From Daucus carota subsp. sativus (taxonomy: Eukaryota > Streptophyta > Magnoliopsida > Apiales > Apiaceae), in contig NC_030384.2 of the NCBI RefSeq assembly GCF_001625215.2, positions 30,058,527 through 30,122,526 on the forward strand: 64,000 nucleotides of DNA, read 5' to 3'. Both the position numbers and the translations under genes were made by a program. Shown in pieces: positions 1 through 64,000 of the stretch. Position 1 is the stretch's first letter, and each line of letters opens with the position of its first letter. The notes under the pieces were generated by a model, which saw only the letters and a program-made list of their open reading frames with translations, made no database searches and was not told where the DNA came from.

Positions 1-61
1 TTTTCTGACTAGATCCTTCTTAAAAAATTCTAACAATGCATACACTGTTTACAATGCTTAC

Positions 62-3000
62 TTTGTTTAATTCAAGGAGCCTGGCACCATCTTTTTTGTG
101 AGCTTCTGCAACTTCACTATTATTAACTAATGCAGCCATTTGTTTCTCAAATTCTGTTCTAGGTTCAAACTCCGAAGCTATTGCACCCACAGTGGAAAAA
201 TTGAGATCTGTTTTATCATCAAAAAAGATCGTAGGTGCTTCCCTGTTCCTCTTTACCAATGGTTCCCACTTAGTAATATCCTTCTTTGATTGTTCATAGG
301 CGAACTTCCTCTCCAATTTCTCTCTGTCAGGTTTCCGAAGAGGTGCATGAACAGACATCTGCTTTGTTTCAATTCGATCCACACTTTTTTTAAGTTTGCC
401 AAAACCAGATTTCTCCCGAAGTGGATCTAAAAGATCTTGAATGCTGATGCGACCATTACCATCCAGTACATCACCACTAGGATTATATTCATTCTCTGGG
501 TAAGCCTCGGATATGACAATGTTATTTTTTAACTTCTTACCTGAGTCAGTGAAATGATGTAATAATCTGATTAGTATTTAGTATATACAATTAACTAACC
601 TTGAAAAATACTATTAGTTTCACATGAACTTACATTCCCACCACGACTTGTTTGACATAATAATGTCAACAAGAATCATGCAAATGGGCATGTCACTCAC
701 ACAGACAGTTCTACAAGATTCACTTAATTTCATTCCATATCAACTAGCAAGCCAGCAAGTCATAACTTAAAAAATTGTGCAGAAATATACGTTGAACATG
801 ATAACTCAGTAATAAGTTTCTTACACTTAGTTTTTCGAATATTATCTTCATCAAATAGTCAAATACACATTATCACAAATATACAGTAACAGCAATCAAA
901 CAAGATTACAAGACAACCAAAAAACATTCATAAAAGGGTTTAAAAAAGCATTTAGCTCATATAACTTTCAAAATGTATCCTCAAATTTTTTTTTAATAGG
1001 TAATTTAGACTCAAGTTTACCTCCAAAAGCATCACTGGGTATTCCAGTAATTTCTTGCAGCATCCTTCCATGCCTTCCATCATCATCTTCTTCAACATCA
1101 TCTCCAAGATTTTGTGCCTCATCATCAAAATCATCGGAGTCAAATTCATCAGAGTCAACATTCTCATCCTACACAACAGAAACACGGCACCAAAAGTTAA
1201 CAAACGAACAGAAAATTTGACAGACTGCCAAATGGGACTCTGAAATAGTACTAAAAATATTTGAAAGTCTAACTGATGTTTTGCGTAAAGGACAACTGAC
1301 AAGTTTATAGTGACAATGGTACAAAAATCCTGGTAGATTTGTCTCATGTCATTCTAATGTGTAGTTTCTATCACAAAATCACAATACAGTGCGCCACATT
1401 CAGGTCTTGCATTCAGGTTGGAAAAAGGATACAACTTATATACCCAATGGCAGAGCTGGAAAAATTGTTGAGAGAGCCAGTTACACTTTAATTGTTAAAT
1501 ATGTCCAAGGTGTGCCAAATTACACTGCATAGTTGTTTCAGGAAAAAAAACAATACTTGCCAACTTGGCGACAGGTTAAAAAAAATATAAAACTATTTAA
1601 CAAATTATTTTACAACAAAACTGAGGGTACTCCGACAGACATCCTCACAAAATGACTGTATTACTACACAGTGGCGGAACTAGAAATTCATGTACGGGGG
1701 GCGTTCTGGTCGGAGCTTCCGGAGAACGGTATTTTGTTTGCTCGGCGAGGTGGGCAGTATCTACTCTCTTTCTTAACTCTGTTTCTTAACTTAATTTTTT
1801 ACTGCCTGTATTTCTTTTCTTTTGTTTTAAGTGAATTTGCAGAGTGGGCCTGGGCCTGTTTAAATGGACTAATAGCCTATGGGCTTGGCAAACTTATGTG
1901 TACACAGGCTTTGGTTTTATATTTTAAGCAGGGGCAGCCAAGATCAATCAACAAAATTAAGCCTATAAAAAGAAATTACATATCAGTTAAGCAGAGTCAA
2001 TGGACTCCCCAGACACACTGTTCCTTCCGCCACTGCTACTACATCAATGCTATAATTGTGACATAAGATGATGTAATATTTACTGATTAAGAAGTTGCTA
2101 AGTTGTCAGAAGGTGCTAATCCCATTCCACCAGCATTATTAGCTTGTAGCCTTTAACATTACTTCAATATTGCTCAAAAAACAGGCTTACTTTTCTATAT
2201 ACAACAAATTTTTTTATAAATCTAAGTTACTAGGTTGTTATACAAATGCAGATTAGTACATAGACTACTTCCATATCATTATAAACAACAAAAGCTGTTT
2301 CCTTCTCCACGGATAAGATGTAGACTATTCACATAAAAAAAAATAGAACATAACCCCATTACACTAGTGAAACTATTACTTATTGACTTCAAGTGGACAT
2401 CCTTCTTAACTGGGAGACTCCGAGCAACATACTTAACATTGGTTAACAGCATTTCAGTTACCAACCATAGTCAAATAATAAGAAAGAGGTGCCTAGTGCA
2501 CAAAGCTCCCACAATAGCTCAAACGACTATACCTTAATTCCACTACACCACCCGAAAAACATACAAGACTCGACACCAACCATATACACAAAACAACACA
2601 ATAAAATTATATCAATTACATTTTCAGTTCTCGCTAAATACAACCTCAAACAAATCAACAAAAACAAAACAATTAGCAAAGAGCAAAACAGAAACAAACT
2701 AAATCAGAGTAAAGATGTCGTGCCCAGTACTCAAGGCTCCCCAATGCTCAAAAAGTGATCCAAATATCACCAGTAAACACACACAAGACAGAAATTGAAC
2801 TTATACCAATCAAATTTTCGCTACCCACAAATCTCAACCAAATAAAAATCATCATCCAAACAACTTTAAACAAACACAAAAGAGTTAAACCTGTATCAAA
2901 CACAACTTCACCAACAACCCAACAATCAAGAATCAATAAAGAAACAAACTTTATATTCCACAACAATCAGAAACACAAGACATCAACCAAAAAAAATAAA

Positions 3001-3434
3001 ATTAAACTTGCATTCATCACAATTTCACTACCAACCCAACAATCAAGAACCCAAAAAGACTCAAACTTTACAATCCAAAACAACAATTAAACCAAAACCC
3101 ATACCTTAAAATCCTCAGGAAGCTCAAACTCAAAATTCTCAACAGGATCATACCGCCTGTTCTTCTTTGATTCCTCCTCAGGAACCTCTTCTTCGTACTC
3201 ATAAACATCCTTCCCAGCAAACTCCTCATCAGAATCAATCTCATCATCTGACCCACTTCTTGGATTCAACAGTTCTATCTCTCTTTTCATTGCATTGGGC
3301 AGGTGGGGCCCACTTCTCTTACGTTTTTCACCGCCCCTTCTCACCCCTTTCTTGTTTGAGCTTGTTGGGGTTTTGTTTTTCTTTGCCATCTTGGCGTTGT
3401 TTGTGTCTCTGCTTTTTCTCTTCGTATCAACCAT
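62..3434 (-). CDS. UTP14: UTP14-like small-subunit processome protein, 5' part (gene runs off the left edge)
   Basis: Three exons are visible: 3434-3105, 1168-1021 and 540-62. Phases agree across both introns, and a donor GTAAGC follows position 62, giving 319 codons in frame. The start is the ATG at 3434. The N-terminus is basic (KRKSR, KKGVRRGGEKRKR), followed by acidic stretches (SDDEIDSDEEF, DSDDFDDEA). The third exon carries the strongest family match, including KKDITKWEPLVKRNREAP, STVGAIASEFEPRTEFEK and the segment ending LLELNK. UTP14 is a nucleolar component of the U3 snoRNP processome needed for early 18S rRNA processing. Plant homologues are much longer, so the C-terminal half lies outside the window. 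The large first intron (3104-1169) holds a hAT MITE. The family call is from remembered similarity, not a search. Confidence 0.88.
1669..2035. mobile_element. hAT-type MITE in intron 1 of UTP14
   Basis: The element starts CAGTGGCGGAA and ends with the exact reverse complement TTCCGCCACTG (11-bp terminal inverted repeats). It is flanked by ttactaca (1661-1668) and ctactaca (2036-2043), an 8-bp duplication with one mismatch, as expected for hAT transposition. It is 367 bp long. An open frame covers most of it but resembles no transposase. Confidence 0.8.
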
Positions 3435-3669
3435 CACTGTATGTGTCTATATGTATGAATGTGTATGTATATTCGCCGGAAATTTGATGAGTTGCGGCGG
3501 GAGATGAAGAAATTAGGGGTTGTCAAAGAAAGTGTAACCTAGGACTTGCAACTTAGTTTAAAATTTTAGTTTTTTGTAATTACGGGCTTGCTGCGAAGCT
3601 TATAATATTTACTGTATTTTTTTATTTTATATTTTATATATTTAATTCTATTATGAAAGTAAAAGTATA

Positions 3670-3972
3670 CTCCCTCCGTCCCTCTCATTTCTTTACAGTT
3701 ACTATTTTGGGATGTCCCTCTCATTTCTTTACGTTACCATAAATAGTAAGTTTTTTCATCATTACACCCACTATCTTCTCCCACTATCTCATATTTAACA
3801 ATAAAAACTACTATTACACTCACTACTTTTCTCCACTATCTCAAATCTATTATTAAATATTGATGGGTCCCACCACTTTATTCACTTTTCACCTAACTTT
3901 ACTCATTTTTCATACATTGTCTTGGTCTCCGTGTCCCCCTCCAATGTAAACAATTGAGGGGGACGGAGGGAG
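3670..3972. mobile_element. Stowaway-like MITE (Tc1/mariner), copy 1
   Basis: The ends are CTCCCTCCGTCCC and GGGACGGAGGGAG, bounded by TA on both sides (3668-3669, 3973-3974). It is 303 bp. The same family recurs in opposite orientation at 16793-17099, sharing the internal text around a CATTTCTTTAC motif. It sits about 235 bp upstream of the UTP14 start codon, so it lies in that gene's promoter side. Confidence 0.85.
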
Positions 3973-3974
3973 TA

Positions 3975-4784
3975 TTAGAATATTATATAATTTCAGTTAA
4001 AATGGTATCTCAACATTTAAAATGTATTTTAAGATTAATATATTTCTATTGATGTTTATTAAACATGCTCACAACTGAATAAGTGAAACTCGTCAAAAAT
4101 ATAAAGAGAAAATGTTTATATTTATCGATGAAAATATGTAAATATATTTTAATTATGATAAAAAGATCTATTGAAATATATTATAGATTAAGGTATCTCG
4201 TGTGTTTTTTAATTAAAATTGTATGTAAACATGTTTAATTTAATATATTTTTATTGTATGTGTTATTTCATATGTTGAATAAGTTCTTAATTTCTTTTTA
4301 GAAAAAATTCTTAATAGTTACATTTATTAAAAATTGATATAAGGAGATATATATTTTGTGATGAGGATATTTTGATAATTTTAATGAGAACAAAAATTTC
4401 AGCAACACATGTTACAAATCAAGGAGACTCAAAAGCGACGAACCAATCAACAAAACTAATATTTTGATTTTAGTAGTATATTATTATTTTATATTTTATT
4501 TTATTAATATGCAATTGTGATCGATCAGCTTTCGGAACACAATAGTGTGTAATGAATTTAGTATCATATATGAATTTTCATCTATGTATAAAAATTCATG
4601 ATTGTATACAAACGTATATATAATTATATAAAAATATAAATATTTAATATATATATTTCATAAAATAATACCTAAAAAGGCATTTTACAAATATATTCTA
4701 ATAATATAATTATATAATTTATAATATAAATAATCGTAAAATGATAAAAAATTATGATATAACATAATTAATTTTTTCAATTTT
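3975..4784. other. AT-rich intergenic stretch
   Basis: No open frame, terminal repeat or RNA gene is recognised here. Composition is strongly AT-rich with short runs of TATA. Confidence 0.6.
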
Positions 4785-4984
4785 AATTTGGATGAGATTT
4801 TTGTGTTTGTTGGTTAAAAACTACACATAAGAAAATATTTAGAACGAAAGATTTAACGAACGGAAATGTAACATTACCAAAGGAACAAACCGGCACCAGC
4901 GATTTTTTTATCCCAAAATAATAAATTGAGTTCATATAGGCATTTTGGACGATGCTATTGAAATCGCTCTTCTGACTATATTCC

Positions 4985-5107
4985 AAATTGACTTTAGGTG
5001 GTTCTCTAAAAAAGATAGCGAAAAATATTATATCTAAAGTACTAATTAGAGGAATGTATAAATTAATGCTTCCATAAATTCGATCATAGTTTACAATTAT
5101 AGTTTTC
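4985..5107 (-). pseudogene. psbT: psbT remnant of plastid origin (NUPT)
   Basis: On the minus strand an ATG at 5075 opens with MEALIYTFL, the psbT N-terminus, but a small indel then brings a stop. A neighbouring frame resumes with DIIFFAIFFREPPKV, the signature of the small photosystem II protein PsbT. The bases just upstream of the ATG (5076-5107) look like the end of the plastid psbB-psbT spacer. PsbT is a one-helix thylakoid protein of the PSII core, normally plastid-encoded. Here it lies between nuclear genes, is frameshifted, and loses similarity after PPKV. This is therefore a decayed nuclear insertion of plastid DNA. How far the plastid segment extends on either side (perhaps to about 5560) could not be settled by eye. 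Confidence 0.75.
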
Positions 5108-5615
5108 ATACATGTTATTTATTTTTATTTGTGATCATCCTCCTGGAAAGAACAAGAGTCAAAAAACAGCTATTCAAATAAAGATTTCTCTAGGTTTGAT
5201 TCAGAGGGAGAATAAGAGGCAAAAATTGGAATAAAAATATCATTCGATTCGTCGATCCTAAAAAAAAAAAAAAAAGGCAAGTTCTATCCTTAAGCGACAA
5301 ATGAGAAATTTATGGAAAGTTACCATCTCCACTGTGGAATAGTGCACCTACAAGCCTTCATTGACATTGTTTTTCGACCGAAAGGACTCTTTCGAACAAA
5401 ATTAAAGTAAATGAGCTTTTTTCTGTTTTTCTATTGAATCTTTCGATCCCTTACTTGAATTAATTGGAAATTGCTAATAAAAATTCTATCTATAATATTA
5501 TAGATAAGATAAAGAAAGAGAAAGAAATACTTTTTCATTATAGATAATAGATACTTTTAAGGTATTAAATTATGAGTAAGGCGCACTTTTATGCGTGACA
5601 TCACTTACAATACTA

Positions 5616-5848
5616 CTCCCTCCATTCTTAAATAATAGTCGCTTTGATTTTGTGCACGTAATTTGAGGTGTATAAAAAATATACTTCTACGTATTATTTT
5701 TCAAAATTTTTTTTTCTAAATAAAAGTTTGACATCTATATTTTTATTCACAAAAAAAAAATTAAAAATAACGTATAGAAATACATTTTTATTGCACCTCA
5801 AAACACGTGCAAAAAGTCAAAGCGACTATTATTTAGGAACGGAGAGAG
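5616..5848. mobile_element. Stowaway-like MITE, copy 2
   Basis: The ends are CTCCCTCCATTCTTAAATAA and its near inverse ending GGAACGGAGAGAG, bounded by TA. The subterminal parts are also inverted (AGTCGCTTTGA and TCAAAGCGACT), so the whole 233-bp element can fold back on itself. Confidence 0.8.
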
Positions 5849-6700
5849 TAGTTTCTAAAAGCACTCAAATGAAATATTAAATTTTGAAAATTATCACACG
5901 ATGTGTCATTTCCTCTATCTTAATTAACTATTTTTTTTGAATATTTGCATCATTTTCCTCTTCTAACAGCTCTTTGGGTTATTTAACAAACAAACAGTCC
6001 CAAAATATTGTGTAAATTGTAATTTTTGCATTATTTAAGAGAGTTACTCATTTTTTTAACATACATATAAACAATGAAATAAATTAAGATTTATGTAACA
6101 TTTTGGTGTTGTTTACTTTGTTAAATAGCCCAGAGCACCATTTGAAGAAGAAAACGATACAAATACCTAAAAAAAAAAATAACGAAATTATCTTTGTGAA
6201 AACGATACAAATACCTAAAAAATAAAATAACGAAATTATCTTTGTGACAACTGTTCAGAGTCATGTATTTCAATTGAATGCTTTTAAACCCTATATATTT
6301 AAGTGGTGTCATGTCTAAAGTACAAGCAAATAAAATGTATTTTATTCTTAAATTAATTATAAAAATACAAGTACAAGTTACATCGTAGAAATGAGTTTTA
6401 TATTACTTGAATCATTTTTAAGATCAATAATATCACTAAAAATATAAATGGATTAGCAGATTTATTTAAAAATAAAATACTGATCAGAATATAATTATTG
6501 ATTTTTCACAATCATTTATTAAAAGAACAAATAAAATTGAAGTTAATTTTGACAAAAACAAATAAATAAATTGAAGTTAATTATGAGGCACTTCAAATTA
6601 ACTCATGAGAAGGTATATACTCATACATGAAACTACTACACGTGTCGAATTTTCATTGCAAGAGTTGGAGGAATGTGTTGAGATACCTCGTTTTCATAGA
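5849..6700. other. Intergenic region upstream of the NAC gene
   Basis: AT-rich sequence. A direct repeat of about 44 bp (gaaaacgatacaaatacc, followed by an A-rich run and ataacgaaattatctttgtg) occurs twice between 6150 and 6247. No coding potential is seen. Confidence 0.5.
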
Positions 6701-6702
6701 GC

Positions 6703-6713
6703 CTATATATATT
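6703..6713 (+). promoter_or_regulatory. TATA box candidate of the NAC gene
   Basis: CTATATATATT lies about 130 bp before the ATG at 6843, a spacing that fits a plant core promoter with a roughly 100-bp leader. Confidence 0.5.
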
Positions 6714-6842
6714 AAGCTTGTATAACTTCAGTCACAAGTATCTAGCAGGCAAGGGATATATTATCACAAACCCTACTTGCTGCTTCATCATACGATCTCG
6801 AAATCTACAAGCTAGAAAAATTATTTCTCGAAAGAAAGAATA

Positions 6843-7773
6843 ATGGAAAGAGAAGGCTGTCAATGCGAATGTTTAAAGATCCCAGGGGTTTGTTTCGACC
6901 CCTCTGATGAAGAACTTGTTACACATTACCTGACAGAAAAGATTGAGGGAAGGCCACTCCAATGCAATCATCTGATGACAGAGTTGCAGATTTACGACGA
7001 TGATCTGATGCCATGGGAGGTTCTCAGAGATGATAATCCTTACTGGATGACGTCTTCTTGTGATTCGTTGAATAAAACTAAGAAGACTATCTATGTGTTT
7101 ACTGAGTTGAGAAAAAAGAAGAGCCGAGTGGTAAGGAGAAGTGGCCGCGGTTCATGGACAGGTCAGAATAATCCTATTGTCAAGGACAAGGAAGGTAATG
7201 AGGTCGGATATAATAAACTCTTGACGTTTTATGAAGATAGTGATGACAAGAAGGGCAAGAAAGGCAAGAAGAAGATTAATAATGATAATGATCATGGTCA
7301 TTGGATAATGCATGAGTATTCACTTTTTGGAATTGGCAAGTATATATGTGCTATGTAAGATTGTCAAGGAAGTCAGGATCGGTGCAAAAGCTTTGGTACT
7401 GTGTACTAATGAAGGAACAACAACGCAAGAGTTACCGGATATGATTTGTGGAAAGAATGGACAGAGAGATGGAGCATGCAGAGGTTCGGATGGGGCAGCT
7501 AATGACTCTTGTAGTGGTGTTCATGAAATTCAAGACTTCATGACAGTAGATGCTCCTCGTATTGAAGCAGTAAAGGCTAAAAATCAAGCAGATGATAACA
7601 TGGAAGGCAACAAAGGAATTCTTGATGACTTCTGGAATTTGCAACTGGATCATGATGTTTTACCAACAGACACAGCTTGGGACGGGTTAGATGATGTGAT
7701 TTTGGACTTTTCTTCTCCAGATTTGTTGGACTTATGGCCGGTTGAAGAAACCCAAGAGCAGTCTTGTCCCTAG
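6843..7773 (+). CDS. NAC-domain transcription factor with a frameshift in subdomain E
   Basis: The first frame (6843-7358) carries NAC subdomains in order: FDPSDEELVTHYL near the start, PWEVL, YWMTSSC, then IYVFTELRKKK, GRGSWTGQ and HWIMHEYSL. It then runs into a stop after GIGKYICAM. The next frame continues as YVLCKIVKE, the expected end of the NAC domain. That second frame then runs to 7773 with an acidic C-terminus (DDVILDFSSPDLLDLWPVEE), typical of an activation region. The frames would join if the TTTTT run at 7322-7326 had one T fewer. NAC factors bind DNA as dimers through this domain. The gene lacks the introns usual in the family. It is either a young pseudogene, an allele truncated before the end of the DNA-binding domain, or an assembly error. 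Confidence 0.85.
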
Positions 7774-9200
7774 AAGAGGATGAGGTAGGGGGAGAGACCG
7801 GGAGGAATGTCTAAGTGGGAAGAAGTTAAAGTAATCATTATACTAGTGGTCTTATATTCTCTGTGTGTTAATGTCAAAAAACATTTGTTCAATGTTCTAT
7901 AGTTGATGAATAACATGTTTAATTTTGATACATGGTTATGTCTAGAACAAGTCCTGAAGTAGTAGAACGTTTAGCTGCAGGTCCTTTATCATAGTTTTGC
8001 TCTTAGAATCTCAAATTCGCAATCTTCAATGCTCAGCCAAGGGTGTAACAATCATGACCAAAGAATTGGCATGATCTTATTCACCCTAACTAATGGTAAT
8101 TGATGCAGACATTAGATTGTTGGTGAGGTAACTGAATTTGGGAGCAAAGTGGGAAGATTTGGGGTATTCAGAGTCTATGGTTGCGGATTAGCATTTTGTG
8201 GTTCGATGGCCAGATTTACCCCTGGATTCTGGTGCACTATATCAATTCCGAATAGGCATCCCTCCTTATAAGTTAAGATTTAAAGAAATGATCACTCAGA
8301 ACTTGCTGCGATGCCCCTATGTAGGAGAGTATATTCTATCTGAATTTATCATATAACCTGTAATTTTAATATTGTAAAAATTTATCAAATTTTGTGATAT
8401 GTTTTTTATCTATAGACTAATCATTTTGGTCGATCATGAATCATCAAGGTTATTGATAACTTACGATAGTATCCAGAACGGAGGAGGCATTGTTACACTT
8501 TTTGACTGACTTGTAACTATCCAGAAGACCGTATTGTCAGAAGACTGAGTATGCAAACATAAGAAGGCTGCTTTTATGACTTGAAACACATCCTCTGCCA
8601 CTGGTTTATAAGACATGAGAGGCAAGTTCTGCATGAAACTACTATGATAAAGATTTAAAAGTTCTAAAATATAAAGACTTTTGAGGCTCTAGTAAGGACT
8701 GTGTTAGGTTCACAACATCAGTGAGCTTTTAAAATCTGATTTTAATTAAAAAAAATAAACTAATTACTCAAAAGTGCCATTTACAGAGTCTAAATACATC
8801 CTTGAGTCTTTGTCGTAAAATCTATGCAATATTGGAGGCTTAAATTTCAGTTCAGTCAGGAAACATGAAATCGACTATAATAGAAGAACGATGTGTAAAA
8901 GTTTCTAGTAACATTAAGTATGTAGCTAGAGTTGAATATCCGAAAGTTCCAGCAAAGGATGATCACTTAGATGAATCTGGTTTTAAAAATTTGGGTGTGC
9001 CAAAATTTGTAAAATTATTAAGTTGTGGAGGAATGTGTCCAGAAAGCCAATTGTCATGGAGATGATGAGTGGTTAGGTTTTGCTAAGTTCCCTGTAGAAG
9101 TGAAAATCGAAGCAGTTAGATTACTCGATGACAAATGAAGACTAACAAGAGAGGCCAGCGTTCAAATGTCTAAGGGAGCAGAGACCGGCAGCTTAGAGCA
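7774..9200. other. Gene-free stretch after the NAC gene
   Basis: Holds the probable NAC 3' UTR and unrecognised sequence. A 66-codon open frame at 8865-9065 resembles nothing I know and is not called as a gene. Confidence 0.4.
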
Positions 9201-9204
9201 TCTC

Positions 9205-9560
9205 CAAGAGTGATCGTACTTCATGAATCTTGGCCTCGTTGAAGTTGAAGAACACGTATACCGGCTCGGATGACGAAGCTTGTGTTGGGCCGCGCAATAC
9301 CCGTTAACTCCGGGTTAGTATGATATTGTCCGCTCTGGGCTTTGGCCGTGGCCTCATACTAATGGAGTTCTTTAGCCGGTTATATTCAAGACAAATTTTT
9401 TTTATCTTTTCGATGTGGGACTTGGGTTGACACCCACTGAACAGTTTGCGGATGTTGCTTCCAAGATGAAGATAGTCTTGGATATAGAGGCTCGGCTCAC
9501 TAAAGCTCTCATAAAGGTACGTGTTCATGAATTAACAAAAAACCTACAAGTTCTCTAGCC
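9205..9560 (+). pseudogene. KCS gene fragment, broken by a small LTR
   Basis: Segments match the intact KCS gene at 13243-14646 in the same orientation. The part around 9212-9240 resembles 13400-13440 (AATCTTGGCCT region). The parts 9241-9281 and 9449-9560 resemble 13955-14125, including ACCGGCTCGGATGA and GATGTTGC. Large internal deletions and a 161-bp LTR at 9283-9443 interrupt it. This is a decayed partial duplicate of the neighbouring gene, with no usable reading frame. Confidence 0.8.
9283..9443 (+). mobile_element. Solo LTR of a small LTR element, copy 1 (inside the KCS fragment)
   Basis: It begins TGTTGGGCCGCGCAA and ends GACACCCACTGAACA (TG...CA). It is flanked by gcttg and gtttg, a 5-bp duplication with one mismatch. 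The reading of the KCS fragment resumes on the far side, which fixes the insertion borders. The same family occurs at 26251-27899, itself split by a Helitron. Confidence 0.75.
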
Positions 9561-10101
9561 TGGGCACTATGTAGTTGTGACTTGTGAGTTGCATTTTATC
9601 AGTTTCTTGTAGATCAGTATATGTCAGCAGACAGTGAATTCCCTCGTACGACACTCAACTATGGTCCAAAAAATTGCCAGTTCGAAGCATAAATAGGAGT
9701 ACTAGTAATCATCCCGACCCCATCTCTACCTTCTGAGCCGTATCTTTAATTACTTCGACTATTTTCACCTATATTTACGTAGGAGCATGTCTGACTAATA
9801 TTTAAAATTTTGTTAGGTACGATTATATGTGTTCCTGTTTTCTTGCCGGAGAAACTTGCGTATTCAATTATTTGTGTTTAACCAACAAAATCACCAGGGC
9901 AAAACTTTGGTGTTTCACAAATAAACAGTTCCGTTTCCTCCCGCGTCAATGATATATTTGGTATTAAAATTAAATTTTCATACAACAAACATATATTTAA
10001 TATTTATAATGAACTTCTGTTGGCTCAGCATCTGTCATTTTTCTTTTCATTCTGATATGCATATAAGAAAATCTATTTAATCAATCCAGAAAGAAATAAA
10101 C

Positions 10102-10760
10102 TCACTGAAACAGGAAGTATGATATAAATCTTACAATTTTTGTTTCTTTAGGGAAAATGTGCCAATCGGAAGCATTTCTGCATAATGCTTTATTATTTGT
10201 CAAATTTGATCCAGGGACCTCGTGAAACGCCTCTGTACTAGGAAGAGGACCCTCGAACTTATTCCATGATGTATCAACTGATGTTAAACTTACCATTCCT
10301 TAGAAAGACCCTTCAATGGAACCAGAGATAATTGCGACTAAGATGATCAAGTGTTTGTAAAGTATGCAACCTTCTTGAATTATATTTCCACTCAAATTTA
10401 AGAAAACCAGGCTTGTGCAATTCAATAATTCATTAGGAATAAGCCGCTTAGGTTATTTTCAGCTAAGTTAAAATACTCTATTTCTGGTGGAATATATCCT
10501 GAAAGCTTCATGTTCTGCAGATTTACTTCAAACAATGTGCTAGAAGGGTTGAATGTCCTGAGGATATGACCAGTTAAATCATTTGATTAAAGATCAACCT
10601 CTGCTCAGTTTATTATTCGACATCCATAGGCATGCCAAATTTGTAGACAACTCACCATACGACGTATTATAACGGAGGTCTTTTTAAGGTACTGCAATTT
10701 TTGAAGCACTTTGGCACAAGACCCGTGAGTTGATTATAGTTGGCTGGAAAAATACGAAAG
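10102..10760 (-). pseudogene. LRR receptor-like kinase ectodomain remnant
   Basis: On the minus strand, broken frames give leucine-rich repeat text such as LQNMKLSGYIPPEI, LAENNLSG and FLNLSGN. These lead into SWNKFEGPLPSTEAF and NNKALCRN (10102-10296), the usual end of an LRR ectodomain with its cysteine cap. Stops and small indels lie between the pieces. No transmembrane segment or kinase domain follows downstream on this strand. Intact family members are about 1,000 residues of plasma-membrane receptor kinase, so this is a dead fragment. Confidence 0.75.
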
Positions 10761-11818
10761 ATGTCCACCAAGGCAAACAAATGGCAGTAATTGTCGTGTG
10801 ACTCAAAACCAGACGTCGTTAGTTTGAGGTCAAAACCACAAGTAGGAACTGACTCAAAGCCAGACGTTAGTTTGAGGTTAAAGCCACAAGTTAGTTTGAT
10901 GTACTTTTTTCGGTGAATAATTTTTTTTTATAAAAATTACTCCTAAGTCATAAGTTACTCATAAATCATTTTTATTTTTATTTTTATATTTTTAATAACT
11001 CATAAGTTCTTAATAAGTTCAAATTACCTAAACAGAAGTATCGGCTAATCTTGTTTGCATTGGAATAAGACTTTATATAATCTAGTGATCAAATTACAAA
11101 TCAATTTTTTAAATACAAATTAAAAACTAGTTCCACTACTATTCCTGTTTCGACATTCTTCATAATTCGTTCAATGTCTAAGGTGGGTTTCCGTTATTGA
11201 TTTGTATTGAAATAGAACCTTTTCCACCTATTAGTTGATCACTTGATCTTGTGTCCACCATCGATGCCCCATTTCACATTTAGATTAAGGTTGTACTCAA
11301 TTTTGATGTATATTACTGCCGACTGCGTTTGTTGAGGACCTACGTGATAGTACACTTATTAATTTAGTTGGTTGAATTGGATCCATATTTTGGAGAAATA
11401 ATGAAAGAATTACTGGACACACGTCTGAAATTATTGCGACGGATCTAGATATAGAAATGGGCATACATCTGTAGAATATATAGTTATCTTTATGATATCA
11501 GTGCATCTCAAATCATGAAGACTCCTTGGCTAAAATTCTAATACTAAAAATAAAAATTATAGCTAATGGCTTCAAAAATTCACGCTCCAACCATCCCCAC
11601 ATGTTATCGATAATTATAGCCAACCTCCTATGGATGACTATATTTGTTGATCCGCTACAGGTCTGTAATAAAATTTGTAGAAAGATTACACATCACTTAT
11701 TACCATATTAAAGTGATATATTCTATTTATAACAATATAAAATATTAATAACATACTATCTTTAAAGTATAGTCCATCAGTACAGCACCATCGAAACAAA
11801 ATGTTTTACAGGTTCAGT

Positions 11819-12581
11819 TAGGGGTATAAATGAGTCGAGTCGAGCCGAGCCGAACTCTAAAGTGTTTGTGTATCGTTTGTTATAAAATTAGCGAACTCGA
11901 ACTCGAGCTCGAGCTTTGATCGAGCCAAAAAATATTGTTTGAGGATCGACTCATTAAGGAATAACTCTGTTCACCAACGGCTCGCGAACCGCTCACGAAC
12001 ATGTCTCACGAGCTTTTGCTCACGAACCGCTCATTGACTTAAGCTCACGAACATGTCTCACGAATTTTTGCTCAACAACCGCTCATTAATTTTGTTCGCG
12101 AGCTTGTTTAATAAACTTTGCTAACGAGCTAGCTTATGCTCATGAATTTATGTACGAGCTTGTTCGTTATTTAATTTAATTAAAAAAATAAATTAAAATT
12201 CTAACAATATTTTAATTTATGCTCTAAGGAATCATAAATTCATAATAACTACGCTCACGAGCCATGTTCATGAGACACGCTCACGAGGCACGCTCATGAG
12301 CCAAGTTCACGGACCGAGTTCACGAACCATGTTCAGGAGCTAGTTCACGAACTATGCTCACGAGCCAAGTTCACGAATCATGTTCACGAACTCATAATTC
12401 GAACTTGTTCGCGAACTATCGAGTCGAACTCTACTGTGCTCAAGTTCAGCTCGTTTATAAAACGAACCTTAAAATTGTGCTCAAAATCGACTCGTTTATG
12501 AATCGAACCGAGCTTGAACCGAACTTTTTTCAAACTGAACACCGAGCGGTTATCGAGCGTATCAACTCATTTACAGCCTTA
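11819..12581. mobile_element. hAT-like MITE rich in CGAGC/CACGAAC motifs
   Basis: The ends TAGGGGTATAAATGAGTCGA and, inverted, TAAGGCTGTAAATGAGTTGA match at 16 of 20 positions. The 8-bp flanks agree only in part, so the target duplication is decayed. The interior repeats short units such as CACGAACCGCTCA and CTCACGAGC many times on both sides of an AT-rich middle. Its 763 bp are non-coding. Confidence 0.65.
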
Positions 12582-13167
12582 GCATCTGTAAATTTTACCT
12601 AATATCTTACATGTCCAATTTAGCCAAACATTATAGTCAACGCCGTTAGAGACGCTAAAAATATCTGATATCATCTTTTAAATGTGATTATAGATTTAAT
12701 TATATAATAATGCAGCTTTTAGGGTATCTTTCAATGTTATGTGTCTTACCTTTAACTCTGGTTGAGTTGTAACCATCATGGCGTTGTTAAAACATAAAAT
12801 TAGCAATGTACCTATGTACATAAAATTTTGGATACCTCTAGAAACCTTTCAACCTCTTATCTTATCCCTAACACTTAAAGTTGTGAAATATACACTTTCA
12901 TTCATCTTAACGGTTGTGAAATGTACTCCAAGATGTTGATGGGTATTAATAGATTGAATTTAATTAAATCCGATCACAAACTAATTATTTTGGCTAATAT
13001 ACTTGTGAAAAAATGTGTAAGCAAAATAATTGTCCATAGCTTATATATTAGAAAGTCTACTAAATTAAATTGCTTTTATCAAGTGGTAGGTGTTGCATGC
13101 TTTGAAATGTCAATTATTAAAATATGATGCAAGTTAGTTAGATTACTGTAATTTGCAAGCCCACTGT

Positions 13168-13176
13168 CTATAAAGT
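13168..13176 (+). promoter_or_regulatory. TATA box candidate of the KCS gene
   Basis: TCTATAAAG lies about 70 bp upstream of the ATG at 13243, in a normal core-promoter position. Confidence 0.5.
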
Positions 13177-13242
13177 GCAAATGAGCATGTTAACACAATC
13201 CTGCAGAACACACTGAACTCTCTGTTCTATTTTTCTCATACT

Positions 13243-14646
13243 ATGGATTTCTTGATTTATGTATATTTGCTTCCTCTGTTCTATGTCATATTTCAGTTAT
13301 GCAGACTAATTTTCCAGTGGAGAGACAAGTGTTGCTACATGCTGGACTATGAATGCTACAAACCACCTGAGGAAAGGAGGCTGGCTACTCAAAAATGTGC
13401 TCAGATTGTGCTTCGCAACAAGAATCTTGGCCTTGAAGAGTACAGATTTCTGTTGAGGACTATTGTGAATTCGGGTATCGGGGAAGAAACTTATGGCCCA
13501 AGAAACATTGTCTTGGAGAACCTAGAGGAAAGGCCTAGGCTTTCTCATTCTTTGTCAGATATGGATGAGCTTTGCTTTGATACTCTAGACAGTCTCTTTG
13601 CTAGATCGACGATACCTCCTTCTGAAATTGACATTCTTGTGGTGAATGTTTCCTTGCTGTCACCAATGCCATCACTGACAGCACGAATTGTGAATCGGTA
13701 CAAGATGAAACCGGATGTTAAGACGTTTAATCTTTGCGGTATGGGGTGCAGTGCAAGCATTGTCGCGATTGATCTTGTGCAACATTTGTTTAAAATTCAT
13801 AAGAATGCAAATGCTATTGTTGTGAGCACAGAGTCCATGGCGGCTAATTGGTACTGTGGACAGGAGAGATCGATGATGCTGTCCAATTGTCTGTTTCGGT
13901 CTGGTGGTTGTTCCATGCTTTTTTCAAACAACACGAGCTTTAAAAAGCAGGCAATATTGAAGTTGAAGTGCATGATCCGTACTCATACCGGCTCGGATGA
14001 TGAGGCTTATGGATGTTGCATCCAAGATGAAGATGGTCTTGGATACAGAGGCTTTCGGCTCACTAAAGCCCTTACTAAGGTTGGCGTTCATGCATTAACC
14101 AAGAACCTCCAAATTCTTGTGCCTAAAGTCTTACCAATGAAAGAATTACTCCGATATGTAATCGTGTCATCGCCATTTTGGAGAAAATCTAAAAGTACTG
14201 AGCAGCTTGGAGGGTTGAATCTGAAAAGTGGTATTGACCACTTCTGTATTCACCCTGGTGGAAGAGCTGTAATTGAAGGAGTTGGAAAGAGTCTAGGGCT
14301 CAAAGAATACGACATTGAACCTGCCCGAATGGCACTCCACAGATTCGGTAACACCTCTGCAGGTGGCTTGTGGTATGTTTTAGGTTACATGGAGGCCAAA
14401 AAAAGGCTGAAAAAAGGTGATAAAATTTTAATGATCAGTCTTGGTGCTGGATTTAAGTGCAACAACTGTGTGTGGGAGGTGGTGAGGGACTTGGACAATG
14501 GTAATGTGTGGAAAGATTGCATCGATAACTACCCTCCCGAAAACATTATCAATCCTTTTGCCGAAAGGTATGGCTGGATCAATGACAAGAATCTTGATAC
14601 AATGGCTGTTGATGAGATCAGAGACCAGTTCAAGCATCTGATCTAG
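13243..14646 (+). CDS. KCS: 3-ketoacyl-CoA synthase (very-long-chain fatty acid elongase), intact
   Basis: Single exon, 467 residues. KCS condenses malonyl-CoA with a long acyl-CoA, the committed step of the ER fatty-acid elongase that feeds cuticular wax, suberin and sphingolipids. A hydrophobic N-terminal segment (residues 3-24) would anchor it in the ER. The expected catalytic residues are present: Cys169 in GMGCSAS, His366 in HRFGNTSAGG and Asn407 in GFKCNN. HPGGRAVIE (337-345) is also conserved. The N-terminus is short with one clear membrane segment, like the shorter KCS members (KCS12-like from memory, low certainty). The ATG at 13243 follows a TATA-like box by 70 bp. A broken partial copy lies 4 kb upstream in the same orientation, pointing to an old tandem duplication. 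Confidence 0.95.
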   Translation: MDFLIYVYLLPLFYVIFQLCRLIFQWRDKCCYMLDYECYKPPEERRLATQKCAQIVLRNKNLGLEEYRFLLRTIVNSGIGEETYGPRNIVLENLEERPRLSHSLSDMDELCFDTLDSLFARSTIPPSEIDILVVNVSLLSPMPSLTARIVNRYKMKPDVKTFNLCGMGCSASIVAIDLVQHLFKIHKNANAIVVSTESMAANWYCGQERSMMLSNCLFRSGGCSMLFSNNTSFKKQAILKLKCMIRTHTGSDDEAYGCCIQDEDGLGYRGFRLTKALTKVGVHALTKNLQILVPKVLPMKELLRYVIVSSPFWRKSKSTEQLGGLNLKSGIDHFCIHPGGRAVIEGVGKSLGLKEYDIEPARMALHRFGNTSAGGLWYVLGYMEAKKRLKKGDKILMISLGAGFKCNNCVWEVVRDLDNGNVWKDCIDNYPPENIINPFAERYGWINDKNLDTMAVDEIRDQFKHLI

Positions 14647-14973
14647 TACTGGATTATTTAATCTATATGCAATCATTTGATTATTTGTATCTTCTTTAAA
14701 GTTGTGTCATGTGTGTACGTCCAATAGTCTGCATATCAGTAATTGTATCCAGAAGAAAAGGAAAGGTCATGTATACATGCAGGCCAGAATGCCTCATATA
14801 TAATGTTTCTTTATAAGGATTTATCCAAATATTTGAACATTTTATAAATATATGAAAGTATTAATTATTCTCTCCGGCCTTTCTATAGATTAAACAGGAA
14901 TGAATCTTACAAAACTACACACTTCACATTCTGGATTCTACTACACATGCATGATTGCATATTTGCATGTACT

Positions 14974-15301
14974 CAGGGGAGGCACCAGGAACCAAAAGGG
15001 GAGCATGGTGATCTGAAACCTGGCTGACATTTTTAAATAAAGTTAGTAATTTCTTTAGGGGTGTTTGGCCGAGCTTAAAAGCCCGGCTTCTGGATTTATA
15101 AGTTAAAAGCACTTATTCGTACTGTTTGTGTAAAAAGTAAAGAAGTATTTATAAGAAGTTGAGAATAATAGCTTTCGTTTCATGACTTCTGTTTTTTTCC
15201 CAAACACTTTAATCACTTATAAGTCTTAACTTACTTCTAACTATTACTTCAGTTCTTTACTTTAGGTTCCGATATCTCCAAATCCTGGTTCCGCCACATG
15301 C
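14974..15301. repeat. Remnant hAT-type MITE with another MITE-like repeat inside
   Basis: The left edge CAGGGGAGGCACCAGGAACC and the inverted right edge GTGGCGGAACCAGGATTTGG resemble the CAGTGGCGGAAC end of the element at 1669-2035. Inside, 15055-15265 shares segments with 29219-29475 (CTTATTCGTA...GTTTGTGTAA and CCAAACACTTTAATCACTT), a second repeat family. Confidence 0.5.
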
Positions 15302-15514
15302 ACACAAATCTTCATGCACAATTTTAGCAGTACCTTTTAAATATGAGAACATATCTGAAACAGATTTATACAGTTGGATTTGCTACAGATCCACCAATGG
15401 AAAGTTGTATAATTATCAGTACTGCACAGATGATCAAAGCTGCGGCCTGCAGACAAGCTGTTATGTGCATAGCTTGCAGTTTCTGACAGATTCAAGTTGA
15501 GATATGTAAATATA

Positions 15515-15751
15515 CTCCCTCCATTTCAAATTAGATGACCCCGTTGACTTTGGGCACACAGTTTAAGGTTCATTGACCGCATAGCTACATGACTTATTTT
15601 TAAAATTTTATTTTTGCAAATAAATATTTAAATATGAAATTTTTATTTACAAAAGAAAAAATAAAAAAATAAATTTCGGAAGTAGACGGTCAATGCACCT
15701 AAAGTTACGTGCCCAAAGTCAACGGGGTCATCAAATTTGGGATGGAGGTAG
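15515..15751. mobile_element. Stowaway-like MITE, copy 3
   Basis: The ends are CTCCCTCCATTTCAAATTAG and its inverse (AATTTGGGATGGAGGTAG), bounded by TA. The inner arms GTTGACTTTGGGCAC and GCCCAAAGTCAAC are inverted. It belongs to the same family as 22004-22224 in the RPL35 intron. Confidence 0.8.
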
Positions 15752-16377
15752 TAATAAAGACACCATGTTATGTTCACTATTGTCATAAAAACTAGTTGTT
15801 GAAAATGCACAGAGAAGTTTAATTGCAAATCTAGCTGTCAAAGGAAAAAACAGCAGCAGTAAAAATAATTAAATATCCAAACTCATTTAAATTTTGTACC
15901 ACCATTGATATTACTTTTAATTACTGCAATAAATAAGCCCATTTTAGTAATAAAATTTCATAATAAATATCAATGTTTTGTGGTTTTGGTTATTTATAGG
16001 CTCAGTGTTGGAATGTCTATAAAAATACATGCAAGTCGGCGTTCATATAAATTTTTAAACTAAATGTCCATTTTTAGGTTAATATAGATTTGAAAGTCAA
16101 AACATTTTAAACACATATAAATGCTTACTTATAATTTTGTCTGTTTATTTATTATTAATAAAGTAGAAAATTGGCTTCTTATCACATCATCATCCATACG
16201 TTTAGTGACATTTACTAGTATTTTTAATTTAGTTGGCTAAATATATACGTCTCTGAGCCCCTTTTGTCAATATTTTAATGTCCCCTTTAGTCTCTATCAA
16301 TTAATTAGTGAATATTTAGTTAGTACTATCCTTTTCTTGTCTAGCATATTCTTGTGTTTGTTGTGTTTTAAATGATA

Positions 16378-16610
16378 CTCCTCGGTCCCGTGGGATTGTT
16401 AACGTACACTGTTTGCACGCATTTTGAGGCTCTTATAAAATATAGCAATATAATATTTTTTAAATTTATTTTTTTTCTGAATAAAAGTTTAGACATCAAA
16501 CTTTTATTCAGAATTTTTTTTATAAAAAAAACATCGTGGAACTATATTTTATTGAGGCCTTGAAAAGCGTGCCAAAAAGTGATGTTAACAATCCAATGGG
16601 ACGGAGGGAG
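16378..16610. mobile_element. Stowaway-like MITE, copy 4
   Basis: The left end CTCCTCGGTCCCGTGGGATT and right end AATGGGACGGAGGGAG are inverted, with TA on both sides. The inner arms TGTTAACG and GTTAACAATCC are also inverted. It is 233 bp. Confidence 0.75.
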
Positions 16611-16756
16611 TATAACCTAATTAACTGTACAACGCAGTGATTGTATTGATTTCTAAGGTATCCCGATTCCCGTCGACACCGGTTGAACATAAACAAATGT
16701 TCATGCGTTGCGCATATGGACAAAATATTCTGGACTGCTTACCATGCAATGTATTA

Positions 16757-17391
16757 CTCCCTCCGTCCCCACCTCCGTCCCCACGAATTATACTCCTTCC
16801 GTCCCCCTCAATTGTTTACATTGGAGGGGGACACGGAAACCAAGATAATATATAAAAAATGAGTAAAGTTAGATGAAAAGCGGGTAAAGTGGTGGGACCC
16901 ATTGATATTCAATAATAGATTTGAGATAGTGGAGGAAAGTAGTGGGTGTAATAGTAGTTTTTATTGTTAAATATTAGATAGTAGTAGAGGAAGATAGTGG
17001 GTGTAATGATGGGAAAAACTTACTATTTATAATAATGTAAAGAAATGAGAGGAACATCCCAAAATAGTAACCGTAAAGAAATGAGAAGGACAAAGGGAGT
17101 ATATATTGGGATCAAATATGGAGAGTCGGAGACCAGAAAAAAGTGTAAAAAATGAATAAAGTTAGATGGAAAGTGAGTAAAGTGGTGGGACTCACATATT
17201 TTTTAATACTAATAAAATCGAGACAGTGAAGTAAAGTAGTAGGTGTAATAGTGTTTTTATTATTATATAATAGAGATAATAGGAGAATGTAGTGCGTGTA
17301 GTAGTGTTTTATATTATAAAAAATTGTTATTTTAAAAATGTATATAAATGATAGACATCCAAAAAAAGAAATTTGATTGGGACGGAGGGAG
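16757..17391. mobile_element. Stowaway-like MITE split by another Stowaway-like MITE
   Basis: The outer ends are CTCCCTCCGTCCCC at 16757 and GGGACGGAGGGAG ending at 17391. Between them 16793-17099 is a complete 307-bp element, bounded by TA at 16791-16792 and 17100-17101, of the same family as 3670-3972 but inverted. The outer element's interior continues after 17101. The outer insertion is therefore the older one. Confidence 0.65.
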
Positions 17392-17826
17392 TATGCAACT
17401 AAAAATACCGACTCTGAATCCGTACCGATAAATATAGAATTCAAAACTAGTCGATTGATCATATTTGTCTAACAAATCTAATTTTACTTACGGTATGTAA
17501 TATTATATAAAATATATATATAATTTATAAATCAGAATTTAGAGGCTGTTTTGCCGATAGATTATCTATAAACAATATTTTTCTGCATCGCATGCTGAAT
17601 GAACGTTTCAAATTAACGGAGTACATGCTTGGTTAATTTATACATGATCCAGTCTCCCGCTAAGTTCTCATTTTCTTATTTGATCATAAACATATATTAA
17701 TAATATTTTTGATTTACACAACACTTTTGTTCGTCCTGATTTTTGATTTGCATAAAATTGCACCACCAAAATTACCAGCATAATAAATTTATTTGGCAAT
17801 GGATTAACAAAAGAAATTATCAGGCA

Positions 17827-19900
17827 ATGGAGGCCTTCCCGTATGCAGATGTGGATTCGAGCTTGAGAGCCATGGCTGGTAAGGCTGAGGGTTTCGGGCG
17901 ATCCGCTGTTGGTGGACTCCATGGATCATTGCATTCTGTCACCACATTGGCCGGTATGTATGGATTATTTTCGAAGTTTTAAGATAATTGCAAAACGTAT
18001 TCCTTCAATTCGGACCAATTTCACTTGATTATCTAAAATTCAAATAATTACAGAAGGAATCTCTTAACGTACATTGTTGTCTCATCTCGAACCTTTTTGG
18101 CCCATTTTTGTCTGTTTCGACCTATCACAAAGGCAATTAAAAAGATTTTTTTTTTTGAGCAAGGAAATTAAAAAGATGAAATAGACTTAAAATTAATTTA
18201 CCCTTTTAATTTAACATAGTGATAAGTTAAAACATACGAAAATGGGGCAAAATAGTTCAACATATGGCGCTAAACTATGTTAAAGGATGCATTGTGAAAT
18301 TGTTTGTTGTTTTTTTTGCAGAAATTTTATTGTGCAATTATTTAGAGTTTAGGTTATAATTGCAATTGGCCTGCAGGGATGCGTTTTGTAATTAACTGTC
18401 AAGTTTTTTTACAGTTTAGCTTCTGATTCATTGGTCTTTGTTGATGAAAGGATTATTTTCTGTCAATAGATGCTTAGATAAGCCTTCGTTTTTCCAATGT
18501 ACAACTTTCGAATTGAATTCTTATGAAATTTTTGTGAATATCTGCAACAAACTGAAAAGAAAAACAGAAAATGTTATTGCAGAACATTGGATATGAAGAA
18601 TATTGGCAATGTATATACATCTGTGGTTTTTGTCATGTGCCCTGTAGGCTGTAACTTTTAGTTCCTGTAATTTTTAAGGAGGCTTTAATGTTATGGTTGC
18701 AGATGACGGACCAGGATCACTTCGTGAAGCATGTAGTAAGACAGAGCCACTCTGGATTGTCTTCGATGTCTCAGGCGTCATTCATCTTTCATCTGACCTC
18801 AGTGTTTCTTCATTCAAGACAATAGATGGTCGAGGCAGCCGTATAAAGCTGAGGGGCAGAGGCTTAAGACTCCACGAATGTGAAAACGTAATTATATGCA
18901 ACCTGGAATTTGAAGCAGGGAGAGGACGTGATGTTGATGGAATTCAAATACGACCAAGCTCAAAACATATATGGATAGACCGATGTAGCTTGAGTGACTA
19001 TGATGAAGGACTTATAGATATAACTAGACAAAGCACAGATATAACTGTTTCAAGGTGAGCTCTTGTGCATTCTTAATGCATTCTTAATTCTGTTTGAGGG
19101 TGTCCTGAAATAATTTTACGCTCTTGGACAACAGATGCCACTTCAAAAACCAAGACAAGGCGATGCTTATTGGAGCAGACCCGTCTCATTTTGAAGATAG
19201 ATGCATCAGAGTGACAATTCACCACTGTTTTTTTGATGGTACTAGACAAAGACAGCCTCGGGTTCGATTTGGGAAAGTTCATCTTTATAACAACTACACA
19301 AGGAACTGGGGAGTATATGCTATTTGTGCTGGTGTAGAATCGCAGGTAGGCTAAACCTTAGCATAACCCTATGCATTCACAGCATACGATCTCAACCAGA
19401 TATTCTTCTCTTATAATGCATCTTACGCGTGTTCAGATATTCTCTCAATGCAACATCTATGAAGCAGGGGAGAAGAAAAAGGTTTTTGACTATTACCCAG
19501 AACAGGTGAACTGACAGATTCTCACGTTCTTATTTACTCTAGAACTGGCTCAGAAGAACCGCTAATGCTCAATGTTGCCACAACATTATCTAAGCTTCTC
19601 TTTATGTTGCAGGCAGCTGATAAACCCGAAGCAGAGTCTGGTGTGATCAGGTCTGAAGGGGACGTGTTCTTAAACGGTGCACTAGGAACAGGAACGCATG
19701 ATACAATCGTGTTCCATCCTAGTGAATATTATTCGACTTGGACTTCTGAAGCTGCTGCATCATATTTTCTTAAGGGCATCCTGCAAACTTGTTCAGGCTA
19801 CCAAGCGATGGTCCGGCCAATAGATGATTGTGATCTGCTTGATAGTCCGGTTGATCACTCTAATGATCCGGACGAGAATGCGTTCACAACAACAAACTAA
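17827..19900 (+). CDS. Pectate lyase (polysaccharide lyase family 1), plant type
   Basis: Five exons: 17827-17953, 18703-19054, 19135-19345, 19437-19505 and 19613-19900. All have GT/AG sites and matching phases, giving 348 residues. Pectate lyase cleaves de-esterified homogalacturonan by beta-elimination, needing calcium, during wall loosening or cell separation. The protein shows PGSLREAC, the WIVFDVSG strand, IDGRG, the HIWIDRCSL...DYDEGLIDI region with calcium-binding acids, and VTIHHCFFDGTRQRQPRVR with the RxPxxR catalytic arginine motif. The start at 17827 begins MEAFPYADVDSSLRA, as in the plant group of probable pectate lyases. No signal peptide is evident; an in-frame upstream start near 17743 would add 28 residues but no clear signal either. 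The protein is close to full length for this subgroup. Confidence 0.93.
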
Positions 19901-20651
19901 GCGAAAACTCTTTACTTCTATCAAATGTAAGCTAGGTTTTAGTTTCATCATTCATGGGGTGTATTCATTTTTGATTTTAAAAGATTTTTTTCATTCATAA
20001 AATCAGAGTATTCAATTCAGATTTTAGAAAATGTATCAGAATTTTTGGATATTCAATTAATATTTTAAATTATGATACAAAATTTTTAATCCAGGCTAAC
20101 AAATTGTTGCGTAAATATTAATATGCGTTCATTTTCAGATGTTATAATCAGTGTGCTATTCACTTTCTTAGACATCCTTTTAGAGATTGGAACGAGATGT
20201 TATCATCATTGTGCTATTCACTTTTTTCAACATCCTTTTAGAGATTCGAACGGATAACATAACGCTACCTCCGTCCATTTAATTCTATATATTTATTACT
20301 TAACATACATTTTAATATTTAAATATAACATAATTCTATAATTTATTTTTAAGATTTTTTTTTCTTTCTATAACTTAATTTTAAGATTTTCTATATTAAA
20401 ATGTGTGCGGTGCTCCTACGTATACGATTCATATATGATTCATGAGGACGGTGTCCCTGTGTATACGATCCATATATGATTCAGGAGGATGGAGATAGAA
20501 TTTGCAATGCCCGGTCAGTTGAAATCGAGATCACTTTCATGTACTGTTATAAAAAAACAAATTGTCTAAGTTTTTTTATCAACACATGACTCTTTCGCCA
20601 AGCAGATGCATAAAAATTTCATGCTATAGTTCATCATCTCAGTAGCATACC
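19901..20651. other. Gene-free stretch after the pectate lyase
   Basis: Contains a direct repeat of roughly 60 bp around 20135-20250 (GTGCTATTCACTTT followed by CATCCTTTTAGAGATT, twice) and a single Stowaway-like end at 20269 (CTACCTCCGTCC) with no partner found. Nothing coding is seen. Confidence 0.5.
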
Positions 20652-21344
20652 TGTAAAACCCCAATCCCACATCGAGGAGTGTGGAGACTTTAGTTCAGTT
20701 TATAAGCATAAGTACTACTGCCAATTGCACCAACAAATAATGATCTTTTGGGGGCCTGTTGTGGGCTTGTGGATTACCCAAGTTGTTGCAGTTGGGCCAG
20801 TGTAATTCGGCTTATTTTGACCCGATTTTCGAAAAAGGCTCAGGATTTGACCCAGGTTGTTTCATATGGTATTCAGAGCAGGCCCGGGTTGTTTCATATG
20901 GTATTCAGAGCAGGCTCTCGAAAGCTTGATTCGTCAAGTTGCCGGAGGTGGGGACACGAAGGCGGGTGGTATTATCCCGCAATGGACAGGGATCCGGAGG
21001 CGGGAACACGAAGTCAGCCGGTATTATCCCACAATGGCTAGAGGGGTTCGATCTGGGCCTATGGGCTATCTGTTTCGGCCCGACGAGGACGTCAGGAATT
21101 TGGGCCTATGGGCTATCTGTTTCGGCCTGACGAGGACGTCGGGAATTTAAGTGAGAAGTGTGGAGACTTTAGTTCAATTTATAAGCATAAGTACTACTAC
21201 CAATTGCACCAACAAATCATGATCTTTTGGGGGCCTGTGGTAGGCTTGTGGATTACCCAAGTTGTTGCAGTTGAGCCAGTGTAATTCGGCTTATTTTGAC
21301 CCGATTTTCGAAAAAAGGCTCGGGATTTGACCCGGGTTGTTTCA
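20652..21344 (+). mobile_element. TRIM (miniature LTR retrotransposon)
   Basis: The 5' LTR is 20652-20864, starting TGTAAAACCCC and ending GGTTGTTTCA. Directly after it, 20867-20879 (TGGTATTCAGAGC) resembles the initiator-tRNA-Met primer-binding site with one extra T. The 3' LTR, about 21151-21344, repeats the 5' LTR from GTGTGGAGACTTTAG to the end but lacks its first 30 or so bases. Flanks are atacc and atatc (4 of 5). The interior of about 290 bp has no gag or pol and holds two direct repeats: a unit with PBS-like text at 20857-20885 and 20887-20915, and a 46-bp unit near 21054-21146. It must rely on another element's proteins to move. Confidence 0.8.
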
Positions 21345-21846
21345 ATATCAATAAGCATTTGGCTCTCACAGAAACTTTAAATACAATTTCAGATGTCTGA
21401 AAAACTTGGTTGCAACTCCTAGACTTTAGATTTAAAGAGAGAAAAAACCCGTTTTGTAATAAAAACATCATCCTGATTAACAAAATAATCGTTCAACACT
21501 ACTCAAATCATTATCAATCTCATTTCCCTACCCATTGTATCATTCCCAACAATTCGAACATATGTCATCAATTTTAAGTGCTGCTACACAGAACAGCTAA
21601 AGACAAATACTTGGGGGCACCAATTTCATTAGCAATTTTCGCTTTAAAATATTCCGAGACAGAAAACTTGAGCATAGAATATTAACTTAAGGCAAGATAA
21701 CAAAAAAACGTTCTTGTTTTGCATGGGAACAAAAGTAGACTAAAGAACCACAAAGTACACTAACTTCAGAATCCATTAACCAAGTATTTTATAAGATAAT
21801 TGCAAACAAATATCAATTTGAAAATCTCCTCTAAGAGAATTCTACC

Positions 21847-24120
21847 CTACACCTTGATGGCATACTTTCTCATGGGGAAGTATTTCTCCTTTTTCTTCTC
21901 ACGCTCAGTCTTCAAAGATGCCTGTAAAAATCGAATGACAAGATAACCACTTTGGGAATCACATAAACACATTCAAACTTTAAAAACTATTGTCTACTAT
22001 ATACTCCCTCCGTCGATGACTTTGGGCACGTAATTTAAGGTGCATTGACCGTCTAGTTCCGAAATATATTTTTTTTAGTTTTTCTTTTGTAAACGAAAAC
22101 TTCATATTTTAATTTTTATTTGCAAAAATAAAATTTCAAAAATAAGTAATGTAACTATGTGGTCAATGAACCTTAAATTCTGTGCCCAAAGTCAACAAGC
22201 TCATCTAATTTGGGATGGAGGTAGTAACATGAAAAACTTGATCTTAATCCTAAGAGTCTACTGTAATTAATAAGGCTGAAAAAGTATAATGCATGTAATT
22301 CAGACTTGGGTATGCTGTTAGTTGTTACTCATGTGTTAACTATTTAGGGACTATATTCAGATACACCACCAGACTTACTAATAAAAATAACATGATCCAA
22401 CTCCAAGTTGGCAAGGACCTAACTGTTTATTTACCATTTCCAATAAAAGAAGAAACACAAGTTACAACATATATATCTCAAAACTTAAATCAGAAATATT
22501 ATTTGATAATCCAGTAACATATTAATCCAAGTTAATTAAATACCAAGATGCTATTTTCAGAAAGTAAAATAGATTCCATGTAAGTAAAATCCTAAACAAA
22601 TAATCTTCATGTGGACTATCACCAAAGCAAATGCTAAAAACAGACAAACTACTATCATAGCTTATTAATATCAGTTTAAGTGCTCAGATTATAAGTTTAG
22701 TATAATTGTATAGCATTAACATTGTAGTTAACAATAAGAGCCTTATGTCCTTCAAAATCAGACGTGCTAAAAAGTACCGATGCCTATAAGCCTATTATAT
22801 ATATATCAATTATGTTGCATGTCAATAAGAAACCAGTAACATAAAGTGTAACAATACCTGGTGCTTGGTAAGACGCCTACGGATGGCTCTGGTCTTCTTG
22901 GGACGCAAATCAAGAGGCATGAGCTTCTTGTTCTTGTAGACTTCCCTCAGAGCAGCCTTCTGCTTCTGTTGCATAACAGTCAGCACCTGGGCAATTGACA
23001 ACCTCACAACTTTTCTGTAACCACGTATACAAGAGACATGAGGTAAGATTCCCTTTCCCAAAATATTTATTGCTAAAAACAACAACACTAACCAACTTGA
23101 ACTGTATTAATACCAAGTGGAACATCTGAATATATAAACTCTCCTAAATAAACTAACAAATGTGCAAAATCGTATATAGAGAAAAACTAAATTTTCTATA
23201 AGCTAATCTACAATGCAAGTCAGCCTGGTAGAGGTGCAGTTATTTTAGAATTGATAGAAGACAAACACCATTATCATTATCATCACAAAACAGATACGTT
23301 TCTCAATACACTGAGCAAGAACATGTACTGGATCATTATCATTTCAGGTATACATAGTTAGAACTCCCGAAAGAATGTGCTGCACAAACAGCTAAACACC
23401 ATAGTGGATACTACAATTTACAATTACCTTTTCTGGAGAACATCAGTACATAAACAGAGCTAATACAAGGGCTTTTATTAACTTCAGTTATCATTTTCGA
23501 TCTTCAACCCCATTCCCCAACTCATTTATATTTTAAAGTCACACTTAACAAAACCAACACATACACCTAATCTACAATACACTATACAACAGGATAAAAA
23601 ATTCTGTTAAAACTCGATTAGGACGGGAAACACATACATTTCACAATGTTATTCATTTATAAAGGTTCCACCGCAAATAATCGAGTTAAACCGCATTCAA
23701 CTTAACTAAAAAGCATAATTCACAGCATTCACCAACACATTACATAAACAAACACCAATATCCCAAATTGAAATCATCGAGAGTTTCGAGAACTAAAAGA
23801 GAGCCTCATACATCTTGGAGAGCTTGTTAGGAGCTCCACCGGTGACTTTCGCAACCCGAAGAAGCGAAAGCTCGGCCTTGAGTTCCTTAACCTGAGCCTG
23901 CAAATCAGCCTTTGGTTTAGTCCTCAGCTCATGAACCTTGATCCTCGCTGCACATTCCAATCCAATACAAACATATCAAATCACAGTGAAAATATATAAT
24001 TAACATGTAAAAACACAATTAAGCGGATCAGAGCGAAGAATTAGATGATCAAAATTGAATTAATGAGGATAAATTAGGATAATTAAGAGAGAATATGAGG
24101 AGATTTAGAGATTTACCCAT
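21847..24120 (-). CDS. RPL35: 60S ribosomal protein L35 (uL29)
   Basis: Four exons: 24120-24117 (ATGG), 23947-23812, 23014-22858 and 21921-21847. Phases match and give 123 residues, the family's normal length. The protein starts [17 protein letters not shown] and contains [45 protein letters not shown] and the C-terminal MRKYAIKV. L35 sits near the polypeptide exit tunnel of the large subunit, where nascent-chain factors dock. The tiny first exon of four bases is common in plant ribosomal-protein genes. The last intron carries a Stowaway-like MITE (22004-22224). The upstream side has telo-box and site II motifs. Confidence 0.97.
22004..22224. mobile_element. Stowaway-like MITE in the last intron of RPL35
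   Basis: The ends are CTCCCTCCGTCGATGAC and inverse GGGATGGAGGTAG with TA on each side. It shares the GACTTTGGGCACG arm with copy 3 at 15515-15751. Confidence 0.8.
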
Positions 24121-24164
24121 TGATGTGTTTGTGTGAAATGAGAGGAGGCTGCTTTGATTTTTTT

Positions 24165-24357
24165 AACCCTAAAAAATACACGGGAGGGGTTTAGGCCTTT
24201 AGGGTTTGTGTGAAGAGGTGTTTATGTATAAAACAGTGTTTGGGCTTTTGTGTTTCTTGGGCTGGGTTGTTTGTTAAATTATGTTGTATTTACATAAATA
24301 TGTCGGAGTATATTTTAACGATCGGAGTAGGATTATATAGGCCCAACCAAAAGCCCA
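24165..24357 (-). promoter_or_regulatory. RPL35 promoter with telo-boxes and site II elements
   Basis: Upstream of the minus-strand start, AACCCTAA at 24165-24172 and TTTAGGGTTT at 24198-24207 are telo-box motifs. TGGGCT at 24241-24246 and 24258-24263, AGGCCCA at 24339-24345 and AGCCCA at 24352-24357 are site II-like. This pairing is established for plant ribosomal-protein and other growth genes, where TCP-type factors act on site II. It supports strong expression in dividing cells. Confidence 0.7.
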
Positions 24358-24465
24358 TTAAAGGGTGTTTAAAAACCGTTTAGTATTGTTCCTCTTCTTA
24401 CAAAGATTTGCGATGTGTTTCCGAATATTGGGATGGGAGAAAACCTTAGCTGCCCCCGCTATGAA

Positions 24466-24681
24466 ATATAAGTCCGATTGATTTTTGACACACACTTTTT
24501 AGTCGTTTGATCGCGTAGTTAATATTATTATTTTTAATTTTTTGTTTTTAAATTATAATATTAATCATATATTTTTATTAAATTTTTTTTAAAAAAAATA
24601 ATAGTTTTAACTATACAATCAAAGGACTTTGGAGCGTAAAAGACTTAGGAGTGTGTAAAAAAAGTCAAACGACCGATATTT
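24466..24681. repeat. Fold-back repeat, MITE-like
   Basis: The left arm (ATAAGTCCGATTGATTTTTG, then ACACAC) and the inverted right arm (ATCGGTCGTTTGACTTTTTT, then ACACAC) are related but diverged. The middle is AT-rich. No clear target duplication is seen. Confidence 0.45.
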
Positions 24682-24756
24682 TAAAACATATTTCGTATCT
24701 CTCTCGTTCTTTTCATTTTAGTTGAAGGAAGAAATTTTGAACACAGCTTTGACTAA

Positions 24757-25498
24757 GGCCATATCCAACAGTGGAACTAGTTTTTGACCTAAATCTTGGT
24801 TCAAATTTAGACCGAACCATCTTTTCATTCCAACAGTTTGGCCTAAATTTTGGTCCAAATTCATATAGCAATATTTTATTTTTCTAACAATTTTTATATT
24901 ATTATTCTAATCTCTTTAACAATAATATAAGATTTCATATTAATATTAAACTCAATAAATTCATTAAATTAGAAAAACAAAGAAAATAAAAGAAAATTTA
25001 ATATTTTATTTAATTAACTAAAATAAAATTTACAAAGATTCAATACTACTCCGAATTAATATGTGCTCCCACAAATACTCAATTAATGCATCTTGAAGTG
25101 CAATATGAGCTTTTTTTATTTTTTGATATCGTCCAAGAAATTGTTGAAATCGAGCATTTTAATGTGTTGTTAATTTGAATTATTTTAAGATTATTTAATA
25201 TTATTATATTTCATAATAATATTTATATGATTATTTAAGTAAAATATATTAAATATAATTTATAAATATTTAATAACTATATTAACATAAAATCATTTGA
25301 TTAACTAAATATAAAAAAGATAAAAAGTTATTATTATATTATTAAAAAGATTTAGGCCGGTGAATAGTGCCGGCCTAAATTTAGGCCGGTACTGTTCACC
25401 GGCTTAAATTTGGACCAAAATTTAGGCCACTGTTGGGAGGATATAGACCGAAATCGATCCAAATTTGGATCTTTAGGCCATTGTTGTTGGATTTGCCC
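24757..25498. mobile_element. PIF/Harbinger-like MITE, 742 bp
   Basis: The ends GGCCATATCCAACAGTGG and inverted GGGCAAATCCAACAACAATG lie between TAA (24754-24756) and TAA (25499-25501). The 3-bp TAA duplication is the hallmark of PIF/Harbinger. Subterminal parts repeat TTTAGGCCGGTGAATAGTGC and its inverse around 25350-25395. Confidence 0.7.
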
Positions 25499-25501
25499 TA
25501 A

Positions 25502-25899
25502 GAGCAACCCCAATGGTGTTACCTATTTTGAACCCCTAAAATATAATAAAATAATGATTACCTAAAATATAGGTAAGCAAAAACTTGTTTTCCTCCAACG
25601 GTATTCCCTATAATCATCCCTATATTTGAAAAAATAATATTTTATTAGAATTTTTACTATGATGAGATAGATAAAAAAAAGAGGGAAAATGAAAAATGAA
25701 AGAAAATGAGAGAGGGAGATGAGTTGGAAAAAAAATAGGGGCTTGATTTTCTATCCCCTAAATATGGTGTTTTGTTTTCTCTCACCTAAAAATTTTAGGT
25801 AAGGAGAGGATGGTTGGAGTGAAGAAATTTTACTCAAACCCCTATTTTTGTCCACGTAGGCTGATTATAGGTAAGGGAGATGTTCCGTTGGAGTTGCTC
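25502..25899. mobile_element. PIF/Harbinger-like MITE, 398 bp, abutting the previous one
   Basis: The ends GAGCAACCCCAATGG and inverted GAGCAACTCCAACGG lie between TAA (25499-25501) and TAA (25900-25902). The left TAA is also the right TAA of the preceding element. Confidence 0.78.
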
Positions 25900-26250
25900 T
25901 AAGAGTTTCTTTATCATTTTCTAGTGTTCCATTTTGTTCTTTCCAAAAAAATACCAAAAATCAGCTTAATAAATCAAATCTTGTTTCCCAAAAAAGAATC
26001 CTTTCCATTCAGAAATCCTTCTTTCCCCCGTAAAAATATTAGGAAAACATGTTAAATAAAACAAAACGGCAGTGGGAAATCCTTGGGCGATTGAATGACG
26101 AGCAAAAATGAAATTGTAAAATTCAGGGACATTTGAATAACGAGCTAGAATGAAATTGTCAATGGAAGTAAGAAATATAAGAATGGTTTGAATAACGAAC
26201 AAGAATGAAATTACGAATGGAATTAAGAGATATAAGAATGGCAGAGTATC

Positions 26251-27899
26251 TGTTGGCCGCGCAACACCCATTAACTCCGCATTAGTATAATACTAGTTGA
26301 GAATCCGCGCGTTGCGGCGGGCTATAAAAATTATATTAATTATTTAATATTAATATTTGTAGAATAAAATAATTTTGTGGTTGTCTATAAAAAATATATA
26401 TTAATGATTCAAAATTAATATTTGTAGGATAAAATGAATTTTATATTATAAAAATCTTGATGTAATACTAATAATAATATATAAATTGCAAAATTGGACT
26501 ATAATTCATGGTGAAAAAATGAAAATAAATTTATACACATAATTAACAATTTAAAGTACGACGAATCTTAATTTTATTTGTGTTTTTTTAAAAAAAAATA
26601 ATCATGTTCGTATATCATCACCTTCTTCCAATTTTTTTGGATTGATCCTCCACGAAAGCATCTAACGTGAGATAGTGGTCTATAACTACCCTTACTTGTA
26701 ATGATCTTTTATTTTTAATATTGTATAAACACCCTTCACTTAAAAGTTGCTTGAACGGAGCAAACAGATAATGCATGAATAATTTTTTTCTGTATACAAA
26801 GTAAATCTCATAAAAATTAACAACAACAAACATGTTCGATGAACAAAACAAATATTATAAAAGAATAACCAACAAACATATATCACTAATAGTTAATTTT
26901 TTGATATCATCCATCAATATCATGTCAAGACTATATTCTTTTCCCATGTTTGGATTTGTCGACTCCCACATAGCGGTCGATAACTAACTTTGCTTGCAAC
27001 AACCTTTATTTTTTTAATACTGTATAAACAGCCTTCACTTATCGTTGCAGAAGAACGGCACCATCGAGTAATAAATCGAGGAAGGGAACTATCAGCAAAG
27101 AGGTAGCGTTGTGGTATTGAGATAGAGAGGAGGTTAAGTTTAGATGATCCAAAACCTTACAATCTATAGGGGTATTTATGCGTGCAGAGAGACTTGTGTG
27201 CTACTCTTTCCTATAATTAAATAATCTGAAACAAAATCAGATTAAAATTTTCAAGCTACTATATTCTATAAATAATCTGAAACTTGCTTCTAATATATTC
27301 AAAACTAAAAAAGTTACTATATTCCATAAATAATCTGAAACTTACTTCTAATATATCTAAAACTAAAAAAGGTAGTTCTATTTTTTGATACTTTTCATCC
27401 AAAAATTCCAGAAAATTAGAAAAATAGAATGGAGCGATACGAGAGGCGCCACATACACGCCCCTCGCTTCTCCTTTATATAAGTATATTGATATATTGAT
27501 TGTTTGTTTGGGTCGTAGCCAAACTCACACGGATTTATTTTCGAGCTCTTTCCAAAGAGTATCATACTAATATTAAGTAATCAAATATTAATGTTTTATA
27601 CAAAATTAAATCAATGATGCAAAAATATATAACAATAATAATTTTATTAATTTTTTCATTAATATAAATTAATAACTTATTTTTTACAAAAATTGCATAT
27701 ATTGATTCCAACACTCAACCAAACACATGATATCAGATATGATACCTCAAACCCATACCAGCTTAACCCGATTCCTCGTTCCGATCCGATACCACTCTTC
27801 GAACCAAACGACCCGTAATGGAGTTATTTGACTGTTTATACTAAAGACAAATCTTCTCTATTTTTTCGATGTGAGACTTGTGTTGACACCCACTCAACG
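26251..27899 (+). mobile_element. Solo LTR of the small LTR family, copy 2, split by a Helitron
   Basis: The first 42 bases (from TGTTGGCCGCGCAA) match copy 1 at 9283. The element resumes at 27492 (TATTG...CATACTAAT) and again at about 27822 (ATGGAGTTAT...TCGATGTGAGACTTG) to end CACTCAACG at 27899. Flanks gtatc and atatc agree at 4 of 5. The Helitron at 26293-27491 accounts for the first gap. A separate insertion of about 250 bp (27571-27820), ending ACCAAACGACCCGTAA, accounts for the second. Confidence 0.7.
26293..27491 (-). mobile_element. Non-autonomous Helitron, 1.2 kb
   Basis: Read on the minus strand, the element begins TCAATATACTTATATAAAGG after an A and ends with a GC-rich hairpin region (CCGCCGCAACGCGCGG) followed by CTAG and a T. 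This is the canonical A^T insertion without target duplication. It carries no Rep or helicase. The LTR it landed in continues on both sides. Confidence 0.8.
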
Positions 27900-27902
27900 A
27901 TA

Positions 27903-30760
27903 TCATATTTTCATGAGATTATTTATATTTTTTATTTTGAGTATGTCAATAATTTTTTAGTTAAAGATTTTTTTCTCATAAAAGTATAAAATCCGAAAGA
28001 ATGCTACCTAAAGAAATCAATTCTGTAGTTACAATCATATCTGATTTGCTGTCGGCCTGTAGCACACTCTCGGATGATCGGATCCAAATGGCAATACAAT
28101 CGTCTGAGGTTCAGATGAACCACATTCAAGTGGCTATAATGCAACGTCACATGAAGATAACACCAAATTTATGATAGTACGTATCGCTAACCTGACCTTA
28201 AATGAATGCTGTGTCATGGGCCGTTGAGTTTTTAGCACTATAACACGAGGCTTACGTACAAACATTTAAGCTTGTTGGGCAAAGGCCAAAATCGAACTAA
28301 TAATCATCCAACTAATTCTTGTGTTGTGTGGCTTGTGTTCACAACTTGGTCACGAAATTTGAGAAAACGACGCTCCCATGCATGAACAGATCAGTGTACA
28401 TTGTCTCGATAATTTACACAAGATTTGCCGTATGATCCCGTTCATACTTATTTCAGTAAAGTAAGAAAAATCGTTGATTTTTATATTTTTAGTAAGATTT
28501 TTGTTAGGTTTGTTTCCACATATGGATCAATCTGTGTGTTAATCCCACAAATGTAGATAGTAATTTAGAGAGACAAGAAATGTACTAACAATGCAGAGGA
28601 TTCAATGTTTTGAATTTAATTGTTTCTGGTTTTCCTTCGAGGATGTGTTTTATCATAATAATTCAAGATATTATTAGATTATGAAGCTTCAAATTAATAA
28701 AAAGGCATTGATTAATGAGCAACTGATTAAAGTAATAACATTGTAATAATGTAGTATCCGATCAGTGCATGATTGATAAGAGTACACAAGACTTATTTGC
28801 ATGATGTTCACTAATTCCATTGTTTCTTTCAGTGCATTGCAACTTTTTTTTTTGTGTCTTATTTAATTTTTTATCTCTCTCTTTTTTATTAAATCACAAT
28901 TTCTTATAATAAAAAAATTTAAGATACATGCCAATAATAATATAAGAAACTTTATAAAAAATAGAATTGTGTGTGAACTGTGAAGGATCGTGCATAATCT
29001 TTAAAGTTTTTGTTGCCTACTCAATATTAAAAAGATGAAGTAAATAGATACTCCTATATGAAATTGACTATTACTTGAACCGAAATGGTCAAAATTCACG
29101 AGTCAATAGAGTGCAGGGAACTCTACCAAAACAATTAACGAAAGTGACAGATGCAGAGTGCGTCCATACATACATGGATAAGGCGTAGGACGAGGGGTAA
29201 GAATATTAATTTATGAGTTATTGAGTGTGTTTGTGTGACACTTTTAAGTCGAGCTTCTGAGATTATAAGTTAGGAGCACTTATTCGTATCGTTTGTGTAA
29301 TAAGTCAAAAAGCACTTATAAAAAGCTAGGAATGCTAGCTTTTGTTTCAGGACTTCTACTTATTTGCCAAACACTTTAATCACTTATAAGTCTTGTCTGG
29401 CTTCTAACTTCTACTCCACTTATTTATTTTAAACAATAAGCACTCATTTTAATCTCAGCCAAACGGCCCCATTATGTATTACAAAGAAGAAATTAAGCGG
29501 TACAATAATTTTGTGTACTTTTGATAAATGAAAATCAATACATGCATCGTGTATGGATTTGGATCCAAAGTTATATCATTAAATAATATTCCGGATAAAT
29601 GATGAACCATGTTTTAAGACCCGTTCAAATTTCAGACATTATTGATTAGTTTACGATATTGAACCTCATGAAGCAGTTAATTTAACATGTACTCTCCATC
29701 CTCGGTTCTTTGTATTTAGGATTGCTATTTTTTAAAAATATTGTTTTAAATATTATTTAATTTTTAATCTCTAAATAAAAATATAATATATAAACTTTTA
29801 TAAAAAAAAAAATTTTAAAAATAAATTATGAAACTATATTTTATATAAAATACGTGTCAAACAGTGAAAAAACAGTAAGAGCATCTCCGATCCTGTAAAA
29901 TCTTTAGTTGAATATAATTCATACATTTTATAAATAAAAATTATGGAGATTATGCTAAAAAGAATTGAACTCTAACGAGATATTAGTTACTCTTATTTAT
30001 AATTTTAATCATTTTTCCAATGTTAAAATAGAGTATATTTACTAAAGTATTGAGCAACGGTTTTTAGCGATTTGTAACAAGATTTCACGTCATGTGTTAT
30101 CGTATTAAAATAATATATTTTATTTATAGTAATTTTAAATAATAATAATAATAACATATTATTTTAAAATATAGTCAATCAATATAATCAGTATTATTGA
30201 AATAAAATATATTCGATAAATTATAAATAATATTTTATATATCCAATTTAATAAACATTGTTGAAGATTTTTGAAAAAAATAAATGGACGAACATATATG
30301 TCATTACAAGTGATCTGTCTATTTTAATTAAATATATATGTGGAGCAAGTGATCTGCTAAACGAGTACAACAGATATTTAATATATTTAAAAATAATTGA
30401 TTTCTCCAGCATGAGTATTGAATATTGATTGATTACTAGTCACCTGATAGGTTTTTCTCCTCCACAAGGCAAGTGGCACGTTGACAAAACGATGTTACTC
30501 CTAAGCTGCACACGTAATATATAGCGATCGTTACAAATTAATTACAGGAGTGTTGTGTAATTGTGTTGATGTTTGTATCTAACAACTTTTCTGTTCATTC
30601 AGTTTCTTTTTATTTTTTCTACAGAGAACTGTTCATCAGTTCCGTACTCAACCTGCCATCTTCAATTATCTTTGCGCATGCGTCCCATGTGCCTTAGTCT
30701 CACTATAGTTTTCGTCTGTCTTAATTTATAAATAATATTTACGATAAGAATAATAATAAT
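27903..30760. other. Long gene-free AT-rich stretch
   Basis: No supported gene. Isolated MITE ends are present at 29697 (TCTCCATCCTCGG) and 29880 (TAAGAGCATCTCC) without clear partners. One more complete repeat (29219-29475) is listed separately. Confidence 0.4.
29219..29475. repeat. MITE-like repeat related to 15055-15265
   Basis: It shares CTTATTCGTA, GTTTGTGTAA and CCAAACACTTTAATCACTT with the copy at 15055-15265, in the same order. The right end CAGCCAAACGGCCCCATTA is typical of plant hAT-like MITEs. Target duplication is not clear. Confidence 0.5.
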
Positions 30761-30761
30761 T

Positions 30762-31712
30762 TCAGTGAGGAAATTCATGAGGCGGATGTTGCTGTATGTA
30801 TTGCGGAGGATCGTGTCCCACAAACTAATACCTTTAAATACTTGGGTTCCCTCATTCAGAGTAATACCGATATTTCTGCGGATGTTACACATCGTATTTT
30901 GACAGGATGGCTTCGTTGGCGGCTGCTACAGGGGTGTTGTGTGATAAGAGTGTACCTTTGAAGTTGAAGGGCAAATTCTATCGTGCAGCAATCAGACCAT
31001 CATTATTATATGGTCCCGAGTGCTGGCCTTTGAGAAAGGCTTAGGAACGTAGGCTAGAGACAGCGGAAATGCGTATGTTGCGTTGGATCTGTGGTAACAC
31101 CGTGACAGATCATATACCGAATGATACTTTTCGACGTTTTTTAGGTGTTGAGTCTATCTCTAAGAAGATAAGGGAGGGACGTTTACGTTGGTATGGACAT
31201 GTTCGGCGTAAGTGTAACTCAGCACCGGTTAGGAGAGTAGAACACATATCGGTTCGGGGTAAGAGAAAGAGGGGTCGGTCTCGTCGGACATGGGCTGATC
31301 AATTAAGTTTGGACATGGGAGCCTTAAATCTCACGGGTGATATGACATTAGACAAGAATGATTGAAGACGGCGTATTAGAGTGGTTGAGACTAGGTCTCG
31401 TGGCTCACAGAGATTATGAGGGTTATGGTGTTCAGTTTTAAGGGAGGGTTCAGCTCAGTCATTACCAGATGCATTCGCGCCAATCTAAAATGTTTGGGTA
31501 AATCCAATGTGAAGAAGGCCATGGGCTAAGGTATTATATTCTTATTATAGGACACACTATTTTATTTGTTGTGCACTAAGCTGGGGTCTTCACGGAAACA
31601 GCCTCTCTACTTTCAGGGTAGGGGCAAGGCTGCGTACATCTTACCCTCCTCACCCTCCTCAGGCCCTGCTCTAAGCGGGATATACTGAGTATGTTTGGTT
31701 TGGTTTGGTTTA
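30762..31712 (+). pseudogene. RTE-like LINE tail: reverse-transcriptase C-terminus and 3' end
   Basis: Frames from about 30790 give FKYLGSLIQ, KGKFYRAAIRPSLLYGPECW and, at 31069-31365, RMLRWICGNT, GRLRWYGHVRR and RRGRSRRTWADQ. These are the C-terminal region found in many plant LINE reverse-transcriptase proteins. Stop codons interrupt it (for example after LRKA near 31041 and after DKND at 31365). The 3' end includes a block near 31600-31680 known from asterid LINEs and closes with TTTGG repeats (31694-31712). The 5' part of the element is missing, so it is dead. Confidence 0.8.
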
Positions 31713-32456
31713 TTTACGAAAAGAGAATAAATTATTGGAATATTTTACTTCCAGAGCATGAATTTAATTTCCAGAGCAAAATCATTATAAAGACAAACTT
31801 TCCCTTAGCACAAAACTGCCTCCTGTTAGGACATCAATGTGAGTGCAGTTTCATATTTTCTATAGTTTTTGCTCCAGAAATTAAAATTATGCTCCGGAAA
31901 TAACACTGCCTTAAATTATTTTCCCGTTAGTGAAAAGCTTACAAATTCTCCCAACAACACCCGTGCAATATAGCATCTCCTTGAGAGGAACCGAATGCGA
32001 AATCAAATTCAAATTCAAATTCCTCCTTGATCTTTGTATAAAAAAACTGAAGGTAAACGTAACAATAATAAGTAAAGTGATCAGCAAAAGACTTGAGTCA
32101 CTGAGTAAAGGCGTTTGATTTAGTTTGTTTGTCACATATATTAAGAAATGTGTATATAATATAATTTTATAATTTTTTTTATTATGAATATTTAAATATT
32201 AGATTTTTTTAAAAATAAAATAATTTATGATAGGGGTGTTCATCGGACCGCCAACACCGCACCAAACCGCACCGCAAAATCCGGTTTTTTAATTTCGTGG
32301 TGCGGTTGCGGTTTAGAATTTTTACAAACTGCGCGGTGCGGTGTGGGTTGCGGTTTTATATTTGAGTAGTGTGGTTCAAACCGCACCGCACCGCATAGCA
32401 TATAATATTATAATATAAAATATATTTATTACATTTATATTATGTATTCATATATA

Positions 32457-32484
32457 CTAGGGAATTTGCCCGCGCTACGCGAGC
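32457..32484 (-). other. Helitron 3'-terminal hairpin and CTAG end
   Basis: On the minus strand GCTCGCG and CGCGGGC pair around TAG, with a short tail ending CTAG. This is the structure needed at a Helitron 3' end. Confidence 0.8.
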
Positions 32485-33303
32485 TAAAAATCATGTTTTA
32501 TTATCCAAAAATAAGATTATTTTTTGGAGCTTAGAATATTAAACAGTAAAAAGAGTAAAAAAAAAGGTCCTTTTCAATACAATGTTTTAAAAGAAGTATA
32601 TTGGTAATTCGGAAGTTTCCTTCTGCAATATAAGGCATTGCATGACATGAGGGTTTAAAATTATATAACTGATAGCTGCACATCACTCCGACGCCAGTCA
32701 ATTTATAAAAGGGGAAATAATAACATGAAGAGCGTGACAAAAAAAATATATATTATGGTCACCAGCAAAAACACGCAATAAGAAATGAAAAAAATGTGCG
32801 ACAAATGGTCGAGTAAAGCATTACATCGATGGAAAACTGAAATGTTGCTCAATAATACTTAAAGATCATTACGAAAATAGTTCCAATACCAACACAATAA
32901 CAGTACGCATGTACTTCATCTAACTTATTCAAAGACAGGAAAGAAACAGAAATCCGGATTGCGCTGGTGACCTTCGATAGTTGACAGCGAACTATCCGAT
33001 ATGCACTATATCATCTTCCTGAAGAAGTTGTTCATGTCAAATGCAAAACTTTACAATGTATCCGGTATCAGATTAAACGGTATAAACAATTAAGTGCATA
33101 ACATAAAATTTCATGGCATTGATATGTGTAGGTAATAATAAAATTGTGATCGATACCGTCTTTATCTTCTTTGAAACAGATCCAGCCGACCCAGGAGTAT
33201 GGAACAATTCAATTCCTTGGACAATCTATTCAAACAATATGGCAAGAACGATTATATATACAAAACCTACAAAGACTCGAGAAACTGATGAACTCTCGTA
33301 AGT

Positions 33304-34653
33304 TTATTTACATACCCCTGAGCTTGAGAATGTATTTGGATTGGTCTCCGGCGATTTATCACCAGATGAAGAATCATTCACTGTTTTATCGAAAAGTTCC
33401 ACAGCCTCGTAGATGTTACTATCACCGTTTTTGTTCCCTTCGGTAAGAATGATCTTTGCAGAAATCTCTTTACCGATAATCTTCTTATACATCTCAGATA
33501 CTGAACTGGTGGCTGGTGCCTGGTTTAAAACATAAAGATTTAAAAACATACTGACAACTAAGAAAAATGAATGCATGTTTAGTCACCAGGCGTAAATTCA
33601 TATGGACTGATACCTTTTTCATTTCATTCAGCATGTTAGTCACAGTTGTCCCGAGAATTTGTTTTACAATACGATCCATCAATAACACATTACAGGCATG
33701 GGTCTTATCATCGGCTAGGACCAGAATCCTAAATCTATAAAGACCACAAAATGAAGAATGACATGTAGAATGGACTTAGAAAATACACAAAAACTTATTC
33801 TTGTTTAATTTATTGACATTCTTTAGCTAGGTAGAGATTATATACTACCTCTTATCGGCATATGGAAAGCTGCGGTTACACGTCTCACACTTAAACTTTC
33901 TTTCAGTTCTTAGTACTTCAGCTTGGCATGCCGTGCAGCTATGGAACCAGAAATCGTCTTCCTCTTCAATTCTAGAAACCGTGAATGTTGACAACACAGC
34001 TTTCTGCAGATAAAAGACTTGTCAGTATACCATGATTCAATAAAGGTTATACAGGAAATAAGCACGATGATAAACATGCCCTCATAAACTTTCCTTTGCG
34101 ACCATAGACTCAGAATTAGCAATTAGGCTGGCAAATGACACGTGCTCGAGAACTGGGGCAGAGTTCATAGCAACGTCGGCAGATCCTCCAGGGGATTTAT
34201 AACCTATCTCAATTAGACTGTTAAACAACAATAATCAAAGGGTTATGTCCAGTGACGTCAGGGCGTTAAAAAAAGTGGATGATTTTTATCTGCACCAACT
34301 TACCGATTCCTAAATTCAATAACCGGCTCCACATCAAGATTAAAAAAAACCCTCGTCGAGGGCAAAGTACCAACCTGAACATGATCTGAAAATATCACAA
34401 AAATTTAAAATTTATATGGGTAATGTGTGACAGAGGGATTATAAAATAAACATTGTCGTGAAAGAACATATACAAAAATCCAACATGAACATTTAAATAT
34501 GGGTGTAGCTAGGAAATTTTTTCTATACCCATGAACACGCCAATCTTTGTGTTAGTCATGATACAAATCACAGGCTGTTCAAGATCAGGCTTGTAATAAT
34601 CGGAGCTGACGGCTGTGGCAAAATCTCCCCATATAGTAACTTTATGGGATATG
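33304..34653 (-). CDS. RPA1-like gene B, 3' exons (OB fold, zinc ribbon, C-terminal domain)
   Basis: This is the downstream half of a Helitron-borne single-strand DNA-binding protein related to the large RPA subunit. The first exon here (34653-34529) begins in phase with the exon ending at 48714, giving HKVTIWGDFATAV, a classic OB-fold strand. Next come 34385-34304 (VQVGTLPSTRVFFNLDVEP), an exon from 34217 and one ending 33849. The latter contains FWFHSCTACQAEVL and KFKCETC, a four-cysteine zinc ribbon as in the RPA70 C-terminal domain. Then follow FRILVLADDKTHA...NMLNEMKK, and a final exon ending at or near 33304. No stop interrupts any exon. One junction (about 34090 to 34000) has two possible sites. 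Confidence 0.8.
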
Positions 34654-35139
34654 CTGTAGTACAAACAACAACAAAGCTTGTATAGATAAACAAAGTGTTT
34701 TTAGATGACTACAGAGTATAAACATGTAACGACCCCAAAATTTTAAAGTACACAATTATGTAATCATTTAATTTCTTTAGTTATCGTGCGACTAGATTGT
34801 TTAATTATCTTGCAGAATGTCGACTTCAGATTTATTTATTTATTTATTTTTAGATCGATAAATACTAATTGAGAATTATTTGGTGCCAATTTATTAAGGA
34901 TGCAACTTATTCGATAATATTTATTAATGATTGATATTACTAGATTTCGTTTGATATGAATATTATTTAGACACCAGTTTTATTAATTGCATATAAAATA
35001 AATAAGAATATTATCATTTGTCGGTGTGAGAATTTATCGGAGAATATTTATTAAATAATTAAGTTCCGGAATGATCGCTTCGATAATATTAAAAATCACG
35101 AGAATTAGTAAATTAAACTAGCAAGTGGATTTAAGATTT

Positions 35140-35280
35140 CTTGGTGCCCAAGTAACGAAACTTGGTGCCCAAGAAACTCTACTTGGTGACCAAGTAACCA
35201 ATAGCACTAATCTAAAAAAAATAGATTGGAGGTTAGTGTGGTAATTAGTCATAATTACAATTAAAAGAATTTTTATAAAA
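35140..35280 (+). promoter_or_regulatory. LTR promoter: three 13-bp palindromes at 21-bp spacing, then a TATA box
   Basis: CTTGGTGCCCAAG occurs at 35140-35152 and 35161-35173, and CTTGGTGACCAAG at 35182-35194. Each is an inverted CTTGG/CCAAG pair around three bases, and starts are exactly 21 bp apart. TATAAAA follows at 35274-35280, about 80 bp downstream. The same array is at 45419-45473 in the other LTR. The arrangement suggests transcription-factor sites on one face of the helix. Confidence 0.6.
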
Positions 35281-35679
35281 TCCAAGAACAAGATTACTAC
35301 AAAGATTTTGGCTAAAAAGAGAAGAGATATTAGAGATTTGTGTTGCAGAAGAAAAGAGGAGAAGAAGCTAAATTCTTAAAAGCTTTACAAGGTAAATTCT
35401 TCACTAATTTTTGTATTTACTAAAATTAGTGGTAGTAAAATCTAGCATTTATTATGATTTTTGTACACTTGCATACTTAGTAGTTTCATGTAAAGTTTTA
35501 TTAGAAAACAAAAATGATATTTATATCTTGGTAATTTAGGGGATTTGAGTTTATTTGAGTTTTCCCCAAATTCAATTCAATTAGGGTTTGGGTTTTTGAG
35601 AATTTCTTGATGGATTAAAGGAGACTTGTGTGTAAATGTTGGTTGTTGTTGTTGAGTCTGGTTTTGGGGGGGGTGAAAT

Positions 35680-36020
35680 GGAAGGGAGGCGGCGCCCGAA
35701 CGGAGCTCGGCCGGAGCTCGCAGCCGGCGAGACGGCGGAGCCCCGCGGCTGGGGAAAGAAATGAGGCGAGGCAGAGAGATACAGTAGCGAGAGAGAGGGA
35801 GAAAGGGGGGGAGAAGAGAGAGGCGGTCGAGGGAGGAAGGGAGAAGGAAGGAGAGGGGAGCGGGGCTGGTGGTGGTGCCGGACGGCGCGAACGCCGGCGA
35901 GAGGGAGAGAGATGGCTGAGAGAGAGAGAGAGAGAGGGAAGAGAGTGGGAGGGAGAGAGAGGGGTGGTGTTGGTGTTGGTTGAAGAGAGAGAGAGAAGAG
36001 ATGAGGGGGAGATGGATTAG
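35680..36020 (+). repeat. GC- and purine-rich block inside the LTR, with a GA microsatellite
   Basis: In an otherwise AT-rich LTR, this block starts with a GC-rich part (GGCGGCGCCCGAACGGAGC...) and passes into GAGAGA-rich purine sequence. A frame of 130 codons is open only because of the purine bias and is low-complexity (R, E, G), so I do not call a protein. The same block is at about 45955-46300. Confidence 0.7.
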
Positions 36021-38405
36021 AGATTTGGAGAAGATGAGGGTAATTTGGTAATTTAATAATGGGTGGATGTGAGTAATAAAATAGAATAAGGATTTAATAA
36101 TAAGTGAGTAAATAATGTGTTGGCATGAGATTAAAATAAGCTTTAATGTTATAGGAGTTAATAAAATTTTGGGGATTTAAAGAATAGTGTTATGAGACTC
36201 ATTTATAATTAATTTAAAGGGTATGATTCAATTGATTTTAAAAGGGTCATTTTGAAAGGGTGAGACTTTGAGGAATAAATATAATGAGGATAAAATAAAT
36301 TAGAATTATTAGCGGATAATTATCGCGAATACCTATAATTAAGAATTTATAAGTGATAATTGAGTCATCGATAAAGTTATAGGAACCTTTGGATTGATAA
36401 AAGACTTTAATGAATTCTCGGATCAATAAAAAGGGGAGAATATACATTAAGTGGAAAATATTAATAAAACATAAATACACTTCTTGTATTCAAGTTTCAA
36501 TACATATATAATCATTTATGTCCGAGAATAAGAAAGATTATGTGCACTATTTTACCTAATTAGTGGTCAAGTGCGAGCAATAAAATGAGATATTATGTAA
36601 TTAAAATATATTATTCCATGATTTAAAGGACGATCATATAAGGGTAAATAAGGACGATTTAATTAATTTAGGAAAGTATGACTTAAGAGTTGGTAGTTGG
36701 AGATTGATTTATTTATTTATAGTGAGATTACTAAATTTATCATGTTATGTGATATATAGAATATTTATTCTTTGGAAAGCGAGGTCCATTGAGACAGGAA
36801 TATTATTTATCCGAGGAAGCCAGGCAAGTTCACTTGATTCCTTCTCTTGTTGTGCCAAATGTGTGCTATTGATTTATCAAATGTGATTATGCCTGATAAT
36901 TGATTCTGTGATTGAAACCCGATACTTTATTATATTTGAATATTTCGAGAAGATCAGGGAGAGACGGAAACTAAAAGATTTGACATTTGTTCAGATTCTT
37001 ATTGAACAACCTTTCTTCGTTACCCGAGTCTAACCATTGTTCGGATTGACTCATTATTTTGTGAAACCAAAATTTCAACGAACTTTCAATTCTTTAACTT
37101 GTCATACTTTTTGAAATGATTATTCTACTCTGAAATCTTTGCTTCATTACAGAATTCATATTTGATTCCAACCTTGCTCACATTTGAGAAGTCTAGTTCA
37201 TATTCTCGAGTTGTTATTACTAGAATAACTCAATCAATTTTATTTAATCTACGAGTACTCGCCAACCTTGTGAATTCAATTATCAAGATCTCTATCGTTG
37301 ATATGCTCTTTCTAACGAAGATATATGATTCAGATGTATTTTCCTTGGATAACCGATTATTCTTTCTATACACCTTAAAGTGGATAAATTGCTTGATTAT
37401 TGATTTACTCTTCTAGTTTCTTATTCTTGTTCAATCTGCTAAACTTCTATTCTTTTATTCGAACTATGATTAATCGACTTTATACAAGGATCGTTAACCA
37501 TGTTCGGTTCTATGTTATTGTTCTTTGGATGTTGTGATCGGATTACTGTTTCTTCGTAATCCGGCCGAGAGGTATTTAATTCTGAATTGTGAGGATGCAT
37601 TTATTCGCATTCTTGTGAGAAAGGAGAAGATTTATTCAATATGAAGTGAGCCAATTTGTACTCGGGGAATGAATTTCGTAAACTGGTCAACACGGATGAT
37701 TTGCATTCGTGGAAGAGTGGAAATATCTGTTGGCCCTATGTGTGGGACAACTTTAAGGGTTGAAAGCGATAACCCTTATGCTAGCAAATAAATGGGGGAA
37801 ACTGTGTGCCACCATTCGAAAGTCGCGATCAGACTGTGAAGGTGACACGGGGTGGTATCTACTTAGTGGCGGTGATCGAGCCATATGGTGGAACCACCGA
37901 GGATGGAGACCAGTATTACTATTATTCTTTGATTTTTGAGATCATTATGTGATTATCTGCAGCTCTCATTTTGAATCTGCTTAATTGTTATATCTGCTTA
38001 AATTCCTTTACCTAATCTGTGATGTTTGCACTTGAACTGTGAACTTGCTGAGCATTAAATTGCTCATACTTGCAACTCTTTATTTCCTTTAGACAGTAAA
38101 GGACCGAAAATGGCACAAATGAGAAGGATAATTCGGAAGCACATAACAGCAAAGTCAAGGGCAAAGCGTGAGGCTGTGGCAACGAAGGGTGCGAAGACTT
38201 GTTCCCGTAACGAGGATGTTTTATGATTATAACAATGGTAGATTGTACTTTTGAACTTATCGTTGTAATGTTATGATAGACTGCGTGGAAGTGTAAGATC
38301 GACCTTGGACTTGTGGGGCGAGTTATGTATTATTGGAAGTCAGGTTTGCTAAAATAATGTGACGGCCTAGATCCAGGATATACGGATCTGGGGGCGTTAC
38401 AGATT

Positions 38406-38417
38406 TGGTATCAGAGC
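38406..38417 (+). other. Primer-binding site (initiator tRNA-Met)
   Basis: TGGTATCAGAGC, four bases after the 5' LTR, is the standard complement of the initiator-tRNA-Met 3' end used to prime reverse transcription. Confidence 0.93.
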
Positions 38418-40945
38418 TGAGGTTATATTCTTAGGACACGGGAACCCTAGGAATATAACGAGAGAGTGAGAAAATAATACGAGAAATAAGATTTAAGTAT
38501 GTGATAGTTATACATCTACGAGAGCAGGCAAGGGTATATACGAAACCCGAAACTCTTTAGTGGGACATTAAACCCCATACTTATGAATACATATACGTAT
38601 ATACAAGTATCTTTAAGATGAGAAAATTACGATGGCATCGTTTAATTACCTGTGAAGATGATAGTAGCTAGTTCTCTTCGAGGATGCTCTTCTACACCCA
38701 ATACTTATGAGTGCTCAGATTGTAATATGGGTAGTGCCGCATCAAAGGGAAATTATGATTACTGATAGTAATTCAGAAGACACGACTATTCAAATCATTG
38801 AGCCTTCACCACTTGAGACTATAGAGGTTTGGTAACCTACTAGTTACCCAGTATTTATTTCTATGCCAGAGAGATAGGCATCAAATTTACCTTATAAAAT
38901 TTTGCTAGAAATAACCCTTACACTATTATTGACTACCTAGATAGCTACCCCTATCTTCTATTCATTCGTTGTTCGTATCAGAGGGTAGAGATGATCAGTG
39001 ACTGTCGAATATACTTAGACACTTTTACCTAATTCTTCCAAAGGCTAATTCATTTTCTTATGATTCCATTATGATGCCGATTTTCAATCGGTATCAATTC
39101 AAGTTCCATACCTTTATCAACACCATTTCTATTGGTGAGATTCTTTGATCATCTTTTGCAAATTTCCATTCGATATATTCCAATATCAAGCCAAAAGCTC
39201 GAGTATCACAGCCAGAGACCTCTACCTCAAGGGCTTCTGTTTCTATCTCATATAATATAAAAATACCAATCTTTCTATTACAAGGTTTCTTCTTTTCTAC
39301 CTGAAAACCCTTTAATTTCAGTATCAATTCCTACAACAAACTCAGCACCAGTGTTTATTCTAACACCAATAAAGTTCCAGTTTCTTTTTATGCTCCATAT
39401 GTTGGGAGCGATGCAGTGCCACTCTCAGCACAGTTAATATCTGCACAACAGTATGAGATGCTAGCAAAGTATTACCTTGAGTTTAAAGTTTTCATGACGT
39501 ACTGTTGTGGATATGAGAATTATATAATTCTGTAATTGTTCAAGAGAGCCGGATTTTTGGCCCGCGAAATTATGGCAAAGGAATCTATCGAATAGTTATT
39601 TATGTATTGGAAAGGCTTCTGATAGATATTCAATAGACTACTTCGACCAGCTCCGGACATAGAGGAGCCACTTTTGTGGATCGAAACCATTAAGAATCTT
39701 GGTGTAAAGTTACAGAGATATTCAGACACTGATGGTTTAGACTTCTTGGGTATAATTTATTCCTTTGCAAGATAACACTTATAATTTATGAATATCTCCA
39801 GTTCTACCTCTGTTTATGGATATTGACATTGTATAGTAACGAGCATAAGAGCCTTGCATTTTCTTATTATTACAATTCAGATTCGGACATAAGATCTGTC
39901 GAGCAGATAGAGATGTAAGTAGACATCTTATTAAGACATCTTATTAACCATAGTTGAATTCATATCCCAGTGATTAAATGTGTCTTCGGATAATGATAGA
40001 ATGGTATGTTAACTTCATATGCTTAAGATGATGACTAGTGGAAATGGACGATATTATTTTGAGATAATTTCCAATATTTGCTATGCATGATCTTTTGTAC
40101 TTATGAAACCACTGTTTAATCCTTGATCGCGATATCTGGTATCACCTTGTTATTGAAAACCCTTCAAATACTTATTTCTTATTAAACCCTCTTTCATTTT
40201 CAAGACCACCTATCTTTTGCAAATAAATGTAAAGCCTTGGACATGTTGATATACTTCCTTAAAAAATTATTAAACCTTAATTTACCATCTAACCTTTATT
40301 TCATAAACAAAACTCTTGTCAAACATCTATTAAACAATTTTACACCACTATAAACAGGTGCTACACTTTGCACTCTTGCATTTCAAGTAAACCTGTACAC
40401 CGTGTGATAGTAACCAATATTGTTCCTCCTTTATAGAAACAAGATGAACTCGGAAATTGGTAAAAAAACCAAGAACATGAAATTCCACAAGAGAATATTC
40501 CAGCCAATCCTGATCTGATATAAATGCTCTTTGATCTCTTACAACGACATGCTCCAAACCTAGCAACCCATACCAACGGAGTATCAATCAACCAACCACC
40601 TAAATCATTTGTTATATTAAAAAACTTTTAACTTTGTACACCCCATGAGTTTAAAGAAACCACGGATCCTATTGAGGCTAGGACCTGGTTGAAAGAAATT
40701 TAAAAAGGGATTTTGAGATTGTGGGAGTTGAGGATGATAAGGAAAACTCTGTTTGAAACATATATGTTAAATAGGGAAGCTAACTATTGGTGGGACGCTA
40801 AAAAGGTCTAGAAGGGACTAGAGTTATGACGTGAGAATGCTTTACGAAATATTTCTTATAGAAACATTTTCCTAAATACCATGAGAATCACGTAACTCAG
40901 ATTTTTAGAATTCAAACAAGGGAAAGTATTTGTGCCTGATTATAT

Positions 40946-43900
40946 ATGAAGCCAAATTTACATAACTTGCAAGGTTCGTACAACATTATGTTGATATTAG
41001 TAAAAAGAGAGCCCGACGTTTTCATTTTTCAACAAGAATTGAAACCCTGGCTCCTGAGCAGGGTAGTTGTTTTGAACGCAGAAGACTGCTATCATAGGAA
41101 GCGAAGTGAGCTATACAACCGTGGAAAAATGGAAAGAAATGGAGGGCACCACATCCAGATCGTAGCCAAGGGAAGAAGATATTGGACTAGTATATAAAGA
41201 AACCTTATGTTAAAAGGCTATTCAACAAGGATAGAACACTTCGAATTAGAAATTCTTGAATCAGAAATCGAGAAAGCTACGGAGGGAATGAGAGGTCCAG
41301 TCCTCCATAAACTACAAATGTTCTCCATGAAAGACCTCATTTGCGTGAATACAAGAATTATGGAAAGAAGAATCCAACTTCGTGCTATCAGGAGTCCACC
41401 ATTTGTTTTATCTATGGACAGAAAGGACGCTATGTTTCAAAATGTAAACAGAAAAGCTGTTACTCGCTTCAACTATTAAAAGACGCGCCATATGGCCAGG
41501 GATTGTTGAGCGCGACGCAAAGAAAACACTATTCCAAGATTAGCAACATCTCTAGAAAGGAGCAAGCCAACATCGTGCACCTTTAATATGACCATGAAAG
41601 ACGCCATAGTCAACGACGACATTATTTCGTGTACGTTTACAGTAAATCCTTAAGATGCTTGTGTGCTGATTGATTCTGTAGCTAGCAAATTATGTAAATT
41701 TTATGCAAAAGTTGGGAATTGTTCTGGCACCCTTAGGAGAGCCTATGGAAATTGAAATCGTGAATCAGTAAGTGATTTCTATGGATCAAGTGTGTCCTAG
41801 GTTGTGAAGTAACAAATCAGAAAGAACTTTTCAACATAGATTAGTTCCTTCTAAGTTAGGGGAGTTTGACATGATACTTAGAATGGAATGGTTAACGAGT
41901 TACGACGCTCAGATTAATTGTAGACGAAAACGTATAAGAAGTGATGATGGGAAGAGATGATTGTAAGAAGACAAAAGCAAGATAAGAAATTTTTGATCAT
42001 GACACATGTCAAGAAATTGCTTCGGGAAGGATGTCAGACCTATTTGGAGCACATGATAGATCCGGAGAAATAGAGTCCTGGAATGGAATAAACCTCAGTA
42101 GTAAATGAGTATATAGATGTACTTCTTGAAGAGTTACCGGGATGCCCCAAATAGGGAGATTGAGTTCACTATAAACCTTGTGCCAGGTACCGCACCTCTA
42201 TCAAAAGCTTCACCAGCATAAATAATAGAGTTAGCAACACAATTATGGGAATGATTCGAAAAAGGAGTCATTAGGCCAAGTGTATCCTCGTGGGGAGTTG
42301 CAGTGTTGTTTGTTAAGAAAAAAGATGGAAGTATGAGGTTGTGTATTGAAATTAAGAAATTGAATAAGGCGACAATTAAGAATAAGTACCCTTACCAATG
42401 ATTGATGATTTGTTTGAACAATTGAAGGGAACAACTCATTTTTTTTTCTAAGATTGATTTAAGATCTGGATGTCACCGAATTAAAAATTAAGCCTGAAGA
42501 TGTGCCTTAGATAGCTTTTAGAACCAGGTATGAACATTATGAGTTCTTAGAAATGCATCTAGGATTAACCAATATTCAACTTTCAGCCTTTATGGGCCTT
42601 ATGAATAGAATATTCAAGAAATATTTGGATAAGTTCGTGATTGTTTTCATTGATGACGTTTTAATTTACCCTAAAGACTGGAAAAGAATATGCAGAGTAT
42701 TTAGAAACAACATTGGAAATCTTGTGAAAAGAGAAGTTGTACGCAAAATTTTCAAAATGTGAATTCTGGTTGGAGCAAGCACAATTTCCGAGACACGTAG
42801 TTTCTAAAGACGGCATATCATTTAGACCCCGCAAAGGTCGAAGCGGTATAAAATTAGGAAAGACCTAGAACTCTGATGGAAGTTTTCTTAGACTAGTAGG
42901 ATATTATCAAAGAATCGTTTAAGATTTTCAAAGATTACAACACCATTGACACGGTTAGTCTAAATGGAAGAGAAGTTTGAATGGATGCCAAAGCATGAGG
43001 AAAACATCCAAGAACTAAAGAAAAGACTCGCGATAGCTCCTATGTTGACTTTACCAAATGAAAATGGCAATTTATAATCTTCAGTGATGCTTCTCATAAA
43101 AGTATAGGATGCGTATTAATTAATATAGCATGAAAAAGAAATTGTTTATGCTTTAAGACAACTAAAAGATTATTAATTGAGATATCTTATTCCTGACTTG
43201 GGATTAGTTGTGATCATATTCGCATTGGAGATATGGTGACATTAATTTTAGAGCGAGAAGCGTGAAACTTATGTGAATCATAAGAACTTGAAGTATTGGT
43301 TTACTCGGAAGAAATTAAATATAAGGCAAACGAGATGGTTAGAGTTGATTAAAGATGGTGATTGTATAGATAACTGTATAGTTAACTGTCATCCATGGGA
43401 GGTAAATGTATTTGCAGATGCGTTAAGTAGAAAAGAAAGAGTCAATGTGATGTCTTCACCAAAGGAATTGATAAAGGAAATGGAAAAGTTAGAATTGGAA
43501 ATTAAGGATTCAGAGCATAAGGAGGGAATGATATATGAAATGTTAGTGCAACCAGAGTTACTAGAAAGAATCAAAAGAGTCAAGAATTAATGATTGAAGA
43601 AAGACGATCTAAATTGACAGGCGATGAGTACTTACATGTTGAAGATGAAAAGGAAATTAAGAGATTTTCTAATAGGTTTAGATTTCTACAATAACAGAAT
43701 TTAAAAGTAAGATTTTGAGCAAAGCACATGACTCGAGATATTTCATACACTCAGGGAGCACAAAGATGTTTCAGGATTTTAAAAGACACGATTAGTGGCC
43801 ATATATGAAAAAAAGAATTTGTAGATTGGGCGAGTAAATGTTAAAATAATAAAAGATAAAAGTTAAACATCAAAGACCCAATGGATTATTACAACCTTTG

Positions 43901-44990
43901 GAAATCCCGGAGTGGAAGAGGAAACATATTACTAACGATTTTATTGTAAGATTACCACAAACTCGAACAAACCATGACGCTATTGGGCTATCATAGATAT
44001 GCTTATGGAATCGACCCATTTCTTACTAATCAGTAAAATATACACAATTGAGAAATTAGTGAGTACGTACCCAAAAGAGATTGTGACTCGACATGAAGTT
44101 CCAGTGCTAATAGTATCGGATATAGATGCAAGATTCACTTCGAGATTCTACCAAACTTTTAAGAATTGTCTAAGGATTAAGTTGAATCTAAATACTGCTT
44201 ATTATCCACAAACTGACGGACAGAGTGAAAGAACGATTCGAGCAATTAAGGGGATGTTATGTTAGATGTCAAAGGGAAGTTGGGATTATCATTCGCCCTT
44301 AAGTGTGATTCTCTTATAAAACCAGTTATCATTCTAGTATTGGGATGACACCTTACGAAGCAATATGTGGTAGAAAATATAGTTCACCTTTTTGCTAGCA
44401 TTTGGAGAAAAGAAGATTCTAGGACCAAAACTAGTTCACCTGACCAAACCATCAAGTGAGAAGATACGAAAAAGATTAACTGTAGCTCAAGATAGACAAA
44501 AGAAGTATGCCGATTTAGGAAGAAAATTCAAGACTTTTGAAGTTGGAGAGAAAGTGTTGTTAAAAGTGTCTCCATGGAAGGGAGTAGTAAGAATTGCAAA
44601 GAGAAACAAGTTAAATACTCGTTTTATTGAACCATTTGAGATACTAAAGAAAGTTGGATATGTTTCATATCAACTCGCCTTACCACCTGATCTGCAGCAT
44701 ATCCACGATGTATTTCATATACCTTTGCTAAAGGCTTATAAATCAGATACACGACATGTCTTGGACTACGAGTCGATTCATCTGTAATCTAACTTGACAT
44801 ACGAAGAGAAACCGGTACAGATTGTAGACACGAAGTCCCAGGAGTTAAAGACCAAGAAGATTAAGTTAGTCAAAGCTATTTGGAGGAACTAAAATGTCGA
44901 AGAAGTCATGTGGGAACTGGAAGACGAAATGCGAAAGAATCATCCCTATCTATTTAATAACTCGTCATGATTCCGAGGTCGGAATCCTTT
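40946..44990 (+). pseudogene. Degenerate gag-pol of the Ty3/Gypsy element
   Basis: Pieces appear in order but in shifting frames with many stops. A gag piece at 41341-41586 has a ruined CCHC knuckle (CFIYGQKGRYVSKC, lacking the second Cys and the His). A protease-like VLIDSVAS lies near 41670. RT pieces are at 42270-42760 ([16 protein letters not shown] with the two catalytic Asp still present). An RNase H and linker piece is at 43273-43590 (FADALSRKE). Integrase is at 43999-44265 (AYYPQTDGQSERTIRA) and the integrase tail at 44392-44787 (VSPWKGVVR, NTRFIEPFEIL, HDVFHIPLLKAY). After 44787 a chromodomain-like remnant (KAIWRN, VMWELEDEMRKNHPYLF) is readable. The first 2.5 kb after the LTR show no clear gag. 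Confidence 0.88.
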
Positions 44991-45003
44991 AAGGGGGAGA
45001 GAC
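44991..45003 (+). other. Polypurine tract
   Basis: AAGGGGGAGAGAC immediately precedes the 3' LTR, where plus-strand DNA synthesis would start. Confidence 0.85.
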
Positions 45004-48000
45004 TGTAACGACCCCAAAATTTTAAAGTACACAATTATGTAATCATTTAATTTCTTTAGTTATCGTGCGACTAGATTGTTTAATTATCTTGCAGAATGTC
45101 GACTTCAGATTTATTTATTTATTTATTTTTAGATCGATAAATACTAATTGAGAATTATTTGGTGCCAATTTATTAAGGATGCAACTTATTCGATAATATT
45201 TATTAATGATTGATATTACTAGATTTCGTTTGATATGAATATTATTTAGACACCAGTTTTATTAATTGCATATAAAATAAATAAGAATATTATCATTTGT
45301 CGGTGTGAGAATTTATCGGAGAATATTTATTAAATAATTAAGTTCCGGAATGATCGCTTCGATAATATTAAAAATCACGAGAATTAGTAAATTAAACTAG
45401 CAAGTGGATTTAAGATTTCTTGGTGCCCAAGTAACGAAACTTGGTGCCCAAGAAACTCTACTTGGTGACCAAGTAACCAATAGCACTAATCTAAAAAAAA
45501 TAGATTGGAGGTTAGTGTGGTAATTAGTCATAATTACAATTAAAAGAATTTTTATAAAATCCAAGAACAAGATTACTACAAAGATTTTGGCTAAAAAGAG
45601 AAGAGATATTAGAGATTTGTGTTGCAGAAGAAAAGAGGAGAAGAAGCTAAATTCTTAAAAGCTTTACAAGGTAAATTCTTCACTAATTTTTGTATTTACT
45701 AAAATTAGTGGTAGTAAAATCTAGCATTTATTATGATTTTTGTACACTTGCATCCTTAGTAGTTTCATGTAAAGTTTTATTAGAAAACAAAAATGATATT
45801 TATATCTTGGTAATTTAGGGGATTTGAGTTTATTTGAGTTTTCCCCAAATTCAATTCAATTAGGGTTTGGGTTTTTGAGAATTTCTTGATGGATTAAAGG
45901 AGACTTGTGTGTAAATGTTGGTTGTTGTTGTTGAGTCTGGTTTTGGGGGGGGGTGAAATGGAAGGGAGGCGGCGCCCGAACGGAGCTCGGCCGGAGCTCG
46001 CAGCCGGCGAGACGGCGGAGCCCCGCGGCTGGGGAAAGAAATGAGGCGAGGCAGAGAGATACAGTAGCGAGAGAGAGGGAGAAAGGGGGGGAGAAGAGAG
46101 AGGCGGTCGAGGGAGGAAGGGAGAAGGAAGGAGAGGGGAGCGGGGCTGGTGGTGGTGCCGGACGGCGCGAACGCCGGCGAGAGGGAGAGAGATGGCTGAG
46201 AGAGAGAGAGAGAGAGAGGGAAGAGAGTGGGAGGGAGAGAGAGGGGTGGTGTTGGTGTTGGTTGAAGAGAGAGAGAGAAGAGATGAGGGGGAGATGGATT
46301 AGAGATTTGGAGAAGATGAGGGTAATTTGGTAATTTAATAATGGGTGGATGTGAGTAATAAAATAGAATAAGGATTTAATAATAAGTGAGTAAATAATGT
46401 GTTGGCATGAGATTAAAATAAGCTTTAATGTTATAGGAGTTAATAAAATTTTGGGGATTTAAAGAATAGTGTTATGAGACTCATTTATAATTAATTTAAA
46501 GGGTATGATTCAATTGATTTTAAAAGGGTCATTTTGAAAGGGTGAGACTTTGAGGAATAAATATAATGAGGATAAAATAAATTAGAATTATTAGCGGATA
46601 ATTATCGCGAATACCTATAATTAAGAATTTATAAGTGATAATTGAGTCATCGATAAAGTTATAGGAACCTTTGGATTGATAAAAGACTTTAATGAATTCT
46701 CGGATCAATAAAAAGGGGAGAATATACATTAAGTGGAAAATATTAATAAAACATAAATACACTTCTTGTATTCAAGTTTCAATACATATATAATCATTTA
46801 TGTCCGAGAATAAGAAAGATTATGTGCACTATTTTACCTAATTAGTGGTCAAGTGCGAGCAATAAAATGAGATATTATGTAATTAAAATATATTATTCCA
46901 TGATTTAAAGGACGATCATATAAGGGTAAATAAGGACGATTTAATTAATTTAGGAAAGTATGACTTAAGAGTTGGTAGTTGGAGATTGATTTATTTATTT
47001 ATAGTGAGATTACTAAATTTATCATGTTATGTGATATATAGAATATTTATTCTTTGGAAAGCGAGGTCCATTGAGACAGGAATATTATTTATCCGAGGAA
47101 GCCAGGCAAGTTCACTTGATTCCTTCTCTTGTTGTGCCAAATGTGTGCTATTGATTTATCAAATGTGATTATGCCTGATAATTGATTCTGTGATTGAAAC
47201 CCGATACTTTATTATATTTGAATATTTCGAGAAGATCAGGGAGAGACGGAAACTAAAAGATTTGACATTTGTTCAGATTCTTATTGAACAACCTTTCTTC
47301 GTTACCCGAGTCTAACCATTGTTCGGATTGACTCATTATTTTGTGAAACCAAAATTTCAACGAACTTTCAATTCTTTAACTTGTCATACTTTTTGAAATG
47401 ATTATTCTACTCTGAAATCTTTGCTTCATTACAGAATTCATATTTGATTCCAACCTTGCTCACATTTGAGAAGTCTAGTTCATATTCTCGAGTTGTTATT
47501 ACTAGAATAACTCAATCAATTTTATTTAATCTACGAGTACTCGCCAACCTTGTGAATTCAATTATCAAGATCTCTATCGTTGATATGCTCTTTCTAACGA
47601 AGATATATGATTCAGATGTATTTTCCTTGGATAACCGATTATTCTTTCTATACACCTTAAAGTGGATAAATTGCTTGATTATTGATTTACTCTTCTAGTT
47701 TCTTATTCTTGTTCAATCTGCTAAACTTCTATTCTTTTATTCGAACTATGATTAATCGACTTTATACAAGGATCGTTAACCATGTTCGGTTCTATGTTAT
47801 TGTTCTTTGGATGTTGTGATCGGATTACTGTTTCTTCGTAATCCGGCCGAGAGGTATTTAATTCTGAATTGTGAGGATGCATTTATTCGCATTCTTGTGA
47901 GAAAGGAGAAGATTTATTCAATATGAAGTGAGCCAATTTGTACTCGGGGAATGAATTTCGTAAACTGGTCAACACGGATGATTTGCATTCGTGGAAGAGT

Positions 48001-48683
48001 GGAAATATCTGTTGGCCCTATGTGTGGGACAACTTTAAGGGTTGAAAGCGATAACCCTTATGCTAGCAAATAAATGGGGGAAACTGTGTGCCACCATTCG
48101 AAAGTCGCGATCAGACTGTGAAGGTGACACGGGGTGGTATCTACTTAGTGGCGGTGATCGAGCCATATGGTGGAACCACCGAGGATGGAGACCAGTATTA
48201 CTATTATTCTTTGATTTTTGAGATCATTATGTGATTATCTGCAGCTCTCATTTTGAATCTGCTTAATTGTTATATCTGCTTAAATTCCTTTACCTAATCT
48301 GTGATGTTTGCACTTGAACTGTGAACTTGCTGAGCATTAAATTGCTCATACTTGCAACTCTTTATTTCCTTTAGACAGTAAAGGACCGAAAATGGCACAA
48401 ATGAGAAGGATAATTCGGAAGCACATAACAGCAAAGTCAAGGGCAAAGCGTGAGGCTGTGGCAACGAAGGGTGCGAAGACTTGTTCCCGTAACGAGGATG
48501 TTTTATGATTATAACAATGGTAGATTGTACTTTTGAACTTATCGTTGTAATGTTATGATAGACTGCGTGGAAGTGTAAGATCGACCTTGGACTTGTGGGG
48601 CGAGTTATGTATTATTGGAAGTCAGGTTTGCTAAAATAATGTGACGGCCTAGATCCAGGATATACGGATCTGGGGGCGTTACA
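45004..48683 (+). repeat. 3' LTR of the Ty3/Gypsy element
   Basis: 3,680 bp, nearly identical to the 5' LTR, including the palindrome array (45419-45473) and the GC/purine block. Confidence 0.93.
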
Positions 48684-48713
48684 AAACATGAATTAAATTT
48701 CAAGTCAATATAC

Positions 48714-49410
48714 CTTCCATCAGCTATTAAAAATCTGACCACTTCCCTCTGTCCAATTTTGGTAGGAACTTTCTTCATCTTGTGAAAATTCTCGACGACC
48801 CCAATAATATCTGCATTACCAAAATTACTCAGTCTCCATTGGTATTTTCTATAATGTAAAAAATGACAATGATACGCTAACCTATTGCAAATTCTGGGTT
48901 TTCATCACCAACAATCTTTTTGGCCTCCTCGGACAAATCGCCTAGGTCCATAAATTCAAACTTATGGACAGGGATCAACAAATCATTTGGCTGATCTATT
49001 ATAATAGTAGAGCTGAGCAGACGTATGCATAATTTGTTTGACACAGGCTTCAATTTCCCTGTAGAATCCCTGACTTGGAAGTTCTCAATGACGTAGACGT
49101 TACCTTCGACTACCTCCTTCCCGATTGCGGTCCAGTTGTCAGGGTAGGCGTAAGCATGAATGTGAGAATTCTGTAAACATGTAGCAATACATCGGATGTC
49201 AGTTTCATAACCGATATATAACCTCGCATTCTTTGCAAGTAAAATCACAAAACAAATTAATATATTTACATCGTCGTCCAAAAGAATGAAGTTGTATCCT
49301 TTGATGTCATTAGTTTTGTTGGATACTGTCTGCCAAAATCTGGTACACCGGGCTTTGATTCTCCAGTTTGTCCTCGACTTGTCAAGGTTCTGAATATGGT
49401 CGAACATCAT
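48714..49410 (-). CDS. RPA1-like gene B, 5' exons (first and second OB folds)
   Basis: Exons 49410-49270, 49170-48882 and 48810-48714 have GT/AG sites and phases that match each other and the exon at 34653. The first encodes an OB-fold start (NWRIKARCTRFW, YNFILLDDD). The second gives EGNVYVIENFQV and LLIPVHKFEFMDLGDL. The third gives DIIGVVENFHK...VVRFLIADG, the start of the second OB fold. The start ATG at 49410 is tentative; an AG just before it could be an acceptor after a tiny first exon, as in RPA-like gene A. The next intron contains the whole 13.96-kb retrotransposon. Plant Helitrons are known to carry RPA1-like genes, thought to protect single strands during rolling-circle transposition. 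Confidence 0.8.
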
Positions 49411-49429
49411 TCCCTGCATTCTTAACACC

Positions 49430-50928
49430 GAAACAAATGGACAACATAAACTCCAGTCAGGATGTGCTTGATATCAACAGGTTTAAAACGACATTTATAA
49501 TATTAGATGCAAACATACAGCAGCGCTAGCGACATACCTCTTTGCAAAATAATTAAACACACAGTTTGTTGACTAAAGATATGCACAGACGAACTGCTTA
49601 TGGCATGTGAGGTTTTATAATGTATGTGGACGTCTACATGGTCGTGATATTAGGAGTAATCTCAGGGATATTTGATACAACGTGATCCCAGGCATGTTAT
49701 CATCAAACTTGTATTATTTCTGTTAAAAGGAAAATACAACTCTTATGTATATCAAACTTTACTTACCCGTGAAAATCCCATGCTAGGATTGGGGTAATAT
49801 ATTTTATGCGTGTATTAGTGAACAAATCATGGGTAATGATTGATACACATAGGTTGAATCAGTTTAGTTTGGAATACATCCGATTTTGGTGCTTTTTTTT
49901 CTCTCCGTAATATATCCTTTAATGACCCTTTGCAGCCGGACAATAAGCAAGATAATTATTTGAATTTTTTTCTTAAAATCTATTTACAAATTAAACTCGA
50001 ACACCTGTTTATTATTGTTAAATATCGCACAAATAGTCTATCATCCAAAAAAAATGCATTTACTAATATTAACAAAGTAATTTTCCAAAAAAAAAAAAAA
50101 CAAAGTCATATATAATGAACAAAATTTCTTACACCGGGTAAAAGAATCCTTGGATACATTTTTGTCCAGCCATTCAAATTTTAACTTTTTAGAATAGATA
50201 TAGAAATATGACAATTAAAATGAGATGGAGGGAGTATTATCCTAAGTACTATTAAGCAAAACATGGTTACAAACCAAATTACGCGTTTGCGATAATTGTA
50301 ATAGATGATTCATTTACTTGCATAATCAGATTAATAACGTGAGACGTGACACCAGTACTGTGACATATAAAAATTCACATATTTTAATTATCTATTTAAC
50401 ACTGCTGACCTACTTAATGCATACGTCACAGAATAATACTTTAAGGATGAATTGCTTTTTGTATAAGGATTATTTTAAACGGAAGTCAACATTTAAAAAA
50501 AAAATAAGTGTGAGTCAATGTGAATTCGAGGATTAATATAAAGAATAATCAAGTAAAATATTAAATTAATTGTTTTTTAAGTAAATAAATATAACATTTG
50601 GTTAAATTTTAATTTGCAGGCGTGCCATAAATGTAATAGATGATTAATTCAGTGGAAACTAATGAAAAACCGGACAGACATGAAACTTGTATGAAAGAAG
50701 TAAGGAATAGCTTATTAAATTCCACATATTTTAATGATATTATATAATCCTATAATTGTGATTAATCAGTTTGGTCCTAATTTAAGTTATCAGAAAACGA
50801 ATAATAACGTAGAGTAATAAAGTAATAAAAACGATTTAGTTAATGACAATATAAATTATGGATTTCTGGTAATGAGTTTGGAAATATGCTCTATGTAGAA
50901 ATCCATCGTATATTCAAAATATTTGTAT
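49430..50928. other. Spacer between RPA-like genes B and A
   Basis: AT-rich Helitron sequence with a lone Stowaway-like end at 50224-50236 (GATGGAGGGAGTA). No gene seen. Confidence 0.5.
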
Positions 50929-51319
50929 TTATTCTGAACATGATTTATGACTATCGATGTAATGTATCCTAATATGAATTACCACGGGGATACCTTTGGG
51001 ACTAAATGATATAACAAACTGAACAAACTTATTTAATAAAAATCCTTCACGCTTTGTTACATTAATGGCAAAAACAAATTTTTTTGAAGGAGAAATAAGA
51101 CGGTGTCTCCAAAAGAAATGCTTTGAGTACGTCCGCATCACTCCAAGCTTGTAATGAACCTGGTAAAAACCCAAAGATTAACCGTTCACGTTGTGGGCGT
51201 AGCTGTAAAAAGAACATAAGCACGCATTATCATCTGAGTATAGACCTAATATACGTCTACAAAAAGTGTAGTTATCGGGAATGCCATATCTAATATCATG
51301 GTGCAAATCTTACATTTGC

Positions 51320-52440
51320 CGCATCTCGTCACTCTCCTTAATATCAAGATTGATATGAACCTTTGAAAATGGCATAGTAGAGACCGATAAAGATGCTGAA
51401 ATAGCACAGTGTGCAATAGTGTTAATTTCTTGTAAATCATGTGGAATGTAATAATAAACATAATAACTAATATTGACATACATGGACAAATCATAACTCT
51501 GGCACTTGCTATTACGACCACCACGGGTGTATCAAGATTATCATTGAACAACACATTGGAAGACGATTGATGTTGTTCCCATACTCTGACCGCAAATGAT
51601 CTCTTTCCATTAGTTATGTTAAAAGAATGCACGATTTTCGGTCCTGACTTGGTAACAATAGGAATGATCTGTCCAGGATTCTCGACAACACCAATAAGGT
51701 CTGGAAAAAAGTTTACATGCAACATAGAAATTTGCACTTCAATTTCTAAAAAAGATGAATATATAATAAGTACTTTCAAATGCAAGGCGAATTTGGTGAA
51801 TACCTATGCATTGAATAGGCATGTCACTACTGGAGTTGGCGGGGGCATGTTCATTCAGATTGTCTAGACTGATGAACTTGAAACAATTAACGGGAATGCT
51901 GACGTCGGGTTCGGTGACAGGGTTCACACTCGTCACCGGTGTGAACAAAATACATTTTGGTGTCTGGACCGGTCGTATCTTTCCAACTGGTATTCTGGCT
52001 ACAAAATCAGCGATTTCGTAAACATTCCCCTCGACGATGGGGTGGTCCAATGAATTCCATTTAGCAGGAGTGAGTATTGCATGCACGGGCAAGTTCTGCA
52101 TGCATTGAACAGTGAGTTAAACAGTGGCGTCTATTATGGTGATAGTTTAAAAACATGCGCTAAATACAAACAAACTTAGCTAAACACACATCATTGTCGA
52201 GGAGAATTAGATTGTATGCAATGATCTTATCACTCCATAACGACTTCATGGGCCAGCAACGGGTTACACGAACCCTCAAGCGCCAAGACATCTTCGAACT
52301 ATCTACCCTGCCGAGAGTGTCATACGCATCTTGCATAAGAAATACAAAAACAGAGAGTCGAGTAAAATGCAATGCAACTTATATAAATTGTGGAACAACA
52401 AAGTCAGAGACAAAATGGGCGATGCAGAGTACTCACCCAT
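51320..52440 (-). CDS. RPA1-like gene A (paralogue of gene B, probably shortened)
   Basis: Exons 52440-52437 (ATGG), 52329-52190 and 52095-51804, plus one starting 51700, read in phase. They give MSWRLRVRVTRCW and YNLILLDND (first OB fold), EGNVYEIADFVARI and IPVNCFKFISLDNL, then DLIGVVENPGQI and FAVRVWEQH (second OB fold). These align piece by piece with gene B, including intron positions, so the two are duplicates. A further exon with VHINLDIKESDEM near 51355-51310 matches gene B's FFNLDVEP segment. The zinc ribbon and C-terminal domain found in gene B were not found. 50929-51174 contains an open frame I could not assign. The product would bind single-stranded DNA, possibly alongside the helicase. 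Confidence 0.7.
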
Positions 52441-52564
52441 GGAACCGTGCAAAACAGCTACTCCGTTATAATCCGTGCTAACTGATGTGTACACGTTTCA
52501 ACTTATAGGCATACTAATAGTCGAGATTTGTTTATATTGATAAAGATACTCACCCGCTGATTTA

Positions 52565-53170
52565 GAGATCATGAATAATTAATATGAGTTATATTAGCTG
52601 TTGATACTATCACAATTCTTAAGATATGATATCCCTAACGATACATGCCATATCCTTATCTTTTTTTGGGAAAGGACTAACAATGGAGCAAATATTCTGA
52701 GGAATTGTTATACAATCAGTACACACGAAAAATTAGTGCTTTATTAAATAATTACTTTAAACTCTATATAAATCAATCTAAATTATTAAAACTACATTAT
52801 TTAAAGAGCATGCTAGTAATTATAGACACAGATGCTAAAAAGATTATCTATCATTATATGCAACTCCAAATATCACAAAATAAAGAAAATATAATTTTCT
52901 TTAATAATCATCATTATATATAACTCCAAATATCACAAAACAAAGGAAATAGAATTATATAGAGTTATTCAATCAGTACACACGAATTCTATGGCCGATT
53001 ATGAGATCATGAATAATTAGTATGAGTTATATTAGCTGTTGTTACTATCACACATTTTAAGATATGATATCTCTACAATACGTGCCATATCCTTGACTTT
53101 TATTGGTAAAGGACAATAACAGTGGAGCAAATATTCTGAGGAACTGTTATATACAATCAGTACACAGGAA
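52565..53170. repeat. Direct repeats of about 165 bp between RPA-like A and the helicase
   Basis: 52565-52730 and 53003-53170 share long stretches (GAGATCATGAATAATTA, TATGAGTTATATTAGCTGTT, GGAGCAAATATTCTGAGGAA, CAATCAGTACACA) with scattered changes. Between them, AACTCCAAATATCACAAAA occurs twice (52862 and 52923). This is a local duplication within the Helitron. Confidence 0.75.
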
Positions 53171-53576
53171 ATAATAATATGATTATTTTTGCTTTGTTAA
53201 TTTTTTCCAAACCTCTTAATATTTGTTATAGTGTTCTACATCACTCAATACTCGAATAATCAATCAAGAGACGCATATATAGCATCACTTCAATAAAATA
53301 AAACATGTGTATAATATTGGTGTCTTGGCGTGGGTAAATGATACTCTATTCAAAAAAAAATTATAAACTGTGCTGAGTGGTGGGACAGTAAACCTCCATG
53401 GGCAATAAGTTTCACTTTTCTGCACTACTGTAGTCATACATGGGAACAGATAGAAAAGATGATCGTAGTTGCAAACATATTATGTGAAGCAAGCATCAAC
53501 AATTAAAAGACAGTGATTGAGGTATCAAGTTACAGACATCTTAACACCTGCCGAATCAACAACCATGAGTTTAATA

Positions 53577-55216
53577 CTATGTTACCGAAGGAATGTTGTA
53601 GAAAACTTCCTCATAGACAACATTTTTTGTTATGTCTTTTGTGTGACCATCATCGCCTACAATCATGATATGTAGACCATCGGGAGATGTAACTCGTGAT
53701 ATCGCCACATATAACTGTCCATGTGTGAAAACAGGTCTAGGCAAGTACAATCCAACAGTGCCAAGCGACTGACCCTGACTCTTATTGATGGTCATGGCAA
53801 AACATATCTGCAGCGGGAATTGAGTCCTCTTAAAATCAAAAGGCCATATGGTATCAGTTGGAATCATATCAATTCTCGGTATTAAATGTTTTGTTCCCTT
53901 ATGTGTACCCGTAATAATCTGACACTCTATACTGTTCTTCTTGCAACCTGTAACAATCATCCTGGTTCCATTGCATAGTCCAAGTATCTGGTTCAAGTTC
54001 CTCATAAGCATGACCGGCGTACCAACCTTGAGCTTCAACTCATGCTTGGGAATGCAAGGCATGTTTAATGAGTTTATGTACTCGATTGGAAATGATTCGG
54101 CAAAATCATTATTCTCACTTCCGTTGTCTTCCATTGAATCCTGACTGTAATACGTGTACGTTTCACCAGGTATCTTGTCAAGGATAATCTTGTTTATGTC
54201 GTCAACAACAACATTAGTTGGAGTCAGAATTGCTCTGTCACGGATGTATTCATGAGACTGAAAATTTTCCTCGAAGCCCGGATAAATTCTGTCAACTAAA
54301 GACTGAAGTGGACTCTCTTCAGCATGAATTAGAAATCGCTCAGGCATTTTCATGTTTGCGTCGTTGCTTGCATCTGGTTCAAAATCATGACATTTCTTAC
54401 CGTCTCCGATTCTAAGCTGCCACTCACTAAAATCTTTAATAATTCTGTTCTGCTCAGGTGTGTTTCCAGCATGAAGACGCATGTTCCTACTTAGAAGGTG
54501 TACCTCTGCATGATCCCATAATTTTGATCGGTTGAGCGAGGCGGCAACAATATCGGGCCTGCCAGCTTTGGGAATTACAGGCAAAATCTGCCTATAGTCT
54601 CCACCGAACACTATGGTTATCCCACCGAAAGGTTTTGCAGAATTAGATGAGTCAACAGCAGACATAATATCTCTTAAACTCCTATCAACGCACTCAAACG
54701 CGTAGCGATGCTGCATTGGAGCCTCATCCCAAACAATCAAATCAGTATGTTGAAGCAACTCGGCAAGGTCTGTACCATGCTTTATGCCAGCCGTTGAATG
54801 CTGATCAAGTTTGATGGGTATGTGGAAACGTGAATGAGCAGTTCTGCCTCCAGGAAGAAGCGTGGCTGCAATGCCAGAAGATGCAACAGGAATGACAATT
54901 TTGTGTTCCGAGCGAAGACGACTTATGATGGTCTGCCAAAGGAAGGTCTTACCACAACCACCGCTGCCATGAACAAAGAATACACCTCCGTCTTTTTTGT
55001 ATACCCTGTTTATAATGGAGTCATAAGCGCTCCTTTGTTCGGCATTCATCTTTTTAAAATTTGTGTCATGCATATCTTTCATTGCAGAAGTATCATACGA
55101 AGTCTCTTCAGAAATCATACGGTTGATGTCTGATTTCAGGTAAATTTCAGATGGGTAAGGCATGTCAGGGAAATCTTTCAATGTTCTACCCATGTCAATC
55201 AGCAACTTTTCGATTT
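53577..55216 (-). CDS. Helitron Pif1-family helicase, lacking the Rep part
   Basis: An open frame of about 545 codons starts after a splice acceptor at 55217-55218. It begins IEKLLIDMGRTLKDFPDMPYP, the usual junction into the helicase of plant Helitron proteins. Counting from the Leu after EK (residue 1), Walker A GSGGCGKT is at about 80-87 and Walker B IVWDEAPM at about 157-164. FGGDYRQILPV, GTPVMLMRNLN, MTINKSQGQSLG and YVAISRV complete the SF1B motifs. The protein would unwind DNA 5' to 3' during rolling-circle transposition. Full plant RepHel proteins are roughly 1,300-1,700 residues with an N-terminal HUH nuclease. That part and upstream exons are not visible in the 1.1 kb before the predicted Helitron end, so the gene is 5'-truncated. 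The remaining frame is uninterrupted. Confidence 0.92.
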
Positions 55217-56319
55217 CTGCAAATATAAGATTTATACAGTCAAATATACATATGTAATAGTATACTAAGAAGCTATAATAATATTATTATAAATAATACA
55301 TGATTGTTTACACTACTAAGCCAATAATGCTGACTTCAGAAAATTCAGTATTACTTGTATAATAGAACAGTAGTTATGTTTGCTCACCTTAAAGCGGATA
55401 CCATTCATTTATGTATTATTGCTACTATATTAATATTATTTTTAAAGTGTGCAACCATGTATACTTGCACTTGAAATGTCAAAAAACTAATGATATAAAG
55501 GCGATGCATAGCTAGTATGGGAACTGCACTGGTGACACATTTAAGGATTGTTTACACTAATAATCACCTCTCTAGCTGTTATCATTAAATTGCTATTTTA
55601 ATATTCTTATTATTTGACAAACCACTTTAGGCAAACTTATTATAGAGGACAAAAATGTTGGGGAAGGACCATTGTCATGAAGCATCTGTTAGAGCTTTAA
55701 ATCCCAAACTTAAAAAATTCTTAGAGCATCTCCAAGGGACTAAAACGATTAGCTAAATTATCTACATGGCATCTAGTGGCACTATTTAAATATTATCTAA
55801 AAAGTTGAGCACTCCAACCATTACCTCTTAGCAAAAAATTTTAGATAACTAAAATTGGGGTTACTACATTTGTAAAACATCTAAAACTTTTATGTATAAT
55901 TTTAGATAATATAATTATGCATAACACCATTGGAGTGAATCTAGGACCTCTTAGCTATAATTTTAGATGATTATCTATATATCATATTATAGCTAATGAA
56001 TATTCATGACACCCTTGGAGATGCTCTTATTCAATAATGTACAATCATATTTGGGCCGACAAACAGGGGTACATTTTGCAAGAATCATTCATATCACACC
56101 ATGCAAAACAACAGGGGTAATAGAGCTACATATCACTGAAATGAAATGGATTTTTTTTCCTTTTTATATGTGTGGTAAAGATCCACCAAGTCCTGATTCC
56201 TTTTAAGTATTTTTTACACTAATAATCCACGACTGGTTATAATAAAAAATTTGTTATAGTATCAAATTAAAATGGTAGCTATGTTTGCTCACCTGAAAGT
56301 ATCATATATATTAGTGTGA
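55217..56319. other. 5' part of the Helitron without coding sequence
   Basis: Holds the Harbinger-like MITE at 55724-56026 and two related stretches (about 55374-55400 and 56274-56297 share TATGTTTGCTCACC; about 55547-55575 and 56213-56240 share TTTACACTAATAATC). No Rep-like frame is seen. Confidence 0.5.
55724..56026. mobile_element. PIF/Harbinger-like MITE in the Helitron
   Basis: The ends GAGCATCTCCAAGGG and inverse CCCTTGGAGATGCTC lie between TTA and TTA. It is 303 bp. Confidence 0.82.
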
Positions 56320-56719
56320 TAGTATCATATATATTTGTTATAGTATCATATATATTAAATTATATAATTTTATTTACATATTACTTTGGTAATGTGATAG
56401 TTGATATACGAAACATAAAAAGAAGCTTGTTGTTAGAATAAATCTATTTAATATAATATTCTAACTATCAATTTTATACTTTATTATAATTTTTAAGTTG
56501 ACATTTTTAGACCGCATAGACCGCACAGCACCACACCGCATTTGTGTGGTGCGGTTAATGCGGTTTTTGAGTTGCGTGGTGCGGTTTGAAATTTTAATCA
56601 AACCGCATGTGCAGTTTGGTCCGTGATTTTAGAAAAAAACCGCACCGCGAACACCCCTAATTTATGAAATTAGGAGATTTTGTTTTTCTATTTCGAATTG
56701 TTAAAAAAATTGTGTATTA

Positions 56720-57084
56720 GAGCAAGTCCAATAGGTGTGCTAAATCAAGTCTTAAATCCAATAATAGGGAATATGGGATAAAATTGCACTCCAACACTAT
56801 GCTAGTGATGTGCTAAATCACTAGCACAAGCCTCCTCTTCCCTATTTTTAGAATATGCTAGCCACTTCTAAACTATTTTTATCATTAAAATATTCATTTC
56901 TCTCTTCTCCACATCATTTCCCTCTCTCCTCCACACCAAAGTTGTTTAAATTTAATATTATTATAATAATAGGGAATGGATATAGGGAGTACTATTGGAG
57001 CTCATGTGCTAAATCTTGTGCTAAATTACTAAGACATATTATTTTATAATATTTTTAGGGAACCTCTTAGCGTTGGACTTGCTC
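56720..57084. mobile_element. PIF/Harbinger-like MITE, 365 bp
   Basis: The ends GAGCAAGTCCAATAGG and inverted GAGCAAGTCCAACGC lie between TTA (56717-56719) and TTA (57085-57087). Confidence 0.82.
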
Positions 57085-57696
57085 TTAATCACGTTACAAA
57101 ATAGACGGGGAGCAGAACTCATGAGACACGCGGTATGATAAACATCATAGTCTCGTTTGATCGCAGCAAGTACAGTTTCCAATTGATTTTAAGAGCTACT
57201 GCCCCTGGTAGTGGGCCCTTAATGCGAATTGGCCGTCTATTGGTTATTGCGTGCCCCTACCATATATTTACACGTTACCTTTTCAAATCATCTCTAATTT
57301 TCTTGTGGATGCTATAACACATGGAAATTGTGCAGGAAGTTTAAAGTTTAGATATGTATTTGTATTTTTGTGTAAATTTTGGATTTATTTCGAATTTCGT
57401 ATTACAACGAGTTTTGAGTTTTGAAACCCAAAGGTGTCTTTTGGATTTATCTCGAATTTAAAGTATACTGATTTTTTAATTATCTCAAATTTATATTATA
57501 CTTCGAATCTCCTATGAAGTATAGTTACACAATATATTTTTGTAATTTATTTTTGTTGAATAAAAATTTAAATATCAAATTTTATTCAGATAAAACAAAA
57601 TTAAAAATATATTATAAAACCGTATTTTAAAAGAATCTTAAGAAACTTGTCAAGAAAGACCGAGGGAATATTAATTAGCCATGTATATCTTTCTTA

Positions 57697-58070
57697 GAGC
57701 ATCTCCGAGAGACCCTTCATTTAGGCTCTTAACTTAAAATTTGAGGAGGGAGAGGAAAAATGTTGCTTCAAAAGACTTTTAGTGGCTCTTTAAATCAATA
57801 AGAGTCTCTTGTTTCTCTCTCCTCTCTCCTCAAAGTTAAAAGCTACCACATAACTCTTAACTTATTTTTTCACAATAAAAAATTTATTCCCTCCAATTCA
57901 CCTACTCTTAACTTTGTTATAATAAAGCCTAATATGAATAATATATGAAATAAAGAAGAAATATAAAGAGTATTATTGGAGTTTACACTCTTAACTTTGT
58001 GTGAAATTGCTAAGAGTCACGTTATTTATATTATATTTAGAAATCAATTAGGAGGTTCTTGGAGATGCTT
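57697..58070. mobile_element. PIF/Harbinger-like MITE, 374 bp, slightly decayed
   Basis: The left end GAGCATCTCCGAGAG follows TTA. The right end TTCTTGGAGATGCTT is its inverse with a changed last base, followed by TTG instead of TTA. It is related to the element at 55724-56026. Confidence 0.65.
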
Positions 58071-59062
58071 TTGCAACCTATGCTCTGACCGGCCACCTGC
58101 ACATAATCCAAATATTTCAAAAGGTCTTAATTAATCTAACTCCAAATATATATTGTTTATATTTATGTACAAGATTTAAAATCTAATTTATTTTTTTCAT
58201 TAAGATGAGACCCGCGTTTTACCGAAGTAAACTAAGAGCGCTTTTTGTTGGGAAGGGATTCATTAATTAAACCTTCATGAATTTATTTTTTTTCTTTCAT
58301 TACAGGTAAAACCTCTTTGAAGTATCAATTGATGGAGAAGGAACGATATTAGTCATAGATGATGAGTTGTATCATAGTTACAATAGCCGCATCATTATGG
58401 AGGGACGTTTAGACAATAAGATTTTAAAGTCGGAATAAGAAACCCACAAAGTCTGTTTCCATGATCCTGAAAATCAAAGCAAGTAAAGAAAAATATAAAA
58501 ACAATAATTTAAATAGAAAAAGTATATATTATGGGAAAAATTAAATCTAATTATGACATGTAAGTCTTGTCAAAAAATATAATATATCATTCAACAATAG
58601 AAAAACTAGAACTTATAAAGAATATGAGACAATTATGTAAAATTATAATGTCTAACTAAAGCGAGAATTTGATTAAACACACAAATACTAAAATATTCAT
58701 AATTCACACTAGTCTTTTCTAGTCAGAACAAATGACCTTAACAAAAGATTTTATATCTGTTTGTCAGGAAATTAAACAAAAGAATTAATCATACTCTTAA
58801 TTTTTGAAATATAAAGAATTAGTTTTTATTTTGAAAAGTACTCTAGAATTATAAATAAAAACATGTACGTTATTATCGAGTCATAGAAAAGTTTTGCTTG
58901 ATATTATTTGAATTTAAAATTTCTTTCGAAAACTACTGATATTACTCAGTATTATATGCACGTAGCCTTTTGTTTTCGATTAACCCGCCCGACAGTTGGT
59001 TAAATGACTTTGTTCGTATATTAACGGCATCCTACGTAAGCATACAAATTTTTAGGGATAAT
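58071..59062. other. Gene-free stretch
   Basis: AT-rich, no recognised gene or terminal repeat. Confidence 0.4.
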
Positions 59063-59067
59063 GCATG

Positions 59068-60515
59068 GAGTAATGCTACATGCACATAAACGGATACAGA
59101 AATTTTATACAGAATGATGTGGCAGCGCCACCTCTACATAACATTAATTACTCTTGTCTGCCACTTTACCTAATACACCTACTTTCTTTTTCATTTTCTC
59201 ATCTAAATATTGAAATCGATTTGATTTTGGAGTTCACTTATAAAATATTATTTTTATTTTTTACTTTTCTTGCTCTTTTCACTTTTTCTATTATTCATAT
59301 CCTTATATATTTAATACTTGTACAATTTTTATATTATTTATTTTTCACTAGTATTTTTTACTTTTGACATTTAATACTTGTATAATTTTTATGTTTAACT
59401 CTTTATATCAACTTATCAAGTGAAAATTGAAACTATTTGATATTTACTTCAATTACAAAAAATTAAATTTTTATACTTCTTATTTTTATTCTCTTATCTA
59501 AAAATTGAAACTATTTTTTTGTAGTTCACTTAAAAAAAATTATTTTTTCTACTTCTTACACTTTTCACTTTTTTATTATTTTTATCTTTCTTATTTTTTG
59601 TAATGTGATACTAGTTTTAACTTTTTAAGTCTAATTTTTTATATCAAATTCTTAAAAAAAAATAATTTTTTACCCGTATCGATCACTATATTTGTATATC
59701 TGTTTTTTATTTTCATTTTGTTATCCAAAAATTGAAATTGATTCGACGTTTAGTTCACTTGTGAAAAAAATATTTTTGTACTTTCAACTTCTTATACTTC
59801 TCACATTTTTATTATTTATATTTTTTCTTATATTATTTATCTTTACTTGTAATACTAGTTAGTATCACTTATCTAGTAGTGATGATAATTAAAAAAGATA
59901 CAAATAATAGAAAAAGTGAAAAGCGTAAGAAGTTAAAACACAAAAATAATTTTTTTCTAAGTGAACTAAATGTCAAATCATTTTCAGTTTTTGGATAACA
60001 AAGCGAAAATAAAAGATACAAATATAGTAGCCGACAAGATTAATTTTTTTTGAGAATTTGATATAAAAAATTAGCATAAAAAGTTATAACTAATATTACA
60101 TGTAATAAAAAAAAGTGAAAAGTGTAAGAAGTTGAAAAAATAAGAATAATTTTTTTGTCAGTGAACTAAACATCAAATAGTTTCAAGTTTTCTCCTAGAA
60201 ATTGATATAAAAAATTAGATATAAAAGTTATATAAAAATTAAATGTAAAAGGTAAATAATATAAAAAGCTATACAAGTATTAAATATTAAAAGATATGAA
60301 TAATAAAAAAATGAAAAAAATAAATATTAAAACTAATATTTTATAGGTGAACTGAGACACCAAGTCAATCTAAATATCTATATAACACAATGAAAAAGAA
60401 AGTAGGTCTATAGGTATAGTGGCAGACAAGAGTAATTAATGTTATGCAGAGGTGGCGCTGCCACATCATTCTGTATAAAATTTCTGTATCCGTTTATGTG
60501 GATGTAGCATTACTC
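59068..60515. mobile_element. Fold-back transposon: 1.45-kb near-complete palindrome
   Basis: The outer arms (from GAGTAATGCTACATGCACA on the left; inverted from GAGTAATGCTACATCCACA on the right) match for roughly 115 bases with only a few mismatches. They are flanked by GCATG on both sides (59063-59067, 60516-60520). Inside, weaker inverted similarity continues toward a centre near 59870. It repeats modules such as TTCACTTTT plus ATTATT on the left and their complements on the right. No transposase is present. The 5-bp duplication does not by itself assign a superfamily. Confidence 0.85.
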
Positions 60516-61176
60516 GCATGCTAAAGAAGATTAGTTGTCACCACCTTACCTCCTCTACAATCTCGAATCTCGTTTGGTCAGACCGAACAAACATCTCGCT
60601 AACCCCGCTTTAATCACACATACAAAACCTATACCTAATTATCTTTTATTCCAAAATCTTACTTCTGCCATGAAATACGAAATTCAAACATATTTGTAAA
60701 TGTAAATTTTATATATAAAAAAAAAGAAATCATTTTTTTTAGTTTCTTTAAATTGTTTTTTAGAGTACATTTATGCTTTGTAAATAATTTATTATGCAAT
60801 GAACGATAGTTTCAATTGGTAAATTTTAAGATTTTGTTGTAATTAATTTTATGATATATATGATTGAAAGATTGTAAATCTTATTTTCGTGAAATATTTC
60901 TAAAAATCAGCAATTTTGCATAAAATACATTTCTATAAAATATTTTAAAAAATTGGTATTATTGTACAAAAGAAGAAACTACTCTTAATTTTTCTTGAAA
61001 AAAGCTCAAAATTATTTGCACTACAAGTACTCACTTGTACTTGGTTAAAGTTTATTCCACACAATCCATTTACAAAATAAAGCATCTGCCTGAAACTAGA
61101 AAAGATTTTTATAAATTTCTATCTCCGTATATTATCATAATATACAAACGCAAACAACTAAAATATTTCAACTAAT

Positions 61177-62048
61177 GAGACAGTGACATAGGCATTATAC
61201 TAAATCATGTATTAACACATTCTCTCTCAAATTAGGGTTTTGAGAGTCGACTTCCAAAACTAGCCGTCACTTCTCCATTCTTCACCTTCATCCTCTTCAT
61301 CCACCAACTCCCATCTTCTCCACTATTTACCAGTTTTTTGTTTTTCAATAAAATCGAGTGTTGCTTAAACCTCGAAGATTCCAATCGAGTTTTATTCTCG
61401 GATCTGTTTCGGATTTGAGTTTGGGCTTGATTGTTTTCTGAATAAATCAGATCTTTTGAAATCAAAGGTCCGATTGTGTTTTCCCGTCTCGCCTTTTGGC
61501 GTGTGTTGATTTAGTACCTCATTCTTGGGTGATTCTGCGTTATTATGTCTTTCTGTGTTATCAATGAGAATGATTGTGATGGAGTTTTGGGAGATCTGGG
61601 TTATCGCATCATTATTACTTTCGGCATGTCTATAGCTGGCTCCCGGCATGTAGATAGCTGGGGTATGCTTGGAACGGTGGCGATCGCATGTGCTCACCTT
61701 TCACAAATTATTGTTGTTCATTATACGAGGACCCTTGTTCCTCATTGCTTAGTTTTTACAACTGAGTCGTCTGAACACCGCCATAGCCATGGAACTATTG
61801 TGAATGTCAATTGTGAGGCTACCATTTTCGGGATTGATGTAGGCTGGATTACTCGAGAAGCCTTTGTATTCATTTTCAATTTCAAGAATCCTTGGATTCA
61901 GTTTGTTAAGCAGTCTGGAAACAATGCGGCTATTTGTTTAGCTCGTTTTATTGTTTATCAACCTGATTGCATTGTTAGTTGGGAATTTGTCCTGACTAGA
62001 CTTATTTTAATTTAATGGAATGAATTTGCATTTTGTCAAAAAAAAAAA
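61177..62048 (+). mobile_element. Internally deleted LINE with RNase H tail and poly-A
   Basis: It is flanked by a perfect 16-bp duplication AAATATTTCAACTAAT (61161-61176 and 62046-62061), which overlaps a poly-A run at 62038-62048. The frame 61545-62015 contains GTIVNVNCEATIFG and, after an apparent deletion, QFVKQSGNNAAICLARF and SWEFVLTRLI. These resemble the start and end of the RNase H domain of plant L1-type LINEs. The first 370 bases are non-coding and leader-like (CTCAAATTAGGGTTTTGAG). No endonuclease or reverse transcriptase lies between, so it was moved by proteins from elsewhere. Confidence 0.75.
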
Positions 62049-62337
62049 TATTTCAACTAATAAAGATATTAAATCAAAATTTTGAAAATTAAAAAGTTAA
62101 TCCTTAAATTTCATCAATCAACCATTTCTATCATATTTATTAACGAAAAAAACATGTCGAAATGCGATAGTTTTATTTCAAAGTCATTACTCGCTTCCCC
62201 TGTCACAAATATTAATGATGGTGTCTAGAAGAAAAATCAGGTAAAAATTGCAAATGTTGACCACAGAAGGTTCTTCGCTCTCACTACAATGTCCCTACTG
62301 CTTTAACTCTCTTTAATTTTATCCTCATTTTCTTCCA

Positions 62338-62344
62338 TATAAAT
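62338..62344 (+). promoter_or_regulatory. TATA box candidate of the hydrolase gene
   Basis: TATAAAT about 160 bp before the ATG at 62504. A W-box-like TTGACC lies farther upstream near 62257. Confidence 0.4.
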
Positions 62345-62503
62345 TAACCTGATCCACTATCAAAAAAATAACATGATCCACTCTTCCTTTCTTTACATCT
62401 CATCATATTTTTCCCTATAAACAATCTCTTAATAATCATCTTGATTTCTATACACATTTAACAACAATCACTCACAATTTCTTAATCTTTCTCATCTCTT
62501 TTC

Positions 62504-63994
62504 ATGGTATGTTTCTTTTTTCTTTCCCATAAAACATCAAATATGTACATGTACATGGACTAATGTGTTTTGTTTTCATGGGTTTGTCTGATTTTTAGGC
62601 TAAGGTTGCTCCAGATGTCACATATGAAGAGGTGCATGTTGATATAATTTGTTTTTTGGCTCATGCATGGAAATTTTTATTTGTTTACATTGTTATGGAT
62701 TTGTTTTACAGGAATATATATTGAATGCCAGAGGATTCAAGCTTTTTACATGCAGATGGCTCCCGAATGGCGAACCGAAAGCTCTGGTTTTTCTGTGTCA
62801 TGGCTATGCAATGGATTGCAGCATCTCCATGAGAGGTGAGTCTACATTAATTTCATAAATACATGGTAAAATGGATGTGGAGATTGTTGACAGGGGGGTA
62901 TGAAATGAAATTGCAGGTGCTGCTCATCGACTCGTAAAGGCAGGATTTGCGGTTTATGGTATTGATTATGAAGGCCATGGGAAGTCATCTGGCCTGCAGG
63001 GATTCTTCTCAAATTTTGATGATCTGGTTGTAGATTGTAGTGATTATTTCTCTAGCATTTGTGGTATGCTTTTCTTTTCTTTTTCAAAATTCCATTCCCT
63101 TGTCAGAAAATTATTATGTTGGATTAATTTCGGTTGTAATGCTATGCAGAAAAGAGGGAAAATTCAAACAAGTTAAGATTTTTGTTGGGTGAATCAATGG
63201 GGGGAGCCATGGTTCTCCTTGTTCATAGGAAACTCCCAAACTTCTGGGATGGAGCAGTCTTGATTGCTCCTATGTGCAAGGTAAATTTACTATTTTTACT
63301 CATACATTTATTTCTGAATTTTCTTATCTTGTGTAGAAAAGAAAGTTAGGTAAAGATGGAGATGTGTTCTTTCTTGTTTTTATCTATATGGAAACTGCAT
63401 TATTATAAGCCTACAAAAGAGGGAGTTGGTAATTGATGTTCTTGGCATTTTTAAAGTAGCCAAAAAGAAGGGAAGAAAATTATTTACTTCACATACCAGT
63501 CTATATTTTGTACAGGACAGCTATTCCGTATATATACTTATTTCAAAATTAAGGTGGCTTTATGCAATTAATAATAAATATTGCATGAAATTATCATTTT
63601 GAAAAGAAACAAAGCATAGTATTGTCCTGATTATTTTGTTTGATAATTGAATTCTTTCAAAAGGCGGGGATACATACTGCTAAATGTAGGGTTTAATATT
63701 TTTTACTTGTAAACATGAGCTCTGATAGTATGTCACAGATGAACGACTCTGTCAAATTTAAGGTTCTTATATGGATATTGTACTTTTAGGATATTGGACT
63801 GAATTATTGCATAAATGTCTATGTATTAACATAATTTTATTTGATTACGTATCCAGATTGCAGATGACCTAAAACCAAACCAGATGGTGGTCAGTGTTCT
63901 AACTCAGCTTGCCAGAGTAATTCCTTCTTGGAGAATAATCCCAACAAATGATATTATTGATGCTGCCTTTAGAGATCCGGCAGTAAGAAAAGAG
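62504..63994 (+). CDS. Monoacylglycerol lipase-like alpha/beta hydrolase (caffeoylshikimate esterase family), 5' part
   Basis: Six exons are visible: 62504-62506 (only the ATG), 62599-62631, 62712-62835, 62917-63063, 63150-63280 and 63857-63994. A donor GTATGA then follows at the window edge. Phases match throughout, giving 192 residues. The protein shows RGFKLFTCRWLP, LVFLCHGYAMDC with the oxyanion-hole HG, VYGIDYEGHGKSSG, the nucleophile elbow GESMGG with the catalytic Ser, and DGAVLIAPMCK. The catalytic Asp and His must lie beyond the right edge. Members hydrolyse monoacylglycerols; one branch is caffeoylshikimate esterase of lignin synthesis. The sequence does not decide between them. No signal peptide is seen. 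Confidence 0.9.
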
Positions 63995-64000
63995 GTATGA

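Follow-up and report, generated by a model that had tools for sequence, protein, structure and literature searches.

The window, a 64,000-nucleotide stretch of carrot DNA, contains a nest of transposons in which a Helitron lies within a hAT element and a Ty3 retrotransposon within the Helitron. This nest proved genuine, and its insertion order is confirmed: since a hAT copy elsewhere spans the joint that the Helitron interrupts, and a related Helitron is unbroken at the Ty3 site, the sequence proposed in the initial annotation (hAT first, Helitron second, Ty3 last) holds. That annotation did not mention that the Ty3 element is coding-dead. As a whole, the locus can with high probability be read as a hAT element that received a Helitron, which then took up a miniature element (MITE) and, late, a Ty3 copy from a coding-dead lineage supplied with proteins in trans. 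Such stacking is ordinary in plant genomes, where transposon nests are common, so that the nest itself is unsurprising and its earlier description as unusual is not retained.

The outermost element is delimited by the duplication ATTTATGA, found at 32223-32230 and again at 56660-56667. As initially annotated, this perfect 8-bp repeat flanks ends about 24.4 kb apart (24,429 bp), which read TAGGGGTGTTC at 32231 and GAACACCCCTA at 56659; the 11 bases of the terminal inverted repeat TAGGGGTGTTC are identical at both ends. An 8-bp target-site duplication together with short terminal inverted repeats of this type, for which the hAT consensus is the usual yardstick, places the element in the hAT superfamily. 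On the plus strand, its left part covers 32231-32456 and its right part 56355-56659, the latter with an approximate start between about 56320 and 56355. Without its inserts the element measures 0.5 kb and is non-coding. Both ends were matched in 34 of 40 retrieved loci, which assigns them to one family. Among these 40 loci, the 8-bp duplication is perfect in 26 and carries one mismatch in two, while none was seen with the end pattern used in the remaining 12. The insertion of this non-autonomous element, which belongs to a hAT family 0.7 kb in length, came first. Elements of this kind include hATpin, a name used for plant non-autonomous hAT elements or hAT-like MITEs. The family resembles them in the start of its inverted repeat (TAGGGGTG), its 8-bp duplications, its length of about 0.7 kb, its high copy number and its repeated GGTGCGGT-type subterminal motifs; the window copy differs in being split by a Helitron. 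For carrot, a comparison is available in PMC8227079, whose reference list contains a title naming hATpin.

The site at which the Helitron entered is empty in one hAT copy, L049 on C7. Against a query made by joining the two hAT parts of the window, L049 is unbroken over 135 bases at 81% identity, and positions 1-190 of the 272 in the query are aligned at 82%. L049 alone extends well beyond the joint, and the joined-query search gave no second clear empty site; in the other copies of the family the middle, also AT-rich, is different in sequence, and alignment stops about 30 bases past the joint. Because family copies match both outer parts and L049 spans the joint, the two hAT ends belong to one element split by the Helitron. 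Alignment with other family copies had been proposed in the initial annotation as a check, and neither of the outcomes held to speak against the nest, outer ends from different families or the lack of any copy over the joint, was encountered. L049 itself contains a Helitron, which was considered as a relative of the one in the window and rejected; it is assigned to a different family because its matches to the window Helitron are only at chance level (E 0.48).

The 3' part of the window Helitron occupies 32457-34724 on the minus strand and comprises a CTAG terminus, a hairpin and the 3' exons of an RPA-like gene. Read on that strand, it ends in GCTCGCGTAGCGCGGGCAAATTCCCTAG followed by a host T; its last base is 32457, 226 bp within the hAT element, and the host base at 32456 on this side is A. 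The end is thus of the CTRR type, with a hairpin just upstream and a host T thereafter. The hairpin is not exceptional by itself (z −1.46 versus shuffled sequences, 18 of 200 of which fold equally well), and the assignment of the 3' end therefore rests on the recurrence of the same end point, hairpin and CTAG before T, at three other loci with differing flanks (on C2, at L081 on C7 and at L089 on C8). The C2 locus is 95.5% identical to the window Helitron over 1,690 columns and has a different flank. Two further candidates, L082 and L083, were discarded as same-end loci: the end has decayed there, and an intact hairpin with CTAG follows about 250-280 bases further on.

The 5' part of the Helitron (48689 to about 56319, minus strand) contains a PIF1-like helicase frame of 568 amino acids without a stop (53580-55283, E 5.2e-85), with no Rep part upstream of it, as well as the DUF223 exon of the RPA-like gene (48880-49473, E 2.2e-06). 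The C-terminal zinc-binding part of this gene lies on the far side of the Ty3 element at 33848-34021, where the match to Rep_fac-A_C is below the curated cut-off (E 3.7e-05). All of these genes are on the minus strand, and both RPA pieces have counterparts in a related Helitron on C8. The C8 relative carries Rep (Helitron_like_N, E 3.8e-28), a helicase 82% identical to that of the window, the RPA exons and the 3' terminus. None of its four Rep pieces gave a tblastn match in the window at E≤1. The window copy hence has a helicase without the Rep (HUH) nuclease to which PIF1-type helicases of complete Helitrons are joined. Given the helicase, the missing Rep and the homology to the Rep-bearing C8 relative, it is filed as a non-autonomous derivative of a Helitron family and not as a complete Helitron. 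Although helicase and RPA genes are present, the missing Rep means that it cannot be autonomous as it stands, and it must either have been moved by the RepHel of another element or have lost its Rep part afterwards. Its CTAG end, a hairpin about 11 bases before CTAG, the apparent target between A and T, the PIF1-type helicase and the RPA-like gene are shared with plant Helitrons that encode RepHel and RPA-like proteins, from which it differs in lacking a Rep domain and a demonstrable 5' TC end. The work on Helraiser (PMC4778049) serves as the mechanistic reference for Helitrons. In the second step, the Helitron entered the AT-rich middle of the hAT element, apparently between A and T.

The junctions, initially described as readable, are so for both ends of the hAT and Ty3 elements and for the 3' end of the Helitron, but not for the Helitron 5' end. 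There, the boundary between Helitron and hAT element lies in or next to three copies of TATCATATATATT at 56300-56356. The 9 bases TCATATATA occur at 56346-56354 and also left of the Helitron at 32448-32456, and they are part of the local repeat as well. The initial annotation had placed the 5' end at about 56319. In favor of a canonical 5' TC end at 56319/56320, with Rep lost by internal deletion and some 30 additional bases on its right side representing hAT sequence or a small duplication, a TC does follow an A there on the minus strand. Yet homology of the hAT element to L049 restarts only at about 56348 and L049 has no counterpart of 56320-56347, a stretch that corresponds to units two and three of the repeat, with unit one to the left, at 56300. 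Moreover, a DNA search of the assembly with the 5' region returned, at the sensitivity used, only the window itself and 124 bases at 75% on C8, and comparison of 55223-56319 with the C8 relative gave no convincing match. A canonical end at this position is accordingly doubtful, if still a possibility to be reckoned with, and with Rep missing the earlier placement was not upheld.

Besides the three levels originally recognized, a fourth insertion is present within the Helitron, a 303-bp MITE at 55724-56026 that is flanked by TTA on both sides and that we take, from its terminal inverted repeat and target-site duplication, to be Tourist-like. Its insertion into the Helitron, before or after that of the Ty3 element, forms a further step. 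The Ty3 element is bounded by the previously noted AAACA duplication (34720-34724 and 48684-48688) and consists, on the plus strand, of a 5' LTR of 3,677 bp (34725-38401), an internal region of 6.6 kb (38402-45003) and a 3' LTR of 3,680 bp (45004-48683). The LTRs, which differ by one substitution and two indels, begin with TG and end with CA; the primer site TGGTATCAGAGC, presumably tRNA-Met-like, is located just inside the 5' LTR, and a polypurine tract precedes the 3' LTR. Reverse transcriptase (RT) is present as a decayed piece at 42511-42759, where the match (E 0.0068) does not reach the curated cut-off; the same is true of the decayed RNase H piece at 43252-43587 (E 0.0078). Next comes a C-terminal integrase piece (SH3_Tf2-1; 44383-44784, E 3.4e-22), so that integrase follows RT and RNase H as in plant Ty3 elements; the catalytic integrase core gave no match. 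In these traits, including the 5-bp duplication, the element is a typical plant Ty3, from which it deviates by its unusually long LTRs (3.68 kb) and by a coding-dead interior that appears to have been inactivated before the copies spread. The longest open stretch in the 6.6 kb is 134 amino acids, so that the element lacks the coding capacity for its own retrotransposition. In the C8 relative of the Helitron, window positions 48697 and 34655 correspond to positions 4044 and 4130 and the alignment continues across; judged from this comparison, the Helitron is continuous there and the Ty3 site is empty. Last or nearly last, the 14-kb Ty3 element entered the Helitron, inside one of the introns of the RPA-like gene.

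The history of the Ty3 lineage was addressed by a comparison between copies that covered about 1 kb (RT-RNase H) of the 6.6-kb interior. In each of seven copies on seven chromosomes, this stretch contains 9-13 in-frame stops per 320 codons, versus none in any of four open relatives. Three stop positions and a frameshifting 1-base deletion are common to all seven dead copies and are found in none of the open relatives. Random placement produced three positions common to seven in 0 of 20,000 trials. Since the sharing of stop positions by two or more copies (13 of 28; random mean 7.8, maximum 17 in 20,000) is unremarkable alone, the argument for a dead lineage rests on the stops common to all seven and on the shared deletion. 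A tree separates the four open from the seven dead copies with a support of 1.000; identity to the window copy is 82-87% for the dead copies (87% between C4, the window, and C2) and 71-76% for the open relatives. LTR matches flank five of the seven dead pol copies (C4, C2, C6, C3 and C9). In the C9 copy, the stretch first taken as the 5' LTR has no LTR start, and an LTR match lies about 6 kb further out. The dead C2 copy has CAATC on both sides and one mismatch over the 1,630 LTR bases compared. Recent copies thus have inactivating changes in common within the approximately 1 kb of interior compared, as in a trans-mobilized LTR family. The RT-RNase H region seems to have been inactivated in a common ancestor before the copies spread, and, because seven copies share the stops and a second dead copy has near-identical LTRs and its own target-site duplication, this coding-dead lineage most likely kept moving in trans. 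A different, coding-competent Ty3 element would have supplied the proteins; that the open relatives acted as helpers is a guess.

Low LTR divergence could also result from gene conversion in an old Ty3 element that decayed in place. Such a history would agree with the heavy decay of the interior and with the absence of close relatives of interior or LTR from the assembly: no near-identical source copy was found there, a surprising result if the insertion is recent, the best other pol match being 85% and the best other LTR match 80% (490 of 800 bases). It is nevertheless unlikely, as the whole 3.68 kb of both window LTRs and the 1.63 kb compared in C2 would need converting, and as three stops and one deletion are common to seven loci. 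The latter implies that, either way, copying took place from a dead template, and decay in place alone is insufficient. The same common stops and deletion would be expected if the seven dead copies were segmental duplicates of one dead element. For the window and C2 copies this is refuted by their different target-site duplications (AAACA versus CAATC), each with near-identical LTRs, and the window site is moreover empty in the related Helitron; for the set as a whole such an origin is very improbable. More improbable still is a chance arrangement or misjoined contig with unrelated ends, in favor of which nothing was found and which is countered by family copies, by empty sites at two levels and by perfect duplications at the outer and inner level.

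Taken together, the nest dates its insertions firmly relative to one another, two of the empty sites being verified, and absolute ages may be added by inference. No literature on the locus or on the Ty3 lineage was found among openly licensed papers, which is weak evidence of absence. LARDs, Dasheng with RIRE2, and BARE-2 are examples of non-autonomous LTR families mobilized in trans; these, too, transpose without encoding functional proteins and keep their LTRs and cis signals. Their coding sequence has mostly been replaced or deleted, whereas the lineage described here carries a recognizable, stop-ridden pol. On balance, we lean slightly toward a full-length, coding-dead Ty3 parasite that persists and still inserts, with at least two copies (C4 and C2) whose LTRs are about one base apart. 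If this is true, the long-carried dead pol would suggest that the helper needs RNA length or structure and not coding content. With this pair of recent insertions, the question of the helper would be testable in carrot, for which genomic resources are good.

The initial annotation had described a three-level nest in which a hAT element (32231-56659) was entered by a Helitron (3' end at 32457) and the Helitron, in turn, by a Ty3 element. This order, hAT, then Helitron, then Ty3, is borne out by family copies that match both hAT ends and by empty sites for the Helitron and the Ty3 element. The outer hAT ends read TAGGGGTGTTC and its inverse, with ATTTATGA on both flanks. Family searches with the left 226 and the right 340 bases gave at least 42 and at least 40 matches, respectively (best 40 candidates scored each). 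Among 40 loci fetched by place, 38 picked from left hits and two from right hits, the left part was matched in all and the right part as well in 34. Their 8-bp duplications were perfect in 26 cases and contained one mismatch in two; with the end pattern applied, none was found in 12 loci. From end to end, those with perfect duplications measure 673-1,466 bp and usually 700-790. Because family copies match both outer parts and many carry such duplications, the two parts are a single hAT element.

Most hAT copies are unlike the window in the AT-rich middle of the element. The closest one there, locus L049 on chromosome 7 (C7:41318018-41325290), proved continuous when the hAT parts were compared with other family copies across the joint, i.e. 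where both parts meet once the insert is removed. Its left part extends to window base 32456, and the sequence that follows aligns with the window from 56348 to the right; a few bases are common to both alignments. With a joined query (272 bases, joint at base 126), L049 was continuous over 1-190 at 82%, while matches of the remaining copies stopped by about 158, some 30 bases beyond the joint, in AT-rich sequence. L049 contains its own Helitron of 6,355 bp (locus positions ~454-6809; TC...CTAG, preceded by A and followed by T), which sits 66 bases deeper in the hAT than the insertion point in the window, and DNA comparison of the two Helitrons revealed chance-level similarity only. Hence, different Helitrons hit the two hAT copies 66 bases apart, and each copy is the other's empty site. 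Helitron insertion into the AT-rich hAT middle agrees with the preference of Helraiser, which favours AT targets and AT-rich surroundings (PMC4778049).

All junctions had been considered readable. This holds for the hAT ends, the Helitron 3' end and the Ty3 ends, but not for the Helitron 5' end, which is blurred by TATCATATATATT repeats. On the minus strand, the 3' end consists of a hairpin followed by CTAG, with T directly beyond the boundary. It recurs at the same point in L081 (C7), L089 (C8) and at C2:58593092, where the flank differs and identity is 95.5% across an alignment of 1,690 columns ending at window position 34138, at which homology breaks off abruptly. In L082 (C3:43487010-43490110) and L083 (C1:23115505-23118596), the corresponding end is decayed and an intact hairpin with CTAG and T lies 250-280 bases beyond it, a pattern that looks like the one expected if read-through gives rise to new 3' ends. 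L083 seems to contain one more decayed end in between. The right boundary falls in or adjoins three TATCATATATATT copies (56300-56312, 56323-56335 and 56344-56356). A canonical 5' TC end at 56319 is possible. The original hAT sequence was probably TTCATATATA with TT across the boundary, so that the 5' end may instead have joined at a short matching sequence. Nearby, 56081-56204, at the Helitron end that lacks Rep, matches C8:8451443-8451569 (75% over 124 bases) and is possibly a captured gene fragment.

The window Helitron encodes a PIF1-type helicase frame (568 aa, E 5.2e-85) and RPA-like exons (DUF223, E 2.2e-06; Rep_fac-A_C, E 3.7e-05, the latter below the cut-off). The closest of 78 helicase matches, 82% identical, lies on C8, in a relative that carries Rep (Helitron_like_N, E 3.8e-28), helicase, RPA exons and terminus in one order. 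As judged from sequence, the window Helitron is a Rep-less derivative, because four Rep pieces from this relative gave no match in the window at E<=1. Its two DUF223 regions, 51742-52378 (a weak match) and 48880-49473, possibly represent a duplicated gene. A ~95-base repeat (56299-56209 and 55394-55303, 72% identity) occurs in the 1.1-kb stretch that lies upstream of this Helitron's helicase exon. A fourth element, a 303-bp MITE with TTA duplications (55724-56026), sits inside the Helitron, and a second MITE with TTA duplications (56720-57084) lies close to the hAT on its outer side. Elsewhere, the window contains a long inverted-repeat element of ~1.46 kb (59063-60521, arm segments 97% complementary) and an inverted repeat (3666-3975 and 16790-17103), 91% alike and 13 kb apart, both copies starting near CTCCCTCCGT.

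The Ty3 element (34725-48683, 13,959 bp, target-site duplication AAACA) has LTRs of 3,677 and 3,680 bp with a single substitution and two indels between them. Its flanks, 48697 and 34655, map close together in the C8 relative, at 4044 and 4130, within an RPA-like gene, and the insertion site may be read as an intron of it; across this site, the two sequences are alignable, gapped and only about 70% identical. In the 6.6-kb interior, the longest open stretch over all frames is 134 aa. A 1-kb RT-RNase H query gave at least 43 matches (best 40 of 708 candidates scored); after the window itself, the highest identity among the matches listed is 85%. We compared the window with ten copies fetched by choice, the six best and four lower-ranked ones. 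Stops abound in all three forward frames of the window and the six best copies, which lie on seven different chromosomes, whereas one frame is open throughout in the four lower-ranked copies. Over 320 codons, with the reading frame taken from one open copy, each of the seven dead copies has 9-13 stops and each open copy none. Of 28 stop positions, 13 are common to at least two copies, nine to at least five and three to all seven. The 13 say little, since random placement averages 7.8 such positions (maximum 17); three positions common to all seven arose in 0 of 20,000 random runs. A single 1-base deletion is likewise common to all seven, and a tree of the 11 copies separates open from dead with support 1.000. 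These common stops, the deletion and the split indicate that the lineage was inactivated before the seven copies arose. Separately, five LTR and four pol hits alternate on one strand at ~10.7-11.3 kb spacing in C3:25036383-25079937, probably a tandem Ty3 array with common LTRs; one of its pol copies, L099, is open throughout the 1 kb compared.

LTR hits flank five of the seven dead pol copies, and none were seen in the LTR search beside those on C1 and C5. The dead C2 copy, 87.3% identical to the window copy in the 1-kb stretch, has CAATC on both sides and one LTR mismatch in 1,630 bases compared (5' LTR partly covered). Substitution rates that are not specific to carrot run at 0.4-1.3 per site in 100 million years. 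On this scale, a single substitution over 3,677 bases equates very roughly to 10,000-35,000 years, and the 13% by which the window copy (C4) and the C2 copy have diverged to several million years. For a recent insertion, a near-identical source would be expected, yet none was found in the assembly when all 29 LTR candidates were scored (best match outside the window 80% over 490 of 800 bases), which does not fit neatly. Perhaps this line does not carry the source, or it has been lost or falls in a gap. Alternatively, gene conversion between the LTRs may give the insertion a falsely young look. Even so, a dead template was copied in either case, since the common changes are older than the individual insertions.

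Such nests are commonplace in plants. What this locus adds are two verified empty sites, a Helitron copy that lacks Rep and whose 5' end is not readable, and a coding-dead Ty3 lineage in which at least two insertions are recent, best explained by proteins supplied in trans.
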